A stretch of 64,000 nucleotides of DNA from Symmetrospora coprosmae (lineage: Eukaryota; Basidiomycota; Cystobasidiomycetes; Symmetrosporaceae): positions 62,001 to 126,000 of the forward strand of contig VUYT01000026.1 of NCBI GenBank assembly GCA_008802785.1, given 5' to 3'. The notes under the pieces are model-generated. The model saw nothing but the letters and a program-made list of their open reading frames with translations. It was not told where the DNA came from and searched no databases. Position numbers and translations under genes: made by a program. Of the stretch, positions 1 through 64,000 are shown one piece after another (the first letter of the stretch is position 1; each line of letters begins with the position of its first letter).

Positions 1-762
1 GCGGACTGATTCGCATCGAAGCTACCAGCCTACTTTCGGGCGTGACGGCATTTCCGACGCCCGGCGCTTGCGCTCCGGGCGACCACGGAGCAGGTGGAGA
101 CGTGAAACGCGGTCGCTTGATAGGCGCCGGAGCAGTCACACTTCCGGGTGGATTTGGACTGTGGCTTGAGCTACGTTCGCGCTTTCCTTTGGCGCCTGGG
201 ATCTGTCGCGTCGCTGAAGCAGGGGCTGGCGAGCGGGAGTTTCGCGGCGGGGCTGAGGTCGATCTCCTCCCCGCGGCGCTTGGCGTCTGCCCAGATGTCG
301 CAGGTGTGGTCCATTTGATCCTGCATCGACAGGGCAGTACGGGTCAGTAGAGGTCGAAGGCCGGTTTTCGATACGGGCCCTGCACATACGCGTTAGGATG
401 GTAGATTGTCCGATGCAAATTATAGGACTTGCTCTTCGTGGGAGGGACCCAGTCATCGCTGTATTGTTTCGAAAGCCGCACGAGGAGAAATGAGAAGAAC
501 CCAAAGCAGACCCACCCTTGTCAGAATGGTCGCATCGTGGTGCATCTCTCGAAGCGATGCTCAACGCACCAACCGTGACCTTTCGGCAGATCCCCTTTGG
601 GCTTCTCAAGCTCATACGGACATCGTGGCCAGCTGATACAGGAGCAAAGGAGTTGGAGGTCATCAGCAAGCTCGCTGTGCTGGTGTGGCGGAACAATAGA
701 AAGCGACGGGAAGCTGACCCGGAGCCGGTAGTAGCACCTCGGGATTTCCCGGGTTGCGACAT
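1..762 (-). CDS. CCHH half-repeat family, member 1 (partial, runs off the left edge)
   Basis: I do not recognise a function. It shares the exon plan of five other genes in this window. Exons: 719-762, 570-632, 390-458, and 320 to beyond position 1; every junction is phase 2. The start is MSQPGKSR. Cys19 and Cys36 (C-x16-C) are followed by H51 and H56 (C-x14-H-x4-H), giving a zinc-finger-like CCHH set. The second Cys codon is assembled across intron 2 (TG|C), as in all the other members. Before it is a PKG-x-G-W-like stretch matching member 6 (FPKGY). Exon 4 is an open Ser/Pro/Arg-rich linker up to the window edge, so the expected C-terminal half-repeats lie outside. The H-x4-H spacing differs from the H-x3-H of the others. 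The exon models rest on phase and motif agreement only. Confidence 0.6.
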
Positions 763-1445
763 GTTCGAACGGATGTAGCGGCTCTTTGTACAGGTAAACC
801 TGCTGATAATGCAATATTTCAGCGTGGGCATCGATGGATCATCCAGTGAGGCCGTCCGAGCTCAGACAGGGAAAGCGGAACGAGACGCAAGCCGCGTGGG
901 ATGGAGGCTCCTGGAGGCATAGACTTACGGCTAGTGACGAGTGCAGAGATGGGCGCCGCAACGGGCGAGTAAGAGGTGAGGGTGAAGACAACAAAGATGA
1001 GGGCGGGATTGGGGTAGAACGAGATTGAAGGTGGATGTAGGGAGGATGATCGTGGTGGAGCGGGACAGAGAGAAAGGCGAGCGAGGCCTGACGGCTGCTT
1101 TCGTAGCCTGCTAGCAAGCAGTCGGGGCTATGCCTACTCGATGGCAAAAGGGCCAAACCCCGGCCTAGCCCGCGACGTCATGGGAAAATCCGGGATCCTT
1201 TGAGCGAAGGTGCAGCTGCTTCTGCGGAGGGCCTGGCATACTGTCGAGGCGCTGCAGCATTGTTGGAGAGCTGCTGTCAGGCATCAGCTGATCTGCGCAG
1301 GTCAGCAGGGTCGATGGTCGCAGTGTTGCAGAGGCCAGCGACCGGCGTAAACGGGCGAGATACATAGTACGACAACAGGGAGTATACCACTGATCCGAGA
1401 TGCGCGAAGGGACGGAATGATCAGAAGCCAGGCAAGTATGCCGCC
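763..1445 (-). promoter_or_regulatory. Upstream region of member 1, with a decayed family promoter
   Basis: No gene is seen here. Positions about 1098-1195 align with the promoters of members 2 and 3: a GGCTATGCCTA-type stretch, then AAAGGGCC and GTCATGGGAAAA in the same order. The TATA-box position reads CTTTCGTA on the plus strand instead of CTTTATAG, so the element may be degenerate. It lies about 340 bp from the predicted start, against about 120 bp in members 2 and 3, so a 5'UTR intron or an insertion is likely. Confidence 0.4.
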
Positions 1446-2463
1446 TTAGACGGGTGCCCCCTGATCCGGCAGCCTCTCGATGGCGTAGCGCCGCTTGGAG
1501 ATGTACATGATCGGCACTCCGGGGATCTTCCTGACTCGGCGGCGGAGCGCTCTGTCGTTCGTCGCTACGATGTAGCACCGGTGTGCAGTGACGCGCTGGA
1601 CGATGCAGTCGTCTGCGTAGGTTCCCTTGTGCGTGCAGGGTAAGCGCTCGAACCGCTCGTCTCGTGCGACGCGCAGCGCGAGTCGGTACTTGGGTCCAAG
1701 CTTTTCGAGTTCGGCCATGACGCAATCCGAGATGCATGGGATGCCTGTGTTGAACTGACTGTCAGCTGGACCAGCAACACAAAGTGGACCAGCAACACAA
1801 AGTGAGGGAACGCACACTTGGCATACAGCGAGTCCATCATGCCGCTAACCATTTCCAATCGGTTCTCGAGCGATAAGTTGATGAAGTTGGTATCGACGAG
1901 GACGCGGTAAGGTGGGGCGAGCGACTCGTTGTGCGAGAGGAACAGCGCGGTAGGTACGGGTGCGCTGTGTCGGAGCAAGAACGGTCAGCCTGCGTACATG
2001 GTGGCGTGACCTCCGAGAGTTGCGACCCCTCGAGTACGCCCGGGCAGAAGGACCATACGCACACATGCTTTGTCTCTGCCTTCTTCTTCTCTTCTGCCTT
2101 CTTTGCCTCCTTGACCTGGTTCTCCTTGCTGCAGATAGGCGAGTGCGCAATGTCGATGTCAGCGCGAAACCTCTACCTTGCTGTGTCGAGTCGAAAGAGG
2201 GGGACGACGCACAGCCTGTTATCGCTCGGGTTGATCATCCGCTTGACCTGAATGGTGTGTGCATACTGTCATCAGCATTGCGCCGCCGCTGCTGCTGCTG
2301 CCTTCTGTGAGATAGGACCTCGCGCCCTCACCTGGGCGAACTTTCTTGTCTGCGGTGCCGCAGCAGACGAGTGGGGGTGTTCAGCGCAACGGCAGGAGCA
2401 GGCTGCGGCAAGCAGCATAGCAGAAGTAGCACAGCTGCCACTCACCTTCTTTGACTTTGCCAT
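1446..2463 (-). CDS. FCF1: rRNA-processing endonuclease Fcf1/Utp24
   Basis: PIN-domain nuclease of the SSU processome that cleaves pre-18S rRNA in the nucleolus. Six exons: 2446-2463, 2332-2349, 2213-2247, 2063-2128, 1816-1964 and 1446-1744. They sum to 585 nt (194 aa), against 189 aa in yeast. The N-terminus MAKSKK-TRKFAQ matches the family. The PIN acidic residues are visible in VDTNFINLS, DCVMAELEKLG, TYADDC and VATND. Two donors are GTGCGT. The acceptor of the last intron was chosen because it restores the family sequence AKCIPCISDCV. The last intron holds an 18-bp perfect tandem duplication. The gene diverges from the hydrolase starting at 2641, with a shared 177-bp promoter region. Confidence 0.95.
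1767..1802. repeat. 18-bp unit, two tandem copies, in FCF1 intron 5
   Basis: Two perfect adjacent copies of an 18-bp unit beginning TGGACCAGC lie in the last FCF1 intron, between the donor at 1815 and the acceptor at 1745. The duplication lengthens the intron without touching the splice sites. It looks like ordinary slippage. Confidence 0.9.
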
Positions 2464-2640
2464 GGCTGCGACTGCAATTCGGAGGGGAAGAGCCAGAAGA
2501 GCGAGCCAGAGCAACCTCAGCTGCCCGTTTTTGCCACCGGCGTCCTCTCGGAGTGAGGGCACGCTCCAGCTCGTCATCCCTCCCTCTGCTCAGCTTCACA
2601 CTTCACAACAGTGATATCGCACCGGTAAAGCAAGCAAGCA

Positions 2641-4739
2641 ATGGCACCTCGAGGACAACATCCTCGCTACGATGAGCCGCTCTTGCCATTGAAGCAGGGC
2701 ACACCCTTGCTCTCCCGCAGCCAGAGCAGCCCGGCGACCTCGCAGCCGGGCCTGATTCCCGCCCGACCTCCCTCACATCCTCGAGACTGCGCGCCCTTCA
2801 CAGCAACGCCAAGCTCCTCACTGCCATCCTGGAAATGCAAGTCATTCGCCTTTCCCGCTGCGCACCCAAGGTCCATTGCTCGCTCTGCAAGAGACGCGGC
2901 CACGGCAGAAGCATATACCCGAGCCGAACCACCGAAAGCAGCTTCAGCTGGTAGTGCACCACCCAAAATGACAAAGGAGGAGATCGCTGCTGTGCGGGAC
3001 GAGATGTACGAGCGCAGGCGGAATGCTGCAAAGCCCCGCCCCGACAACTCGGAGCTGGAGCGAGCTGCCCCACTCTGGCTCACCGTGAACCGGTACTCGC
3101 CAGCACGGAAGGGTCGCGCCGCAAGCTCGTCTGAGCAGGGCCCCGGCAATGCACAGAGCGAACCCGACCCTGTAACACTTATATTTGCCCACGCAAACGG
3201 CTTCTCCAAGGAGGTACGGCCGTCCGCCCGGCTTTGGTACTACGATACACTTGTGCTGATCCGCCTTCTATGCCCAGACATGGGAACCCACTCTGGCGCA
3301 TCTCATCGCAAAGTGGGACACCTCCCGCCTCGGTGAGATAGAAGAAATCTGGTCGCTCGACATGATCAACCAGGGCGATGCCGCCCTCTTGAACCGGCAC
3401 ACACTCGGAGACACCTTCGACTGGGTGGACAACGGCCGTGATATCCTCCAATTCATCCTGTCGTACCTGCCAGAGTCCACGCGCGGAGTGCGAAGCAGGT
3501 CGCCTGCCTCCAGCAAGCGCCGCTTGAAGGAGAACTTGCGTACCGCTGGCAGGGCAGACAATTCCGACCCACGAGCTGGCATCCGACCGCCGGGCCACAT
3601 GACTGAAGGCAGCGCTGCTCGGCCAGGAGGTGCGAGCGAGGACCCATCTTTGTCGCACTGGAAGAGGGAAGCAGGGTCGGCCTCATCAGCGATGGGCAGC
3701 GAGAGCAGATCAGATCGGCCTTCAGATCTGAATCGCTACGAGCGCGGTGTGGGAGGATGGGTCACGGAGGACTCCTCTCTCGCAAGCACTGCACGGCCGA
3801 GTAATCCTACCAGGCTGGTAAAGAACTCTCAGTCTTCGTCGAGCGAGGGAGGCGCGGCATACAGCAGGCAAGCATGGTTCCGGCCGCCTGTGCTTCATCG
3901 CCAGCACCTCCCCTCGGACATGACGGACCTCCTCTCGCTCGATCACTCGCAGCATTCGTCTGCATCTCACAGATCACCGCCGCCAGAGCGCACAGGCAAG
4001 CCTCTGCGCTGGCGGAATCGGCGGATCGTGCTCGTCGGCCACTCGGTCGGCGCCGCAGGCATGTGTTTCGCCTCGTCGGCGTTCCCTCAGCTCTTCGAGA
4101 CGCTCATTCTCGTCGATCCGACCATCTTTCACGAAGATACCAACCGCTGGACCGCCACGGGCGGATTGGTCGAGGGTGCCATCGTTCGGCGGAACATGTG
4201 GGACAGCAGAGACAGCGCGCGCTCCGCTTTCGCCAAGAATAAGGGCTTCTATGGATTGTGGGATCCAGATGTCCGGGAAGGGTTTGTCCAGTTTGGGCTC
4301 GTGCCTGAGGCGCTCGATAGTCAGGGCGGGGCTGGGGCGGAAGGCAAGGTGGTTCTGAAGGTCGATCGCATGCAGGAGGCAGTGAGTTCCACAAGATTGG
4401 CTGTCAGGGAATTGAGGCTGACACATCGCGTTACAGTATGTCTACGCGGATGTCGAGACGCACGGCTCGAAGCGCGCCTTCTACAGGCTGTCGTACCTGC
4501 CTCCCAGCATCGACGTCCACATCATCCGCGCAGATGTCGGCCGCTCCACCATCCCAGAAGACTCGTATGGCCCGTTCCGTACGGTTGTGCCGCATGCGAG
4601 CCACACGCGCATCAAGAATGCAGGCCATCTCATAGCGCAGGAGAAGCCGCAGGAGCTGGCAGAGGAGATCACCGGGTACCTCAAGCATCTGGCAACGAGC
4701 AAGCAGAGCAGGTCGCGCGGAGCGAGGGCAAGGCTTTGA
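2641..4739 (+). CDS. Alpha/beta hydrolase, LPX1-like, with C-terminal peroxisomal signal
   Basis: Serine hydrolase of the fungal Lpx1/toxin-biosynthesis family. Exons 2641-3213, 3278-4381 and 4437-4739 give 659 aa. The family signature HANGFSKE-TWEPTL spans intron 1. The nucleophile elbow is GHSVG near residue 446, and the late His is in NAGHLI. The protein ends in ARL, which fits the PTS1 consensus [SAC]-[KRH]-[LM] and suggests import into peroxisomes. It is much longer than yeast Lpx1 (387 aa): the N-terminal ~110 residues are Ser/Pro-rich, and about 170 low-complexity residues (3480-4000) sit between the cap region and the nucleophile strand. The start at 2641 is the first in-frame ATG after FCF1; an internal start near 2971 (MTKEE) is also possible. 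The substrate is unknown. Confidence 0.85.
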
Positions 4740-5015
4740 ATCGGTCGAAAGGATGTAACAAAAGGCAGCAAACATATAAGCGTTGTCGAGAGATCAACGT
4801 TTTTGCTGTCACAGTTATGTATGATTTTCAGCGGGTGCAGAACGGGCTACGGGCTTGTGAATGTCTACGACCGACCCGAACCTCGATGTGGTTCTTCGTT
4901 GAATCTTGATTCTAGGGGGTATACTTTGCAATTCGCTGTGTAGCCCGACAGACGTGAGATGTATAACGGGAACATCTCGCTCGATTGGTTTATCACGATG
5001 AACAACGAAAGGATG

Positions 5016-6234
5016 CTAGACATTCGGAGAAGCTGACCTCCTTGGGATAGGAGAGGCTGACTTAAGCTTACTTTCAGGGACTACTGCCAGAGATTGCTTC
5101 AGCTTATCGGCCTGTTGAGCCGACCACCTTTTGTAAAGAACAAGCAGTCCGCTCGTGTCCTTTCTGTCCGTCTTGGGTAGATCCTGCTTCCATCGTTTGA
5201 ATATGCCATTGACAGTGTCCACGCTTCTGGTTCCGAGGGCACTACGAATCTCGTTTCTTTCGGCCCCACTCGCTTGCTCGAAATCTTGCCGAATCGTTTC
5301 CCACAGGATTAACGGTCCCACGTGAATGCCAGGCACGACGTTTGCGAAGTCAGGATTGTTGTAGTTCTGCTCGATGATATCAGCGACTTTGAGATAATAG
5401 TTCGCTGGTCTAGACCTTCTCTTCCGCTCCGGGCCATGGGCGCCTGCGCTGCTCGTGGGTACGGTAGATACCGAAACGTCTTTTCTGGTGACAGCTGTGA
5501 CGTCGCCGAGATTGCGCCTGGCCGCTGCCGCACCGACCAGCGAGGAGACGCGCTCCAATACTCTGCGCGGGACTTCTTCAGTGCTCGTCTTCCTGGCCGG
5601 TAACACCGTGGTCGCCGTCGAAGGTGCGCCCTTTTGGGTTCTTGACTTTGCTATCTCGGGCAGACCTCTTCTGAGTCCAATATGAGCAGTCTGCGGTTTC
5701 GTAGTGTTGGTACGGCGTCCCTGTGAAGAGCTCTGGTTTGCCGAAGATGCTTTCGCTAAGGGGGTTGGGCGTCCAAGAGGCCCAGTGGAGCTTCGCAGAT
5801 GTCTTCGAAAGCCGGGAGACAGCAAGATCAGCTAGGGACCGCCTTCCACTCCTCGAAATGGACTGCGCCCACCGCTGCCGTCGAGGTTCCATGTCCCGCT
5901 GTCTCGCAGCCATGTCATCGTGCCATTTGGCGTGCTCCTTGCGCTCGTCAGGTCGCAGACTAGCCAGGTTTAGGTCACTGCCACAGGAAGGAGCATTCCG
6001 TCGGTAGCATCAGCGAGCCGCTGATTATCGTTCGAATCAATCGTATCAGCCTGCTAGACTAGCTACACCAAGTTCTGGAATGAGGCGATCCTCGTCGGAG
6101 AGACGGCGTTATGATTTGCCTGGGACAGGGTTCGGATCTGTCGTTTTACAGTTGCCGATGCTGATCTCAACTGAACCGTTACACCGTTACAGCGCTTCAG
6201 CGAGGGGAGCGCACCTGTTTGTGCATGCGCTCAT
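5016..6234 (-). CDS. CCHH half-repeat family, member 2
   Basis: Function unknown. Exons 6215-6234, 6069-6137, 5873-5977 and 5016-5790 give 322 aa, all junctions phase 2. Residues C11, C30, H45 and H49 form the signature C-x18-C-x14-H-x3-H, with the same numbering as member 3. The second Cys codon is split TG|T across intron 2. After the finger come NLASL, then WHDD, and a basic Ser/Pro linker to about residue 180. Only one half-repeat is present (VGPLILW followed by ALGTRSVDTV...FKRW), so this is the shortest member. The C-terminal tail is basic and Ser-rich. Upstream is a 500-bp promoter block shared with member 3. It is convergent with the LPX1-like gene. Exon 1 encodes only MSACTN, supported by the matching 20-nt exon in member 3. 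Confidence 0.75.
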
Positions 6235-6733
6235 GATGACACAGGAAGTGAGTCCTACGCAATTTGAGTAATGAGGGGTCTGTAAAGTGAATGGCCAGCG
6301 ACTGCAAGTTCCGATGACTGTATCAGTGACAGGGAGAAAGTGACCCAGATATGGCCCCGACTTTATAGTCTGCCGGACCGCTGTCGCGGCTATGCCTATT
6401 CGGTGCCGAAGGGGCCAGACCGCTGCCTGCTCCGCGGTCTCATGGGAAAAAGTCGATCTCTGTCCGGCAAACATCATCTGCTTGGGGCGAACTCCATCTA
6501 ACGGTTTCGGCTGTGCCGTTGTACTGCAGCTGCCGCTTGTTGTGCATATAACGTCAATAAAGCCTGATGCCCGACCATAAGCCAAGTGGCGGTTGCTGCT
6601 GGAGCGACACGGGTGCTCGTGGACCGTTCCGATAGCATGCGTTTCTGCACTGCAATCATACAGGCTCACTGCTGTCGGTAGGAGTGGCCAGGTCCGACTA
6701 ACATTGCGTGCTCTAGACCAGGCGACCTGACGG
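6235..6733 (-). promoter_or_regulatory. Promoter of member 2, copy 1 of a duplicated 500-bp block
   Basis: This stretch aligns along almost its whole length with 8840-9335, from the start codon outwards. A TATAAAG box lies on the minus strand at 6361-6367, about 125 bp before the ATG. Farther upstream are shared blocks: AAGGGGCCAGACCGC, GGTCTCATGGGA, and a long stretch containing AACGGTTTCGGCTGTGCCG. Identity is obvious by eye, in contrast to the coding sequences. A 15-bp duplication (CAGTCCCGCGTGT repeated) follows at about 6738-6767. Confidence 0.75.
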
Positions 6734-6958
6734 TGTCAGTCCCGCGTGTCAGTCCCGCGTGTCGAGCTCTACTTTCTAAACGAAGATCTAGGGTATACGA
6801 ATCAAGGAAGCCTACAAAGAAGCCTTCCGTTGGTTGTTGTGTCTTGCGATCAACATGAGCTTACTGAAGATCTGGAAATGGGTATGGCTCCCTCCGCCGG
6901 CTCGAATTTATCGCCCTGTCAGTCCCGACAGGGCCGGCAGAGCGAGCTTTCCCCCTTT

Positions 6959-8839
6959 TCACGCGGCGGGAGCAGGAGATGTACGACTTCGACTGGAGGA
7001 GGCCTTAGGTAGGTCTTGTCTGGCCTTGAGCATCCGGTAGATCATAGTGAGCCCCCACACGGAGATTTTGCGCAGGCGCGTTTTCCCTGTCATTTCCTCA
7101 GCATGCAGATTATTGAGGTGGTCGCGCACCGGCCGAACCGTGTGATTACCGAGGAGTCTAGTGACTTCGCCCCGCTTCTGGCGCTTGTAGAGCTGAAACA
7201 GATCTTCCCAAGTGTAGCCGCCAAACTCCATCGCCCTAACGCCGGCAAGGTTTGTGTCGCTCGTGTTTCGTTTGTGTTGCTCGAAGAGGAAGACAATCCG
7301 TCGTTCATTCGCTGGCCGTTGTTCCTCACCGTCAGCGCGGTCGATCTTCACGGGTGGGCCGGTGTAGTTCAAGCTGTCTGGGTATGTAACCATGAAGGCT
7401 TTGAGCATGTCGTACAGCCTTTTATCGGGGCCTCCCCACAGGAACGTCTTGTTTTCGTATTGCTTCACCCGCTGTGTGAACTGGTTGAAATTCAGCTCCT
7501 TGCAGAGAGCCGTCGACTCTTCTTCTGACACTTTCTTGAACCAGTTGAAGAGGACGTCCCCAGTCACTGAGTTGGTTTCGTTCACACGAGCGTTACCTAG
7601 AGGCATGACGAACAAGGCGGAGAGCTCCTCAGGATGAAAGTGCCCTTCTCCTGCCATCTTGAGAAAGTCGACCAGTGGCGTGAGCGTGATTTGTACCCCG
7701 ATGCTCTCCGTCTTCTGTTGCGCAGGACGGCTAGTCGCTCGGGTGCGTTCTATTGGCGCAGGACTTGACGGCGCACTGGATAAGGAGCTCGTGTCCCCCC
7801 AGATCCAGGACGCCTGCGACATTGGTCTCTTCCCTTTGGCGATCTGAGGAGGTGGGGTTGTTTTACCAACGGGGACTGAGCTAGATTGTTTCGAGGTTTG
7901 CTGAGCTGTCGCCAGAGATTGCCCTCGCGAAGGTGTTGCGTACGAAGCAGTTGGTACTGGTGAGTGCGACGGCACCGATCGCGATCTATCAGGCAGAGCG
8001 GGGCTTGATGTGCCAGATCGCATGATTGTATTGGCTCCGGCGGCGAATTGTCCGGGCTTGCGCTTGACCGCTGACGCCTTGACTGACTCGCCGGACGATT
8101 GCGAGGGACTGCGCTCTGATTTCTTGCGCTTACCTGCGGTGCCCGACTCCAGGGTCTGTATCGCCATGCGCGTCATCGGCGCCGCGCCCTCCTGATTGTT
8201 TGTCGTTCTTATACGGGATCGACCTCGACCATCGCCGTCATTCGTAGCAGTCTGCGATCTTGTAGCTTCGGCACGGGTTCGGACGGGTGTAGGGGTACGA
8301 CGGGCTTTCGAGGAGCTCTGATCGGCCAGGGCCCGACTTGCTGGAGAGCGTGAGTGTTGGGGATGTGGATGGGAGCTTCGCGATTGTTATCGGTAGTAAA
8401 GAGGTAGTCAGTAGCTGGATCATTCCTTCTAGTTAAGGTACGGGGCCCACTCACCGAGCCCACGGGCTCCCCGAGTCTTGCTGGGCTCTCTGCCACTCCT
8501 GCCATATCAGATCTGTCTCATCATGCCAGTTGTAGTGCGCCTTGCGGTCTCGGTGGTTCAGACTAGCTAGGTTGTATGTGCTGCGACAGGACCGGGGCAT
8601 AACCGTGGTTCATGTTGGTAATGCACCGTTCAGCGGCCGCACCTTGCGCACCCCTGACTTCATAGACCGGATTCTTACCATGTCTTTTGAAAAGGTGGGC
8701 GCCCCGGGAGGGGGCGTGTAGTGATCTGCCTGTCACACTCCTCAGGCCTGTGGTCCGCGATGTGTCTTGTTACCTCAGGCGACATTTGCATCTGGTAGCA
8801 TCACGGCAATGGGACTCACCTGCTTGTAGATGTGCTCAT
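6959..8839 (-). CDS. CCHH half-repeat family, member 3
   Basis: Function unknown. Exons 8820-8839, 8679-8747, 8455-8580 and 6959-8336 give 530 aa, with phase-2 junctions throughout. The finger is C11, C30, H45, H49 (C-x18-C-x14-H-x3-H). The Cys30 codon is split TG|C by intron 2, and NLASL...WHDE follows as in member 2. Exons 1 and 2 have exactly the same lengths as in member 2 (20 and 69 nt). The linker (about residues 75-280) is rich in Ser, Pro, Arg and Gln. Two half-repeats follow: one with FVMPLGNAR...LFNWFKK...NFNQFTQRV, and one with AMEFGGYTWEDL...RLLGNHTVRPV. The tail is RSRTSPAPAA. Tandem with member 2; the pair probably arose by local duplication. Confidence 0.75.
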
Positions 8840-9335
8840 GGTGACAAAGGAAGTGAGTCCCACGCAATTTGAGTGAAGAGAGATCTGTGATGAGATTGGC
8901 CGACAACTGCAGGAGTGACAGAGGGAGAGGGTAATGACCCAAATCTGGCGCTGACTTTATAGCCTGCCAAATCGGGGTCATGGCGATGCCAGTCTCTTGC
9001 CAAAGGGGCCAGACCGCTGCCTGCTCCGCGGTCTCATGGGAGAAAGTCGATTTCAGTCCGGCAAACATTATCTGCTTGGGCGAACTCCGTCTAACGGTTT
9101 CGGCTGTGCCGTTGTACTGCAACTGCCGCTTGTTGTGTACCAGTCATCAATAAAGTCTGATGCCCTCACAAGCCAAATGGGGAATGCTGCTGAAGCGCCA
9201 GGGTCGCGAAACGGATGCTCGTGGGTCGTGCGATAGCATGCATATTTGCACTGCAATCGTCCAGAGTCATTGTTGCAGGAGCGGCTGTCCAGGGTCGACG
9301 AGCCCGGCGGGTACAGGCGAGGCGACCTGATCGTC
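8840..9335 (-). promoter_or_regulatory. Promoter of member 3, copy 2 of the duplicated 500-bp block
   Basis: Second copy of the block at 6235-6733, with the same order of conserved stretches and a TATAAAG box on the minus strand at 8955-8961, about 116 bp before the ATG. The similarity starts at the start codon and ends near the shared GGCGACCTGA stretch (about 9322-9331). The block lies between member 3 and the 3' end of the aftiphilin-like gene. Confidence 0.75.
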
Positions 9336-9558
9336 ATTGAGGGAGTGCGCGATGCGGAAGAGTGTATTACATCAGGATCAGCCGAATAGCCGAATGCATA
9401 TGCAAGCGTAAGCAGGAGTCACCGCGCTAGCTTATTAAGGTCCCCTGTCGTCAAGTCAGAACTGCGAGTAGGCAGATAGCCCACGGTGCGGTTGAAAGGG
9501 AAGTGGCCGACGTGTTTACAACAACAAGGGAGGGCCGAATCGCAGATAGTAAGCGCGG

Positions 9559-12465
9559 TCAGAGACTGTCGAAGAACGACAGATCTTTCTTGCTGAGCGG
9601 AGTTCCGCTCCGTGGTATACTAAGCTCTTGCTCCATCTCCTTTGGCACTGTCGCATGGCCGCCGGAGCCAGGAGGTCTCGCAAGCTGCATTGGGGCACTC
9701 GCCTTTGCCGGCTTGGACGACGCAGAGGAGAATGCAGCAAAGTCGCCAAAGTCGTCGTCGCTGAGGGCAGTCGTAGGCGGGCCCTGCGCACCTGGCAAGG
9801 CAGAGCCGGCCATGGGTAGGCCGAGCCCGGGAGCAGGGGGGATCGCCGGAACGGGAGCTGGTGCAATTCTGGAGCTCGTACCTGCATTCGGCGGTGCGGT
9901 GAAGTCCCCAAAGTCGTCCAGCAGTGAAGGCGCAGTAGAGGGAGAAACAGCTCGCTTGGCGCCAGAGAACGATGGCGGAGGTGGCAGGAGTGGAGGCGCG
10001 ACCGTCGAGTCGGCTGCAGACGCTGGCCGCGCAAGAGGACGCACGGCCTGAGCTTGCCCTGGCGGCGGTAGCATCCTTGGCGAAGGGATACGAGGAGCTT
10101 TGTCGGCCCCTTGACCGGCGAAGGGAGAGGTAGAGAAGGAGACTCCGCCGGGGGGAGACACAGGTGAGCGCGCAGGCCCCAACGGCGCTGTGAGGGTAGT
10201 GCGCGGCGAGGCTGACCGCGGAGGTAGCCCGGCAGTATCAGGCTGCGGTGAGACCGTGCGTGTCCGGAGCGGCGTGCCTGAAGGGCTGATGACGCCCGGC
10301 AGGGGCAGAGGGGCGATCTTGGGGAAGGAGGACACGCTCGTCGACCGTACACCGCGGGTGGCTATGCCTGATGCAGAAGTAGGGTCCGTAGAGAAGGCAT
10401 AGTCGCTGTAGACTCCCGGCTGCGAGGCTATTGGCCGCCTTGGGCTGTCCGAGTACTGCCGATTCTCGGCCTTCGTGTATTCGGCCAGCGGGTCGAGCGG
10501 GTCAAAGGTGTCAAATGTCGAGGTCGAGCGTATCCCACTTGCTGCGCCTGCCATCGAGAGCGCAGACATGCCCTGTCCGAGCTGGCGCGTCCGGCTCTGC
10601 AAATCCGCATGCTGTAGAGCACGAGCACTGCCGGCACCGAAATTCGCCGAAGACGATGCTGGTTGCGCCTCTAGCACAGGTGCAGTGAACGCCTCATCGA
10701 GGCCTTCGAACTCGTCATCGTCCTCGCCGTTCCGACTCGCAGCAGTCGGTGCGGCTCCCTTGCCGAGCGCGGCGTGCCTGCCCCTGTCTGTCCCACCGAG
10801 CCCCGCACCCGGCGCAAGCGCTGAGCCACGGTTCCATAGAGACCAAGTCCGCTTCCCGTCCCCTGCCCCATCACTGCCGCCCACTCCCAGCCCGAATTCA
10901 TCAGACCGTGAAGCGACCCGTCTCGAGTCAAAGTTCTCCAGCTGGCCGAAATCTTCCGAGATGGTTGGGTCGTTGGCGGTCTGCTGAGCGCTGGTCGAGC
11001 CAGTCGGGGAGGCGGTCTCGCTCGACTTGCGCGCAGTAGCTCCACCTGCGCCGAAGCGAAACCACCTAGACCCAGCACTCTTGCCTTGCTCGTTGCTTGC
11101 AGCCGTACTATCCGCCTCGGCCTTCTTGGTCCGCGCCTCCTCCGCGGACCGAGCGCGCTCCTGCTCCTTCTCCTCTGCGGAGATGGCAGACGTGATTGAG
11201 CTCATCCCGGAAGCCGGTTTGTTCGCCGTCAAGCCTTCAACACCGGCCACAGCGGCTGTCGCAACGCTCTCGGTGCCTTTTTTAGCTTGGTCGGCTAGGT
11301 CGGCGGCTTTCCGCGAGAAGAGGCTCCAGCGGCTCCCACCTGTCGCGCTGGCCTTTGCAGCTGGGGCTGCCTCGCCAGTTCTACCGGATGCAGAAGCAGA
11401 TGGGCTCGTAGGAGCAGAGACATGCTCCTCATCGAGGTTGCGGATCTGAATGCCGTATTCCTCCTGCAGACGCCGAATCTCGGCGAGCTCGTCCTCGGAA
11501 CGTGCAAAGGTGGCAGAGTGGGCATTTGGCGGCGCGATGGCTGATGAGCCAGACCGGGCGTGCGCTACAGAGGCAGAGGCCGACCGATCCTCCTGGCTGC
11601 GAAGGTCGCAAGTGTCAGCCCAGCGGCCATGTCTCGCACGACAGGCATCGGAACTTGTGGCTCCTCGCTGCGCACCGATGCGCACTCGAGAACGATCCGA
11701 GACTCACCGGCTGCTGTACGCCTCTTCGCTTTGGCGACGCTCCTCTCCATCGCCATCGCCATCCTCCTCATCCTGTGTTGACGCTGGCGTGAAGTCTATC
11801 TCGGCCTCTGGTGCCCACCCAGTCTCCTTGTCTGCCGGCGTGTCCCACGTCGGCTTTGCATTCAAGCTTTCTTCCCACTTTGATGGCGGCAAGGCAGTTG
11901 TGCCCCAGTCGCCTCCGTCGCCGTCATCGGCGGTCGGGCGGTCCGGGTGCGATACTGCGTCGCCTGCAGTTGCAGAAGGCAGCTCGTAGTCGAGATCTGT
12001 TGAGCCAAAGGCGCCAAAGTCGTCTCCATCATGCTCTGGATCTTCTGGTGCGTGAGGTGAGTCCTGTTCGTCTGCCTCCCCTTGTCCTGCCCCACTCGCA
12101 GGTGGTGACACATTCGATGCGCCCCACCCGCTAACTCGGGTTGGCGAGGCGGGCTGCGACAATGTATCTGCCTCTTGCAGTTGTCCACCTCCGACATAGC
12201 TGCTAGTACCTATCGGTGCACCCCATCCTGCATCGGTGTCGGCATCATCGTCTGTGGCTCTCGTGGGACCGCTGGAAGCTGGCTCCCAGCTCGGCAGGGC
12301 CGCTTCGGATGAATGTATGTCTGTTGACGGAGCTGACCATGATGGCGTATTGCTATCTCTGTCTTCATGACTAGTGCTGCTACCGCTGGCGTGCTCCTTG
12401 CTGCTTGACGTCGAGGGTGGATCGTCGTCCCAGGCGTTGGCGAAGGGGTTGAAGGAGGTGTCCAT
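9559..12465 (-). CDS. Aftiphilin-like disordered trafficking protein
   Basis: Two exons (11708-12465 and 9559-11596) give 931 aa. The protein is almost wholly low complexity. It carries three acidic-phenylalanine motifs of the type that binds the gamma-adaptin/GGA ear: DDFGAF in exon 1 (about 12009-12035), DDFGDF (about 9905-9920) and DDDFGDFAAF (about 9735-9765). It opens with FNPFANAWDDD. A short helix (DELAEIRRLQEEYGIQIRNLDEE) near the start of exon 2 may form a coiled coil. Together these suggest a clathrin/AP-1 accessory role at the trans-Golgi or endosome, as in aftiphilin or yeast Laa2. No globular domain is seen, so the call rests on motifs. It is divergent with the GT90 gene at 12934. 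Confidence 0.6.
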
Positions 12466-12933
12466 TGGGGTGCATTAGAGGGGATGTGCAGGACTATGGG
12501 CGTCTTGTTCCAGGATGTGCGTGTATGTGAGGTGGAGACTGCTATGCGACTGAATCGAGTGTCGGCTTGACGAAGAGAGACGGAGCGCGTTCCTGCTTCC
12601 CCGTCTTCGTTGAGACCGAGTCGCGTGGACCCTTCGGGGCTCGAGGATATGCCACATGGCTTGGCTTTGAAGCTGCCAGCACCACCTCACCTTGGAGCTG
12701 AAGGGCCACAACCTTCTGCCTTCGTCCAGACACCCACATACGGATTACAGCACAGTAGATTCCCCCCCTCGGATCAGCGCAGATCCTTACTGTGCCGTCG
12801 GTCGCATCCACCCATCCCGCTTCCCGTGCCTGAACGCGCGCGCGCGCCTTTACGGGAGACGACACGTCCCTGTCTGGCTGGCCATACACACCTATTACGG
12901 CAAACACTGTAGCATCTCGACACACCTATCAGC
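12466..12933. other. Divergent intergenic region
   Basis: A 468-bp promoter region between the aftiphilin-like gene and the GT90 gene. It holds a short CG-alternating run near 12837-12848. No gene, repeat or clear promoter box was recognised. Confidence 0.5.
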
Positions 12934-15782
12934 ATGTCCAGCGATCCGCAGCTCGGCGGACTGGGCTTCTCCTTCCCAGCCTCGGCGGCAGGCCCTCCAT
13001 CGGCCGGCCTCGTATCCAAGCGCTCGGGCTTCCCGGCAGTCTCGACCCCATCCGTGTTCGACGAGGAGCAGAGCAATGGCAGAGGGAAATCAGCTGGCAA
13101 TGGTAGCGGCAGCTACGGTGGCAGCACGTCAAAGAATGGCGAGCGACAGGATCCCATGGAGGACGCGAGCTTTGACGACTACGAAGGAGGCAACTCGGGC
13201 TCTTTCCGCTCACCTAACGCCGGGTATCCCATCCGCGAGCACGAGTACGACCGAGACGAGGAGGACGATGATGTGGAGGGAGGCTTGAATGGTAGCAGAG
13301 GCAAGCAGCGAGCCTACCCAGCAGGGAGCAATGGCCGACGCGTAGGAAGCGGCGGCGCGCCATTGCCGCTGAAACGCTCCTTCGACAATATCGCACGCGG
13401 CTACTCTGCGCGACCCACCTCTTCTGGCGGGAGCAGGAACCCGAACAGCCCAACAGCCGCAACATCTCCCTACACGACGCCGCTCCTCGGCGGTCCAGGC
13501 GGGGCCAACTCGTCCTTCCGCAATTCAAACGAGTACGAAGCGTACCCTCCCAGCTCGCCCGGACTCGGCGCGAGCACAGGCAAGAAGCCGCTGTACCTCA
13601 GCAACCTCGGCGCAAAGCACCTCAACCTCTCGACATCCAGCGTCATCAACGTCGGGACGAGCCCGCTCTCTCCGAGCTTTGCGGCCAGCTCCACCTTTGG
13701 CGCCCCGCACCCTCCGGGCTCAGCAAGCGGGGAGTCAGGGTGGAAAGGCTACGTCAAGAACAGCAAGCGGCGCATCCACCCGCTCACTCTCGGTCCAGCC
13801 TTCCTCCTCGGCGTCCTCGTGGCCATGTCCGGCCTCTTCAGCGGGGGCGACTCGGCCGCGTCCACCAGCCCTTCCTCCACACTGACTTCCCCAAAAAGCT
13901 GGATGCCCAACCTCAAATCGCCCTTCACCTCTTCGGCTTCTGCGACAGAGGCGCTGCTCGCTAAGCTGAGCCGCCCAGCGCTCACATCGCATCCGTCTGG
14001 GCACGTCTTCCTCGACCCAGCGCGGACAGAGCTGGGCGAGTCGGACCATCCCATTCACGCGCTCATCCGGAACGCAACAGTGCAGTGGGAGAACCTCGTC
14101 AGTCGGCAGAGCACGACACTGCCAGAAGCGGTTCAAGAATACAAGCGGAGATACAACCGCAACCCGCCGAAGGGTTTCGACGATTGGTAAGGAGGAATAT
14201 CCACTCTGCCCAAACCTATCACGCGACCAGCTGACATGATGTGAACATTCGCACACGCGCGACAGGTTCCGCTTCGCACAGTCGAAGAATGTCGTCCTCC
14301 TCGACGAGTACGACCAGATCCACCGCGACATTGTCCCTTTCCTCTCCCTCTCGCCTTCGCTCCTCGCGTCACGGATAGCGGAGCTCGAGGAGAACGAGTT
14401 CACGCACACATTTGTTGTGAAGAACGGCAAGATCGAGATCACGGGCAGCAAGAAGGAACTGGCGCGTGCGAGCGACCAGGCGGGCCTCATGGCCGACTTC
14501 CTCCAGTACTTGCCAGACGTCAACATCACCATGTCGGCGCACGATGGCCCCTCCATCCTCATGGAGCATGCTCAGAAGACCAGACATGAGCAGCTGGGGA
14601 GAGAGGGGAAGAAGATGCCTGATGCCGAGGCGGAGCTGCTGAACGATGACATGGCGTGAGTCCAGGTCACCTCGGTCAGCGACCTCAACGCAAGTCTGCT
14701 GACATCGAGAGCGCATCTGCAGTATTTGGGGCTTCCCTCTCGCATGCCCTGCCGACTCTCGCCTCCGCCGAGCGTACGACGGCCTGGAGATGGGCGCTTT
14801 ACCCGCTGGCCCTTCCTTCGTCGACGACCACCTCGCGAGCATGGGCCTGTGCGCAAATCCTGAATGGCAGTATATGCACGGTTTCACCTCGTGGGCTGGT
14901 CCTCGCCCGCGCAAGCTGCAGCCCCTCTTCTCATTCGCAAAGACGACGATGCACAGCGATCTCCTCTGCGTCCCACTTGAGCAATTCGTCAATACGCCGA
15001 GCAGCGACCCCGAGTGGGAGGACAAGACGCAGGAGCGCTTGATATGGCGCGGATCTATGACGGGCGTCTGGTATGACGCAACGACGTGGTGGCGCTCGTC
15101 GCAGCGCAGCAGGCTGCACTTCCTTAGCCAGGCTACGGAAGGCACTCGGCTTGTGCGGTTCGCAGGAGAAGGCGAGGGCAAGATTGTCGAGCGCGAAGTG
15201 GACCTGGCTACTCTGAACGCGCGTTATCTTGACGCCGGGTACGTTGGCGAGCTGCACCAGTGCACGCCCGACGAAGGCGGCTGCGAGGAGATTCCAAAGC
15301 ACATCACGACCGTGAAAGGGATGGACTGGGAGTCGCAAAACGACTACAAGTATATCGTCGATGTGGATGGAAATGCCTGGAGTGGGCGATTCCACCGCTT
15401 GATGGCGAGCAACAGTCTAGTCTTTAAGTCGACAGTGAGCTGACGACGCTTGTCGAGCTGGATCTTGGCGCGGAGCTGACAAAGTCAAATCGCCCTGCAG
15501 ATATTCCCGGAATGGTACAGCGACCGCATCATGCCGTGGTATCACTACATCCCGCTCAAGATCGACTACTCGGATCTGTATGACCTGATGGCCTTCTTCT
15601 CCGGCGACCTCGACGGCAACAATGCGCACGATGATCTGGCAAAGACGATTGCGTACAACGGACGCGACTGGACGCGCGACCACTGGCGGTGGGAGGACAT
15701 GCAGACGTACGCATTCCGGCTGTACCTTGAATGGGCGCGGGTCGCCAACGCGGACCAGGGCGACGTAGACTATGTGGGCTAG
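12934..15782 (+). CDS. CAP10/GT90-family glycosyltransferase
   Basis: Type II membrane glycosyltransferase of the Glyco_transf_90 (CAP10) family, which includes the cryptococcal xylosyltransferase Cxt1. It probably acts in the Golgi. Exons 12934-14186, 14266-14655, 14723-15434 and 15501-15782 give 878 aa. Residues 1-280 are a low-complexity cytosolic tail with acidic patches. One membrane segment (LTLGPAFLLGVLVAMSGLF) lies at about residues 284-302. The family core is clear near the end: WRGSMTG, KYIVDVDGNAWSGRF, SLVFKST-IFPEWYSDRI-MPWYHYIPL and DYSDL. The chain ends in DVDYVG without an obvious retention signal. Donor sugar and acceptor cannot be read from the sequence. Confidence 0.9.
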
Positions 15783-15968
15783 GCGATGGCGCAAAGGCGC
15801 TGATTCTATCTACGTAGATGATGAAGTATACGACTGTAGTGCCTATACCAGAAGTTGTGCCTGGGCCTATGTACCGAAGTCTCGCAGCCCTGCCGTTCCG
15901 TCAGTAGTGCTCGCGCCGCCGGCTCAAATAGCCTTGATATGGTGGTGCTGTGGGCGGCGCTATCGGAT

Positions 15969-17624
15969 CTAAAGAGGGTCCTCCTTGCGCTGGGTATGTC
16001 TTGTCAGCATCGAAGCCTCTGCATCGACGGGATTGAGCGACGTCGCATCGTCAGTCTTGCGGCTGACCGAGCTCATGGCAAACGCTAAAGCGCGAACGTA
16101 CGAGAGATCGCCCGCGGCCACGAAGGGCGCTATCACGCGCATATCGTCTGATTGCTCGCCAGCGCTGAAATCGAGCAGCGGCTTGGACATGTCTGGCTTG
16201 AAGCCCGCAGGTAGCCTAAAGTTGCGGCAGACGACAAAAGCCTCTGCAGAGAAGCAGCAGGCGGCATCGCAGAGACATTTCAGCCAGCTGCAAAAGAGCT
16301 CAGTCGGCAAAACTCACGCACCCATGGACGTATTGCGTGAGCTTCTTGGTTTGGAGCACGTCACTTTCTCGAAGAAGCAGCCGAGCTGGTCATACAAGAG
16401 TGACACGTCCCTGCCACGAAAGATCTTGGCCACGAAAGTGCCGCCCGGCTTCAGGATGTGGAGCGTGATTCCGAGCGCCTGTAGGTTTGCTCGCAGCTCA
16501 GCCAATGCTATCTGCTACATGGACGCAGCGAAGTAACACGCACAGCCAGCAGAAGCTGTGCCTGCATGAACTCGTCAAGGTCATGGAGGCCGGTGACTGA
16601 ATGCATGCGTGTATTCGAAGTCTGTCAGCGTACATATTCAGGGACAGAAGGAGGTACCCTTGGACTCGCGCACCGTCCGGAGCGCCATCGCAGACCACGA
16701 CTGTAAGACGCGGCTTCATCAGCGCAGTCCTGCGGCGTCTGGCACAAATGGTGTCAGAGTGCCCACGATCTGCCAGGTCTCCTCGGAAATACTCGATGAT
16801 CTTGCGCGCTGTCGTGCCCTGCGTGATGTCGCCCTGCAGTTGAATCACATCTGGCAACGGAGCCATAGGTTGAAGATCGACAGCTACGATGATGGGCTTC
16901 GCAGCTGACGTCGAAGCTATCGGCGGACTATCCTCGCCTTCTTCAGGCGCTGGCGTTGGCGGCGTGCGGTCGCATCTGTTCGGGGATAGAGTCAGTCACA
17001 CCGGCGCGAGCGAAGGAGTGGCGGTTTCGCATACATTAGCTTTTGGCTCAGGACCTGAGACCAACTGCCTGGATACCCATTTGGTTGTCAGCGGAAGAGA
17101 AGGATGCAGCAGTAATGGATGAGACTGACCTGGCGCAGCGCACAGGTCCGCTACCCGAGTGACGCCCTCAAAGAGCCGGTACTCTTCGTCCAGGTGCAGG
17201 AGCTGCGGAGTGCGCACGGACAGCATTGGCCAGGACACCTCTCGCCGGACATGTGCAAGAGTAGACGGCGCGCACCTTGTAGGCGGATCTTGCGCGATAT
17301 CCGTCTGACTTTCCCTGCCGGTCTGTAAGGAGAGGCGCAAGAACGCCGCCATGCCAAATGACGTTTTCTGAGCGTCAGGTCGGGCTGAAGTCCGTTTCCT
17401 GAAGCACGTCATGTCGCTTGAATGGATCAACTTGCAGTAGACGTCTCGCTTGTCCTTGCTCGTCTTGCCTGTGAGGGAGGGTCGCAATTCGGCGGGGCGG
17501 TGAGAGCAGGCGCGTCAGATCAGACAAAAGCCCCGGGTTATGCGGGACGCCGTGGAGCACAGCATAGCAGCACATGTGTCAGCACTGAGCAGCAGGTGCA
17601 ACAAGAGAAGGCAGATCCACCCAT
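15969..17624 (-). CDS. TRM7: tRNA 2'-O-ribose methyltransferase Trm7/FTSJ1
   Basis: SAM-dependent methylation of the anticodon-loop nucleotides 32 and 34. Ten exons: 17621-17624, 17436-17468, 17276-17322, 17130-17202, 17035-17068, 16767-16975, 16674-16700, 16544-16596, 16322-16511 and 15969-16243. The sum is 945 nt (314 aa), against 310 aa in yeast. Exon 1 is only ATGG. The intron after exon 2 starts GCAAGT, a GC-AG intron: it is the only junction that gives KRDVYYR. The RrmJ-type core is visible: [51 protein letters not shown] and [11 protein letters not shown]. An insertion of about 25 residues lies before VAVDLQP. Divergent with the chromodomain gene. Confidence 0.93.
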
Positions 17625-18013
17625 TCTTCTGATTGCTCTGGTGATGCAGTGCGGTCGTCTGGCTCAGAGCAGAGAGAGGAGCAGCTCGGCCGGGCTTGAC
17701 GTGCTCTCAGCTTTCGAATAGGCTCTCCTCCTCCTTCTCTCTCCTCCCAACACAAACGCTACGAGGACAGAATACACATGCACAAATTCCTGGAAATGTC
17801 ATCAAGTGCTCCGAATCATCACTCGAGCTGCTGCCGTTGACGCTCGCCCACCACACCACAACTCCGCGAACGCCCCGCCTCCAGACGCGCCCGCCTGGAC
17901 CCAGCTGGGAGCTCTTCGACATCTACATACTGCCAGAGTTCCGGATCTTACCGGTCCTCGCATCCCTCCTCCGCACTATTCCACCTCTCTTCGAACACCC
18001 TCCCTTTGTCACT
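17625..18013. other. Divergent promoter region
   Basis: A 389-bp region between TRM7 and the chromodomain gene. It contains a pyrimidine-rich stretch at about 17720-17750. An open frame continues upstream of the chosen chromodomain start (from 17696), so the 5' end of that gene could lie here. Confidence 0.4.
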
Positions 18014-19794
18014 ATGCGTTATAATGCAGAAGACGTATTCTCCAGCTCTCCCCTCTCCGCGCTGGCGCCTTCTCCTCGCAAGCCGCGAGATACGCGAGAC
18101 TGGCCGACGAGGCTGGAGGAAGAGGAGGAGGAAGAAGACCTCCCCGAGTCGAGCGGAGCAGGAGCACGCAGGGCTGCGGACAGGCTCGCTGCGGCACTCG
18201 CGGGGAAGGAGGAGGGCACGGGCACAGAGAAGGGTGCGTCGAGAGACCTCCCCGAAGAGGAGGAGGCAAAGGAGTATGAGGTCGAGCGCATCCTCGGGCG
18301 CAAGGAGCACCGCGGAGAGATCCGCTACAAGATCCGCTGGGTGAGATGAACCTATCGTCGAGGCCAGGTGGAACCGCTATGCTGAATCGCAACTCTCGGA
18401 CGTCGCACATCCTTACAGAAAGGCTATAGCCCCTCGGACGATACGTGAGCATGGCTTGTGCAATGGCCTTACACCAGTCAGACCTGATGCTGACGCACGT
18501 TCGTACCTACCAGGTGGGAGCCTGTCGAGAACATCACTGCAAAGTCGCTAATCGAGGACTACGAGAAGCAGGCCGCAGGGGCTCAGAGGAGAGATGCCAG
18601 CCAGGGGAAGGGGAAGAAGCGTAAAGCGTCGGCCGCGCCAGAATCCCGGTCCCGCAAGATCAAGCAGGAGAAGGCATCGCCATCCACTTCGGCAGCCACT
18701 CTACCCAGTGTACCGGAGGCCGACAGCGGTGCCCGGCGCAGAAAGAGAGGGCGACCCGACGAGCTGAGTCGCTCTGAGGGCATTGGCGAGAGGAATGGCT
18801 CCGACAGAGGGCTAAAGCGAGGGCGCGGCAGTGGAAGCGGCGCCTCCTTGCTGTCACCGTCGGCCCTCTCGTCGCACTCGACGCTCTCCGCAAGCTCGAA
18901 CGCTCTGCACACCCAGCCGTCTGGGTCCACCCCGCGAGCGAGACCCCGTCCACGCGACAGCGAGGGCAGGCTGGCGGAGGCGCAGCTTCTATACCTTCCG
19001 GGCTCAGGCAAACTCGCACAGGCCAAGCGCGCGTTGCCTCCTGCCGCGCTTGAGGAAGCCGGTCGAGCGGAGGAGTGGATCATTCCCATGTCGACAGTCC
19101 TGGCGGAGCGGGCCTACGCGGAAGTATGCCGGGCCTTGCGGCAGCTAAGCGAAGGCAGGCCGCACATTCCGCAGACTCCGCGACCAAGGAAGGAGGCCGG
19201 TCGAGACGAGCTCAGCGGGATCGGCGCAAACGGTATGACAGCCTCTTCGAGTGCTGTAGGGCACGGGCGAACTGCCATCGTTCTACATCCGGCGAACCTC
19301 GTGAAGCTCCGCACGAAGACGGCGTACGCTGGCGTCAACAGTATACAGCGAGCAGCTTCCAAGGAGACGGCACAGCTGGTGCAGGAGGGGACGGTGCCCA
19401 TGCTCACTACCGCGGCGTTTCCTGAGAACAGCCGCTTCCGGCTCACCTCGCTGCACAATATCCTGAGCGGGAATGAGGCGTACAAGCTCACCTGGAACTG
19501 GGGACTCCTCAACTGGGAGGATGAGTATTGTGAGTGGACGGGCACGCTTGAATACATTCGATTCGGATGACTGATCTTCGCGCTGTGGCAGTCCACCTGC
19601 TCGCCGCAGTGTGTCATCTTCAGCAGAAGCCCGAGACGTGCGGGAGGAAGTACCGGGTCCTCGTTCGGAAGATCAAGCCTCACATGGCTGTTCCAGCTAA
19701 GAGGCTGCGTGTCGAACTCGTCGACATGGCCGGTCTGCTCAGGGAAGTCCGCGCCAAGCTGAAGGAGAGGGATGCCTCAACGGCAACAGGCTGA
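18014..19794 (+). CDS. Chromodomain protein
   Basis: Likely chromatin reader in the nucleus. Exons 18014-18340, 18419-18444 (26 nt), 18514-19529 and 19592-19794 give 523 aa. The chromodomain (about residues 87-140) reads YEVERILGRKEHRG...YKIRW-KGYSPSDDTWEP, interrupted by two introns. Aromatic-cage positions Tyr, Trp and Trp are present (YEV, RWKGY, TWEP), as expected for methyl-lysine binding. After it come a Lys/Arg-rich segment (GKKRK, RRKRGRP) that could be a nuclear signal or AT-hook-like patch, and a C-terminal region (about 260-523) with no fold I recognise. No chromoshadow domain is evident, so it is not a plain HP1. Confidence 0.85.
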
Positions 19795-20027
19795 AGGAGC
19801 TACGCGGGGCAGCGGGACAGGAAGGTGAATGTTTTGCCGTTGCTGGCTAATGTTGACTAGGGAAATGTGCAGTATTCAGTAGATACAGGCTGTTGTTGTT
19901 CTCAAGGTCCCTCATTCGCAGCTCTATCGTGAAACACCAAGCTACGGGGCACGTACGCCAAACACTGCACCGCGTTAAGGGGACTCCCTTTAGACGATCA
20001 GAACAGCGGGCTACCTGCATTCTCCCA

Positions 20028-21143
20028 TCACCACTGCCTGTCGAAATCCTCTTGCCTGACGTAGTCTGCCTCGACCTAGAGCGGAGCGAGGCGTTGTGTT
20101 GTCGAGAAGGCCCATCAGTACCGGCGGGCATCCTCGCTGCTCCACCTCCTGTACCCTACTCACCTCGCGCCCTGACAACCCGTACATAGTACCATCTTCG
20201 TAGCTGAGTCCAGCAAAGGGCAGCTGTTCTCGCTCGAGGAGGCCAGCTTCGGCAGGGCTTCGGGTCCAATCGGTGTGCGACAGCATGAAGTCGAGCACTG
20301 TGACGCCGGTGGAGTTCGTCACCAAGGGTTCGACCGTGCTGAGGTTGACCCCGTCGCGGGGAGGAGAGTAGTAGTAAAAGGTCACAAGCTCCGGATCTGT
20401 GTAGTGACCGAATCGCGTGACAGGCTTGGAGGTCGCCAACCGCGAAGACAGTACGGCGTGATTCATCAGACGCGCACTGCGTGCCTCCACCCAGAGATCC
20501 GACAGGGGTGTCTCGATTCGCGCATCTACATCGCGAGCGAGCTGAGCTGCTTGGTCGCCGGCGAGGCCGTAGAGGCGAGCTATGAGGGGCAGAGAAAGCC
20601 GTGCTCGGCCATAATGCGCCGAGTCTGCGAACACAGCAACGTGTCCGGTCCTTTCCAAGGGCGCATGGAACTTCCAAGGGCTGCGAGAGTCTCGCCAGCT
20701 CCCGACAGCGAGTCCAGGAACGATAACGATGTCTGTATCAGCTCTTGCCTCCTCACGAGACAGCACCTGTGCGTCTGATATCAAAGGCATGATCAGTTGT
20801 GCGGCTTGACCGAGGCGAACGGGGAGCACGCCAGTTACTCACTCTTCGCCATCTTGCCATCTATCTGGGCACGTAGAGCAGCGCCGCAGATCCCGCATCG
20901 CTGTGCATGGTATGCCAGACCTTCCGCGAGACTGAACCATGTCTGACCTCTGTGCAATAGGGACCGACCAAACCCGGACTTGAGGAGGCGCTCATACCAG
21001 ATGGCAGCAGATGTGCTCTTCATAGTCTGGTACACTGCCGTTCTGATGCGGGCGCTGGTCCATGCCAAGGCGAAGGCATCGGGCCAGTGTATGAATTCAG
21101 GCAGCAGATGGAGGATGTCCACGGGCAGCTCGCGGAAATGCAT
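20028..21143 (-). CDS. F-box-type protein, uncharacterised
   Basis: Exons 20843-21143, 20164-20774 and 20028-20075 give 319 aa. The N-terminal 50 residues (FRELPVDILHLLPEF, then WTSARIRTAVY) resemble an F-box, which would link the protein to Skp1 and a ubiquitin ligase. A CGIC pair follows at about residue 85. The rest, with YDPELVTFYYYSPP-like aromatic stretches, has no family I recognise. The last intron was placed because it ends in a branch-site-like TACTGAT and gives the sensible C-terminus VEADYVRQEDFDRQW; without it the frame runs on into low-complexity sequence. Divergent with member 4. Confidence 0.6.
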
Positions 21144-21809
21144 GTCGATGCAGGAGATGCGGGTGGATAGTCAGGAGAGAGTGCATGCGCTGGAGCTGCA
21201 TATGGAGGGCGTGTCCGTCGAGTCATGGTTGTGTGTCGTCAGAGGCGAAGGAGGACGTGGCGGTCCGCCAGACGGTCTTGACCAGAGTCCGCAGAGCGAC
21301 ATGGCCTTTCTGATTCCTGCCGCACTGACCTTGACGCTGTTCCGCAAAGCACTGCGACCATTCGCTCGCCAGCACGTATACATGCCAACAGCGCTCACAC
21401 TGAGCATGCAGAGGCAGCCTGCGACTGACTTTTGACATTCTGGCCCTGCCGAAGTGCGACTGGCACTTTCGACTCATGATCACCTCAAGCTGACATCCTC
21501 TTGCACGCTGACGGCAACCGATGATGATGGCCATCGTGTCGTCTGTATATCACCGCCGCGACTGTACGATGAGAGGACCCTCGCTGGTCAGCTGGCCTGC
21601 GTCTGGCAAGACTAGACTTTCACACGCGTCCCGAGGGACATTGGGGTCGCTCGAGGTGCACTGCCACGATGCAAAGAGGAGTGGAGCCAACTGACAGGGT
21701 ATACAAGCCAAAAGTCGACGTCCTCTCGCTCTCTCCTCTCTACTCTCGCATCCCCCGAATCTCCTAATACAATACGACCTCAATCCTCCACCAAGCCCGA
21801 GCTCCAGAC
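21144..21809 (+). promoter_or_regulatory. Promoter of member 4 (shared with the F-box gene)
   Basis: The part from about 21540 to the ATG at 21810 aligns with about 23990-24299 upstream of member 5. Shared stretches include GTCAGCTGGCCTGCGTCTGG, then CTTTCACACGCGTCCCGAG, CTCGAGGTGCACTGCC, GCAAAGAGGAG and a pyrimidine tract (CTCTCTCCTCTCTACTCTCG) just before the start. The CACAC-GTCCC-GAGACAT core recurs, diverged, upstream of member 6. The left part (21144-21540) is the likely promoter of the F-box gene; nothing else was recognised there. Confidence 0.7.
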
Positions 21810-23305
21810 ATGGTTGGAACATCTCCGTCGTCACGCCGATCTTCGTGAGTCTCTCGTAGACATGCCGACTCGTCCTGCCTCGACTCGTCTTGTCTCCGAG
21901 TTCCGAGTACGATAACCAGCTAATCTGCTTGATCGTACGTCTCTCAGGCCCGGTGGGAATATGCCCCAAATCAAACCTGAGGGTTTCTTTTTATGTCGGC
22001 ATCCGATACCAGACGGGTATACCGACGCAGGCAGGAATTGGTAATTAGCGCCGTCTGTCGTTGTCATGCCGTCCGGCAATGACCTCCTAACACGGCTGTC
22101 GATACCTGCTTACTGAACAGTGGACAAATCTTCGAGCGAAACACGGAATCGTTGAGAGCCCATTTAGGGAGGCATGGGGCTCGGTGGGTTCTCTGAGTGG
22201 CGGTGGATATGACATCGTCTTCAGCCGACGCTTAGACATCCTTCTTGCTCCTCGATTTGCTGTATCCAGCTCCACGTCTCGCGGACGGACAAGCGCCCCT
22301 CTGCGCACGTGGAGTACCGAAGGTCAAGCTACGCCACCGCGGGCTCCAACACCATCCTACTATCCCCCCGCCACCGTATACACGGCAGCGTCTGGCAACA
22401 AGACCACTCCCCGGGGCCGGTCCACGCCAAAGGCCGGATCCAACGCCGCCGAGTCTTTGGAACAGGGAAAGAAGCGATCACTCAGCGCAACTAGTGTCTC
22501 ACCGCCGCCGGCGCGAGCGCGGCAGATTGCGCGCAACGGCGACCGAAGCCTGCGCGATCTACTTCAACTGGCTATTGATCACCAAGTGCCAGAAGAGGCC
22601 ACGATGCTACTATACCGGAAGTTTGGGGGCATCCATATGTCGGCTGCGGTCACTCTTTTCTCTCGCGCGAAAACTGAAGAGAGACAGGCCGCAGAATTCG
22701 ACCTTACAATCAAGGTTCTTCAGGAAAAGTTCCCGCTCTTCGAACAGAATTCACTCTCTGTGCAGCAGTCTGGGAAGGGCAATCCTAGCGCTACCGAACC
22801 CAATAAGAAGGGTCATGACGCGCCCCTCAACAAGTCAAAGGAAGCGAAAGCCCTTGCCCTCTACCAACAGCTTGTGTCTATTCAGGCGGAAGCGAACTTC
22901 AAAAAAAACATCCAGCCTTTCTGGCACTACTGCCTGAGCAGCGTAGGCCCAGCCCAGCAATTGGTGACCACTAGGGCGCCCGGAAGGCAATCGATCATCC
23001 ACGTTCTCTGCACAGTGTCCGGGTCTAAGGGCGATGAGAGGGCACGCAAGCTTCGCGAAAAGCCAGCCCTCGGCCCAGTGGAGTTCGTGCGCATGTTGAA
23101 TGCATACGAGGCGGGAGGGAACAGCAAGGCGCGACTCAAGCGTATTTTGGGTACCGCCAGCTACGAAAACCTCTCGCTCTGCCCGGCAGCTCAGTCCTTC
23201 AGGAAGCGTGAGGCCCCCAGCGCCAGTGGACTAACGATGCACAGTCTACGGTTCATTCACCTCTGCGACGAATTGGCACCTGACGCGCTCAAATCATACA
23301 TTTAG
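21810..23305 (+). CDS. CCHH half-repeat family, member 4
   Basis: Function unknown. Exons 21810-21844, 21948-22040, 22121-22183 and 22270-23305 give 408 aa; all junctions phase 2. The finger is C28, C43, H57, H61 (C-x14-C-x13-H-x3-H), with IKPEG before the first Cys, IPDGYTDAG inside the loop, and Cys43 split TG|T by intron 2. A Ser/Pro/Arg/Thr-rich linker follows. The C-terminal region (from about residue 200) holds two half-repeats: LLQLAIDHQVPEE...YRKFGG...FPLFEQ, and LREKPALGPVEFVRML...ILGTASYENL. It ends CDELAPDALKSYI. Its start resembles member 5 (MVGT versus MPGT), and the two share a promoter; they are probably a duplicated pair. Confidence 0.75.
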
Positions 23306-23485
23306 GCCCGATCAGAAGGCCGCCCTGCTTCGCAAAATGCACGTATGCGATAGAATTAATCATACATGAGCGCAGACAGAACGCAGCTGCTCAGGGCACT
23401 CTACTCACGTACTCTCAGAAGCACTCCTCCTTGTATCAATGTTATCGCATGTGCCAGTCGTCAATCCCAGTCACCTTCAAGCTTC

Positions 23486-23735
23486 TTCAGCTTACTAGCA
23501 GTACAGGCGTGTCCATGAAGACGGTCATATCAGACTGGCATATCGGCTGAGTAGACGGGCATGTCGGCTAAGTAGACGGCCCAGTTGTTGGCCTACTGAC
23601 GAATACACGGTGATTAGGGCCACTGAATGACGGCTTCCCCTTCTTTGACCCGGTCCTGTCTGATGGCTATGTAGCCTCTACATTGTACGGCGTATGCCAG
23701 ATGAGGACTTCAGTGGCTCCTGCAATCATCAGCAT
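23486..23735 (-). pseudogene. Decayed copy of the CTLH gene's 3' end
   Basis: The sequence aligns with the last two exons of the LisH-CTLH-CRA gene at 26335-26560. The stretch ACAGGCGTGTCCATGAA is identical in both (23502-23523 and 26350-26371). Read on the minus strand, FMDTPVL is preserved, and upstream of it VLIWHTPYNVEAT matches MLIWQTLYDLKAT of the intact gene. The frame is interrupted and no upstream exons are present. The fragment sits 180 bp past member 4, just as the intact CTLH 3' end sits 238 bp past member 5, so the two regions are copies of one segment. Confidence 0.75.
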
Positions 23736-24299
23736 TGTCAATCGTGCGATTCGGCTGATGGTCCTGCGACCTGACATCAACTTTCAGCCTACATCACGAC
23801 GAACTCGGGACTGTTCGGGGAGGCATCGCGACTATCCGCCCGCGAGGCTCATTACACGCTGACATAGCTCGCCGAGAGCTTGCAGGACGGCCCCGTCGAG
23901 GCAGACGCGCCTGATCGTATACGTAGCGGACGCTTCCGTGCCCCAGATATATGCAGGATCACCTTGGGACAACCCAAACCGATGGTCGTTCTACAGTTGG
24001 CACGTCGTGCACATATCACTGCCGCAACTGCAGGATGAGGGACGCTCGCCTGTCAGCTGGCCTGCGTCTGGCAAGACCGGACTTTCACACGCGTCCCGAG
24101 AGACATCGGGGCCGCTCGAGGTGCACTGCCGCGACGCAAAGAGGAGGGGAAGTAGCCAGCGACCCCATAAGAGCTAGAGCAGTCAGCTTGCTCTCTTTCT
24201 CCTCTCTATTCTCGCATCGCGACGGCCTCCCACGAAGTCGCCGTCACCCCGTTCACACTCCTCCTCTTACCCAATCTTAAGCTCCTCATCGTCTCAGTC
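23736..24299 (+). promoter_or_regulatory. Promoter of member 5
   Basis: From about 23990 to the ATG at 24300 this aligns with the region upstream of member 4, including GTCAGCTGGCCTGCGTCTGG, the CTTTCACACGCGTCCCGAG core near 24081-24100 and the CTCTCTTTCTCCTCTCTATTC tract. The left part (23736-23990) has no recognisable feature; some of it may be further decayed CTLH sequence. Confidence 0.65.
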
Positions 24300-26096
24300 A
24301 TGCCTGGAACACCTAGGAATGCATCATGGAGTCCACTACGCGGTCTTCAGTGGGTACCAGTCCTCTACTGCTCGCTCCCGCTCTTCAGCGACTACCTACC
24401 TGCTCCTGCACGAGCTGAGCTACTCGCCGCCGTTCCGCTGTAGAATGCCCAACATCGAGCCTGAGGGCAAATATAAATGTTCTGACACGATTCCTAGTGG
24501 TCTCAACGTCAGGAACGCAGGAGGTCTTTGGTAAGTAGCGTGCCACCCTTTTGCTTCAAGCTGGACGCTGATATAGTCCCTTCCAACCGCGCAGCAAGGC
24601 AGAGATCCCTCGAATTGGATCCGGAAGAGCAGTATCAGCCCACAAGGAATGGCACGAAAACTTGCGTCAGGAGGCTGCAGCAGCCGTGAGGCGGTTAGTT
24701 CTCCTGCTTGCGCGGATACGAACGTGTTTCCGGGCGGGAAGCCATGTTCGCTGACACACTCGGCACATCAGCTCGCAGACCCGCGGTCGGCGCGATGCCC
24801 GCACACCTGGGCAGACCGGTACCCGTACAACCCAGGAGGCATCGACGTCGAGAAGCCCGTCTCTCAGGGCTTCTTCCAAGCTTGGAACCCCTCGCCCAGC
24901 AGCGTAGGTGAACTCTTCTCTGTTTGAGCTGCTAATGCTGATGCATGGCACACAGCGCCGCTCAGAATGCTCGACCGCAGTCGAAGACCAGCCAGAAGCT
25001 GGGGTCCTTCCAGAGTCCCGCCCCTATGCAACAGGTCTCTGCAGGCACTGGGATTGGCGGACACGAAATCCGGTCACGGGCTGCCGGCGCAGTCCCATCT
25101 ATAGAGCATGCATCGGGCGTCTTCCATCCAAACACCAAAAAACGAACAGTGCAAGACGAATCCGCTTGTTCAACAGAGAGCAAAAGACGAGGCAGACCCG
25201 AGAAGAAGAAAACTCGGGCTGGTGCCCAAGTGATCAACCGCGACCCGCGGCTGTCGTCTGTCGAGGTTAGCGTGGGCGGACAGTCTGCTCGCTCAAGGCC
25301 GGCCGCGGCAAATGTCGTTGCACAGGCTATCAACAACGAGTCCAAGGTCGGCACCGTCGTCGCTCAAGCTCTGAAATACCAGGTACCCGTCGGATCGCTA
25401 AACTACCTAAACAGGACCTTCGGCAAGAAGGGGAACGATGTATCCATGCGAGCACTACTCTTGCATTGGCCAAACATGAAATCTAGAGACCAAGAGCTGC
25501 TATCCAACCAACTCTCACTCAAGGGCTTGCATGACAGATTTCGCGAGTACAAGCTCGATAAGAGAACCGACAACAATGATACATATCCTCTTTTCGTCAA
25601 GCTCCACGAAGTGCAGGCGACGCAGAGTTTTCGAGATTACATTGAAGACTTTCCCTTGGAGACCTACTTCAGCAAACTCCCACTGCCAACGGTCGAAGCA
25701 GTGGGTAAAGACGTGGAGGCGTACAAACACCCTATGGTACAAATTCTCGATGCTCTGGCTTACGACGAGATTCCTCATCCGAGCTATGGCAACCTCGGTA
25801 AACCAGCTGGCATCAATTTGACAGCTGTGGCGGAGGTTTACAAGCAGGACCCCGCCTCTTTCAAGAGGCTCCTCGGGGGCATGACCTACCATAACGTACA
25901 GAAGCAGCTCTCGCGCACAATTACAGCACCGAAATCACCACAGATAGAACTCCTGCGTAAGTGGATTGCGAATGCGGCTACTCTGCCTGCGCATCAGAAG
26001 GCGGCCGCCCGCTCCTCTGCGAGTTCTTCGCGCCAAGGACCACCGCATGCCCGCTCGACTTCTCAGGGTTCACCCGTCCGTCGTCCGGCAACCTAG
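24300..26096 (+). CDS. CCHH half-repeat family, member 5
   Basis: Function unknown. Exons 24300-24349, 24444-24530, 24595-24693 and 24956-26096 give 458 aa; all junctions phase 2. The finger is C29, C46, H62, H66 (C-x16-C-x15-H-x3-H), with IEPEG before the first Cys, IPSG in the loop and Cys46 split TG|C. HKEWHEN is the His-Trp-His stretch. The linker is basic and Ser-rich. Two half-repeats follow: ALKYQVPVGSLNYLNRTFGKKG...LSLKGLHDRFREY, and LAYDEIPHPSYGNLGKPAG...RLLGGMTYHNVQKQL. Intron 3 is unusually long (262 nt). The gene is convergent with the intact CTLH gene. Confidence 0.75.
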
Positions 26097-26334
26097 CATC
26101 CCATGTACTCAACCTCGCAGCCTTAGACTCTGTAAATCCTAGACTTTCATATATGCCCTGCAATACCCTGCTCACAGCGCTCTATGATAACAGCAGTAGA
26201 GTCTCCTGCGCAGGAATCTCTGACATACGAGAGCGACGCGCCTGACGCGCTTTGCCAGCTTCTCGCACTCAGGCCGCGCGTCAGCTGCTCGCGCAACAGA
26301 ACAGCACGAAGCAGCTCAATGCAGACACTACCCT

Positions 26335-28200
26335 TCAGCTCTCCGGCAACACAGGCGTGTCCATGAAACCCCTCATGTCGAATGCATGGATCGGCTATGT
26401 GCGCAAGCCATGTGTCAGGCTCGCATCGTGCAGAAACATCAAGCGGTGGTCGCAGGCACTCACCCGTGGTGGCTTGCCTTTGTTCGGCCCGCTCGTCTCC
26501 GGCGGGTAAGTAGCTTTCAGGTCGTACAGCGTCTGCCAGATGAGCATGTTCTGCCTTGATATGCGCTCCAGCTTGGACAGAGTCGAGCCTTTGCCGAGCG
26601 ATACTGTCGATACTGCATCAGATCGCTGCAGCTAGCGGAGAGACAGACGTAGACTCACAAAGAATAGCCCCGTTGACAGCCGCAGCGAGCGCCGTACGCC
26701 TGCTGGTGTCCAAATAGTATGCACTGGGACTATCCCTCGGGTTCTTGTACGGCAGCAGCGCCGAAACCGCCACGAGCTCATCCAGCGTCGCCCTGCGCGT
26801 TGCAGGGTCAGGCAGCGCGCTCGCCTGCGCATGGAGCGACTGCACCTGCGCGAGTGCGATCGATAGAGCGGACGTCCCCGCACTGCCGCTGCTTGTAGAT
26901 CCCGCTGCGGATGCGGAGCTCCCGCCAGAAACGCCCGACATGGCTGATCCGCCTGACGCGTGTGACGCCAGGGACGCGACGGACTCTTCGAGGCTTTGAG
27001 CGTGCCCGTTCGAGGGGGACGCGGCGGCTGAAGCAAAGGGAGTGGAGGGACGCGAGATGCCGCTACCTCCTGCTAATGTCGGAAGCGGGCCGCTGCTTGC
27101 GGAGGACTGGCGTAGGATCTCGACGAAGAGCTGGATTTGAAGTGAGATGTGAAGGAGCATCGGCTGTGTCGAGAATTCTATCAATGACGCGGGCATCGGC
27201 GCCTTTGCGGATTGGTGCAGCCCGCCATTGAGGGTGGCACTTTGCGCCAGGGACATGTTGGATGACCTGTGCGATAGCCTGGTAGCGGCGGCACGCGATG
27301 CTCCCGATGCTGACCAGTAGCTCGAGCCTGCTGCGCTAGAGGTTGGATACGCGCGCGCCCCATCCGATGGGCCGTGCACTGCGGACTTGCCCGAAGTGGC
27401 TGATGCGGGGCCCGGAGGTTGCGCGAGTACAGACGGGAAGTGCAGGTTGAGCGAGTCTATTGCAGCTTGTATTGACCCGTTCTCGACAAGAGTCACGATG
27501 TCTGGGCGGTGAAGGAGGTGTCGCGTAGGAGGAGACGGGCGCGGACGGGGCATGGTGGCGAGAGTCAGCATGGACAGCGCTCACTGCATAGGACAGCCGA
27601 CAGACTGAGATGGCGCCTCTTCGGACCGAGATGATAGCACACACCTTTTCGCATGCGAATGAGGCGTATCTCCTCTCTGGACAGGAGCGGCGAGTCGAAA
27701 CCTGGGTATCGCTCTGTGGCATCCTCGAGGAGCGGTTGCCCGTCCAGCTCGAACGGTATCCGCTCATCGTACCCTTCCGATCCAGCTTGCATATGCGCAT
27801 CCTCGCCGGCCTGATCCCGCATCTCATCGTCCTCGCCATTGCCAGCCTGCGCCGTATTGTGAGCGCCCCGCGCGCTGCTGGCGGCCCCTGAGCCTGACCC
27901 TGACCCTGACGCGTTGCTCGCCGATGATGGTCCTGCTGCTACGGCTCCGGCAGGAGGAGGAGCGAAGGAGGCAGAAGATGGCCCAGCGTGCGCTTGATGA
28001 TCTGACACAAATGCGATGGCTGTGTCGACGTAGGTCGAGTGTGTGAGGTAGTCGAGGATGAAGGCCCGCACGGCGTCGCCCGTCAGGGGCAGCGGAGGCG
28101 CCCTCGATAAGGGCGGGAAGTGGTGTGCATCTGCAGCAACAGCGGTTGGGGCTGACGCTGATGAGGGTGGTGGAGCTGTGGATGTGCTCTGATCCGGCAT
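26335..28200 (-). CDS. LisH-CTLH-CRA protein (GID/CTLH complex type)
   Basis: Probable subunit of a GID/CTLH-type ubiquitin ligase or RanBPM-like scaffold. Exons 27645-28200, 26659-27501, 26464-26603 and 26335-26394 give 532 aa. The LisH motif (VRAFILDYLTHSTYVDTAIAF) is near residue 45-65. The CTLH segment begins after intron 1 (DIVTLVENGSIQAAIDSL), and the CRA segment has SLIEFSTQPMLLHISLQIQLFVEIL and LLPYKNPRDSPSAYYL followed by NGAILLS. Ala/Ser/Gly-rich insertions separate the parts. There is no SPRY domain, which argues for a Gid8-like rather than a RanBP9-like protein, although the CRA sequence resembles RanBP9. Its 3' end also exists as a relic at 23486-23735. Divergent with SF3A3. Confidence 0.82.
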
Positions 28201-28465
28201 GGCTGGGATGGATGCGTGAGCGGGTGGTGGTGGTGATGATGAGATGTCCACAGCCGGCCAGCAGGGAGCAGCGGGCGGCAACGACGACGACGAAGACGGC
28301 GGCCCAAGGCCTCGCACACCTCTCCTTCAGACAACTCACAAAGAGTGCACAGGACAGGGCAGGAAGGAAGGAACAGCAGTGAATTAGGACACAGGGAAGA
28401 CCGACAGGAGCCATCGCTGAAAGCAGTCCCCTCAGCGACATCGCCGACCAGAAGGGCCCCGAAAA

Positions 28466-30343
28466 ATGGCCACATCCCTGATTGAGAGCCAGAGGCAGTC
28501 CCACCTCGCCCTCGAGAACTACGAGTCGGCCCTCGTGTCGCTGCTATGCGTCCCAGATGAGAGCTACAAGCTGCACAGGGAGCGGCTGGGCGCACAGCAC
28601 CGGGCCTCGTACCTGCTCGACCGCATCGAGGAGCGCTCCACCGAGCTCCGCTCAACCTATGCAGACCCGTCCGGCCTCAGGAAGCAGGAGATGGAGAGCA
28701 TTGCGAATGGAGGGATGACAGAGTTCTACGAGCGACTCGCGAAACTCAAAGAGTACCACCGCCGCTTCCCAGAGGCTGGGACCGCACCAGGAGCGCTGGC
28801 TACGCGGCAGGGAGGCGACGACGAAGAGCGCGTCGACTTTTCGGGATTGACACAGGGCGGAGTCATCGATGGGCGTGATTGTGGGTCATGCCATCGCTCA
28901 TCCTTTGAACGGTGTTCTGGGACTGACTGCTGCTGCTCCCCGTCTTCGCTTGGCAGTCCTCGACCGCATGTTCACGGGAGAGGAATACCTCGGAAGGTAC
29001 CTCGACCTCGTCGCCTTTCACGAACGGCACAGCAATCTCGGGCACGGCATCAAGCGCGTCAACTACCTGCAGTATCTGGACGACTTTGACGCATTCGACA
29101 AGCTGCCACGGCAAGCAAAGACGGACGCATATGCCAAGTGGGTTGCAACCGAGGCGCATATGTGCAACCTACGCAGGAGACTCGCTGACAACATACATCG
29201 TCACAGATACCTGCAAGCGCTGCTCGACTACCTCAAGTCATTCTATACACGTGCATTTCCCCTCAAAGACCTCGACCGCGAGATGGAGGCCGTCATTGCC
29301 GACTTCAATGCCAGCTGGGAACGCGGGACGGTGCGAGGATGGAACAAGGAGGACGGAAATGCACAGAGCAATGGCACGTCAAGTGCCGCGGGCATCTGGT
29401 GCGACGCCTGCCAGCGGAGCTACGCCAAGCAGACCGTGTACGACGCGCACCTGACCAGCAAGAATCACGTCAAGAAGGCCGCCGCTCTCGCAGCCAACGG
29501 CGGCGGTGTGGCCAGCACGAACGGACAGCAGGCTTCGACCAGTGCGTCGTCTACAGCAAGCACCACGACGAGCGCAGCGGAGAAGCAGCGTGCGACGGCG
29601 CTGCTCGAGTTCCAAATCAACCACCTCGTCTCGGACTACGACTCGCCGCTGCTCGTGGTGCGGAACGACACAAAGGCCAACGTTGAGCGCAAGCAGGCAC
29701 TCACAGACAGGGAGCGGGCGCTCGAGAACGACGAGCTCGAGGAACGCGAGCGCCGCGAGGCCGAGGAGGCTGCTGCGCGTGCGGAGCGGCGGGCGGCACA
29801 GGGATCCGCATTCGGCGGGGAGGACGGGGAGCATGGCGATGGTGCGGATGGGAGACACGGCGGCGATGATGACGACGAGGAGCGTCTGTACAACCCGCTC
29901 AAGCTGCCTCTTGGATGGGACGGCAAACCCATCCCGTACTGGCTGTACAAGCTGCACGGTCTCGGAGTCGAGTACAGCTGTGAGATCTGCTCCAACTTTT
30001 CGTACAGGGGCAGGTGAGTGCGGACGCTTCTGCAGGTCGTTCTTTGTTAATTCGCTGACCGCTGTCATCGGGCGCACTTTCCCCACCTTGCAGAAAGAAC
30101 TTTGAGCGGCACTTCCAAGAAGCCCGACACGCTTTCGGGATGCGCGCGCTGGGCCTGCCCAACACCAAGCATTTTCACGAAATCACAAAGATTGCCGACG
30201 CTGTTGCGCTCGCTGAGAAGCTCAAGAACGAAGGGCGGCAGGATATCGTCGCGCAGGAAACGATGGAGGAGATTGAGGACGAGGAGGGGAATGTATACAA
30301 CCGCAAGACGTACGAGGACCTGAAGCGGCAGGGTCTGATCTGA
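28466..30343 (+). CDS. SF3A3: Splicing factor 3A subunit 3 (Prp9/SF3a60)
   Basis: U2 snRNP component needed for branch-site recognition. Exons 28466-28880, 28957-29137, 29207-30013 and 30094-30343 give 550 aa (human 501). The N-terminus shows the SF3a60 helical region ([18 protein letters not shown]). [13 protein letters not shown] and [15 protein letters not shown] are typical. A U1-type zinc finger is visible ([18 protein letters not shown] then KNH), and the C-terminal matrin-type finger runs across intron 3 ([28 protein letters not shown]). An acidic insertion rich in Glu and Asp lies before [21 protein letters not shown]. The stop codon sits inside a short GATCT repeat. Confidence 0.95.
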
Positions 30344-30356
30344 TCTGATCTGATCT
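30334..30356. repeat. GATCT pentanucleotide repeat over the SF3A3 stop codon
   Basis: About four and a half copies of GATCT begin in the last codons of SF3A3 and extend into the 3'UTR; the stop codon TGA lies within the run. Length change here could shift the C-terminus by a few residues. Confidence 0.8.
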
Positions 30357-30898
30357 AGTGGTGTCTCTGTGTGATCATTGTACATACTCGGGAGCTGGAA
30401 GTGACTGTTACCCGTACACCCGAGCTCCCCTCCGAAGTGACGCATCATGACTGCTAAATCTGGCCGACGCTGACGCGCCTGCCTGCCTCGGAAAGAGCGC
30501 AACGTCGGTGACCCAGCGGCGGCATCTCCGAGCCAGTTGCTGCACGCAGACTCGTCCTGGATCAGCATCAACAGCGGCAGTAGTTGTTGAACCCATCTGA
30601 TATATCATCTATCGACGTGGTCGCTGAAGCATCGCTACAAGGCCGGTGAGTGCTAGCCGAACCTGGTCACGTCAGCCGTCCGACGTCAGGGGCAGATCCC
30701 TCCCTCCCTATCAACGGCGGGGCCAGAGAGGAGCGACGGCACTCGCGCACTGCCTTGCACTCTGACGCATCAACTGACTGATTGCACTCGCTTTCGATTC
30801 TCGCCAACGTCTACAGCCTCAATCATCCCAACCACTTTGAGGCCTCACCTCGCCAGTCTTTGCTATAAACAGCCTCGACAAGCAGTACGGCAGGCAGG
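30344..30898. other. Intergenic region before the ErdS gene
   Basis: A 555-bp stretch with the SF3A3 3'UTR and the ErdS promoter. A TATAAA string occurs at 30864-30869 but lies only 30 bp before the start codon, so it is doubtful as a TATA box. No gene was seen. Confidence 0.4.
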
Positions 30899-33800
30899 AT
30901 GAGCGGACTTCGCAAGGCCATCGACAAGATCACACACCCGCACGGGCACAAGGAGAAGAATGGAGCGACAAGCGGGACAACCTCGCCGAGGGACTCGATG
31001 GACACGGTAGCCTCGTCCTCCGCAGGCACCCACGCCACAGCGTCGTCAGGCGACACGGCCGTCCACCACCCACAGCAGCACCAGCAGCCGACTGCAGCGG
31101 GCACAAGCCCACACGCGGCCCTCCTGCAGGGCATTGACCACTCTGGTATCGACAGCCCGCCCGTGGGCACCCCTGGCGGTGCAGCGACCCCGCAGACCGC
31201 CCTGCAACTCGAGCAGGCCAATGCAAAGCTCCTGGCGGAGGGAGGCGTCCCGCGCACGTCGACAGCTTCGACAACTGGTAGCGTGCCTGGCTCGCCACTC
31301 GTCGCAGGAACGCCTACCACGGCTGCTGCCCACAAGGGCGACAAGGAGAAGGCGCACCACAAGGGCCTGCTGGGTACCCTGGGCGGACTCGGGCGCCACG
31401 ATAGCGTAAAGGACAAGGACAAGAAGCACAAGGAAGGCGACCTCTCGCGGACCGGTTCAGGCTGCTCGGACGTCGCAGAGCACTTCAAAGCCATCAAGCT
31501 CGGTCTCGGCAAGAAGAACACTGCAGCTCACAACGACGAGCACGGTCGCGCTTCGCACACCGCAGCCGCCGCCTCTGGCAGGCCAGGTCTGCACCACACC
31601 ATCACTGAGCAGGACGAGCGCGCTCTCAAGGTGGACCGCGCCGCACAGCTGAAGGAGGAGCAGCTTGCCCGAGAGGCAGCCTACCGCGACGCTTACGTGA
31701 ATGACCCGCTTAACGCCAACTACGGATTCCTCAACATCGATGCCACGCCGAACCCCATCGACACGTCGGGCAAGAAGGATACCTTCCGCGAGATTGCCGA
31801 GAAGAAGGAGGGCGAGCACGTCTTTTTCCGCGCCCGCATCCAGAGCACCCGCCACCAGTCGGCAAAGCTCGCGTTCGTCATCTTCCGCCAACGCTACGAC
31901 GAGATCCAGGGTGTTCTCGCCCTCGAGCCAGAGCACGTCTCGGAGAACTTTGTCCGCTTTGTCGAGCGCTTGCCCAACGAAACCATTGTGCTCTGCAGCG
32001 GTGTAGTCCAGGACCCGCACTCGGTCGGCCAGAGCGACATTCACTATACGAGCATTCATAACGTCGAGATCAGGATCAGGACGGTACGCGCGTCTGTTTC
32101 TGCCAAAGCCAGGTCTCCCATACTGAACCTCTCTTTGATTCGTGCATCGCCAGCTCCATGTCGTGTCCCAGGTCACGACCGCGCCGCCTTTCAACATTCA
32201 CGATGCCGCTCGCCCGCAGGCCGACTTTGAGTCTGAGCAGGCACACGGCATCCAGGTCTCTGCGCGCCAGCACTTCTCGAACCGAGTCGCATCTCTGCGC
32301 ACGCCGACGAACCAGGCCATCTTCCAGCTGCGCGCGGCTATGGTCAACTACTTCCGGACGCACCTGTCCAGCCAGGGCTTCACCGAGATCCAGTCGAGCA
32401 AGTTCCAGGCGGGCGCCACAGAGTCCGGTGCGAGCGTCTTCAAGGTCGACTACTTCAAGCGGCCCGTCTCGCTCGCCCAGTCACCGCAGCTTGCGAAGCA
32501 GATGTGCATCGCTGCCGACATGGAGCGGGTGTTCGAGATTGGACCAGTGTTCCGCGCTGAAAACTCGCAGACTGCCAGGCAGTGAGTGCAGATCCTCTGG
32601 ACCTGGATACGCGAGCCAAAGCTGATGTGATCTCGCTGTGTGCCCGCTCTGCAGCTTGACCGAGTTCATCGGAATGGACCTCGAGATGGCTATCGACAAT
32701 GACTATCACGAGGTCATTGACATGCTCGACGGCATGTTCATCAAGCTCTTCCAGGGCATCCAGGCCAACCAGCGCCATCTGCTCGAGGTCGTCAGACGGC
32801 AATTCCCTTCGGAAGACTTGGTCGTGCCAGACAAGACTGTCCGACTCACCTTCAAGGAGGCTGTTGACCTCATCAACGAGTCTGGCTTCACCGAGGACGG
32901 CGAGAAGCTGTCCGAGTACGAGGACTTCTCCACGCCAGCGGAGAAGCACCTCGGCAAGCTCGTCAAGGAGAAGTACCACACGGACTACTACATTGTCGAC
33001 AAGTTCCCGGCGTCAGTCCGGCCTTTCTACACGATGCCGGACCCGGACAACCCGAAGCTGTCCAACTCGGCCGACTTCTTCATCCGCGGTCAGGAGGTCC
33101 TCTCCGGTGGTCAGCGTATTCACCACGCGCCCATGCTCGAGAAGCGCATGATTGAAGCCAAGATCGACCCGAAGGAGATGGTCGACTACCTCGATGGGTT
33201 CCGGTGGGGATGCCCACCGCACGGTGGGGGTGGCATTGGTCTCGAGCGAGTTCTGTTCCTGTACCTTGATCTGCAGAATGTCCGCTGGGCGTCCCTTCTC
33301 CCGAGAGATCCCAAGTCGTTCCCCGAGGACACGAAGCCGCACGGAGGCAAGGCTATCCGGGGTCCCGAGGTCGATCTGCTCGAATGGGACACGCAGCGCA
33401 GGCGTGGAGAGAACGCTCCCATGCCGAGCGTCGAGGATCTCAGTAAGCTGCACGACAGCCACTGTAATCAAAAAGTCGGGCTGATATCACCCCCTCACAG
33501 TCGCATCGTACGGAGACGCGGCGAATACTGTGCTCCTCGATCCCAGCTGGGAGGTATGGCGCGACGAGCAGACAGGGGCTGCCACCGGCTTCAAGCAGAG
33601 CGAGGGGTACGCCCTCTGCTGGGGCAGGCCGCTGTGCGACGACAGCCAGCTCAAGGACGTGCTCGAGCACTTCTTGCACTACATTAAGAAGGAGAGGAAG
33701 CTCAAGCCGCTCATGATCTGCATCGACGAAACGACGGAGCAGCTGCTTGCCAAGCAGCACGATTGGCGCTCCCTCGCCGTCGCTGCCGAGGAGCGCATCG

Positions 33801-34885
33801 ACCCGACAGCACACAACCCGAACAGCCAGGCCAGCAAGAGCAACTTGGCCAAGAAGATCAAGCAAGCAAAGAACGCCGGCGTCAAAGCCGTCGTCTGCGA
33901 AGAAGTGCCGAGCAAGGCCATCCAGGACAAGATCGACGCTGGTCTCCATGACTGGAAGAACTCGCGAGAAGGCAAACAGATGCACACGACTGAGCACTTG
34001 CTTTGGCTGTGAGCTGGTCCTTCTTCTTCGTGTGCTATCGCAGCCTCCCTCGGGGTCGTCCAACGAGCTGGGGCTGCGAGCATCCGTCTTAGCGGAAACT
34101 GACCCTGATGCTGCTCGACCGCCCTACCGAAATGATAGTGACTCGAAACACCGGAAGTACTTCTATGCAGAAGATAAGTCTGGCAAGGTGCGTCCGAGGG
34201 TCTATCCGTATTCTCCACCAGTGCTCGACTGAGAGACATCCTCCATGCTTCGGGCCACTGTGAACAGATCGTTGCTGTGGTTGTATTGGCGCAGCTCGCG
34301 CCTGTGCACGGATGGCAGATCAAGTTCTCCATCTCCTTCCCCGATGGCCCAAGTGGCGCTATCGAGCTCCTGCTTTCGACCGCCATCACCACCTTGGCGG
34401 GCGCAGGCTGCACGTCTGCCACCTTCGGCACATCCGCGGCTACGCATCTAGAGAAGGGCTCGCACCAGAGCGCTGTCAAGATGAAGGTCAGTTGTCCATG
34501 ACGAGCGACACCTCGTCTGCGGGGCTGACACGCCGTTCCTTCCAATTCTTAGGCTCTCTCCAAAGCATACGACGCCATTACGTCGAGCTTCCATCTGCTG
34601 AACAAGAGTGACTTCAGATCCAAGGTGCGCACATAAGCGGGTCCGAGCGATAGCTCACGGGGTGCTGCGCCGAATCAACGTTCTCATCTTTCCTTCCTCA
34701 CACGCGCGATAGTTCTCCTCTGAGCAAGATCCAGTCTGGATTGCTTGTGAGTTTTTGTTGGCTGGGGTGGATGCACGCGCTTTCCATCGTTCACTAATTC
34801 CACCCTTGTCTCGCCCGCAGACCCAAAGCATGGAGGTCTCGGAGTGCAGGGCATCCACGCAATCGTGTCCGGCCTCTCGGACTGA
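30899..34885 (+). CDS. erdS: Ergosteryl-3-beta-O-aspartate synthase: AspRS fused to DUF2156
   Basis: Cytosolic class II aspartyl-tRNA synthetase fused to a DUF2156 aminoacyl-tRNA transferase. In Dikarya this fusion (ErdS) charges tRNA-Asp and moves Asp onto ergosterol. Nine exons: 30899-32083, 32154-32581, 32655-33442, 33501-34008, 34139-34187, 34268-34486, 34553-34624, 34713-34746 and 34821-34885; 3348 nt, 1115 aa. Residues 1-190 are a disordered Ser/Thr/Gly tail. The OB-fold anticodon domain follows (to about 395), then the catalytic core with FRAEN...RHLTEF (motif 2) and GGGIGLERV (motif 3, about 732). DUF2156 starts after VEDLIASYGDAANTVLLDPSW and shows GYALCWGRPL, VAAEERIDPTAHNP, HRKYFYAEDKSGK, GAIELL, LNKSDFRSK and GGLGVQGI. 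The intron before exon 5 was chosen for phase and for the spacing to HRKYF. Confidence 0.92.
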
Positions 34886-35217
34886 GTCTAGAACGACAAT
34901 AAGTAGCTTATCACACGCGCCGCCCTGCACTGGCGGCTGCGCACGCTGGCACTCAGCTTGATCGCCTGGAAACCGAAAGGACTAGACGGGTCGACTGCCC
35001 GAAATCAGATTCCTCATCGTGTACCTTAGCCTTCAGTATCACCTAATAGTCTCCCTGCAACGTATCAATGTCCCCACTATTGGCATGCTGTGTGCGCTTG
35101 CGGCTTTGCAACATCCATCTGCATGCACGGAGCATCTCCGCAGATCCTTTTTCGGCTTTCACCTTCAAACCGTCCCGACAGACAGCTCAGCATTCAAATT
35201 GCTCTTGCTTCGTCGGA
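34886..35217. other. Intergenic region, ErdS to VPS25
   Basis: A 332-bp stretch. Nothing recognised beyond the expected 3'UTR and promoter. Confidence 0.4.
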
Positions 35218-36281
35218 ATGGAAAGCAGCACGCATGCGACCTTGCCGCCTGCCACGCACGGGTCTGCAGCTGCTGCGGGCAAAGGCATGGCCAAGCCGGC
35301 GCCTCTGACGCTCAAGACCGTCACCTCCGCGTCGGGTTACGTCTTTCCGCCCATCTACAGCTTTCCTGCTTTCTTCACGTAAGTCTGCATCAAGTAAACC
35401 GTGCGCTTGATCATTGCGTTGCCTTCTCTGACCCTGCACTTTCGCACGACGGCCAGGCGGCAACCGAACCCGACGACCTTCGCGTCTCAACTTCGACAAT
35501 GGCAAGCCCTTATGCTTTCATTCTGCCGCTACCACCGTGTCTTCCGCATCGATCTATCATCGCAGTCCCTATCGCGCGAAAGCGGGACTGACATCTCCGA
35601 GCTCTTCGGGAATGCGCGGATCAAGCGTGGGTGGTGTCAGCTCGACCACCATGCGGAGCCGTACACTCAAAACCGAACGTCTCACCCTGCAGGTCGAGCG
35701 AGACCTGACTTTGTTCAAGAGCTCGTACACTTAGCTGTGAAGAGTGGTGAGTCGCATCGGACAGAAGGCGCTTCGTTGAACCGTTGACTGTCCCTCTGAC
35801 CGGTCTACGCTCCTTCGACAGGCTCAGCCATGTACGACCCTCCCTCGCCAGCCTCTCGCAATGCCGGTACACAGATCGTGCCGGCACTCCCATCAGGCAC
35901 CGGTGCATTCATTCTCTGGCGTTCTATAGAAGAATGGGGACAGCTCATCTATCATTGGGTGAGTCAACGCGAGTGGGCCCCCTCGACGTGCTGATGCTGA
36001 CGGCTGTACATGTACACGCTTTCGTCCCACGCTGGCCAGGTTGTCGAGACAGGACAGACAAATAGCATCATGACCTTCTTCGAGCTGTCGGAGCCGAGCT
36101 CAACGAAAGGTGAGGACTACGCCGAGACACCGACTGTATAATGGCAGTAGCTGACCCTTCCATTGCAGATTTCGCCGATCTGCCTCCAGCAATGCTTAAG
36201 ATGGCGCTACAGACTCTCATCAAGCAGAATAAGGCGCAGATCTTCAGCGTCGGGGACGGCGAAGGTGTCAAGTTCTTTTAG
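35218..36281 (+). CDS. VPS25: ESCRT-II subunit Vps25
   Basis: Subunit of ESCRT-II that works at the endosome in multivesicular-body sorting and binds Vps20. Six exons: 35218-35378, 35457-35626, 35693-35746, 35822-35958, 36040-36109 and 36169-36281; 705 nt, 234 aa (human 176). The N-terminal family motif FPPIYSFPAFFT is followed by LRQWQALMLSFCRYHRVF and FVQELV. The second winged helix has EEWGQLIYHWVVETGQTNSIMTFFEL and ends GEGVKFF, the usual Vps25 C-terminus. The N-terminal ~40 residues (MESSTHATLP...) and the PSPASRNAG insertion explain the extra length. Confidence 0.94.
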
Positions 36282-36888
36282 CGGGCTGCCGAGAGGCTAT
36301 GCCCTATACTGGCTAGGCTGGCTACTGGCAAGACCGGCCGCAATGGCAAGTGACGACACGTCAAGCTTATCTCATCAAGATCAGATCACGGTTGGCTCTG
36401 CGGTCCGTACTGTACCAGCGCATGGATCTGCCCGAGGAGCTCACGGGTCTCAATCATCTCTCATGACTCGATCACCTCTCGAGATGGGAAAGCGGTTGTT
36501 CCGCAGGTACCTAGCTATCTATAGGAGACCCACAACGTGAGGCCGCGCAGACAGAAGGAGAGCCATCGAGATTTGATGGAGGCGCCCGTCGAAATGCCCC
36601 GGCATGCACATGTGCGCTGAGGTCGCGCCTGAGGTTGCTCCTCTGGAGAAGCGCCCCAGGCGTTGCGAGATCGGTAGAGACGAGCAGCGGTAGTGCGATA
36701 GCATTCATAGACTCTCGATATCGCTACATCGAATGTCGGGCATGCTCGTATGCAATGCACAGGATCAACGTCACCTGAGACAATTAAGGCGGCTCCGGAA
36801 AAGCTCCGGCGTCTCGGCAGCTTGAAGACGTCTTGGTGCAGCCTGGCTTGTTTTCGGTCGATATTCAGAGGTTCACCTGCGTATCGAC
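36282..36888. other. Intergenic region, VPS25 to esterase
   Basis: A 607-bp stretch without a supportable gene, repeat or RNA. Short open frames on both strands look like chance. Confidence 0.4.
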
Positions 36889-38294
36889 ATGGGACATCCG
36901 GCAATGGAGGTCGAGGCGGGGCTTGACGAGTTGCTGCCCGTCAAGAAGCATCTTGCGCCATCCTGGGGCGACTCGCTTTGTGGGTCCGGTCCGCCGCTCG
37001 CGTGGCGATCGATGGGTCCCGCGGGGCTGCGAAGGGCACCCAACTTGCATACATAACGCGCTCATACAGTCCACTGATACCACCCTGTACTCCCGCTTCG
37101 CTTCGCAGCCATTCGTGGGATCCGATCGTACATCGCAACCCACACGTATTTCTCGAGCACGCCTCGGGAGTACGAGCTCCATGACTGCGAGATCACCATG
37201 AAGACTCCGCGACCAGACCCAAAGTGCCGCCTCTTGGTCTACGTGCCGTCAGCCGCGAGCGCACTAGAGCCCGTCACTCAGCCTAAAGGCGTGCTTGTCC
37301 ACTTTCATGGTGGCGGATGGTCCATTTGGTGAGTTAGCGGGAGCCCACTTTCCGCAGTCATAGGCAGATGCGTATGGTTACTGCGGTCAGGTGGACTGAC
37401 TGAGCTGCACCTGTATGTCGGGCCATGTAGCACGGCCGAAATGGAGGGGCGTCTCTGTCGATACCTCGCCAACACCCTCGGATGCATCGTCATCGCGCCA
37501 GACTATGCCAAGGCGCCAGAGTATTACTTTCCTCACGCCCTAAGACAGGCCTACACTGTTTTGCGATATATTGCTACCCCACTTTACGGAGATTCGAAAT
37601 CGCCATGCTTCGCCCGCGATCTCAATGAGAAGCTCCCAACCGCCAAGCAGAGGTTAGCTTTCGACAGGACGAAGATTGCTGTAACAGGCGGCAGTTCGGG
37701 CGGTAACATTGCTGCGTGAGTGATCGCTGTCGCCTTTCGAAGCATAGACACGACCGCTTTGCTGACATGCCTTCCGCAGCGCGCTCACCCTGCTCGTAGA
37801 TCGGCTCGGCCTGCCAGAAAATACCAAGATCGTCGCAGCAGGACTGCAATACCCCGGTCTCAACCTATCGACCGCCTACGAGGAGAAACTCGCCAGCCTG
37901 GAGGATCAGTCGCAGATTCTACCTCCACCCTGGGCGAGTAAGCTATTCCTACGCTGCTTCCTTCCCGCTCCGTACGACGCCTGCGAAGCGCGCAAAAATC
38001 CCTTCATTAGCCCTGGACTGGCTCCAGACGACCAACTACGACGATTTCCGCCTACTCAGATCGTGACTGCGCAATACGATCACTATAGAGTGGTGCGTGC
38101 CAGCCCGGGGAATCAGGATGCGTCTCCGAGCTAACGCTGATATGCCAATGCAGGAAAGCGAAGCGTTTGCGAAACGACTATCGGCGCTGGACATTCCGTG
38201 CCAGATTGACTCTATGCCCGGAGTGGCACATGCCTTTGTGGGACCTCCACGTTTGGGGCAGACTTGTGCCCTTTGGCTGCTGACGCGTATCTGA
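36889..38294 (+). CDS. Alpha/beta-hydrolase_3 (HSL-type) esterase/lipase
   Basis: Carboxylesterase or lipase of the hormone-sensitive-lipase type. Exons 36889-36979, 37109-37328, 37431-37715, 37780-38092 and 38154-38294 give 349 aa. The oxyanion motif HFHGGGW ends exon 2, and the nucleophile motif GGSSGGN lies in exon 3. The acidic residue is probably the Asp in AQYDHYRV-ESEAF, and the His is in VAHAF near the C-terminus. IAPDYAKAPEYYFP is the typical region after the oxyanion loop. There is no signal peptide. The first exon (MGHPAMEVEAGLDELLP) was chosen by splice phase and is the least certain part. Confidence 0.83.
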
Positions 38295-38866
38295 TTTCCT
38301 GATAGGACACCGCAAATATGGGCGACGAGGCTCGAAAAGCGCGAAACGAAGAAGCGCGCAAGCAATCATGGCTGCTCCTGGCAGACCATCTTAAACAGTA
38401 CATTTGATCCAGATTAGAATATGTCGGACATCCCGCATTCCTACCGAGCCGGAACTGTCGTCGTATACTATCAACTAGCGTCGAGAAGAACTTAGCTGGC
38501 TGCTCCAACGAACATTGCGTAGAATGCGTACGCAGTCCCGTATGACAAGGCTTCCGTCGAACGTCAAACGGAAGACTCTGATCAGCTGCTGAGTATCAGA
38601 CCAATCGCCCCTTTTTCACACACTTCCGGGAGACATGGGGGTTTGAGCTGCATCGCACTTACACTGAGGGACAGGCCGGATACAGCCGCACACTATAACT
38701 GCTGCGCAGCCGCCTCTCTCTCTCTCCGTTTGCCTCGCAGCTTGTCCTCCACTCCGTCGTGCCCTTCTACCGTCCTCCATCCCCCTCCCGGCTTACACGA
38801 ATCCATCGATCGTCTGCCTGATCTACAGAGCCACTCGTGTCGTTGCCTGCGCTCACGTCCAGCAGC
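38295..38866 (+). promoter_or_regulatory. Promoter of member 6
   Basis: At about 38616-38650 the stretch TTTTCACACACTTCCGGGAG, then ACATGGGG, corresponds to the CACAC-GTCCC-GAGACAT core upstream of members 4 and 5, at a similar distance (about 220-250 bp) from the start codon. A pyrimidine tract (CTCTCTCTCTCTCC at about 38714) follows, as in those genes. The first 300 bp are probably 3'UTR of the esterase and empty sequence. Confidence 0.55.
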
Positions 38867-41858
38867 ATGTTCGTAGAGCGATCCAGTCCAGCTTTCCTCC
38901 TTGGCGCGCAGTCAGGCTAACCCGAGTCGCGCATACAGGGCTGGACAAGAATGTGGCAGAATATTCCCTAAAGGGTACATCAGAGCAGGACAGAGATGGT
39001 ATGCATTACGTCCTCGAGATATCCTTTGGTTTTCAACTGATGCCGCTGGCCAATCCGATATGCGTCTTGCAGTACTGAACTCCTGCCAGTGGATCAGAGC
39101 AGCCAGCAATACAGGTGGCACAAAGCCTGGCATCAGGGAATAAGCGCCAATCCGGCGGGGTGAGCATCTCCTGTTTGGCTGGCGGCCAATCTGTTCGCAT
39201 ACCTGACGCATGCAACTCCTCGTACTGCTTGTCTGTTTGCACTTGCAGCGCGTCCAGGTCTAAAAGCAACGCGCCGACTTCCACACCTTCGCGGGCACTC
39301 CCACCCCCCACTCCCTCTGTAAGCCAGACCTCAGTAAATCAAAGCAAGACCGCGTCGTGGGTTCTTTGGTCCCAAGTTTCGCGCCGCCGGCATCGATATT
39401 GACTTTATCGTCCATATCTAGCCCTATTCGAAGTGGAGAGCAGGCTGGAACTTCTTCTCAAGGGCTAGCACAAGCTGCTGCTAAAGCTGTTCACGCGCGT
39501 GTACCAGGTACATCGGCAAGCAAGGTGACCTCCGATCAGCGCTTTCCAGGATTGCGAGAAAGAGCTGTCAGTGGAACACGAGTGCCGCTCAGGGCATCTT
39601 CGGCCTCGTCACAGCACGGTCCACAGCCAGCCCAAGTCCCAGGCACATATTCCAAGAAGCGGGTCTATCACTCGAGCTTGTCACCTCTGTCTTCCGCAAG
39701 GTCGCTATCGTCTCCTTCCCCTCCGCCAAAGCGCCTGAGTACGCAGACAGCGCCATCGAGCGGTAGTCGCCATTCGAGCGGTAGCCCTGACCAACGAGGT
39801 CGCTCTACCAGTTCGCAGTCTGCTACTGCCGCGATGGCTTTGGACGGAGGTGCACAGTCAAGCCCGTTGTCTGCAAAAACCCTTGACAAGCGCGGTATCA
39901 GGTCCGGGTCAAACTCATCGTCACTGTCTTCCGCAAGATCACTATCGACACCTTCGCCTTCGCCAATGGGCCCAAATACACAGGCAGCGCCCTCACAATC
40001 GTATGGCCCAGTCATTCGGGAGTCCTCGTACGGCCGATCCAGAATCCATGAGTCCGAGGCAGGCGGGGCGAATGCCATCACCACGTCCATCTCTCCACAC
40101 CGTGCAGCCCCGTCTGTCAGATCGTCGCTAGCTCGGGGACCAATTCTGGACATCCTGGAGATGGCAGTCGCCAGGAGGGTCCCGAGGAAATCGGCCTATT
40201 TCCTCATGAGGCCAATTGGAAGACCGGGAGGCTTCGTCCACATGGCAACTTTCGTGGCCTGGTTTGCGAAGGCGAGCCTCGCGGCCAAACAACGCTACGC
40301 TAAATTAACACTGAGCAACCTGGACAAAGTCTTCAGAGAGTACTACGACGGCGCTGCGGATGAACAAGGCCCGAACAACATGAAGGATCTCTACATCGAG
40401 CTGACTAGCCTGCAGAAGCGGGGCAAGCTTCCGGAGCTGCCTACGGACCCAGAGTACTGGTCCAGCAACCTACCTCCTGATGAGCCAAAGCTTCTCCCTG
40501 AAGATACTGCCAACCAGGACATGGCGGGACAAGTTTTCCAAACACTGGCCGCCGGAGACAAAGTTGCTGAGCATCGCTACAGGCACGTAAGGAAAGGCAT
40601 GGTTGGTCCGTTCCCGTTTGAGAGCCTGCTGGCATACTACGCGCAGCTCTCAGGAGAGGAGCAGGGCAACATCCGGAAATTGATGGGGAACAAGAGTTTG
40701 AAGGCTCTGAAGGGAGATTTCGAAAGGCTGATGATGAAGAACCAAAGCGCTGCCTCAAGATCCACCACTGCTGCTCAGAATATTGCAAGCCTTTACCAAC
40801 TGTTCTCTGAGCAGGGACTGCGGGAGCAGGAGCAGGACTCTGCTGTCGGCACAGCATCCACGAAGCGGACCTATCTCTCCAGCTCATCGTCGCTGTCCCC
40901 CGCCGAATCAGTATCGCCTCCTCCTTCTCCCCCGAGGCAAAGGCAACGGGATATAGGAGCAGTGCCTGGTCAACTCGATCGTCGGGACAAGAGAAAGCAA
41001 GGCGCGCAGAGTCGTTCACCACTCTCCTCATCGTCGCAATCGCCATCGAGCAGAGGAACGCGCTCACTCGTAGTGAAGTTGCGGTTCACAACATCGACTC
41101 GGAAATCACTATCACCTGCAAACGCCGCTGACGGGCAGATAGGCGAATCATCGGGCACTACTCGGCCTGGTGCAGCCTCCCAGCGCAGGAGTGTCGGTGC
41201 TTCGCCCGTGTTCAATCTCCTCCGCCTGGCCATCGAGCAGAAAGTGCCAAAGAAGGATCTGCACTTCTTCAGCCGGCCGATCGGAGGCTCCGAGGGACGT
41301 ATCTGGCTGTCAGACATGGTCGAATGGCTACAAGGCGCATCCGCGGCGGACCAGAAATTGTACGAAACGGTCACCTACGACAGTCTAGCCCGGCACTTCA
41401 GAATCTATGACTCCATCGAGCCACTCAAACGTGTGTCCAGGCAAGCGGACGGAAAGGTGAAACAATGGCACAAGACCCTTCTCGAGCCGAGAAAGGGTAA
41501 GGCAAGAGAGCCGGTCGATGTGGGAACGTACGCCGCCAACCTCGCGGATGAACTCGTCACGACCGGTCCCGACGCGGCACACTCCGTGATTTACATCCTG
41601 CGAACTCTAAAAGACACAACAACGCGTCGGTACGAGAGGCTCAGAACGAAACCTGTCGGGCCGATACCGTTCTCCAAGCTGCTGCTGGAGTTCAGAGAGA
41701 ATCCTCGCCGCATCGAATCGCTACTCACCAACAGTCTCACTCTCGGCGATCTGGGCCACTACTTCACGATATTGAAGGAGTACAATGGCCCATCTTCCCT
41801 CAGCAGACAGGCCGGCGTTAGCGACGCTATTGGAAAGCTGTACGAGCTCCTGCAATAG
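38867..41858 (+). CDS. CCHH half-repeat family, member 6 (duplicated C-terminal domain)
   Basis: Function unknown; the largest member. Best model: 38867-38872, 38916-38998, 39073-39159 and 39335-41858, 899 aa. The first intron would be only 43 nt and phase 0, so the first exon is uncertain; later junctions are phase 2. The finger is C15, C30, H46, H50 (C-x14-C-x15-H-x3-H), with FPKGYIRAG in the loop, Cys30 split TG|T and the stretch WHKAWH. A long Ser/Pro/Arg linker carries the repeated pattern SSLSSARSLS-PSP (39680-39965). Two full domains follow. The first has LEMAVARRVPRKSAYFLMRPIG and MVGPFPFESLL...LMGNKSLKAL. The second has LRLAIEQKVPKKDLHFFSRPIGG and KPVGPIPFSKLL...LTNSLTLGDL. The stop codon lies in a 21-nt tandem repeat. 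Confidence 0.75.
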
Positions 41859-41898
41859 CTGTACGAGCTCCTGCAATAGCTGTACGAGCTCCTGCAAT
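41836..41898 (+). repeat. 21-bp unit in three tandem copies at the member 6 stop codon
   Basis: Three perfect copies of a 21-bp unit starting AGCTGTACGAGC. The unit is exactly seven codons, reading L-Y-E-L-L-Q-stop in the member 6 frame, so the stop codon itself has been triplicated along with the last six residues. Confidence 0.95.
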
Positions 41899-42158
41899 AA
41901 GAGCCAGGTGGATCTTCCAATTTGGCGGGGCCTGCAGCCTCTATGCAGCACATGCATGCGATGCGAGACAGGGGCGCTTGTCACAGAGTCTGCTTAGTGG
42001 ACTAGCGTAGGTCACTTGTAATATCAGCCCTTGTTCGATAGGTACCTCACAGACCTTGGGACGACCTGATGCGATCACTCTGCGGAAACTGGTAGATGAC
42101 CCCTGAATCGACATCGCTTGCCATTCTCAGAAGGCTGCCTGTCTGCCGACAAACTTGA

Positions 42159-43320
42159 TTACACTCTTTCTCTGAGCCACGCCCAGAATCCTGACACCCC
42201 TTCGTCTTGGTCTGTTTGTGGCTTCTCCAGCATCAATGACGGATCCACCTTCGGCTTGTCCACGACTCCGCTCGCCTCCGTCACTTTGGCACTCCCCACT
42301 GCCCATGTGATCGACACCCCTATGCGCTGCTCCTCCCAGCTGAATGGCCCTTCAAAGCTCAGCACGTCGCTCTGCAGGATCTCCTGCTCGTCTTCCGGCA
42401 GCTTCGAAGCTGGACCCGCGGCTGCGAGCTTGCTTGCGGTTGCGTCTGCTCCAGCTGCACCAGACCCTTCCTTTCTGCCAGTGAAGCGTGCCAGCAGCTT
42501 GGCAAACGGACCCAACTCTGTCGGACCTGTTGGCAGCTCGTCCAAGCTCTGCAACCGAGCCTCGCCCGATGTCCCCGAAGCCGCAGCGGCCTTCCTCCGC
42601 TTGTCGAGCTCCCGTTCCAGGGCGGACCTGACTCTGTCCTGCGCTCTTGCCCGTTGCGCGGCGCTCCAGCTGTCTGATTTGCTGAGCAGGATGAGGACGG
42701 GTGGCAGCTGGGCGGTGGGCCGCGACTTTCTGAGATGGCGCAGGAGGGCGAGCAGGATGTGGAGGTGCTCCGCTGTGGCTTGGATACCGGAGGCCGCGGC
42801 ATTGACTGTTGGGTCGATGAAGAAGACGATACCCGACGCTGTGGGCAGATGTTGTGCGAGTAGGTGGGAGCGGAGGCGGGGATGCCCGGGCAAGTCCACG
42901 AGCTGTACGTTCTTTTCCGGTATCGAGGCTGAGCTCGGCGTCATCGATGTATGGGTGGGCGGGGCTGTGCCATAGACGAGCTGCGGGCAAGCAGTCACAT
43001 CGCAGCATCAGCTCCGCTCAATCGTGTCTCCGCGACGCCTGACACGGCGGCATGGCCCTCGGGCGCCTGCAGCTCACCCGGCTGAAGAAGGACGTCTTGC
43101 CGCCAGCCATGGGCCCGACGAGGAGCACAGTCGGGTTACCTCTCGCTCTCCTGCCGCCGCTTGCGCTGACGGGCTTATTGAGCGTGGCTGATGCCCGTCC
43201 GGACCCGGCGACAGCTCGTAGGATGACGGCCGAGAAGAGGAGCGAGACTGTGAGGAGCAGGGCGGCCCAGCGGACACTGCTGTCCATGTCGCGCACAATG
43301 TCTGGCACGGGGAGGTCCAT
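42159..43320 (-). CDS. SRP102: Signal recognition particle receptor beta subunit
   Basis: Small GTPase that anchors the SRP receptor to the ER membrane. Exons 43078-43320 and 42159-42980 give 354 aa (yeast Srp102 244 aa). One N-terminal membrane segment (WAALLLTVSLLFSAVILRAVAG, about residues 18-39) is followed by the P-loop GPMAGGKTS, G3 DLPGH and G4-like SKSD. The length excess is a low-complexity insertion (RKEGSGAAGADATASKLAAAG region) and an acidic Lys/Pro-rich tail ending FWAWLRERV. It sits back to back with the first Dcr2-like gene, sharing a promoter of about 200 bp. Confidence 0.9.
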
Positions 43321-43518
43321 CGTTGGCAGTCTATGGAGTATTTGCTGCTACCATGCCAGTGGGCCTGTACCCAAGAGGCGGCGAGCCATCATGATACTCC
43401 TCACTGCCTGGAGTCTGGCCTGCAACGCGTCTCGCTCTTCGCTCAATACATACACACATCTACATCTACACACACATACGCGAGGGGACATAGACAGCAC
43501 TCGGTGCACCCCGCGAGC

Positions 43519-46238
43519 ATGCCCTTCGAACGCTTCGATGGCAGCCGCGAACGCTCCAGGAACGCCTCTGCGCGTCGAATGCACGTCTTCCGCAAGCTAA
43601 AGATCCCAGCATTCGCCACGATAGGGAGCCTGGTCGCATTCGCCCTATGGGAGCAGTCATTCCTCACGCGCAATGTGGGAGGGCTGTCGAGCTTTGCGCC
43701 AGATACCAACGTCGGCTGGCAGAGCTACCTGCCAGCGTACAGCTTTCGTCTAGGCGCCGCGGGCTCTGGGACCGGGCAAAGCGACGACTTCTGGGACGAC
43801 TTTGACGCAGACTTTGATGACTTGGACGGCACTGGCACTGGCGCAGGAGGCTTCCAGGCGGAGGCCGTTGCAGAGAGCTGGGACCCATTCGTACCCAACA
43901 CCGCGCCACTCACAGAGATCACGGCAAAGAGCTGCATGTGGCCGCCAACGGTCTACGATACCTGCATGCCAGACAGCAGCGCGCGCGAGGATGCAGAGAA
44001 GGGGAAATGGATACGCGTCGAGAAGGACATGAACCTGCGGGTGGGCGTCTGTGCGTACCTCATCATCTTCGGCTGTGGCGCTCCCGGATGCTGACCCGAA
44101 ACGCGGTGCCCTGTGCAGACTACAACTACCTCTTGTCGGTTACTCCTCACTGGGTGATAGTATCGTGAGCACTTGCGCCGCCAGCTGATACCGATCTACG
44201 CCTCCATCCGCAGCTACCGCCGTCTACAACGCAAAGCGAAAGAAGCGGCAACTGTCCGAGAGTTCCGCTTGCTCACGGACAAGGAGCACTCTGCTCGCCC
44301 ACTCGCGAGCGATGATGGATGGCATCGCATCTCGCAGAACCTCCGGGCTGGCATCTGGCCATCACAAGAAGCGGCGCATTTGTACTACCGGAAAGCGCCG
44401 CGCTCGGACCGCAACATCACCGATGAAGTGACGGAGCTTGACATTGTCTGGGGCAGAGGAGGCACACTCTACGGCTGGGACAGGCTGGGTCGAACCTTTT
44501 CGGAACCAAAGGAGAAGAGCAAGTTCAAGGATACGGATGAAGGAGCCGAGCTCATGTGGAGGAAAGGCAACCCAATGGCGCCACAAGCCCCTCTCCCGCT
44601 CGCCTTCAGCCAGGAGGGCCAGTACAAGATCATGCAGATTGCAGACCTGCACTTCTCGGTCGGCAGGGGCAAGTGCAGGGACTCGGACTGGACCGGCTGC
44701 GAGGATGCACGGGGAAGCGATTTTGTCACGCTTGGGTGGCTCGGAGAAGTCCTCGATGCCGAGAAGCCCGACATGGTCATCCTCAGCGGAGATCAGTACG
44801 TCTCGCACCTCCCACCGTTCACTGCTGTGTCCGGATCCAAAGCTGACCCACATGACGTACACAGATTGAACGGCCAGGACACGTCATACAGCTCCGAGTC
44901 TGTACTCCTCAAAGTGGCCAAGCTGTTTGAAAAGCGCAAAGTCCCCTGGGCGGCCGTGATGGGCAACCACGACAGCGAAAAGACGACTCTCACGCGCTAC
45001 GGGCAATTCGTGATGATGCAAGCGCTGCCTTACTTCGTTGGAGAGCCCGGGCCGATCGAGGTGGATGGCGAGGGCAACTACTTTATCAAGCTAGTCTCTG
45101 CCGACGAGACTCGCTCGCATCTCTTCAGCCTCTACTTCCTCGACTCGCACGCCAACATTGCCAAGGTCATGCCGTGGGACAAGGGAGGGTACGACTATAT
45201 GAAGAAGTCGCAGGTGGATTGGTACAAATCGATCTCGAACACCATCAAGCCGGTTCAGCGGCCTTTCATCCCGCCTGTTCTGGAGAACTCGACCTTTGAT
45301 GTCCAGAATGACCTAGAGGGTGATGGGAGCGATGACGATCGCATGCAGACAAGGCCTGAAGGCGAGGGTGACAACGACGCCGACGTGGAGCTCGCCGTAC
45401 GCTCGGAAGGTGCCTCGCGGAGGAGAACGAAGCGAGTCCAGCGCAGACAGGACGCCAGTGGTACTACGCTCGCCAAGCCAAACGCTCTGGCTATCTTCCA
45501 CATCCCGCTCGCCGAGGTGTACGACCTGGCCCCTGACATGGACGCCAAATCCGGCTCGCCGCTCGTCTATGGTGTCATTGAGTCTGGCCGCGGTGCTGCA
45601 CACGATGACAAGGGCCACTTTTTCCGCGACGGCATCATGGCGCAGACGGAACTGGGTCCGCGCACCGAGGTGGGGCAGAACGAGGTGGACGACGATCCGG
45701 ACTATGCAGCCGCTATCTTGAACGCCAAACCGGAGATCAAGGTCGTTATCAATGGGCACTGCCACGTCAGCGATCAATGCGCGCGCTTGAATGGCGTCTG
45801 GAACTGCTTTGCTGGCGGCTCGAGCTACAGCGGGTACAGCGAGGTCGGCTTTGACCGGCGCGTCAGGGTGATTCAGCTCGAGGATTTTGGCGAGACTATC
45901 CGGACGTACAAGGTGGGTCTCTCGCTCAGTGGCCTTTGGCTTGAGCAGCATTGTCTGACGTAGCGCCGCATTCGCCCTTCGCGCAGCTCCTTGACACGCA
46001 TTCCGATACGACGCGTTGGAAGACGGACAACCCTACAATAAGCAACAAAGGCGACAACGGTGAGGAGGAAGATGGCGGCGATGATGCAAGTGCCGCGGCT
46101 GCGGAGAAGGGCATGGAGCAGAGGATCGAGCTTGAGAAGGCAGCATTCGCTGCTGAGGCAGGCCTCAAGCGGCAGGTTCCTGGCCAAAGGCCAAGAGTGG
46201 ATGAGCTCATCTTGGTGGGCAAGGGCGCTCCGCAATAG
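43519..46238 (+). CDS. Dcr2-like calcineurin-type phosphoesterase, copy 1
   Basis: Metallophosphoesterase of the Dcr2/Phm5-like family; yeast Dcr2 acts on Sic1 and Ire1. Exons 43519-44050, 44119-44134 (16 nt), 44214-44795, 44865-45912 and 45987-46238 give 809 aa. A signal-anchor segment (IPAFATIGSLVAFALW, about residues 30-45) predicts a type II membrane protein. All four metal-binding blocks are present: IADLHF, LSGDQ, GNHDS and INGHCH. Exon 4 has an acidic Asp/Glu insertion and a basic RRRTKRVQRRQ stretch. The C-terminus carries an 80-residue Glu/Ala-rich extension and ends DELILVGKGAPQ. The tandem paralog at 47046 has the same intron positions. Confidence 0.88.
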
Positions 46239-47045
46239 GTGCGGATACTATGATCATGATGAGCCGTTGCAGTGCACGATAGTGCCAATGTTGTTGTTGT
46301 CAGAGACCGTCTATGGCTTCGAGCACAGCCCCGCTGCTCTCGGTGGCGGCATGGCAAGCGTTGCCTTCTTTCCGACATTTTGAGAGCGTCTTCCGGACCA
46401 TTGGAGTTCTTTGGGCACGTCCGAGCATCTTAATGCATACTGCCTGCCTGCTTGCACCGCGCTCTCGCAATGTCGCAATGTCGCAGCTGCACAGCCGCCC
46501 AGTCGCTTCCCTCTCTCGCATGCACGGCTTGTCACTCGACCGAGGACATCCAGCAGCTCGACAAGCTCCAGGCGATCCAGCGACCATTTGGCCAGACTTA
46601 TGAAGCGCAATCATCATGACACGGGAAAGGCTCGGCTCGTGCTGTTGCATCGCGGTCTCGGACGGTGTCCGCTTCATTGACCGGCAGTACAGCAGCGAGC
46701 AGGCCTCATCGGCCTAGGAGAAGGCAGTCGAGCACTTGCTCTCATACACGGTGGCTCGTGCTCAGCCTTCTGGGATGAGCCCCCCCTGATGGCTCGCATC
46801 CGCAGACCAAAATGACACTCTCGACGGTCCCTTTGATACCGATAGGCCCTCCGCCTTTGGACGCTAAGATAGGCCTACCGCAGTGATGACAGGGCTTCTT
46901 TCAAGCGTCTGCTCTTCTTTTCCTGCCATCCAGTGCTTTCTTGGCTTCTCTCATCCGGTCAGCTTGCCTCCTCCTGATATTCGCCCGCCAGCTGCCCTCC
47001 GCTTGACCGCTTATTTGGCCGCCTCGAGCACAACGCACGAGGAGT
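46239..47045. other. Intergenic region between the two Dcr2-like genes
   Basis: An 807-bp stretch between the tandem paralogs. No gene, repeat or homology to the paralogs was recognised. Short frames on both strands have no family resemblance. Confidence 0.4.
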
Positions 47046-49494
47046 ATGCCGCTCTCTCGCCGCCTCGACACTTCCGAGGGCCTCTTTGAACGATGGTGGT
47101 CGCGGCATCGTCATTGGCTCAGCAAGCTCAAGCTGTCGGCGTGCGGTATCCTCGGGATCGTTGTGGTGCTCGGGCTCTGGGAGCACGCGCACGTCATCAG
47201 ATACTCCGCCAGACCAGCACGATCCGTATCTTCCATGAACTTGGGCTGGCAGAGCGGCTTTGCGGCCTACAGTGCTCAACCAGAGACGGCATTGCCAGCC
47301 GCAACTGCAGCGGCTAATGCGACAGGTAACAACACAGACCCCGATCCGCCTGCAGAGACTGGAAACGAGCAGAGTAGTGGAGGATGGCTAGGAAACGTGG
47401 TTGCAGAGGAATGGGATCCTTTCGTGCCGAACATGGCACCGCTCGTCGAGGTCACGGCCAAGAGCTGCATGTGGCCCCCGAGCGTGTACGACGCATGCGT
47501 ACCAGACAGTAGTCTCAGGGAGGATGCAGAGCGAGGAAAGTGGGTGCGGGTGGAGAAGGATCTCAATCTGCGCGCTGGCATCTGTGAGTGTCGCGCGTGT
47601 TCCCTTGCCCGCGCTTCCGCAAAGCTGATATTGTTCTGTGCGAATAGACTACACGTATCTGTTGTGAGTGATGCAGTACTCGATATAATAGCGGAAGGTC
47701 CCAGAGCTTACAATGCCTGCTTGCTACCGCAGCTATCGCCGACTTCGCCAACGCGCTCCAAATGCGGCCACCGTACGCGAGTTCCGCCTCTTGACAGACA
47801 AGGAGCATGCAGAGCAGCCTCTCAAATCCGAAGAAGGCTGGCATCGTATCGAGCAGGATCTCCGAGCGGGCATCTGGCCGCTACAGGAAGGTGCACGTCT
47901 GTACTACCGCACAGCCGCGAGGACCGACCACAACCTGACGGATGAGATCACGGAGATGGACATTGTTTGGGGCAGCGGCGGGACGCTCTTCGGATGGGAC
48001 AGACTGGGCAAGCCATTCGCCGAGCCGAAAGAGAAGGATGTCCTCAAGGACAAGAACGAAGGGGCCGAGTTGATGTGGCGAAAGGGTACTCCGACAGCTC
48101 CGCAGGCTCCGCGCCCTCTTGCATTCAGCGCCGAGGGCAAATATAAGATCGTCCAGATTGCGGACCTACACTTTTCGGTGGGAAAGGGAAAGTGCAAGTC
48201 GTCGGACTGGGCCGGATGCGAAGATCCACGAGGGAGCGACCTTGTCAGCCTGCATTGGCTAGGGGAAGTGCTTGATGCAGAAGAGCCCGACTTGGCTATA
48301 CTGAGTGGAGACCAGTGAGTGGCAATCAGAAGCAACCGGCGAAAAGGATGCCGCTAATGCTCCTGCACAGACTGGATGGCGGCGATGCATCCTTCAGTGC
48401 CGAGTCTGTCTTGCTGAAGGTGGCCAAGCTGTTCGAGAAGCGCAAAATACCCTGGGCCGCCGTCATGGGCAATCACGACAGCTACAAGACGACTCTGACT
48501 CGGTACGGCCAGTTTGTCATGATGCAGGCCCTGCCCTACTTCGTCGGCGAGCCGGGACCGGAGTCAGTCGACGGACAGGGCAACTACCTCATACCGCTAG
48601 TCTCGGCAGATGAGAGTCGGACACATCTCTTCAGCCTCTACTTCCTGGACTCGCACACCGTTACCATCGGTCCTCTACCTTGGAATAAGGACTATGGCTT
48701 CATCAAGAAGAGTCAGGTTGAATGGTTCCGTGGGATCAGCAATTCAGTCAAGCTGGTTCAGCGGCCATTCAGGCCTGCGAAAGCAGACAATGACGCTAGT
48801 CCAGGACGGCGCTCTGTGAAGCGACAGGATGCGTCTGGCACCAGGATGGCAAAGCCAAACGCCATGGCCATTTTCCACATTCCGCTCGCAGAGGTCTACG
48901 ACATGGCGCCCGACATGGATCGAAAGACAGGCGCACCTCTTGTATATGGCGCTCTCGACTCGAGTCGCGGCGCCGCGCGCAACGACGAAGGCCACTTTTT
49001 CGAGAATGGCATCATGGCGCAGACGGAGCTGGGTCCAAGACTAGGCGCACGCGTCGACGGCAGCGGGGACGCCGAGCTTGCAGAGCTTCACGAGTCTGCG
49101 GCGAGTGTGGACGCCAAGCCTGAAGTCAAGCTCATCATCAACGGGCATTGCCATGTCAGCGATGAGTGCAGGAGGATGGGCGGGACGTGGTCGTGCTTCT
49201 CGGGCGGCTCTAGCTATAGTGGATACAGCGAGACTGGCTTCGACAGGCGCGTGAGGGTGATCCAGCTCGAGGATTACGGGGAGACTATCCGCACGTACAA
49301 GGTGGGTCTGCGCGCGGGCTTCAAACGAAGGGCTGCGAGCATGTTTCTGGCCAAAAAGTTCACTGAATCGGACGGCGTCCTCTCGTCGCTCATAGATCGT
49401 CGACGCACACGCGCCAAATACTACAACTAGTGAAGGCTCACGACGACACAAGATAGATGAGCTCGTCTTGGTCGGTCCGGGCGCTCCGGAGTGA
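47046..49494 (+). CDS. Dcr2-like calcineurin-type phosphoesterase, copy 2
   Basis: Tandem paralog of the gene at 43519. Exons 47046-47583, 47648-47663 (16 nt), 47733-48314, 48371-49301 and 49453-49494 give 702 aa. Exon 3 is 582 nt in both genes, and the 16-nt microexon (encoding Y-Y-x-Y-L) is kept. Metal-binding blocks: IADLHF, LSGDQ, GNHDS, INGHCH. The membrane anchor (SACGILGIVVVLGLWEHAHV) is near residue 25-45. Compared with copy 1, the acidic Asp-rich segments in exons 1 and 4 are replaced or lost, and the C-terminal extension is reduced to IDELVLVGPGAPE. The last acceptor (ACACAAG) is weak but is the only one that keeps the frame and the conserved ending. Confidence 0.86.
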
Positions 49495-49758
49495 CCGCAC
49501 GGACCGATGGAGAAGGGAACCGCTGACCGTACCTAGCCAATGCGACTCTCCTGTACATAGCCGCTCGAGTCGTGAAGCTTCCTCCAGTCCTGAGCAGCGT
49601 TGTTCGAAGGCTTGCCCATTCAGCGTGGAACGCCTCTCCAGTCTTTGTGGCGATGCTGCATCACATGTTCGCCTGTCCTGCTCTTCGCCCACCATCCGTC
49701 AAGACAGCCTCTGAGAGCCAGGAGGAAGCACATCTTGAACGGCAGCTCGTTGGTTGCG

Positions 49759-52222
49759 ATGAGCGCCGACCTGCAGAGCGATCCAAACATCCACGCAGGT
49801 ATGGCCGGGTCCTCCGGGTCGCGCACGTCCGGAGACGGGTAGGCGCATGAGCCAGACCGGATTGACTGACGCTGTGCCTTGCTCTGCAGCCTACGCCGAA
49901 TGCCACAACGTCGACTCGCCCATTGACTGGTATGCTGCGCGCTCTCGTCGCGTTGCTCACCATGCAGCATTGAGGTGGGAGCTCTGTTGACAACAAGGCC
50001 CCTCCCATGTCGACAGGTTCTACCTCGGCTATGCCCCGCAAGGTCCCAAGGACAAGCTCGTGCTCGTGAGCAGAGGAGAAGGAGGACTGGAAGGCTTCAA
50101 GGCGTCCTTTGTGCGTGTCGTCGCGGCTTCAACGCGCTCCTGCCGGGTTCCGCCCATCCCGCCACGCGCGTCAGGGCTGACCACTCCGACGACGTCTGCG
50201 CACAGGCCTCGAGCAGCGCACCAGCTGCGATCCACTTCGGCCTCCTCCGCCTTGAGGGCCGCTTCCTGCTCATAACCGTCCTGCCCGAGGATGCAGGCGG
50301 TGTCAAGCGCGCTCGGGCGCTCGTCCACTCGCGCGCCGTGGGCGCCAACTTCGCGCACCAGGCCTCCGTAACGATAGCCAGGCCGGACGAGCTCGCTCTG
50401 GGCACGGTGCGGAGCAAGCTCAGGCTCGACTCAGGCTCGGCCCCGTCGTCGTTACCGCCGTCGCCGAATCCTGGCGCAGGCGGCCTTGCTAGCCCGTCCT
50501 TCTCGCATAACACCCAGGCGGCAGCGGGACGATCGCCTCTCCGCAGCTACTTTCCCGGGCACTCGCCAAAGCTGTCACAGCACCCAAACGGCCCACATGG
50601 ACAGCACGTATACAATGCGCAGGCATCGCCGCGCGATGTCTCGGATCCGGTGCGGAACGGCCAGCAGCTTAGCGACGATGCACCACCGCCGATACCCGTG
50701 AAAGAAGGCGCAGATCTGAACAGGATGAATAGCAAAGCCTCATTGCGCAATCGATCACCCCGACTCGGCAGCCGCAGCCCGCAGCCTCCTTCGCCGCAGG
50801 TCGGCTCGGGTTCGCACCCAAATATATTCGGCAACAGGTCTGCCTCTGCCAGCTCCTCACCCGCATCTGGGCTAGGTCTCGGTTTGCCGGCTTCCAACGG
50901 TGTAGGGCCCTACCATGACACAGGGAACGTTCGGATGTACGCCGCCTCCGAGTCGGCGGGTTCGTCGCTCTCGCCACGCCTGGCTGCGATGGGGATCACA
51001 CAGGCACACACTGCAGATGGGCGGACCGCTTCGTCACCTACACCACCGTCATCAGCCAGTGCTGTACAGACTAGCTTCGATGGGCCGGCTCGCGCGGTTG
51101 CCGATAGCTCCCGAGCACCAGAGGTCACGTCCCCTACACATCCAGGTACATCACTGAAAGCCGAGCAATCGCTTCCTCTCCCGCCGGCGGAGGGGGATCG
51201 CAGCGTGCCGACCTCGGCCAAGTCGCTGGAAGAGTCGACACTCGCTAGCATGTTTGGGCCTTCTGCGGGCGATGAGCAGGACGGCGATGCCAGCGTCGAC
51301 AGCATACAGCCACCCCGGAGGAGCGAAGGCGACCGGACGCGCGGTCATGTTCCGAGAGCTTCGCTGGGCGAGGTGACGGACGAAGAGCGTCAGGCTGTCG
51401 CCGAGGCTCTGGCGCGTGAGACGGAACAGCGATGGCAGGCGGCGCGAGCGGCAGAGCGCGCTGCGGTCGAGGTTGCCGAGCGGGAAGAAGCTGAGAAGGA
51501 GCGTGTGAAGCAGGAGGAGCGGCAGAGGCTGGACGCTGCGGAAGCTGCACAGTTAGTGGAGGCGCGCGAAGCCAGAGAGGCGGAAGAGCGTGCTGTTGCG
51601 GAGGCTGCAGAGCAGCGACGAGTGGAGGAAGAAGAGCGGCTTCAGCTTGAGCGGAAAAAGGAGGAAGAGCGCTCGCGGTTAGAAGAGGAGACGAGAGCGC
51701 GAGAGGAGCAAGAGCGCAAAGAGGCGGAACGCGTCGAAGCGCTGGAACGGGCAGAACGCGAAAAGGTGGAGGCGAAAGCCAAATCGCGGGATGATCTGAA
51801 AGCTCGCTTGAGTGGGTCTGCCGGTCCGGAATCGGCAGACCGGGTGGCTCTGACTGGCTTTGTGAGCGTGCAGGGAGGAGCTTCCATTGTGAGTGACTCG
51901 GCTTAGTGTTATAAATGGGACACAGGGACTGACTCGCTTGGCTGGGTAGATTTGGCGGCGACGCTATTTTGAGATGACGCGAAGTCGCCTGAACCTCTTC
52001 AAGTCGGACAAGGACACGTCGTCGGCGCCCATCGACCATGTTGACCTGTCGTCTGGGCGGATAGGGCGGATTGAAGGGAGCGCAGAGGAGCTCATGGCCA
52101 TTCCCTACAGCTTCAAGATCGTCTTTCGGGTCTATGACGAGGAACCGATCCTTTTCTATTGCGACGAGCAGGAGGATAAGGAGCTGCTCGTGCTTGCCAT
52201 CAGTACGGCGGCCGGCTTGTAG
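49759..52222 (+). CDS. ADF-H domain, coiled-coil and PH-like domain protein
   Basis: Probable actin-cortex or membrane adaptor. Exons 49759-49798, 49890-49929, 50017-50110, 50206-51888 and 51950-52222 give 709 aa. The first ~140 residues resemble an ADF/cofilin-homology domain (SPIDWFYLGY, KLVLVSRGEGGLEGF, IHFGLLRL). A Ser/Pro-rich middle contains PPPIPVKEG, a possible SH3 ligand. A long Glu/Arg/Ala heptad region (about 51370-51800) should form a coiled coil. The C-terminus looks like a PH domain split by intron 4 (IWRRRYFEMTRSRLNLFKS, then YSFKIVF and YCDEQEDKELLVLAI). The arrangement is known in fungal cortical actin proteins in broad terms, but I cannot assign a named ortholog. Confidence 0.78.
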
Positions 52223-52550
52223 TCCATCTGCCTTGGTTGGTCTCCTTTCTGGCTAGCTCTGTTGTTGTATAGTATGTATCTAACGCGCTGCAGAGCCAGT
52301 CGGTGCTGATGACTTCGCCGGTCACCTTGGTCGCAGAGCGATACCTTTGGCCTCCCTCGCATTGGCCTTCCGCCTGACGTCCGATTCCTACTACTACTGC
52401 CGAAGTGCCCCTGGGTGCACCACTCGCTTCCTCTGCTTGGCTGACCTGCAGCTGTTTGACCGTTTAAGAAGACGTGCCGCGATGTCAGCTGAGTCCGCCC
52501 CGTATCAGTATCAAGGGCAGACGTAGGTCTACCTCGAAGACGGTTCTAGG
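52223..52550. other. Convergent 3' region
   Basis: A 328-bp stretch between the 3' ends of the ADF-H/PH gene and the SnoaL-like gene. Nothing recognised. Confidence 0.4.
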
Positions 52551-52961
52551 TCAGGTCGAAGCTGAGAGTCCGGCACTGCGCGCGGTATCGAAGTGGAAAG
52601 GGCGGAACTCAACGACTTGACCCTGCTCGTTGAAGCGGAAGACCTCCACGATCGGATAGGCGATAACGCGGCCGGTGGACTGGTGCTTCATGACTGCATG
52701 CATGTAGGCATAGACGAGTTTGCCGCTCTCCGAAGCCGCAATGTCCTCGAGCTCAAAGTGGACCATCTTCATGACACTCGCGGCCAGCTTGATGCCTTCT
52801 GCAATGGCCTTCGGACCGCGGTAGGTCCCGCCCGCGAGCAGCCCGTCGGGCTCCATCCTGAAGGCCTCTGGGTGGAAGCCTTTGGTGAAGGAGTCAATGT
52901 CGCCTTTGCCGAAACCCTCGCAGGCTGCTTTGGCGGTCGCAATGTTTGCTTTGGCGGCCAT
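52551..52961 (-). CDS. SnoaL-like/NTF2-fold protein
   Basis: A single-exon 136-aa protein with the alpha+beta cone of the SnoaL-like/NTF2 superfamily: an N-terminal helix with FGKGDIDSFTKGF, then GGTYRGPKAIAEG, a beta sheet with VYAYMHAVMK and YPIVEVFRFNEQGQVVEFRPF. Bacterial and fungal relatives include ketosteroid-isomerase-like and stress-related proteins; substrate and reaction cannot be told from the sequence. No signal peptide. The start is the only ATG compatible with the fold. It is unusual here in having no intron. Confidence 0.85.
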   Translation of the reverse strand: MAAKANIATAKAACEGFGKGDIDSFTKGFHPEAFRMEPDGLLAGGTYRGPKAIAEGIKLAASVMKMVHFELEDIAASESGKLVYAYMHAVMKHQSTGRVIAYPIVEVFRFNEQGQVVEFRPFHFDTARSAGLSAST

Positions 52962-53686
52962 GATGGGAGATGTAGCTATAAGACCTTAGTTAGAGGAGAG
53001 CGGCGGGGAATGGTCGAATGGAATGGGGGGAGGGTGAAAATGCGAACAAGGGTGGAGAGAGGTCAGAGCTATCTGCTTGTTGCGCTCCCATCGCGAGAAG
53101 GCGAAGTGAGGCCGATGAGTAAGTTGCTGACATAGGGTGACCGAAGGCCGAGGCTCATACTCCAGTGTGTACATAGCGCTGGCAGGTGCGAGAGCTTGGA
53201 GGTGGGAGCTGTGGGGAGCGGGACACGCTCCTGGAACGAGCTCGCTCATCTGAGCAGATGGCCTGCTGCGGCAAGAGGGTACCCTACAGCCACCTGCAGT
53301 TGGCCACATATGGAGCGCGCCCCGGCTCGCCCTTCCGAATGGCGAACTCAGCCGGCAAAGCAGACGACGGCTTAGATGCGTGCATCGACATATAATATAT
53401 ACTGTCTGTCTGATGCGATGCGTTCAATGATAGTCTGCATGGATAATCCCCCCCAGTGACGTCTTTGTGCCTCTCCCCGTCCCTCCCGTTAATGCCTGTT
53501 GCGGTCGATCGCTTGCTCGAGAGGGAGAGAGACGCGTCTGGCCGGGCTGGCCATGGGGCCTCTACGCGTTCCGAGCGTGGCACAGGCGCCTCTCTCTGCA
53601 AGCAACCACGACAGATACATACACACGCATCGCATCGCATCCCATCGCATCCCAGACATGCACTGAGGACGCTGTGCTGCCCCCCA
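52962..53686. other. Divergent promoter region with short GCATC repeats
   Basis: A 725-bp region between the SnoaL-like gene and CDC45. A degenerate GCATC run (about 53625-53652) lies 40-60 bp before the CDC45 start. No gene was recognised. Confidence 0.4.
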
Positions 53687-56493
53687 ATGTACATCAACCG
53701 GCGGGCATACCCGCGCGCCTACAAGGAGATTCTCTCCTCGGCGCGTCACTCGCTGGCAGCGTCCAGCTCGTCGTCGTCGGCGGCGGCCTCCTCATCCAGC
53801 GCGGGACAGGTCAGCGTGCTGGTCCTCGTCGCACCGGATGTCGACGCACTGTGCGCATGCAGGATCCTCTGCGGCCTCCTCAAGCACGACCAGATTGGCT
53901 ACAATGTCGTCCCCATTGCGGGATGGCAGGAGCTCGCGAGGGTAAACAGGGAGATGATTGACGGGAACGATAGGGTGGGTCCAACACAACGGACAAGGGA
54001 CAGAGGCAGCGCGGACTTCAAGTCGATGCTGCTGCGTCTAGCGTCCTTGTCTCTTCACGGGCTGCGCCGCCTTCGTCGGAAAGGCTGACTGAAGCCTGCT
54101 GTTGCTCCATTCGCGACCTCGGTATCCTCAGCTACGGACAGTTGTCCTTCTCAACCTTGGCTCGCTCGTCGACCTGAGCCAGTACTTCACACTAGGCGAG
54201 CACACGACCCTCCATGTCATTGACTCGCACCGCCCCTGCAACCTCGACAACCTGTTCTCGGCACAGCCAGAAGCAGAACGCATCGTCGTGTGGGACGATG
54301 GGGATGTCGACGAGGACATGAAGGAGGAGAAGGACGCGTTCGAGGCACTGCAGGTGGGTCATGCCCTACCTCGACTTTGACTTCACTACTCGATAGACAG
54401 CCCGCTCACACCGGGCACTGCTCCTGCTCTGATCGACAGTACGAGCCGGAAAGCGACTCGGAAGAAGAGTACGAGGACACCGACGACGAGGACCTGAACT
54501 GGCGCGCGCGGCAAAGAAAGCTGCTCGCCGACAGCGATGACGAGTCGAGTAGCTCGCGTTCGGGCGACGAGAACGACCCAGACTCGGATAGCTCCAGAGG
54601 GAAACGGCGGCGCTTGGATGAGAACGGCAATGAGATTGCAAATGGCCCCACAGACCCGAAGCACCGCTTGCCAAAACGCATGTCACGGCGGAAGAAGCAG
54701 CTGCACATCAACCGAATAAAGAAGTACTATGCGGCGGGGACGTCCTATGGGCAGTCGGTCGCTGGCCAGGTTTACGTTCTGGCCACCCTGCTGCGGCGTG
54801 CTGATAACGACTACCTATGGTGCATTGTGGCATAATAGTCTGCATGCTGCCATGCCTGCCGCTAAGCTGACATGTCTCGCTGTCTGTCTGTTCCCACTGG
54901 CGCGCACAGGCTCGCCATCTTGGGCTTGACCTACCAATTCACCACGAATCTCATCGACCGCGAGAAATACGATGGCTACGCGTCACTGCTATCGAACGAA
55001 GTCTCTCGCCTGAATATCGACGTGCAACAGCAGCCAGGGATGCGACAAGCCTTTGGCGCACTAGGCAATGGCTCGGCTGTCTCGACATACAACCCAGACG
55101 ACCGGTCCATCCGCCAGTCCGAGGAGTTCCGCTTCATGCTTTTTCGGCATTGGAACCTCTACGATGCCATGTACCACTCGGGCTATGTGGCAGGGAAGAT
55201 GAAGCTGTGGAGAGAGCGAGGGCGGAAGAACCTGCAGGGTCTGCTCGCCAAGATGGGGTAGGTCCCCTTACATGCGTTCCGCGTCATCTCATGGGCAAGG
55301 AGGCTTATTGACGAGTCACACGTGCGCAGCTTCTCATTGGAACAATGCCGCCAGTCATACGCGCATATGGACATGGACCTCAAGCGTTCTCTACGCAGCA
55401 AAGTCGACAGCATTGCGCCCGAGTATGGCCTCTTCGACCTTTCTTACCCGTCATTCGTGCGCTCGTTCGGGTACCAGGCCGTCCTGTCAGCCTCGGACGT
55501 GACGGAGTGCGTGTCGGCGCTGCTCGAGGTCGCCAACGGCGTCCGGCTGGACTTTGGCAGCGAGCTGGGCGGGATGGTGTGGAGCGGCGAGCGGGCGTGG
55601 GGCTCGGCTGTAGGCAAGGAGGACGGTGGCGAAGATAGCGCCGGCGGGACGGATCGCAATGGGCACCCAAGCAGCGACAAGGAGAACCATGGGAATGGTG
55701 ACGCGATTGCTCAGGCTGCGAATGCGCAGAACGCCGTCGTGCGACAGGAAGAGGCGGCTGCTGTCGCTGCGGCAAAGGCGAAGAAGCGGGAAGAGGCGTG
55801 GTGGGTACGCAATTTCTGGATGGCGTACGACGCTTTGGGTCAAGAGTGAGTGCTGCTTCGCGTCAGTCAAGGCATGACACGCAGATAATGTCTGACTCTG
55901 CCGATCCGGGCGTGGCGAACAAACAGCACGACACTCTTGCGCTCATCGCTACCCCTCAGCATGGCGCTACATCGCGCCATTATACGTCAGGGCATCTCAA
56001 TCCTGGATAAGCAGACGATAAAGACGCTACGGACCTTCCGCTTCTGCATCATCAAGGAAGGGCCGGACTTGCCCGTCTTTGCGCACCCGGCGACCCTGTC
56101 GCGGTTAGGCGTGTGGCTTGTCGACGCCGTCCGCGACCTGCTTGAGCAGAGCAATCAGAACGCAAAGAACCGGATGAAGCCGCTGCCTTTCATCCTGGCC
56201 AGCCTGGACGAGAAGCGAGACGCCTTTATCGTCGTTGGCATCACGGGTGCGGCCGAATACGGCGACGTCAGGAAGAAGTAAGCTCCCTCTCTCCCTTTGC
56301 GAGCACCGCTGTGGTGCACAGACTGACGGAATCCGCCCCGTTCATTGCAAATAGCCGCTTCGGCATTGCCTTTCACGAGGCAGCGCAACAGTCTGGCACG
56401 CGTACAAGGCACGACAAATTTGAAGCGAGTGTCATTGAAGTCAGAAAGGACGATCTGGCACCGTTCATCCAGCGAGTCCACATCAAACTTTGA
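53687..56493 (+). CDS. CDC45: DNA replication factor Cdc45
   Basis: Component of the CMG replicative helicase, needed for origin firing and fork progression. Seven exons: 53687-53974, 54132-54353, 54440-54819, 54910-55257, 55330-55845, 55927-56277 and 56355-56493; 2244 nt, 747 aa (yeast 650). The start [16 protein letters not shown] is typical. The inactive DHH-type core shows [16 protein letters not shown] and [15 protein letters not shown]. The acidic insertion [16 protein letters not shown] comes before the basic region with [31 protein letters not shown] and FGIAFHEAA are strong family blocks. A low-complexity insertion near 55600-55790 is extra. The acceptor of exon 6 was placed so that [19 protein letters not shown] is kept. 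Confidence 0.95.
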
Positions 56494-56870
56494 TTGCGGG
56501 ACGTCCGATGTATTCGCATTTCGCCATCTCTGGCTGGACAATAGCCGCGTCTTCTCGCTTGGTCCGCCCAAGCTGTCTCGGTCTGTCTTCTCTCGCAGTC
56601 TGTCGTAGCATCGCTAGCATGGTTGTTGACACTAGTCTCCAGCATGGTTTTTTGACGTTAGTCTCGCTGTTCTCTCATTTCGCGGTGTGTCGCATGCCTG
56701 GATCTGTCCAGCGTGACCTCGATGCCCATCAGCAATCCACGCACACTTGCTGCAAGACGCATTCATTGCCAATGCATCTAAGATCCTGGCGCAACTCCCC
56801 GTAGCAGACCTGTCAGACTGGACGTGCTGACAAGACGTCCGCGAATGTATCCGCTGCGCATGCGCCACCG
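56494..56870. other. Convergent 3' region
   Basis: A 377-bp stretch between the 3' ends of CDC45 and the ATL gene. Nothing recognised. Confidence 0.4.
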
Positions 56871-57885
56871 TCACAAATCGACCGTCTCTGGGAACCACCC
56901 AAATCTCCGCAGACTGATTCGTCCGCCCTCCATCGCTCCGATCGCGAACACGTCGTGCGGATTTGCGGCGTTCAGCTCGCCCGGATCGACTTCGCCGTCT
57001 TCGTTGACCTCGACACCTTCGTCGCGCAGCCTGTCCGCCTGGCGTTGCACGGCTTGGAGCTATCGGCCCATATCAATACATCAGCCCTGTTTCTACCATG
57101 AGCAGCAGCGAGCGTGAAGGCACGCGCACCGAGCCGCGAGCAGAAATGACGCCGCGCGCATTGATGACGCGATGCCACGGGACGTGCGTAGCCGGGTCCC
57201 CGCCAGCCGCTGTGATCTCCTCTGGTGGGAGGCCCATATTGCGCGGTAGGAATTTGAGCGCTTGTCCTACAAGACGCGAATTCCTCGGTCGCCCCAGGAC
57301 TTTCGCGATGTGGCCTGGTCGAGTTGCGACAGGAAGGCGTCGGTTCAACGCAGACTGTGAGTAACGAAAGTGGTTGAACTGACCGTACGTCGTTACGCGA
57401 CCCGCTGGGACGGCGCGAGTGACGGCCCACACTTGCTGGTAGAAGAGATCGCGCACGTCCTCCGGCGCAGATGCCGGCTCGGGAAGAGCCGCTTCACCTT
57501 CGGTAGGCGATGCTGGAGCGTCGGTCTCCGTGGCTGGACTGCTTGGGCCAGCGGGCGGCGCAATGTCCGCTGCTGCTGCGTCCGCTTCGGACCTGAGGCG
57601 TCTCCGCCGACTCTGGCGCTGTGGTCGTGCGTCTTCGTCATTGTCGATGTCTGCTGAGTCGGAACGCGCACGGCGACGGCCGCTGCTGCGTTTTGTCTGC
57701 GGGGCAGACGGAGCAGCCGAAGGACCGGCCAATATGGAACTCGAGAGTTGTGCTTCAGAGGCCTGCGTGCGGGTGCTTGAAGAACCGCGGCTACCGCTCG
57801 ATGTGCTTGTGCCTTCAGTATCCGGAGCGCTTCGGGCATGAGGGGAAGTGTGCTGCGCATGCGGCCGGCGAGCTCGAGGTGGCAT
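56871..57885 (-). CDS. Alkyltransferase-like protein (ATL), DNA repair
   Basis: Binds O6-alkylguanine in DNA and hands it to nucleotide excision repair; it has no alkyl-transfer activity itself. Exons 57384-57885, 57130-57314 and 56871-57059 give 291 aa. The fold shows FYQQVWAVTRAVPAGRVTTYG-HIAKVLGRP, SRLVGQALKFLP and VPWHRVI. Trp stands where O6-methylguanine methyltransferases have the catalytic Cys (PCHRV), which defines ATL proteins such as fission yeast Atl1. A basic Ser/Pro-rich N-terminal extension of about 150 residues (RSSGRRRARS, RQSRRRRLR) is unusual; Atl1 is only about 108 aa. The extension may hold a nuclear signal. The tail after QADRLRDEGVEV is also longer than usual. Confidence 0.9.
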
Positions 57886-58603
57886 AGCGTCTGCTCGCGC
57901 CAGGCCTGAGCTACGTGCGGCTCACCCCTGCGCTTCAGGTATTCACCAGCTCAGAGCACCGGGGCGATGGTGCGAGAGCGCTCAAAGCAGAAAGCAAAGC
58001 CTCTCGTACGCGCTTCGCGTGGCTCGCGCAGAGTGGCGTACGTTGGTCCTCCGGCATCATGCCAGAGCAGAAGCGAGCAGGTACGCGCACAAAGCTCCTC
58101 TCGACAGCAAGCATGACTTGCTTATTGGCATGGCGCAATGCGGTTCATCAACCATCCGAACGACCCAGGTCGGGCGAGGGCGAGGACGGAGGCGCGGCGC
58201 ATCAGGCTACATTCCGCTCACGGACGAGCGGTGGACTACGGCTACACATGCGAAACGATTGTACGGGCTTCTTGACGAGGTTAGGCGACCTGACTTGGCG
58301 GGATGGACGTGGAAACGAGAACTGCCCCCGCCACGTCAGCCGGTGCACTCCGGAGCGCAGGGATCTGCACGGGCTCACTTCTGTGCTGACGTGGTCCGCG
58401 ATGACCAGCGAGGTAGAGACGTAGCCAGAGATCGAATTTAGATGCACGGGCCGAGACTGGATCTGGGAGACCACGGTAACGGAACCAATAAGTACGTCAA
58501 GGCGTTGGAACCAGGCCGGTCGGGAAGAGCGAGGAGAGGCAGAGCTTACAAGAATGACAGCGCCTGTTGCTGGCGTGGACGCCGGTAAATCTGAATGGCC
58601 ACT
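57886..58603. other. Unassigned region
   Basis: A 718-bp region with open frames on both strands and no convincing gene. On the minus strand a donor-like GTAAGC near 58543-58548 and an acceptor near 58470 could define an intron of a continuation of the gene at 58604, but I could not fix a frame. Confidence 0.3.
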
Positions 58604-59206
58604 TCAGGACCGCGGCGACATGTTGAAGGGCATGTCGTCTCTGGCAGGCGTGAGGAGCATATCGCGCGTGGAATTGCGCGACTCGCCAAAGCTGTAGCCG
58701 CGCTGATCGCGCTGCCTGTTATCGTTGCCTGGGAAGTTGTCGAGCTTGAAGCCACGGTCTGGCTTGTTCCTGCCAGTGTTCACAGCGCTGGTGGCGGCAC
58801 TGTCGGAAGGTGGAGAACCTGCGGCTCCGCCTGCAGGTGTAGAAGGCGGCTCTAGCGCTCCTTGCCCACTCGCCAGTTCGTTCGCAGACGTGCATTGGTG
58901 CGTCGTAGGTCCGGACGCTCCTCCTTGAGGGGGAGCGGCTTCACCAGCATCCTCGGCGCGCACAGCCCTTTCCCGCTTTTCCTTGCTCTCAGCATCGCGT
59001 CCGCTGCTCGACTGCTGCTGCTCCTGCGATAGCTTGTTGTCGAGGAGTGCAGCCGACTGGGACGAGCTCGCACTGCTGCTGGTGGTGGTAGACGCAAGTC
59101 CGCGCGCGCCACCAGAGGGCGGAGATCGGACAGGCCGCGCACGGGGGAACTCGTCTTGCATCGCGGACAGGGCGACCGTGGCTGCACTGCGATCGACTTC
59201 AGCCAT
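58604..59206 (-). CDS. Disordered hypothetical protein
   Basis: A 200-aa open frame from ATG at 59206. I do not recognise it. It is rich in Ser, Gly, Ala, Glu and Gln. The only stretches that look constrained are MQDEFPRARPVRSP near the start and RGFKLDNFPGNDN...RGYSFGESRNSTRDML near the end. There is no membrane segment, signal peptide or metal motif. The stop just after NMSPRS may be an artefact of a missed intron, since coding-like sequence continues in another frame to about 58546. Confidence 0.5.
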   Translation of the reverse strand: MAEVDRSAATVALSAMQDEFPRARPVRSPPSGGARGLASTTTSSSASSSQSAALLDNKLSQEQQQSSSGRDAESKEKRERAVRAEDAGEAAPPQGGASGPTTHQCTSANELASGQGALEPPSTPAGGAAGSPPSDSAATSAVNTGRNKPDRGFKLDNFPGNDNRQRDQRGYSFGESRNSTRDMLLTPARDDMPFNMSPRS

Positions 59207-59879
59207 GGTGGGTGAGGTGCTGGTGGTAAATATGGAACGGGCGAAAGTTTGCGGGGTCCTCCTGCTGGGGTCTGGTTTGGGTGGAGAAGGGCGGGCGGGA
59301 CGGGTCTCACGTACGGTCAGGGTGAGGCGGGACAGGAACGAAGTCAACGAGGGAGCGACACGGCAGGACAGTAGTGGGGGAGACTGTTGGAGCGTGGGGG
59401 CGAGCTCGACGATGCACTATAGTAAGTACGAGGGAAGGCGCCGCATGTCAATTCCGTTCTGTTGAGTCGGAGGCGGACGCGGACGCGGAGGCGGAGGTCG
59501 GCCTGTCCCACCAAAATCTTGGGGGCTCCGGCAAGACAGAAACCCGCCCGGCGGGATGGGGCACAGTGACATCATGGTATCCACTGCAAAAGGAAGCAAC
59601 ATGGCCTCGCAGACCTAAAGCACCCGAACGATAGCAGCGTGTGCAGGAGAACCGACGCACACAAAGTCGCGTCGACGTCCGCTTCCATCTGCATCCCTAC
59701 ACACCGCAAGAGCAGGAAAGCATAGCAGACAATCACGGCTCGAGATTCGCTTTGGATTGCTTGCTGCATTGCTGAGTTCACGTTACTCTCGCTCAGTGAG
59801 ACAGGATACACGGCTCGGCATCGAGAGGGAATGTATGTATATGTGGACTATTCAGAGAGGCGCGCATATGGGTAGCGCA
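59207..59879. other. Intergenic region
   Basis: A 673-bp region with the promoter of the hypothetical gene and the 3' flank of the DUF4267-like gene. A Gly/Arg-type GCGGAGGCGGACGC run lies near 59469-59495. Nothing else recognised. Confidence 0.4.
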
Positions 59880-60813
59880 TTAGCGGGCTCGGCAGTAGTA
59901 CTGGAATGCAATGCCAACGGCGGCGAGCGTTCCAGCCGACGAAGCGACCTGAGAAGACGGTAAAAAGCGGAGGAAGAAAAGGGCATCAGATGGCTGTGCG
60001 TGCAGAGCGCGTTACACAAAACCGATGGTGAACTCACCTCCGGGCTCAGCGAGCCCTCGACGAAGTAGCTGTATGCAACGGCGACGGCGTCGATGACCGA
60101 CGAGATGAAGCCGAGCTCGAGCGCGCGGTCGACAACGACGCTGTGATAGTATGGACATTGTCAGCTTGGTGCGTTCCAGGATTGCTAACTGACGGGGTAT
60201 TTCGCGACATCAAGTGTAGCAGCGGGCGCGACACATCCTCCGATAGTTGCAGATGCAGCTGGAACGCCTTGGCTACCCTGGGGGAGCATTACACTCACGC
60301 AGTCGAGTCACGGAGGGCCAGACCGAGGACAATGTCCCTCGATGCGACCAGTCGGGCAGCCTGGAGCGTCTCCTCGGGGGCTCCGGGCTTTGCGGTCGTC
60401 GTGTTGGCGGTAACACCGGCGCCGTGCGTCTGCCTGGTAGTGAAGCCGTAGACCTTGTTGGTGAGGAAGCCAGGGGCAATGAAAGCGGCGAGACCAGCAG
60501 AGATTCGGGCGACCGAGAGGATCTGGATCGGGGTCGAGAGTCCCTGGAGGCGGAAGAAGGTGGACTGGGGGGCAACGGTCTGCGCAACGAACAGGGTCAG
60601 CTCGATGCCCGACTTGTGTAGGCTATGGGCAAGCCCTGTGCGCGCCCTTTCTGTGCCCGTCTCCATGCCTCGTGTCAAGCACCAGCACCAGCCTGTGCGG
60701 AGATTCCCGGCGGTACCGGGGCCAGGCAGGGCGCATGAGGCCAGGCCGGCGGGCCACAGCGCGTCACAGCCGACCAAGGAGGCAAAGTTGGCAAAACTCA
60801 CTGCAGAGTTCAT
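59880..60813 (-). CDS. Small membrane protein, DUF4267-like
   Basis: Exons 60802-60813 (12 nt), 60299-60579, 60038-60140 and 59880-59948 give 154 aa. Signature stretches are ILSVARISAGLAAFIAP near the start and AARLVASRDIVLGLAL in the middle, as in fungal DUF4267 proteins. Four hydrophobic segments are likely: VARISAGLAAFIAPGFL, RDIVLGLALRD, GFISSVIDAVAVAYSYF and AGTLAAVGIAFQY. Function is unknown for the family. Exon 1 encodes only MNSA; it was chosen because its GTGAGT donor and phase fit and because the open frame that continues past it is Cys/Trp-rich and unlike the family. Confidence 0.72.
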
Positions 60814-61352
60814 GTTGGCTGGTTGATGGATTGGGCTTTGAGTAAGTCTGAGAGGTGTGATGCTCGAGTGTGTGTGTGCGGTGAGAGTTTGGAAGGAAGA
60901 AGAGCGGAGCAAGACAGGGCAGAGGCAGGGCGGGCCAGCTGCTGCCCTGCCCTTGCCCCCCCTTCCCCGCCCAACCAGAGCGAGGCCGCTCGATGACGCA
61001 CTTCGCCCGTCACCGCGTCAGCGCCCACAACCGGGGGTGGGAAAGAAGGACTATTCAAGCAGAACATCGAACATGAACGTATAGACAGTGCAGAAGCTAC
61101 GGTACCGTAGTACTACGCTCGAGCTTGACACTGCTGCAAGGCCATGTGCTATCGGAGCGATGCTCACACGTGTCCTGCAGGCGAGAAGTACCAGGCACAG
61201 GTACTACGGTCCGCCAACCGGGCGAGTCCTGCCTCAATGCGCTCACCATCGCGCATCTCTGTGCCCATCGCGCATACGTACAAAGTAGTCGAAAGACAGG
61301 ATATGCGTACTGCCTGGCATGCTACGGAACTCCAGAAATATACGGCAATCGC
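60814..61352. other. Intergenic region
   Basis: A 539-bp region: the promoter of the DUF4267-like gene and the 3' flank of NMT1. Nothing else recognised. Confidence 0.4.
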
Positions 61353-63994
61353 TCAGAGCATGACTGCGGCCGCAAGATATCCCATCAGCATTCACGCCGT
61401 TGCCATCTTCCCAGACGTGCTCACTCACCGAGTCCGATACCACTGCCCTTGGCCGGGTCAAAGCCGCTTGCGGACTGGCCGCGCGGCTGGGATCGCACTC
61501 CCGTCGCTGCTAGAGCAGGGTCTACCGCGCCTCCAGCGATGGGTCGCGTCTGGTAGTTGTAGCTGTACGATGGCAAGAGCGTCAGCAGAGCTGTACCATG
61601 ATCAGACGCCTCCTTAGTTGCGGACTCACAGATACCAGAAGAGGAAGCCATCGCCCGGGCCGAACTGCAGAATGGCTTCGTCAGCTCAATGCGCGTGTCG
61701 TGCACCTGCCAGACACCACAGACTCACCTTGGTCTCCGACAGGAAGAGGTTATTGTCTTGCAAAGTCAAAGCATTCAAGACGTCGAATTTCATCTGCAGA
61801 GCCGGACGGAGACAGTTCAGTCCCTAACAGCTATCGCGACTGACTGTGAAAACGCTGACCTTGTTGGCAAGGATGAGAGCATCATTGACGAGCAAGATGA
61901 GCCTCTCCTTGAGCTTCTTGCGCTCCTCAGCGGACTCCCGGTCCCACATCGTAACTGACGTGCTGGCCTGCGTACTGGCGGTCGGCAGGAGAGAGCTGCA
62001 GTTGGGACAGGCGGTGGTAGCCACATAGAAAAGATATGCTGCATTGATGGTCTGCTGTGGCTTGGCTCGCAAAGCGGTCGAGGGGAGGGTATAGAAGGAG
62101 AAAAAGTCCGTGATGCGATGTGTATCGGGGTCCTGCGGATAGCGAGAGGGCGCAAGCTGAGTAGCGCTCAGGATCTAGCAAGCATGGGACAGCCACACAC
62201 CTCGACGACGTAGGACCATGTGACCTGTCCCTTCCTCCAACCAGTGACTGGATCGACTTCGCCAGTTCCCTTTCTGCTGAAAAAATTGTGCTGGATCTGC
62301 TCATCGTTCATCACCGGCGACATATCGAACCTCGCAAGGTAGGCGCGCAGCAGCTCGCCGACCTCTTTTGCGTCCCTCTCCTCAATCTCTCGAAGACCAG
62401 GGATCGCCGGCACATCGTCGACCTTGTTCTTCATTACCAGACGGGCGAGCGTAGTCGAGCGAGGTACGCCAGAGAAGCCGGTCTCAACGAGCTTCTTGGT
62501 GTTGAGTGCTCGATGGTAGTATTGAGACGCCGACACTGGCGTGGGCAGGTACTGGCCGACCGTATAGACAGCCTGGAACACGCCAACGAGGTTGCATCGC
62601 CGTGTGACCTCTTTGATCAGGACCGGTGCCAACCGCTTGCTCCGTAGCTTCTTGTGCACGCAGAGGTAATTGATCTCGGAGCACTTCTTGGTTGCCTGTC
62701 GGATGCGCAGGTCCATGGGGATGCCAGAGATGAAGGCGACTAGGCGGCGGCTCGCCGTGACCCGCACGCCAATGTGCCAGTCTCTGATGAAGCCAGGCGG
62801 CATGAGAGCCCAGCGGATAAACTCGGCAGAGTAGTCAAAGCGGAACGAAGCGTCCGAATCTTCGACGTAGTTGTCCGTAAGAAGCTGATACACCTCTTTC
62901 AGCTGGACCGGGTCCGTCAAGTCCATGGTGCACCACTCAAAGTCCTTTGGCAGAGGATACGCCTCCTGCCGGACTTCTGCAGATGGTCGGTCTGCCTCGA
63001 TGGGTCCATCTGGAGTGATGGTCGAGACTGGTGCGGAGGTTGAAGGGAGATGCGTGTCAGTCGCGCGCTCTGACCTAGCCTGCGTAGAGAGCACGACGTA
63101 CGGGAACCGAGACGCGGGACAGGTTGCGTCGACCAGAACTGTTAGAAGAGGATCAGTACCTTGCAGTCAGCTCGTTGTCTCTGCCTAGCTCCTGCTCCAA
63201 CTGCAGTCCGACACCCACCTTGAAGTCGGCCATGTCCCTATCACGTGCAGCTCCGCGCGCATCAGCTCAATGTCGTAGAGACTGGTCGCAACGACCAGGC
63301 GAGTGCTTGGAATACGCACTTCTTGTTCTTGCCTGCGACGCTGATGCCGCTCGACCGGCCCTCGGCCACATCGCGGAGGTTCAGAGCTGCGCGACGGCCA
63401 AAGGTGGGAGCGCGAGCGACCCAGATGGCAATGGCACCGGGGTGCAGATACAGGACATTGGAATCAGCATGCCGCTATCGCTAGCGTTGACCTTCGTCAT
63501 CGAGCCAGAGGTAGCACGGCCTCACCCTGCACCATCTCCATCACAGACTGCCTGTCGAGCTTGGCGGCCTCCTCCGCCGGGAGGTTCGCGCGGGCCTGCT
63601 GCATGATGCGCTCAAACACGGCGTCCGAGATCTCTGGGACCTGCTTGTCCTTGCTGCTTGCGACAGACGTGCTCTCATCGGACGCAGTGACCGTGGCGCT
63701 CTTGCTGGCACTGCCGCTGCTTCCACCACCAGGCAGCACGCTCTTGAGCTTGTCGAGCGCTTTGCCCTTTCCTTTGCTCTTTTTCTTCTTCTTTTTGGCA
63801 GCAGTCGAGGTCGAGGCAGGTGCTGATGCTGCTGCTGATGCTGAGGCCTCGGGTGCATCAAGGTCGATGTCTGCTACCGGCGGTCCTGCGTCCTCCTCGT
63901 CCTCGTCGCTGTCCACCCCGTCCTCGCCTGCGTTGCCGCCTTTGGCGTCACGTCGGACAGCGTCGGCTTGGACAGCCTGAGCCGTAGCATCCAT
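61353..63994 (-). CDS. NMT1: Glycylpeptide N-tetradecanoyltransferase (N-myristoyltransferase)
   Basis: Transfers myristate from myristoyl-CoA to N-terminal Gly of cytosolic proteins. Exons: 63526-63994, 63219-63250, from 63138 to about 62201 (interrupted by one very short intron near 63070-63110), 61860-62132, 61728-61793, 61630-61664, 61429-61562 and 61353-61363. The N-terminal ~160 residues are Ala/Ser-rich with a Lys run, as in NMTs. FWSTQPVPR, DGPIE, PLPKDFEWCTMDL, INYLCVHKKLRSKRLAPVLIKEVTRR and AVYT are family blocks. The final 11-nt exon supplies the ending GLVML, in which the C-terminal carboxylate is catalytic. The frame change between FWSTQPVPR and DGPIE needs a 26-38 nt intron. Confidence 0.92.
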
Positions 63995-64000
63995 AGCCGC

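Follow-up and report, generated by a model that had tools for sequence, protein, structure and literature searches.

The window, a stretch of 64,000 nucleotides of contig C18 of Symmetrospora coprosmae, holds six genes, g1 to g6, whose models we built by hand from splice signals. On the minus strand, g1 (1..762) has exons 1 to 3 at 719-762, 570-632 and 390-458 and an exon 4 running leftward from 320, mostly beyond the left window edge; the whole gene occupies C18:60769-62762 and encodes 575 residues. It is followed on the same strand by g2 (5016..6234; exons 6215-6234, 6069-6137, 5873-5977 and 5016-5790; 322 residues) and g3 (6959..8839; exons 8820-8839, 8679-8747, 8455-8580 and 6959-8375; 543 residues, summed from exon lengths). 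The plus strand carries g4 (21810..23305; exons 21810-21844, 21948-22040, 22121-22183 and 22270-23305; 408 residues), g5 (24300..26096; exons 24300-24349, 24444-24530, 24595-24693, 24772-24903 and 24956-26096; 502 residues) and g6 (38867..41858; exons 2 to 5 at 38939-38998, 39073-39159, 39249-39257 and 39335-41858). The coordinates and strands first proposed from the sequence alone proved correct. The four exons attributed to every gene were recovered for g1 to g4; g5 has five and g6 probably five, the additional intron being of phase 2 and located in the linker described below. In g6, the exon at 39249-39257 measures 9 nucleotides and is doubtful, and exon 1 (38867-38886) is uncertain: no GT donor follows the proposed exon, and canonical alternatives were found only with an intron of 383 nucleotides. 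At the 3' end of g6, a short, roughly 21-base tandem repeat (41838-41901) runs across the stop codon, so that the final codons and the stop recur.

These genes belong to a larger family, spread over three contigs (C18, C8 and C76) of the 20-Mb genome, whose protein sequences have diverged until hardly recognisable as related. It has at least ten members, a count that is a lower bound because searches with single members detect only close relatives. The C-terminal part of g1 matches C8:202868-203521 (h1; E=2.7e-10, 28% identity). Using h1 as a query retrieved h2 (E=6.8e-4) and h3 (E=0.0055), both on C8, and weakly k1 on C76 (E=0.38). On reading, these four genes follow the same plan as the six window genes. 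A profile scan of 256 kb of C18 for further members gave none standing out, the best remaining match being g2, left outside the training set (E=0.078). Members occur singly or as tandem pairs, of which there are three (g2/g3, g4/g5 and h2/h3). The sequence-only reading had proposed one unrecognised family, and the four extra members found elsewhere in the genome, together with the lack of any significant relative in Pfam, NCBIfam or PDB sequences, support this proposal. We regard it as nearly certain that the ten genes form one real family.

The N-terminal part of these genes follows a common splice plan. A short exon 1 precedes an exon 2 whose last two bases open a Cys codon (TG|GT); exon 3 begins with the last base of this codon and bears an H-x(3-4)-H pair, and the last exon is long. 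The second Cys codon is split in this way in all ten hand-built models, and the modelled donors through exon 3 are all of phase 2, in a count where the h1 and h3 models stop short of the last-exon acceptors and g6 exon 1 is unsure. The proposed phase-2 introns are borne out by the models, with doubt on the first intron of g6. Written as C-C/C-H/H-H, the finger spacings are 16/14/4 in g1, 18/14/3 in g2 and in g3, 14/13/3 in g4, 16/15/3 in g5 and 14/15/3 in g6, as had been claimed for these six genes. In the other members they are 11/15/4 (h1), 18/11/3 (h2), 14/16/4 (h3, with a GC donor) and 19/11/4 (k1, for which other acceptors are possible). The signature C-x(14-18)-C-x(13-15)-H-x(3-4)-H consequently holds for the six window genes and for none of the four new members, whose spacings never fall wholly inside these ranges, so that the signature is looser than first claimed. 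In h3 (L044 2846-3190), the split Cys codon at the end of exon 2 apparently adjoins a GC donor (GC-AG intron); the junction would thus be kept even with a rare donor.

We searched 800-bp windows for the full chain from ATG to finger, namely an ATG, phase-2 introns of 50-125 nucleotides, the split Cys codon and spacings within the family range. The chain was found at the gene's own ATG in 9 of 10 family genes, g6 being the miss, and in none of 2000 windows drawn at random from C18 beyond the family genes. Because the ranges had been widened to fit the four new members, the score of 9 of 10 follows in part from the construction of the test, which does not apply to the absence of the chain from the controls. 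With slightly narrower settings no chain was found in 600 control windows, nor in g6 and k1.

The C-terminal region carries from 1 to 4 copies of a helical module, with limits set by eye. g2 has a single half-repeat (core near 5193-5321) and g6 has four (cores 40140-40352, 40533-40733, 41205-41417 and 41586-41774). The cores lie at 22550-22747 and 22994-23176 in g4 and at 25344-25562 and 25734-25922 in g5; in g3, the B core lies at 7103-7297 and the A half upstream of it. The half-repeat of 65 residues initially described has to be extended: the module comprises about 95 residues, with a sixth helix after the 65-residue core. In a leave-one-gene-out HMM test over the ten genes, 20 of 22 half-repeats scored above all 500 shuffles. 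The two exceptions were the A half of g1 (143/500 shuffles) and the middle half of h1 (8/500), which belong to the two mutually matching genes. The same held-out test restricted to the six window genes was weaker, the A half of g1, g2 and one half of g6 not being clear. From 11 window half-repeats, AlphaFold2 produced a six-helix domain with a pLDDT of 88.7 and a pTM of 0.78. Comparison of this confidently modelled domain with PDB folds gave no convincing match.

The linker between the finger and the helical modules is rich in Ser, Pro and Arg and probably disordered. A crude pattern detected basic clusters in 8 of 9 in-frame linkers, with none in h3; h1 was excluded, having been read in the wrong frame. 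RS/SR dipeptides were not above the level expected from composition in 8 of the 9 in-frame linkers, the exception being g3 (p=0.034). The linker of g5 also contains a KRRGRP stretch (window about 25180-25216), which we take to be AT-hook-like.

Two classes of conserved blocks were found upstream of the genes. The class I block, WTTYYCCCATGMNNYCGCSG, is common to g1, g2, g3, h1, h2 and h3 and lies about 200-430 bp before the ATG; in the window it occupies 1155..1189 (g1), 6417..6451 (g2) and 9011..9045 (g3), all on the minus strand. The class II block differs from it in sequence and lies at a similar distance from the ATG, on the plus strand, at 21618..21646 (g4), 24083..24111 (g5) and 38614..38652 (g6). 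The class II pattern search matched g4 and g5 only, the g6 core being one base shorter and thus separated by a one-base gap. Genome-wide, the class I pattern, which was drawn from its six genes and matches them by construction, had 3 exact matches (g1 to g3), 3 with one mismatch (h1, h2 and C9:395389) and 34 with two mismatches, including h3; the reversed pattern gave 21 matches in total at up to 2 mismatches. At no more than one mismatch, a single genomic site was thus added to the family genes. At C9:395389, no family gene was seen by eye within the following 1.5 kb. Neither block was seen by eye in k1. In the tandem pairs, the upstream windows of 40 columns that are kept best reach 88-95% identity at 110-400 bp before the ATG. 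They lie around -275 to -195 in g2/g3, -228 to -112 in g4/g5 and -402 to -242 in h2/h3; past them identity drops steadily in h2/h3 and unevenly in the two other pairs. In h2/h3 (dS 1.54, dN 0.59), change at silent sites far exceeds that in the promoter, and the protein is still under net constraint. The coding tree is poorly resolved and follows the promoter classes only loosely.

Searches for a homologue of known function in Pfam, NCBIfam, PDB sequences and a protein database of 5.8 billion proteins found none. The latter returned only near-identical copies of g6 (P0001) and k1 (P0002), each differing by 3 residues from its counterpart; the g6 and k1 frames therefore stay open elsewhere. This protein search finds only candidates that have exact words in common with the query and scores no more than about 8000 of them; one such search missed P0001. 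Distant relatives would thus be missed, and the database negative is a weak one. When the ten finger regions were compared with Pfam at E<=5, only zf-met2 appeared, in one member and without significance (E=0.095). The finger resembles the classical C2H2 group (PF00096) and the U1/matrin-like group (zf-met, zf-met2) in presenting two Cys and then two His. Classical C2H2 fingers have a C-C spacing of 2-5 and an H-x(3-5)-H pair. The H-x(3-4)-H of all ten family models falls within the classical range, whereas their C-x(11-19)-C falls outside C-x(2-5)-C. The family further differs from classical C2H2 proteins by its single N-terminal finger, its intron-split Cys codon and the absence of a Pfam match over the cut-off.

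From these observations we tentatively propose, as a working model held with less than even confidence, that the family encodes co-regulated nuclear proteins in which a constant finger is joined to 1 to 4 variable modules serving as binding surfaces. The N-terminal CCHH motif is predicted to bind one zinc ion, and the linker, usually with a basic cluster, could serve nuclear import, so that the proteins would act in the nucleus. The finger would provide the constant contact, either to nucleic acid or to a common partner, while the six-helix modules would be diverged binding surfaces through which each member recognises a different partner. The conserved stretch that precedes the ATG by some 100-400 bp would turn the members on together. 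Membership of the family, the finger pattern, the splice plan, the modules and the promoter blocks are observed; zinc binding, nuclear location, partner recognition and co-expression are all four things that we infer. The split-Cys models, the chain test, the held-out HMM, the six-helix model, the promoter blocks, the well-kept upstream windows of the tandem pairs and the basic clusters argue for this model; it is weakened by the lack of a homologue with known function, by C-C spacings of 11-19, by the RS/SR content at composition level in 8 of 9 linkers and by the absence of a block in k1. A bolder version, a new fold family acting as a diversifying recognition system with constant promoters and anchor finger, variable six-helix readers and diverging exons and introns, seems to us rather improbable. 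Orphan families are no rarity, yet this one bears unusually clear marks: in all ten models a putative metal-ligand codon is crossed by the same splice, the helical module is confidently modelled and has no clear structural match, and in two of the three tandem pairs (g2/g3 and g4/g5) promoter DNA is better kept than the last exons. Thanks to the tandem pairs and the compact promoter, function and co-regulation can be tested within a single fungus.

The main rival of the working model is a family engaged in recognition or conflict, as in self/non-self recognition or in drive or killer elements. Its tandem copies would preserve the regulatory region, and their transcribed part would change so as to escape or to match partners, a reading that we consider possible though on balance unlikely. 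Consistent with it, within the 300 bp upstream of the three tandem pairs the 182-288 columns that align are 79-83% identical. In 7 of 8 usable comparisons the introns are no more alike than shuffles (z up to 1.6), the exception being intron 3 of g2/g3 (z=6.1). In g2/g3 and g4/g5, the last exons can scarcely be aligned. The varying number of modules and the lack of relatives beyond the near-identical g6 and k1 copies also fit a conflict. Other observations run against it. Under other gap settings the introns keep a weak similarity (z 1.5-4.6). Between g2 and g3, exons 1 to 3 retain 72-80% identity, close to that of their promoter; in h2/h3 the 3' half aligns at 63%, and the similarity extends into conserved downstream sequence (77%). 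A finite dS was obtained for three of six pairs (1.54, 2.27 and 1.55, near saturation), with dN of 0.59, 0.85 and 0.89; as dN is below dS in these three pairs, positive selection is not shown. Finally, the 3-residue differences of the g6 and k1 database copies do not indicate high polymorphism in these genes. The wtf genes have low protein identity to each other. Set side by side by description only, they recall the present family in gene layout and motif retention. They are meiotic drivers of fission yeasts and form a multi-exon family, part of which keeps the regulatory motif FLEX (PMC9562144). FLEX is located in their intron 1, where it acts for the poison transcript, whereas our blocks lie upstream of exon 1.

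The genes could also be domesticated transposon products, in which the finger and a helical dimerisation part derive from a transposase or capsid-like ancestor and were spread by tandem duplication. Transposons commonly encode a finger followed by a helical C-terminal region. The family shows this layout, and its members stand singly or in tandem near ordinary genes: the neighbours recognised by Pfam include an mRNA cap methyltransferase (left of g1), SF3A3, a class II tRNA synthetase, CDC45 and MGMT-type and NMT domains, many other window frames having no Pfam match. We hold this origin to be very doubtful, since no Pfam transposon domain exceeds the cut-off, the multi-intron plan and the promoter blocks are conserved, and the ATG-to-ATG distance of 2.4-2.6 kb in all three pairs suggests plain tandem duplication.

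We give only a very small likelihood to the view that the proteins resemble effectors, aimed at a host and leaving the cell by an unconventional route. The WY-repeat effectors of oomycetes carry a variable number of tandem, small, all-helical modules. By description only, the present family may recall them as a divergent tandem family of modular helical repeats without known relatives. Unlike them, it has no secretion signal by eye, no signal peptide being apparent in ten N-termini that all start with the finger region; the scanned members have no Pfam match over the cut-off.

That unrelated reading frames were taken for a family by chance, as identities to the first alignment row of mostly 13-29% might suggest, has a negligible probability in view of the held-out half-repeats (20/22 above all shuffles), the g1-h1 match (E=2.7e-10), the full chain in 0/2000 control windows, the promoter blocks common to members and the near-identical database copies that keep the reading frames.
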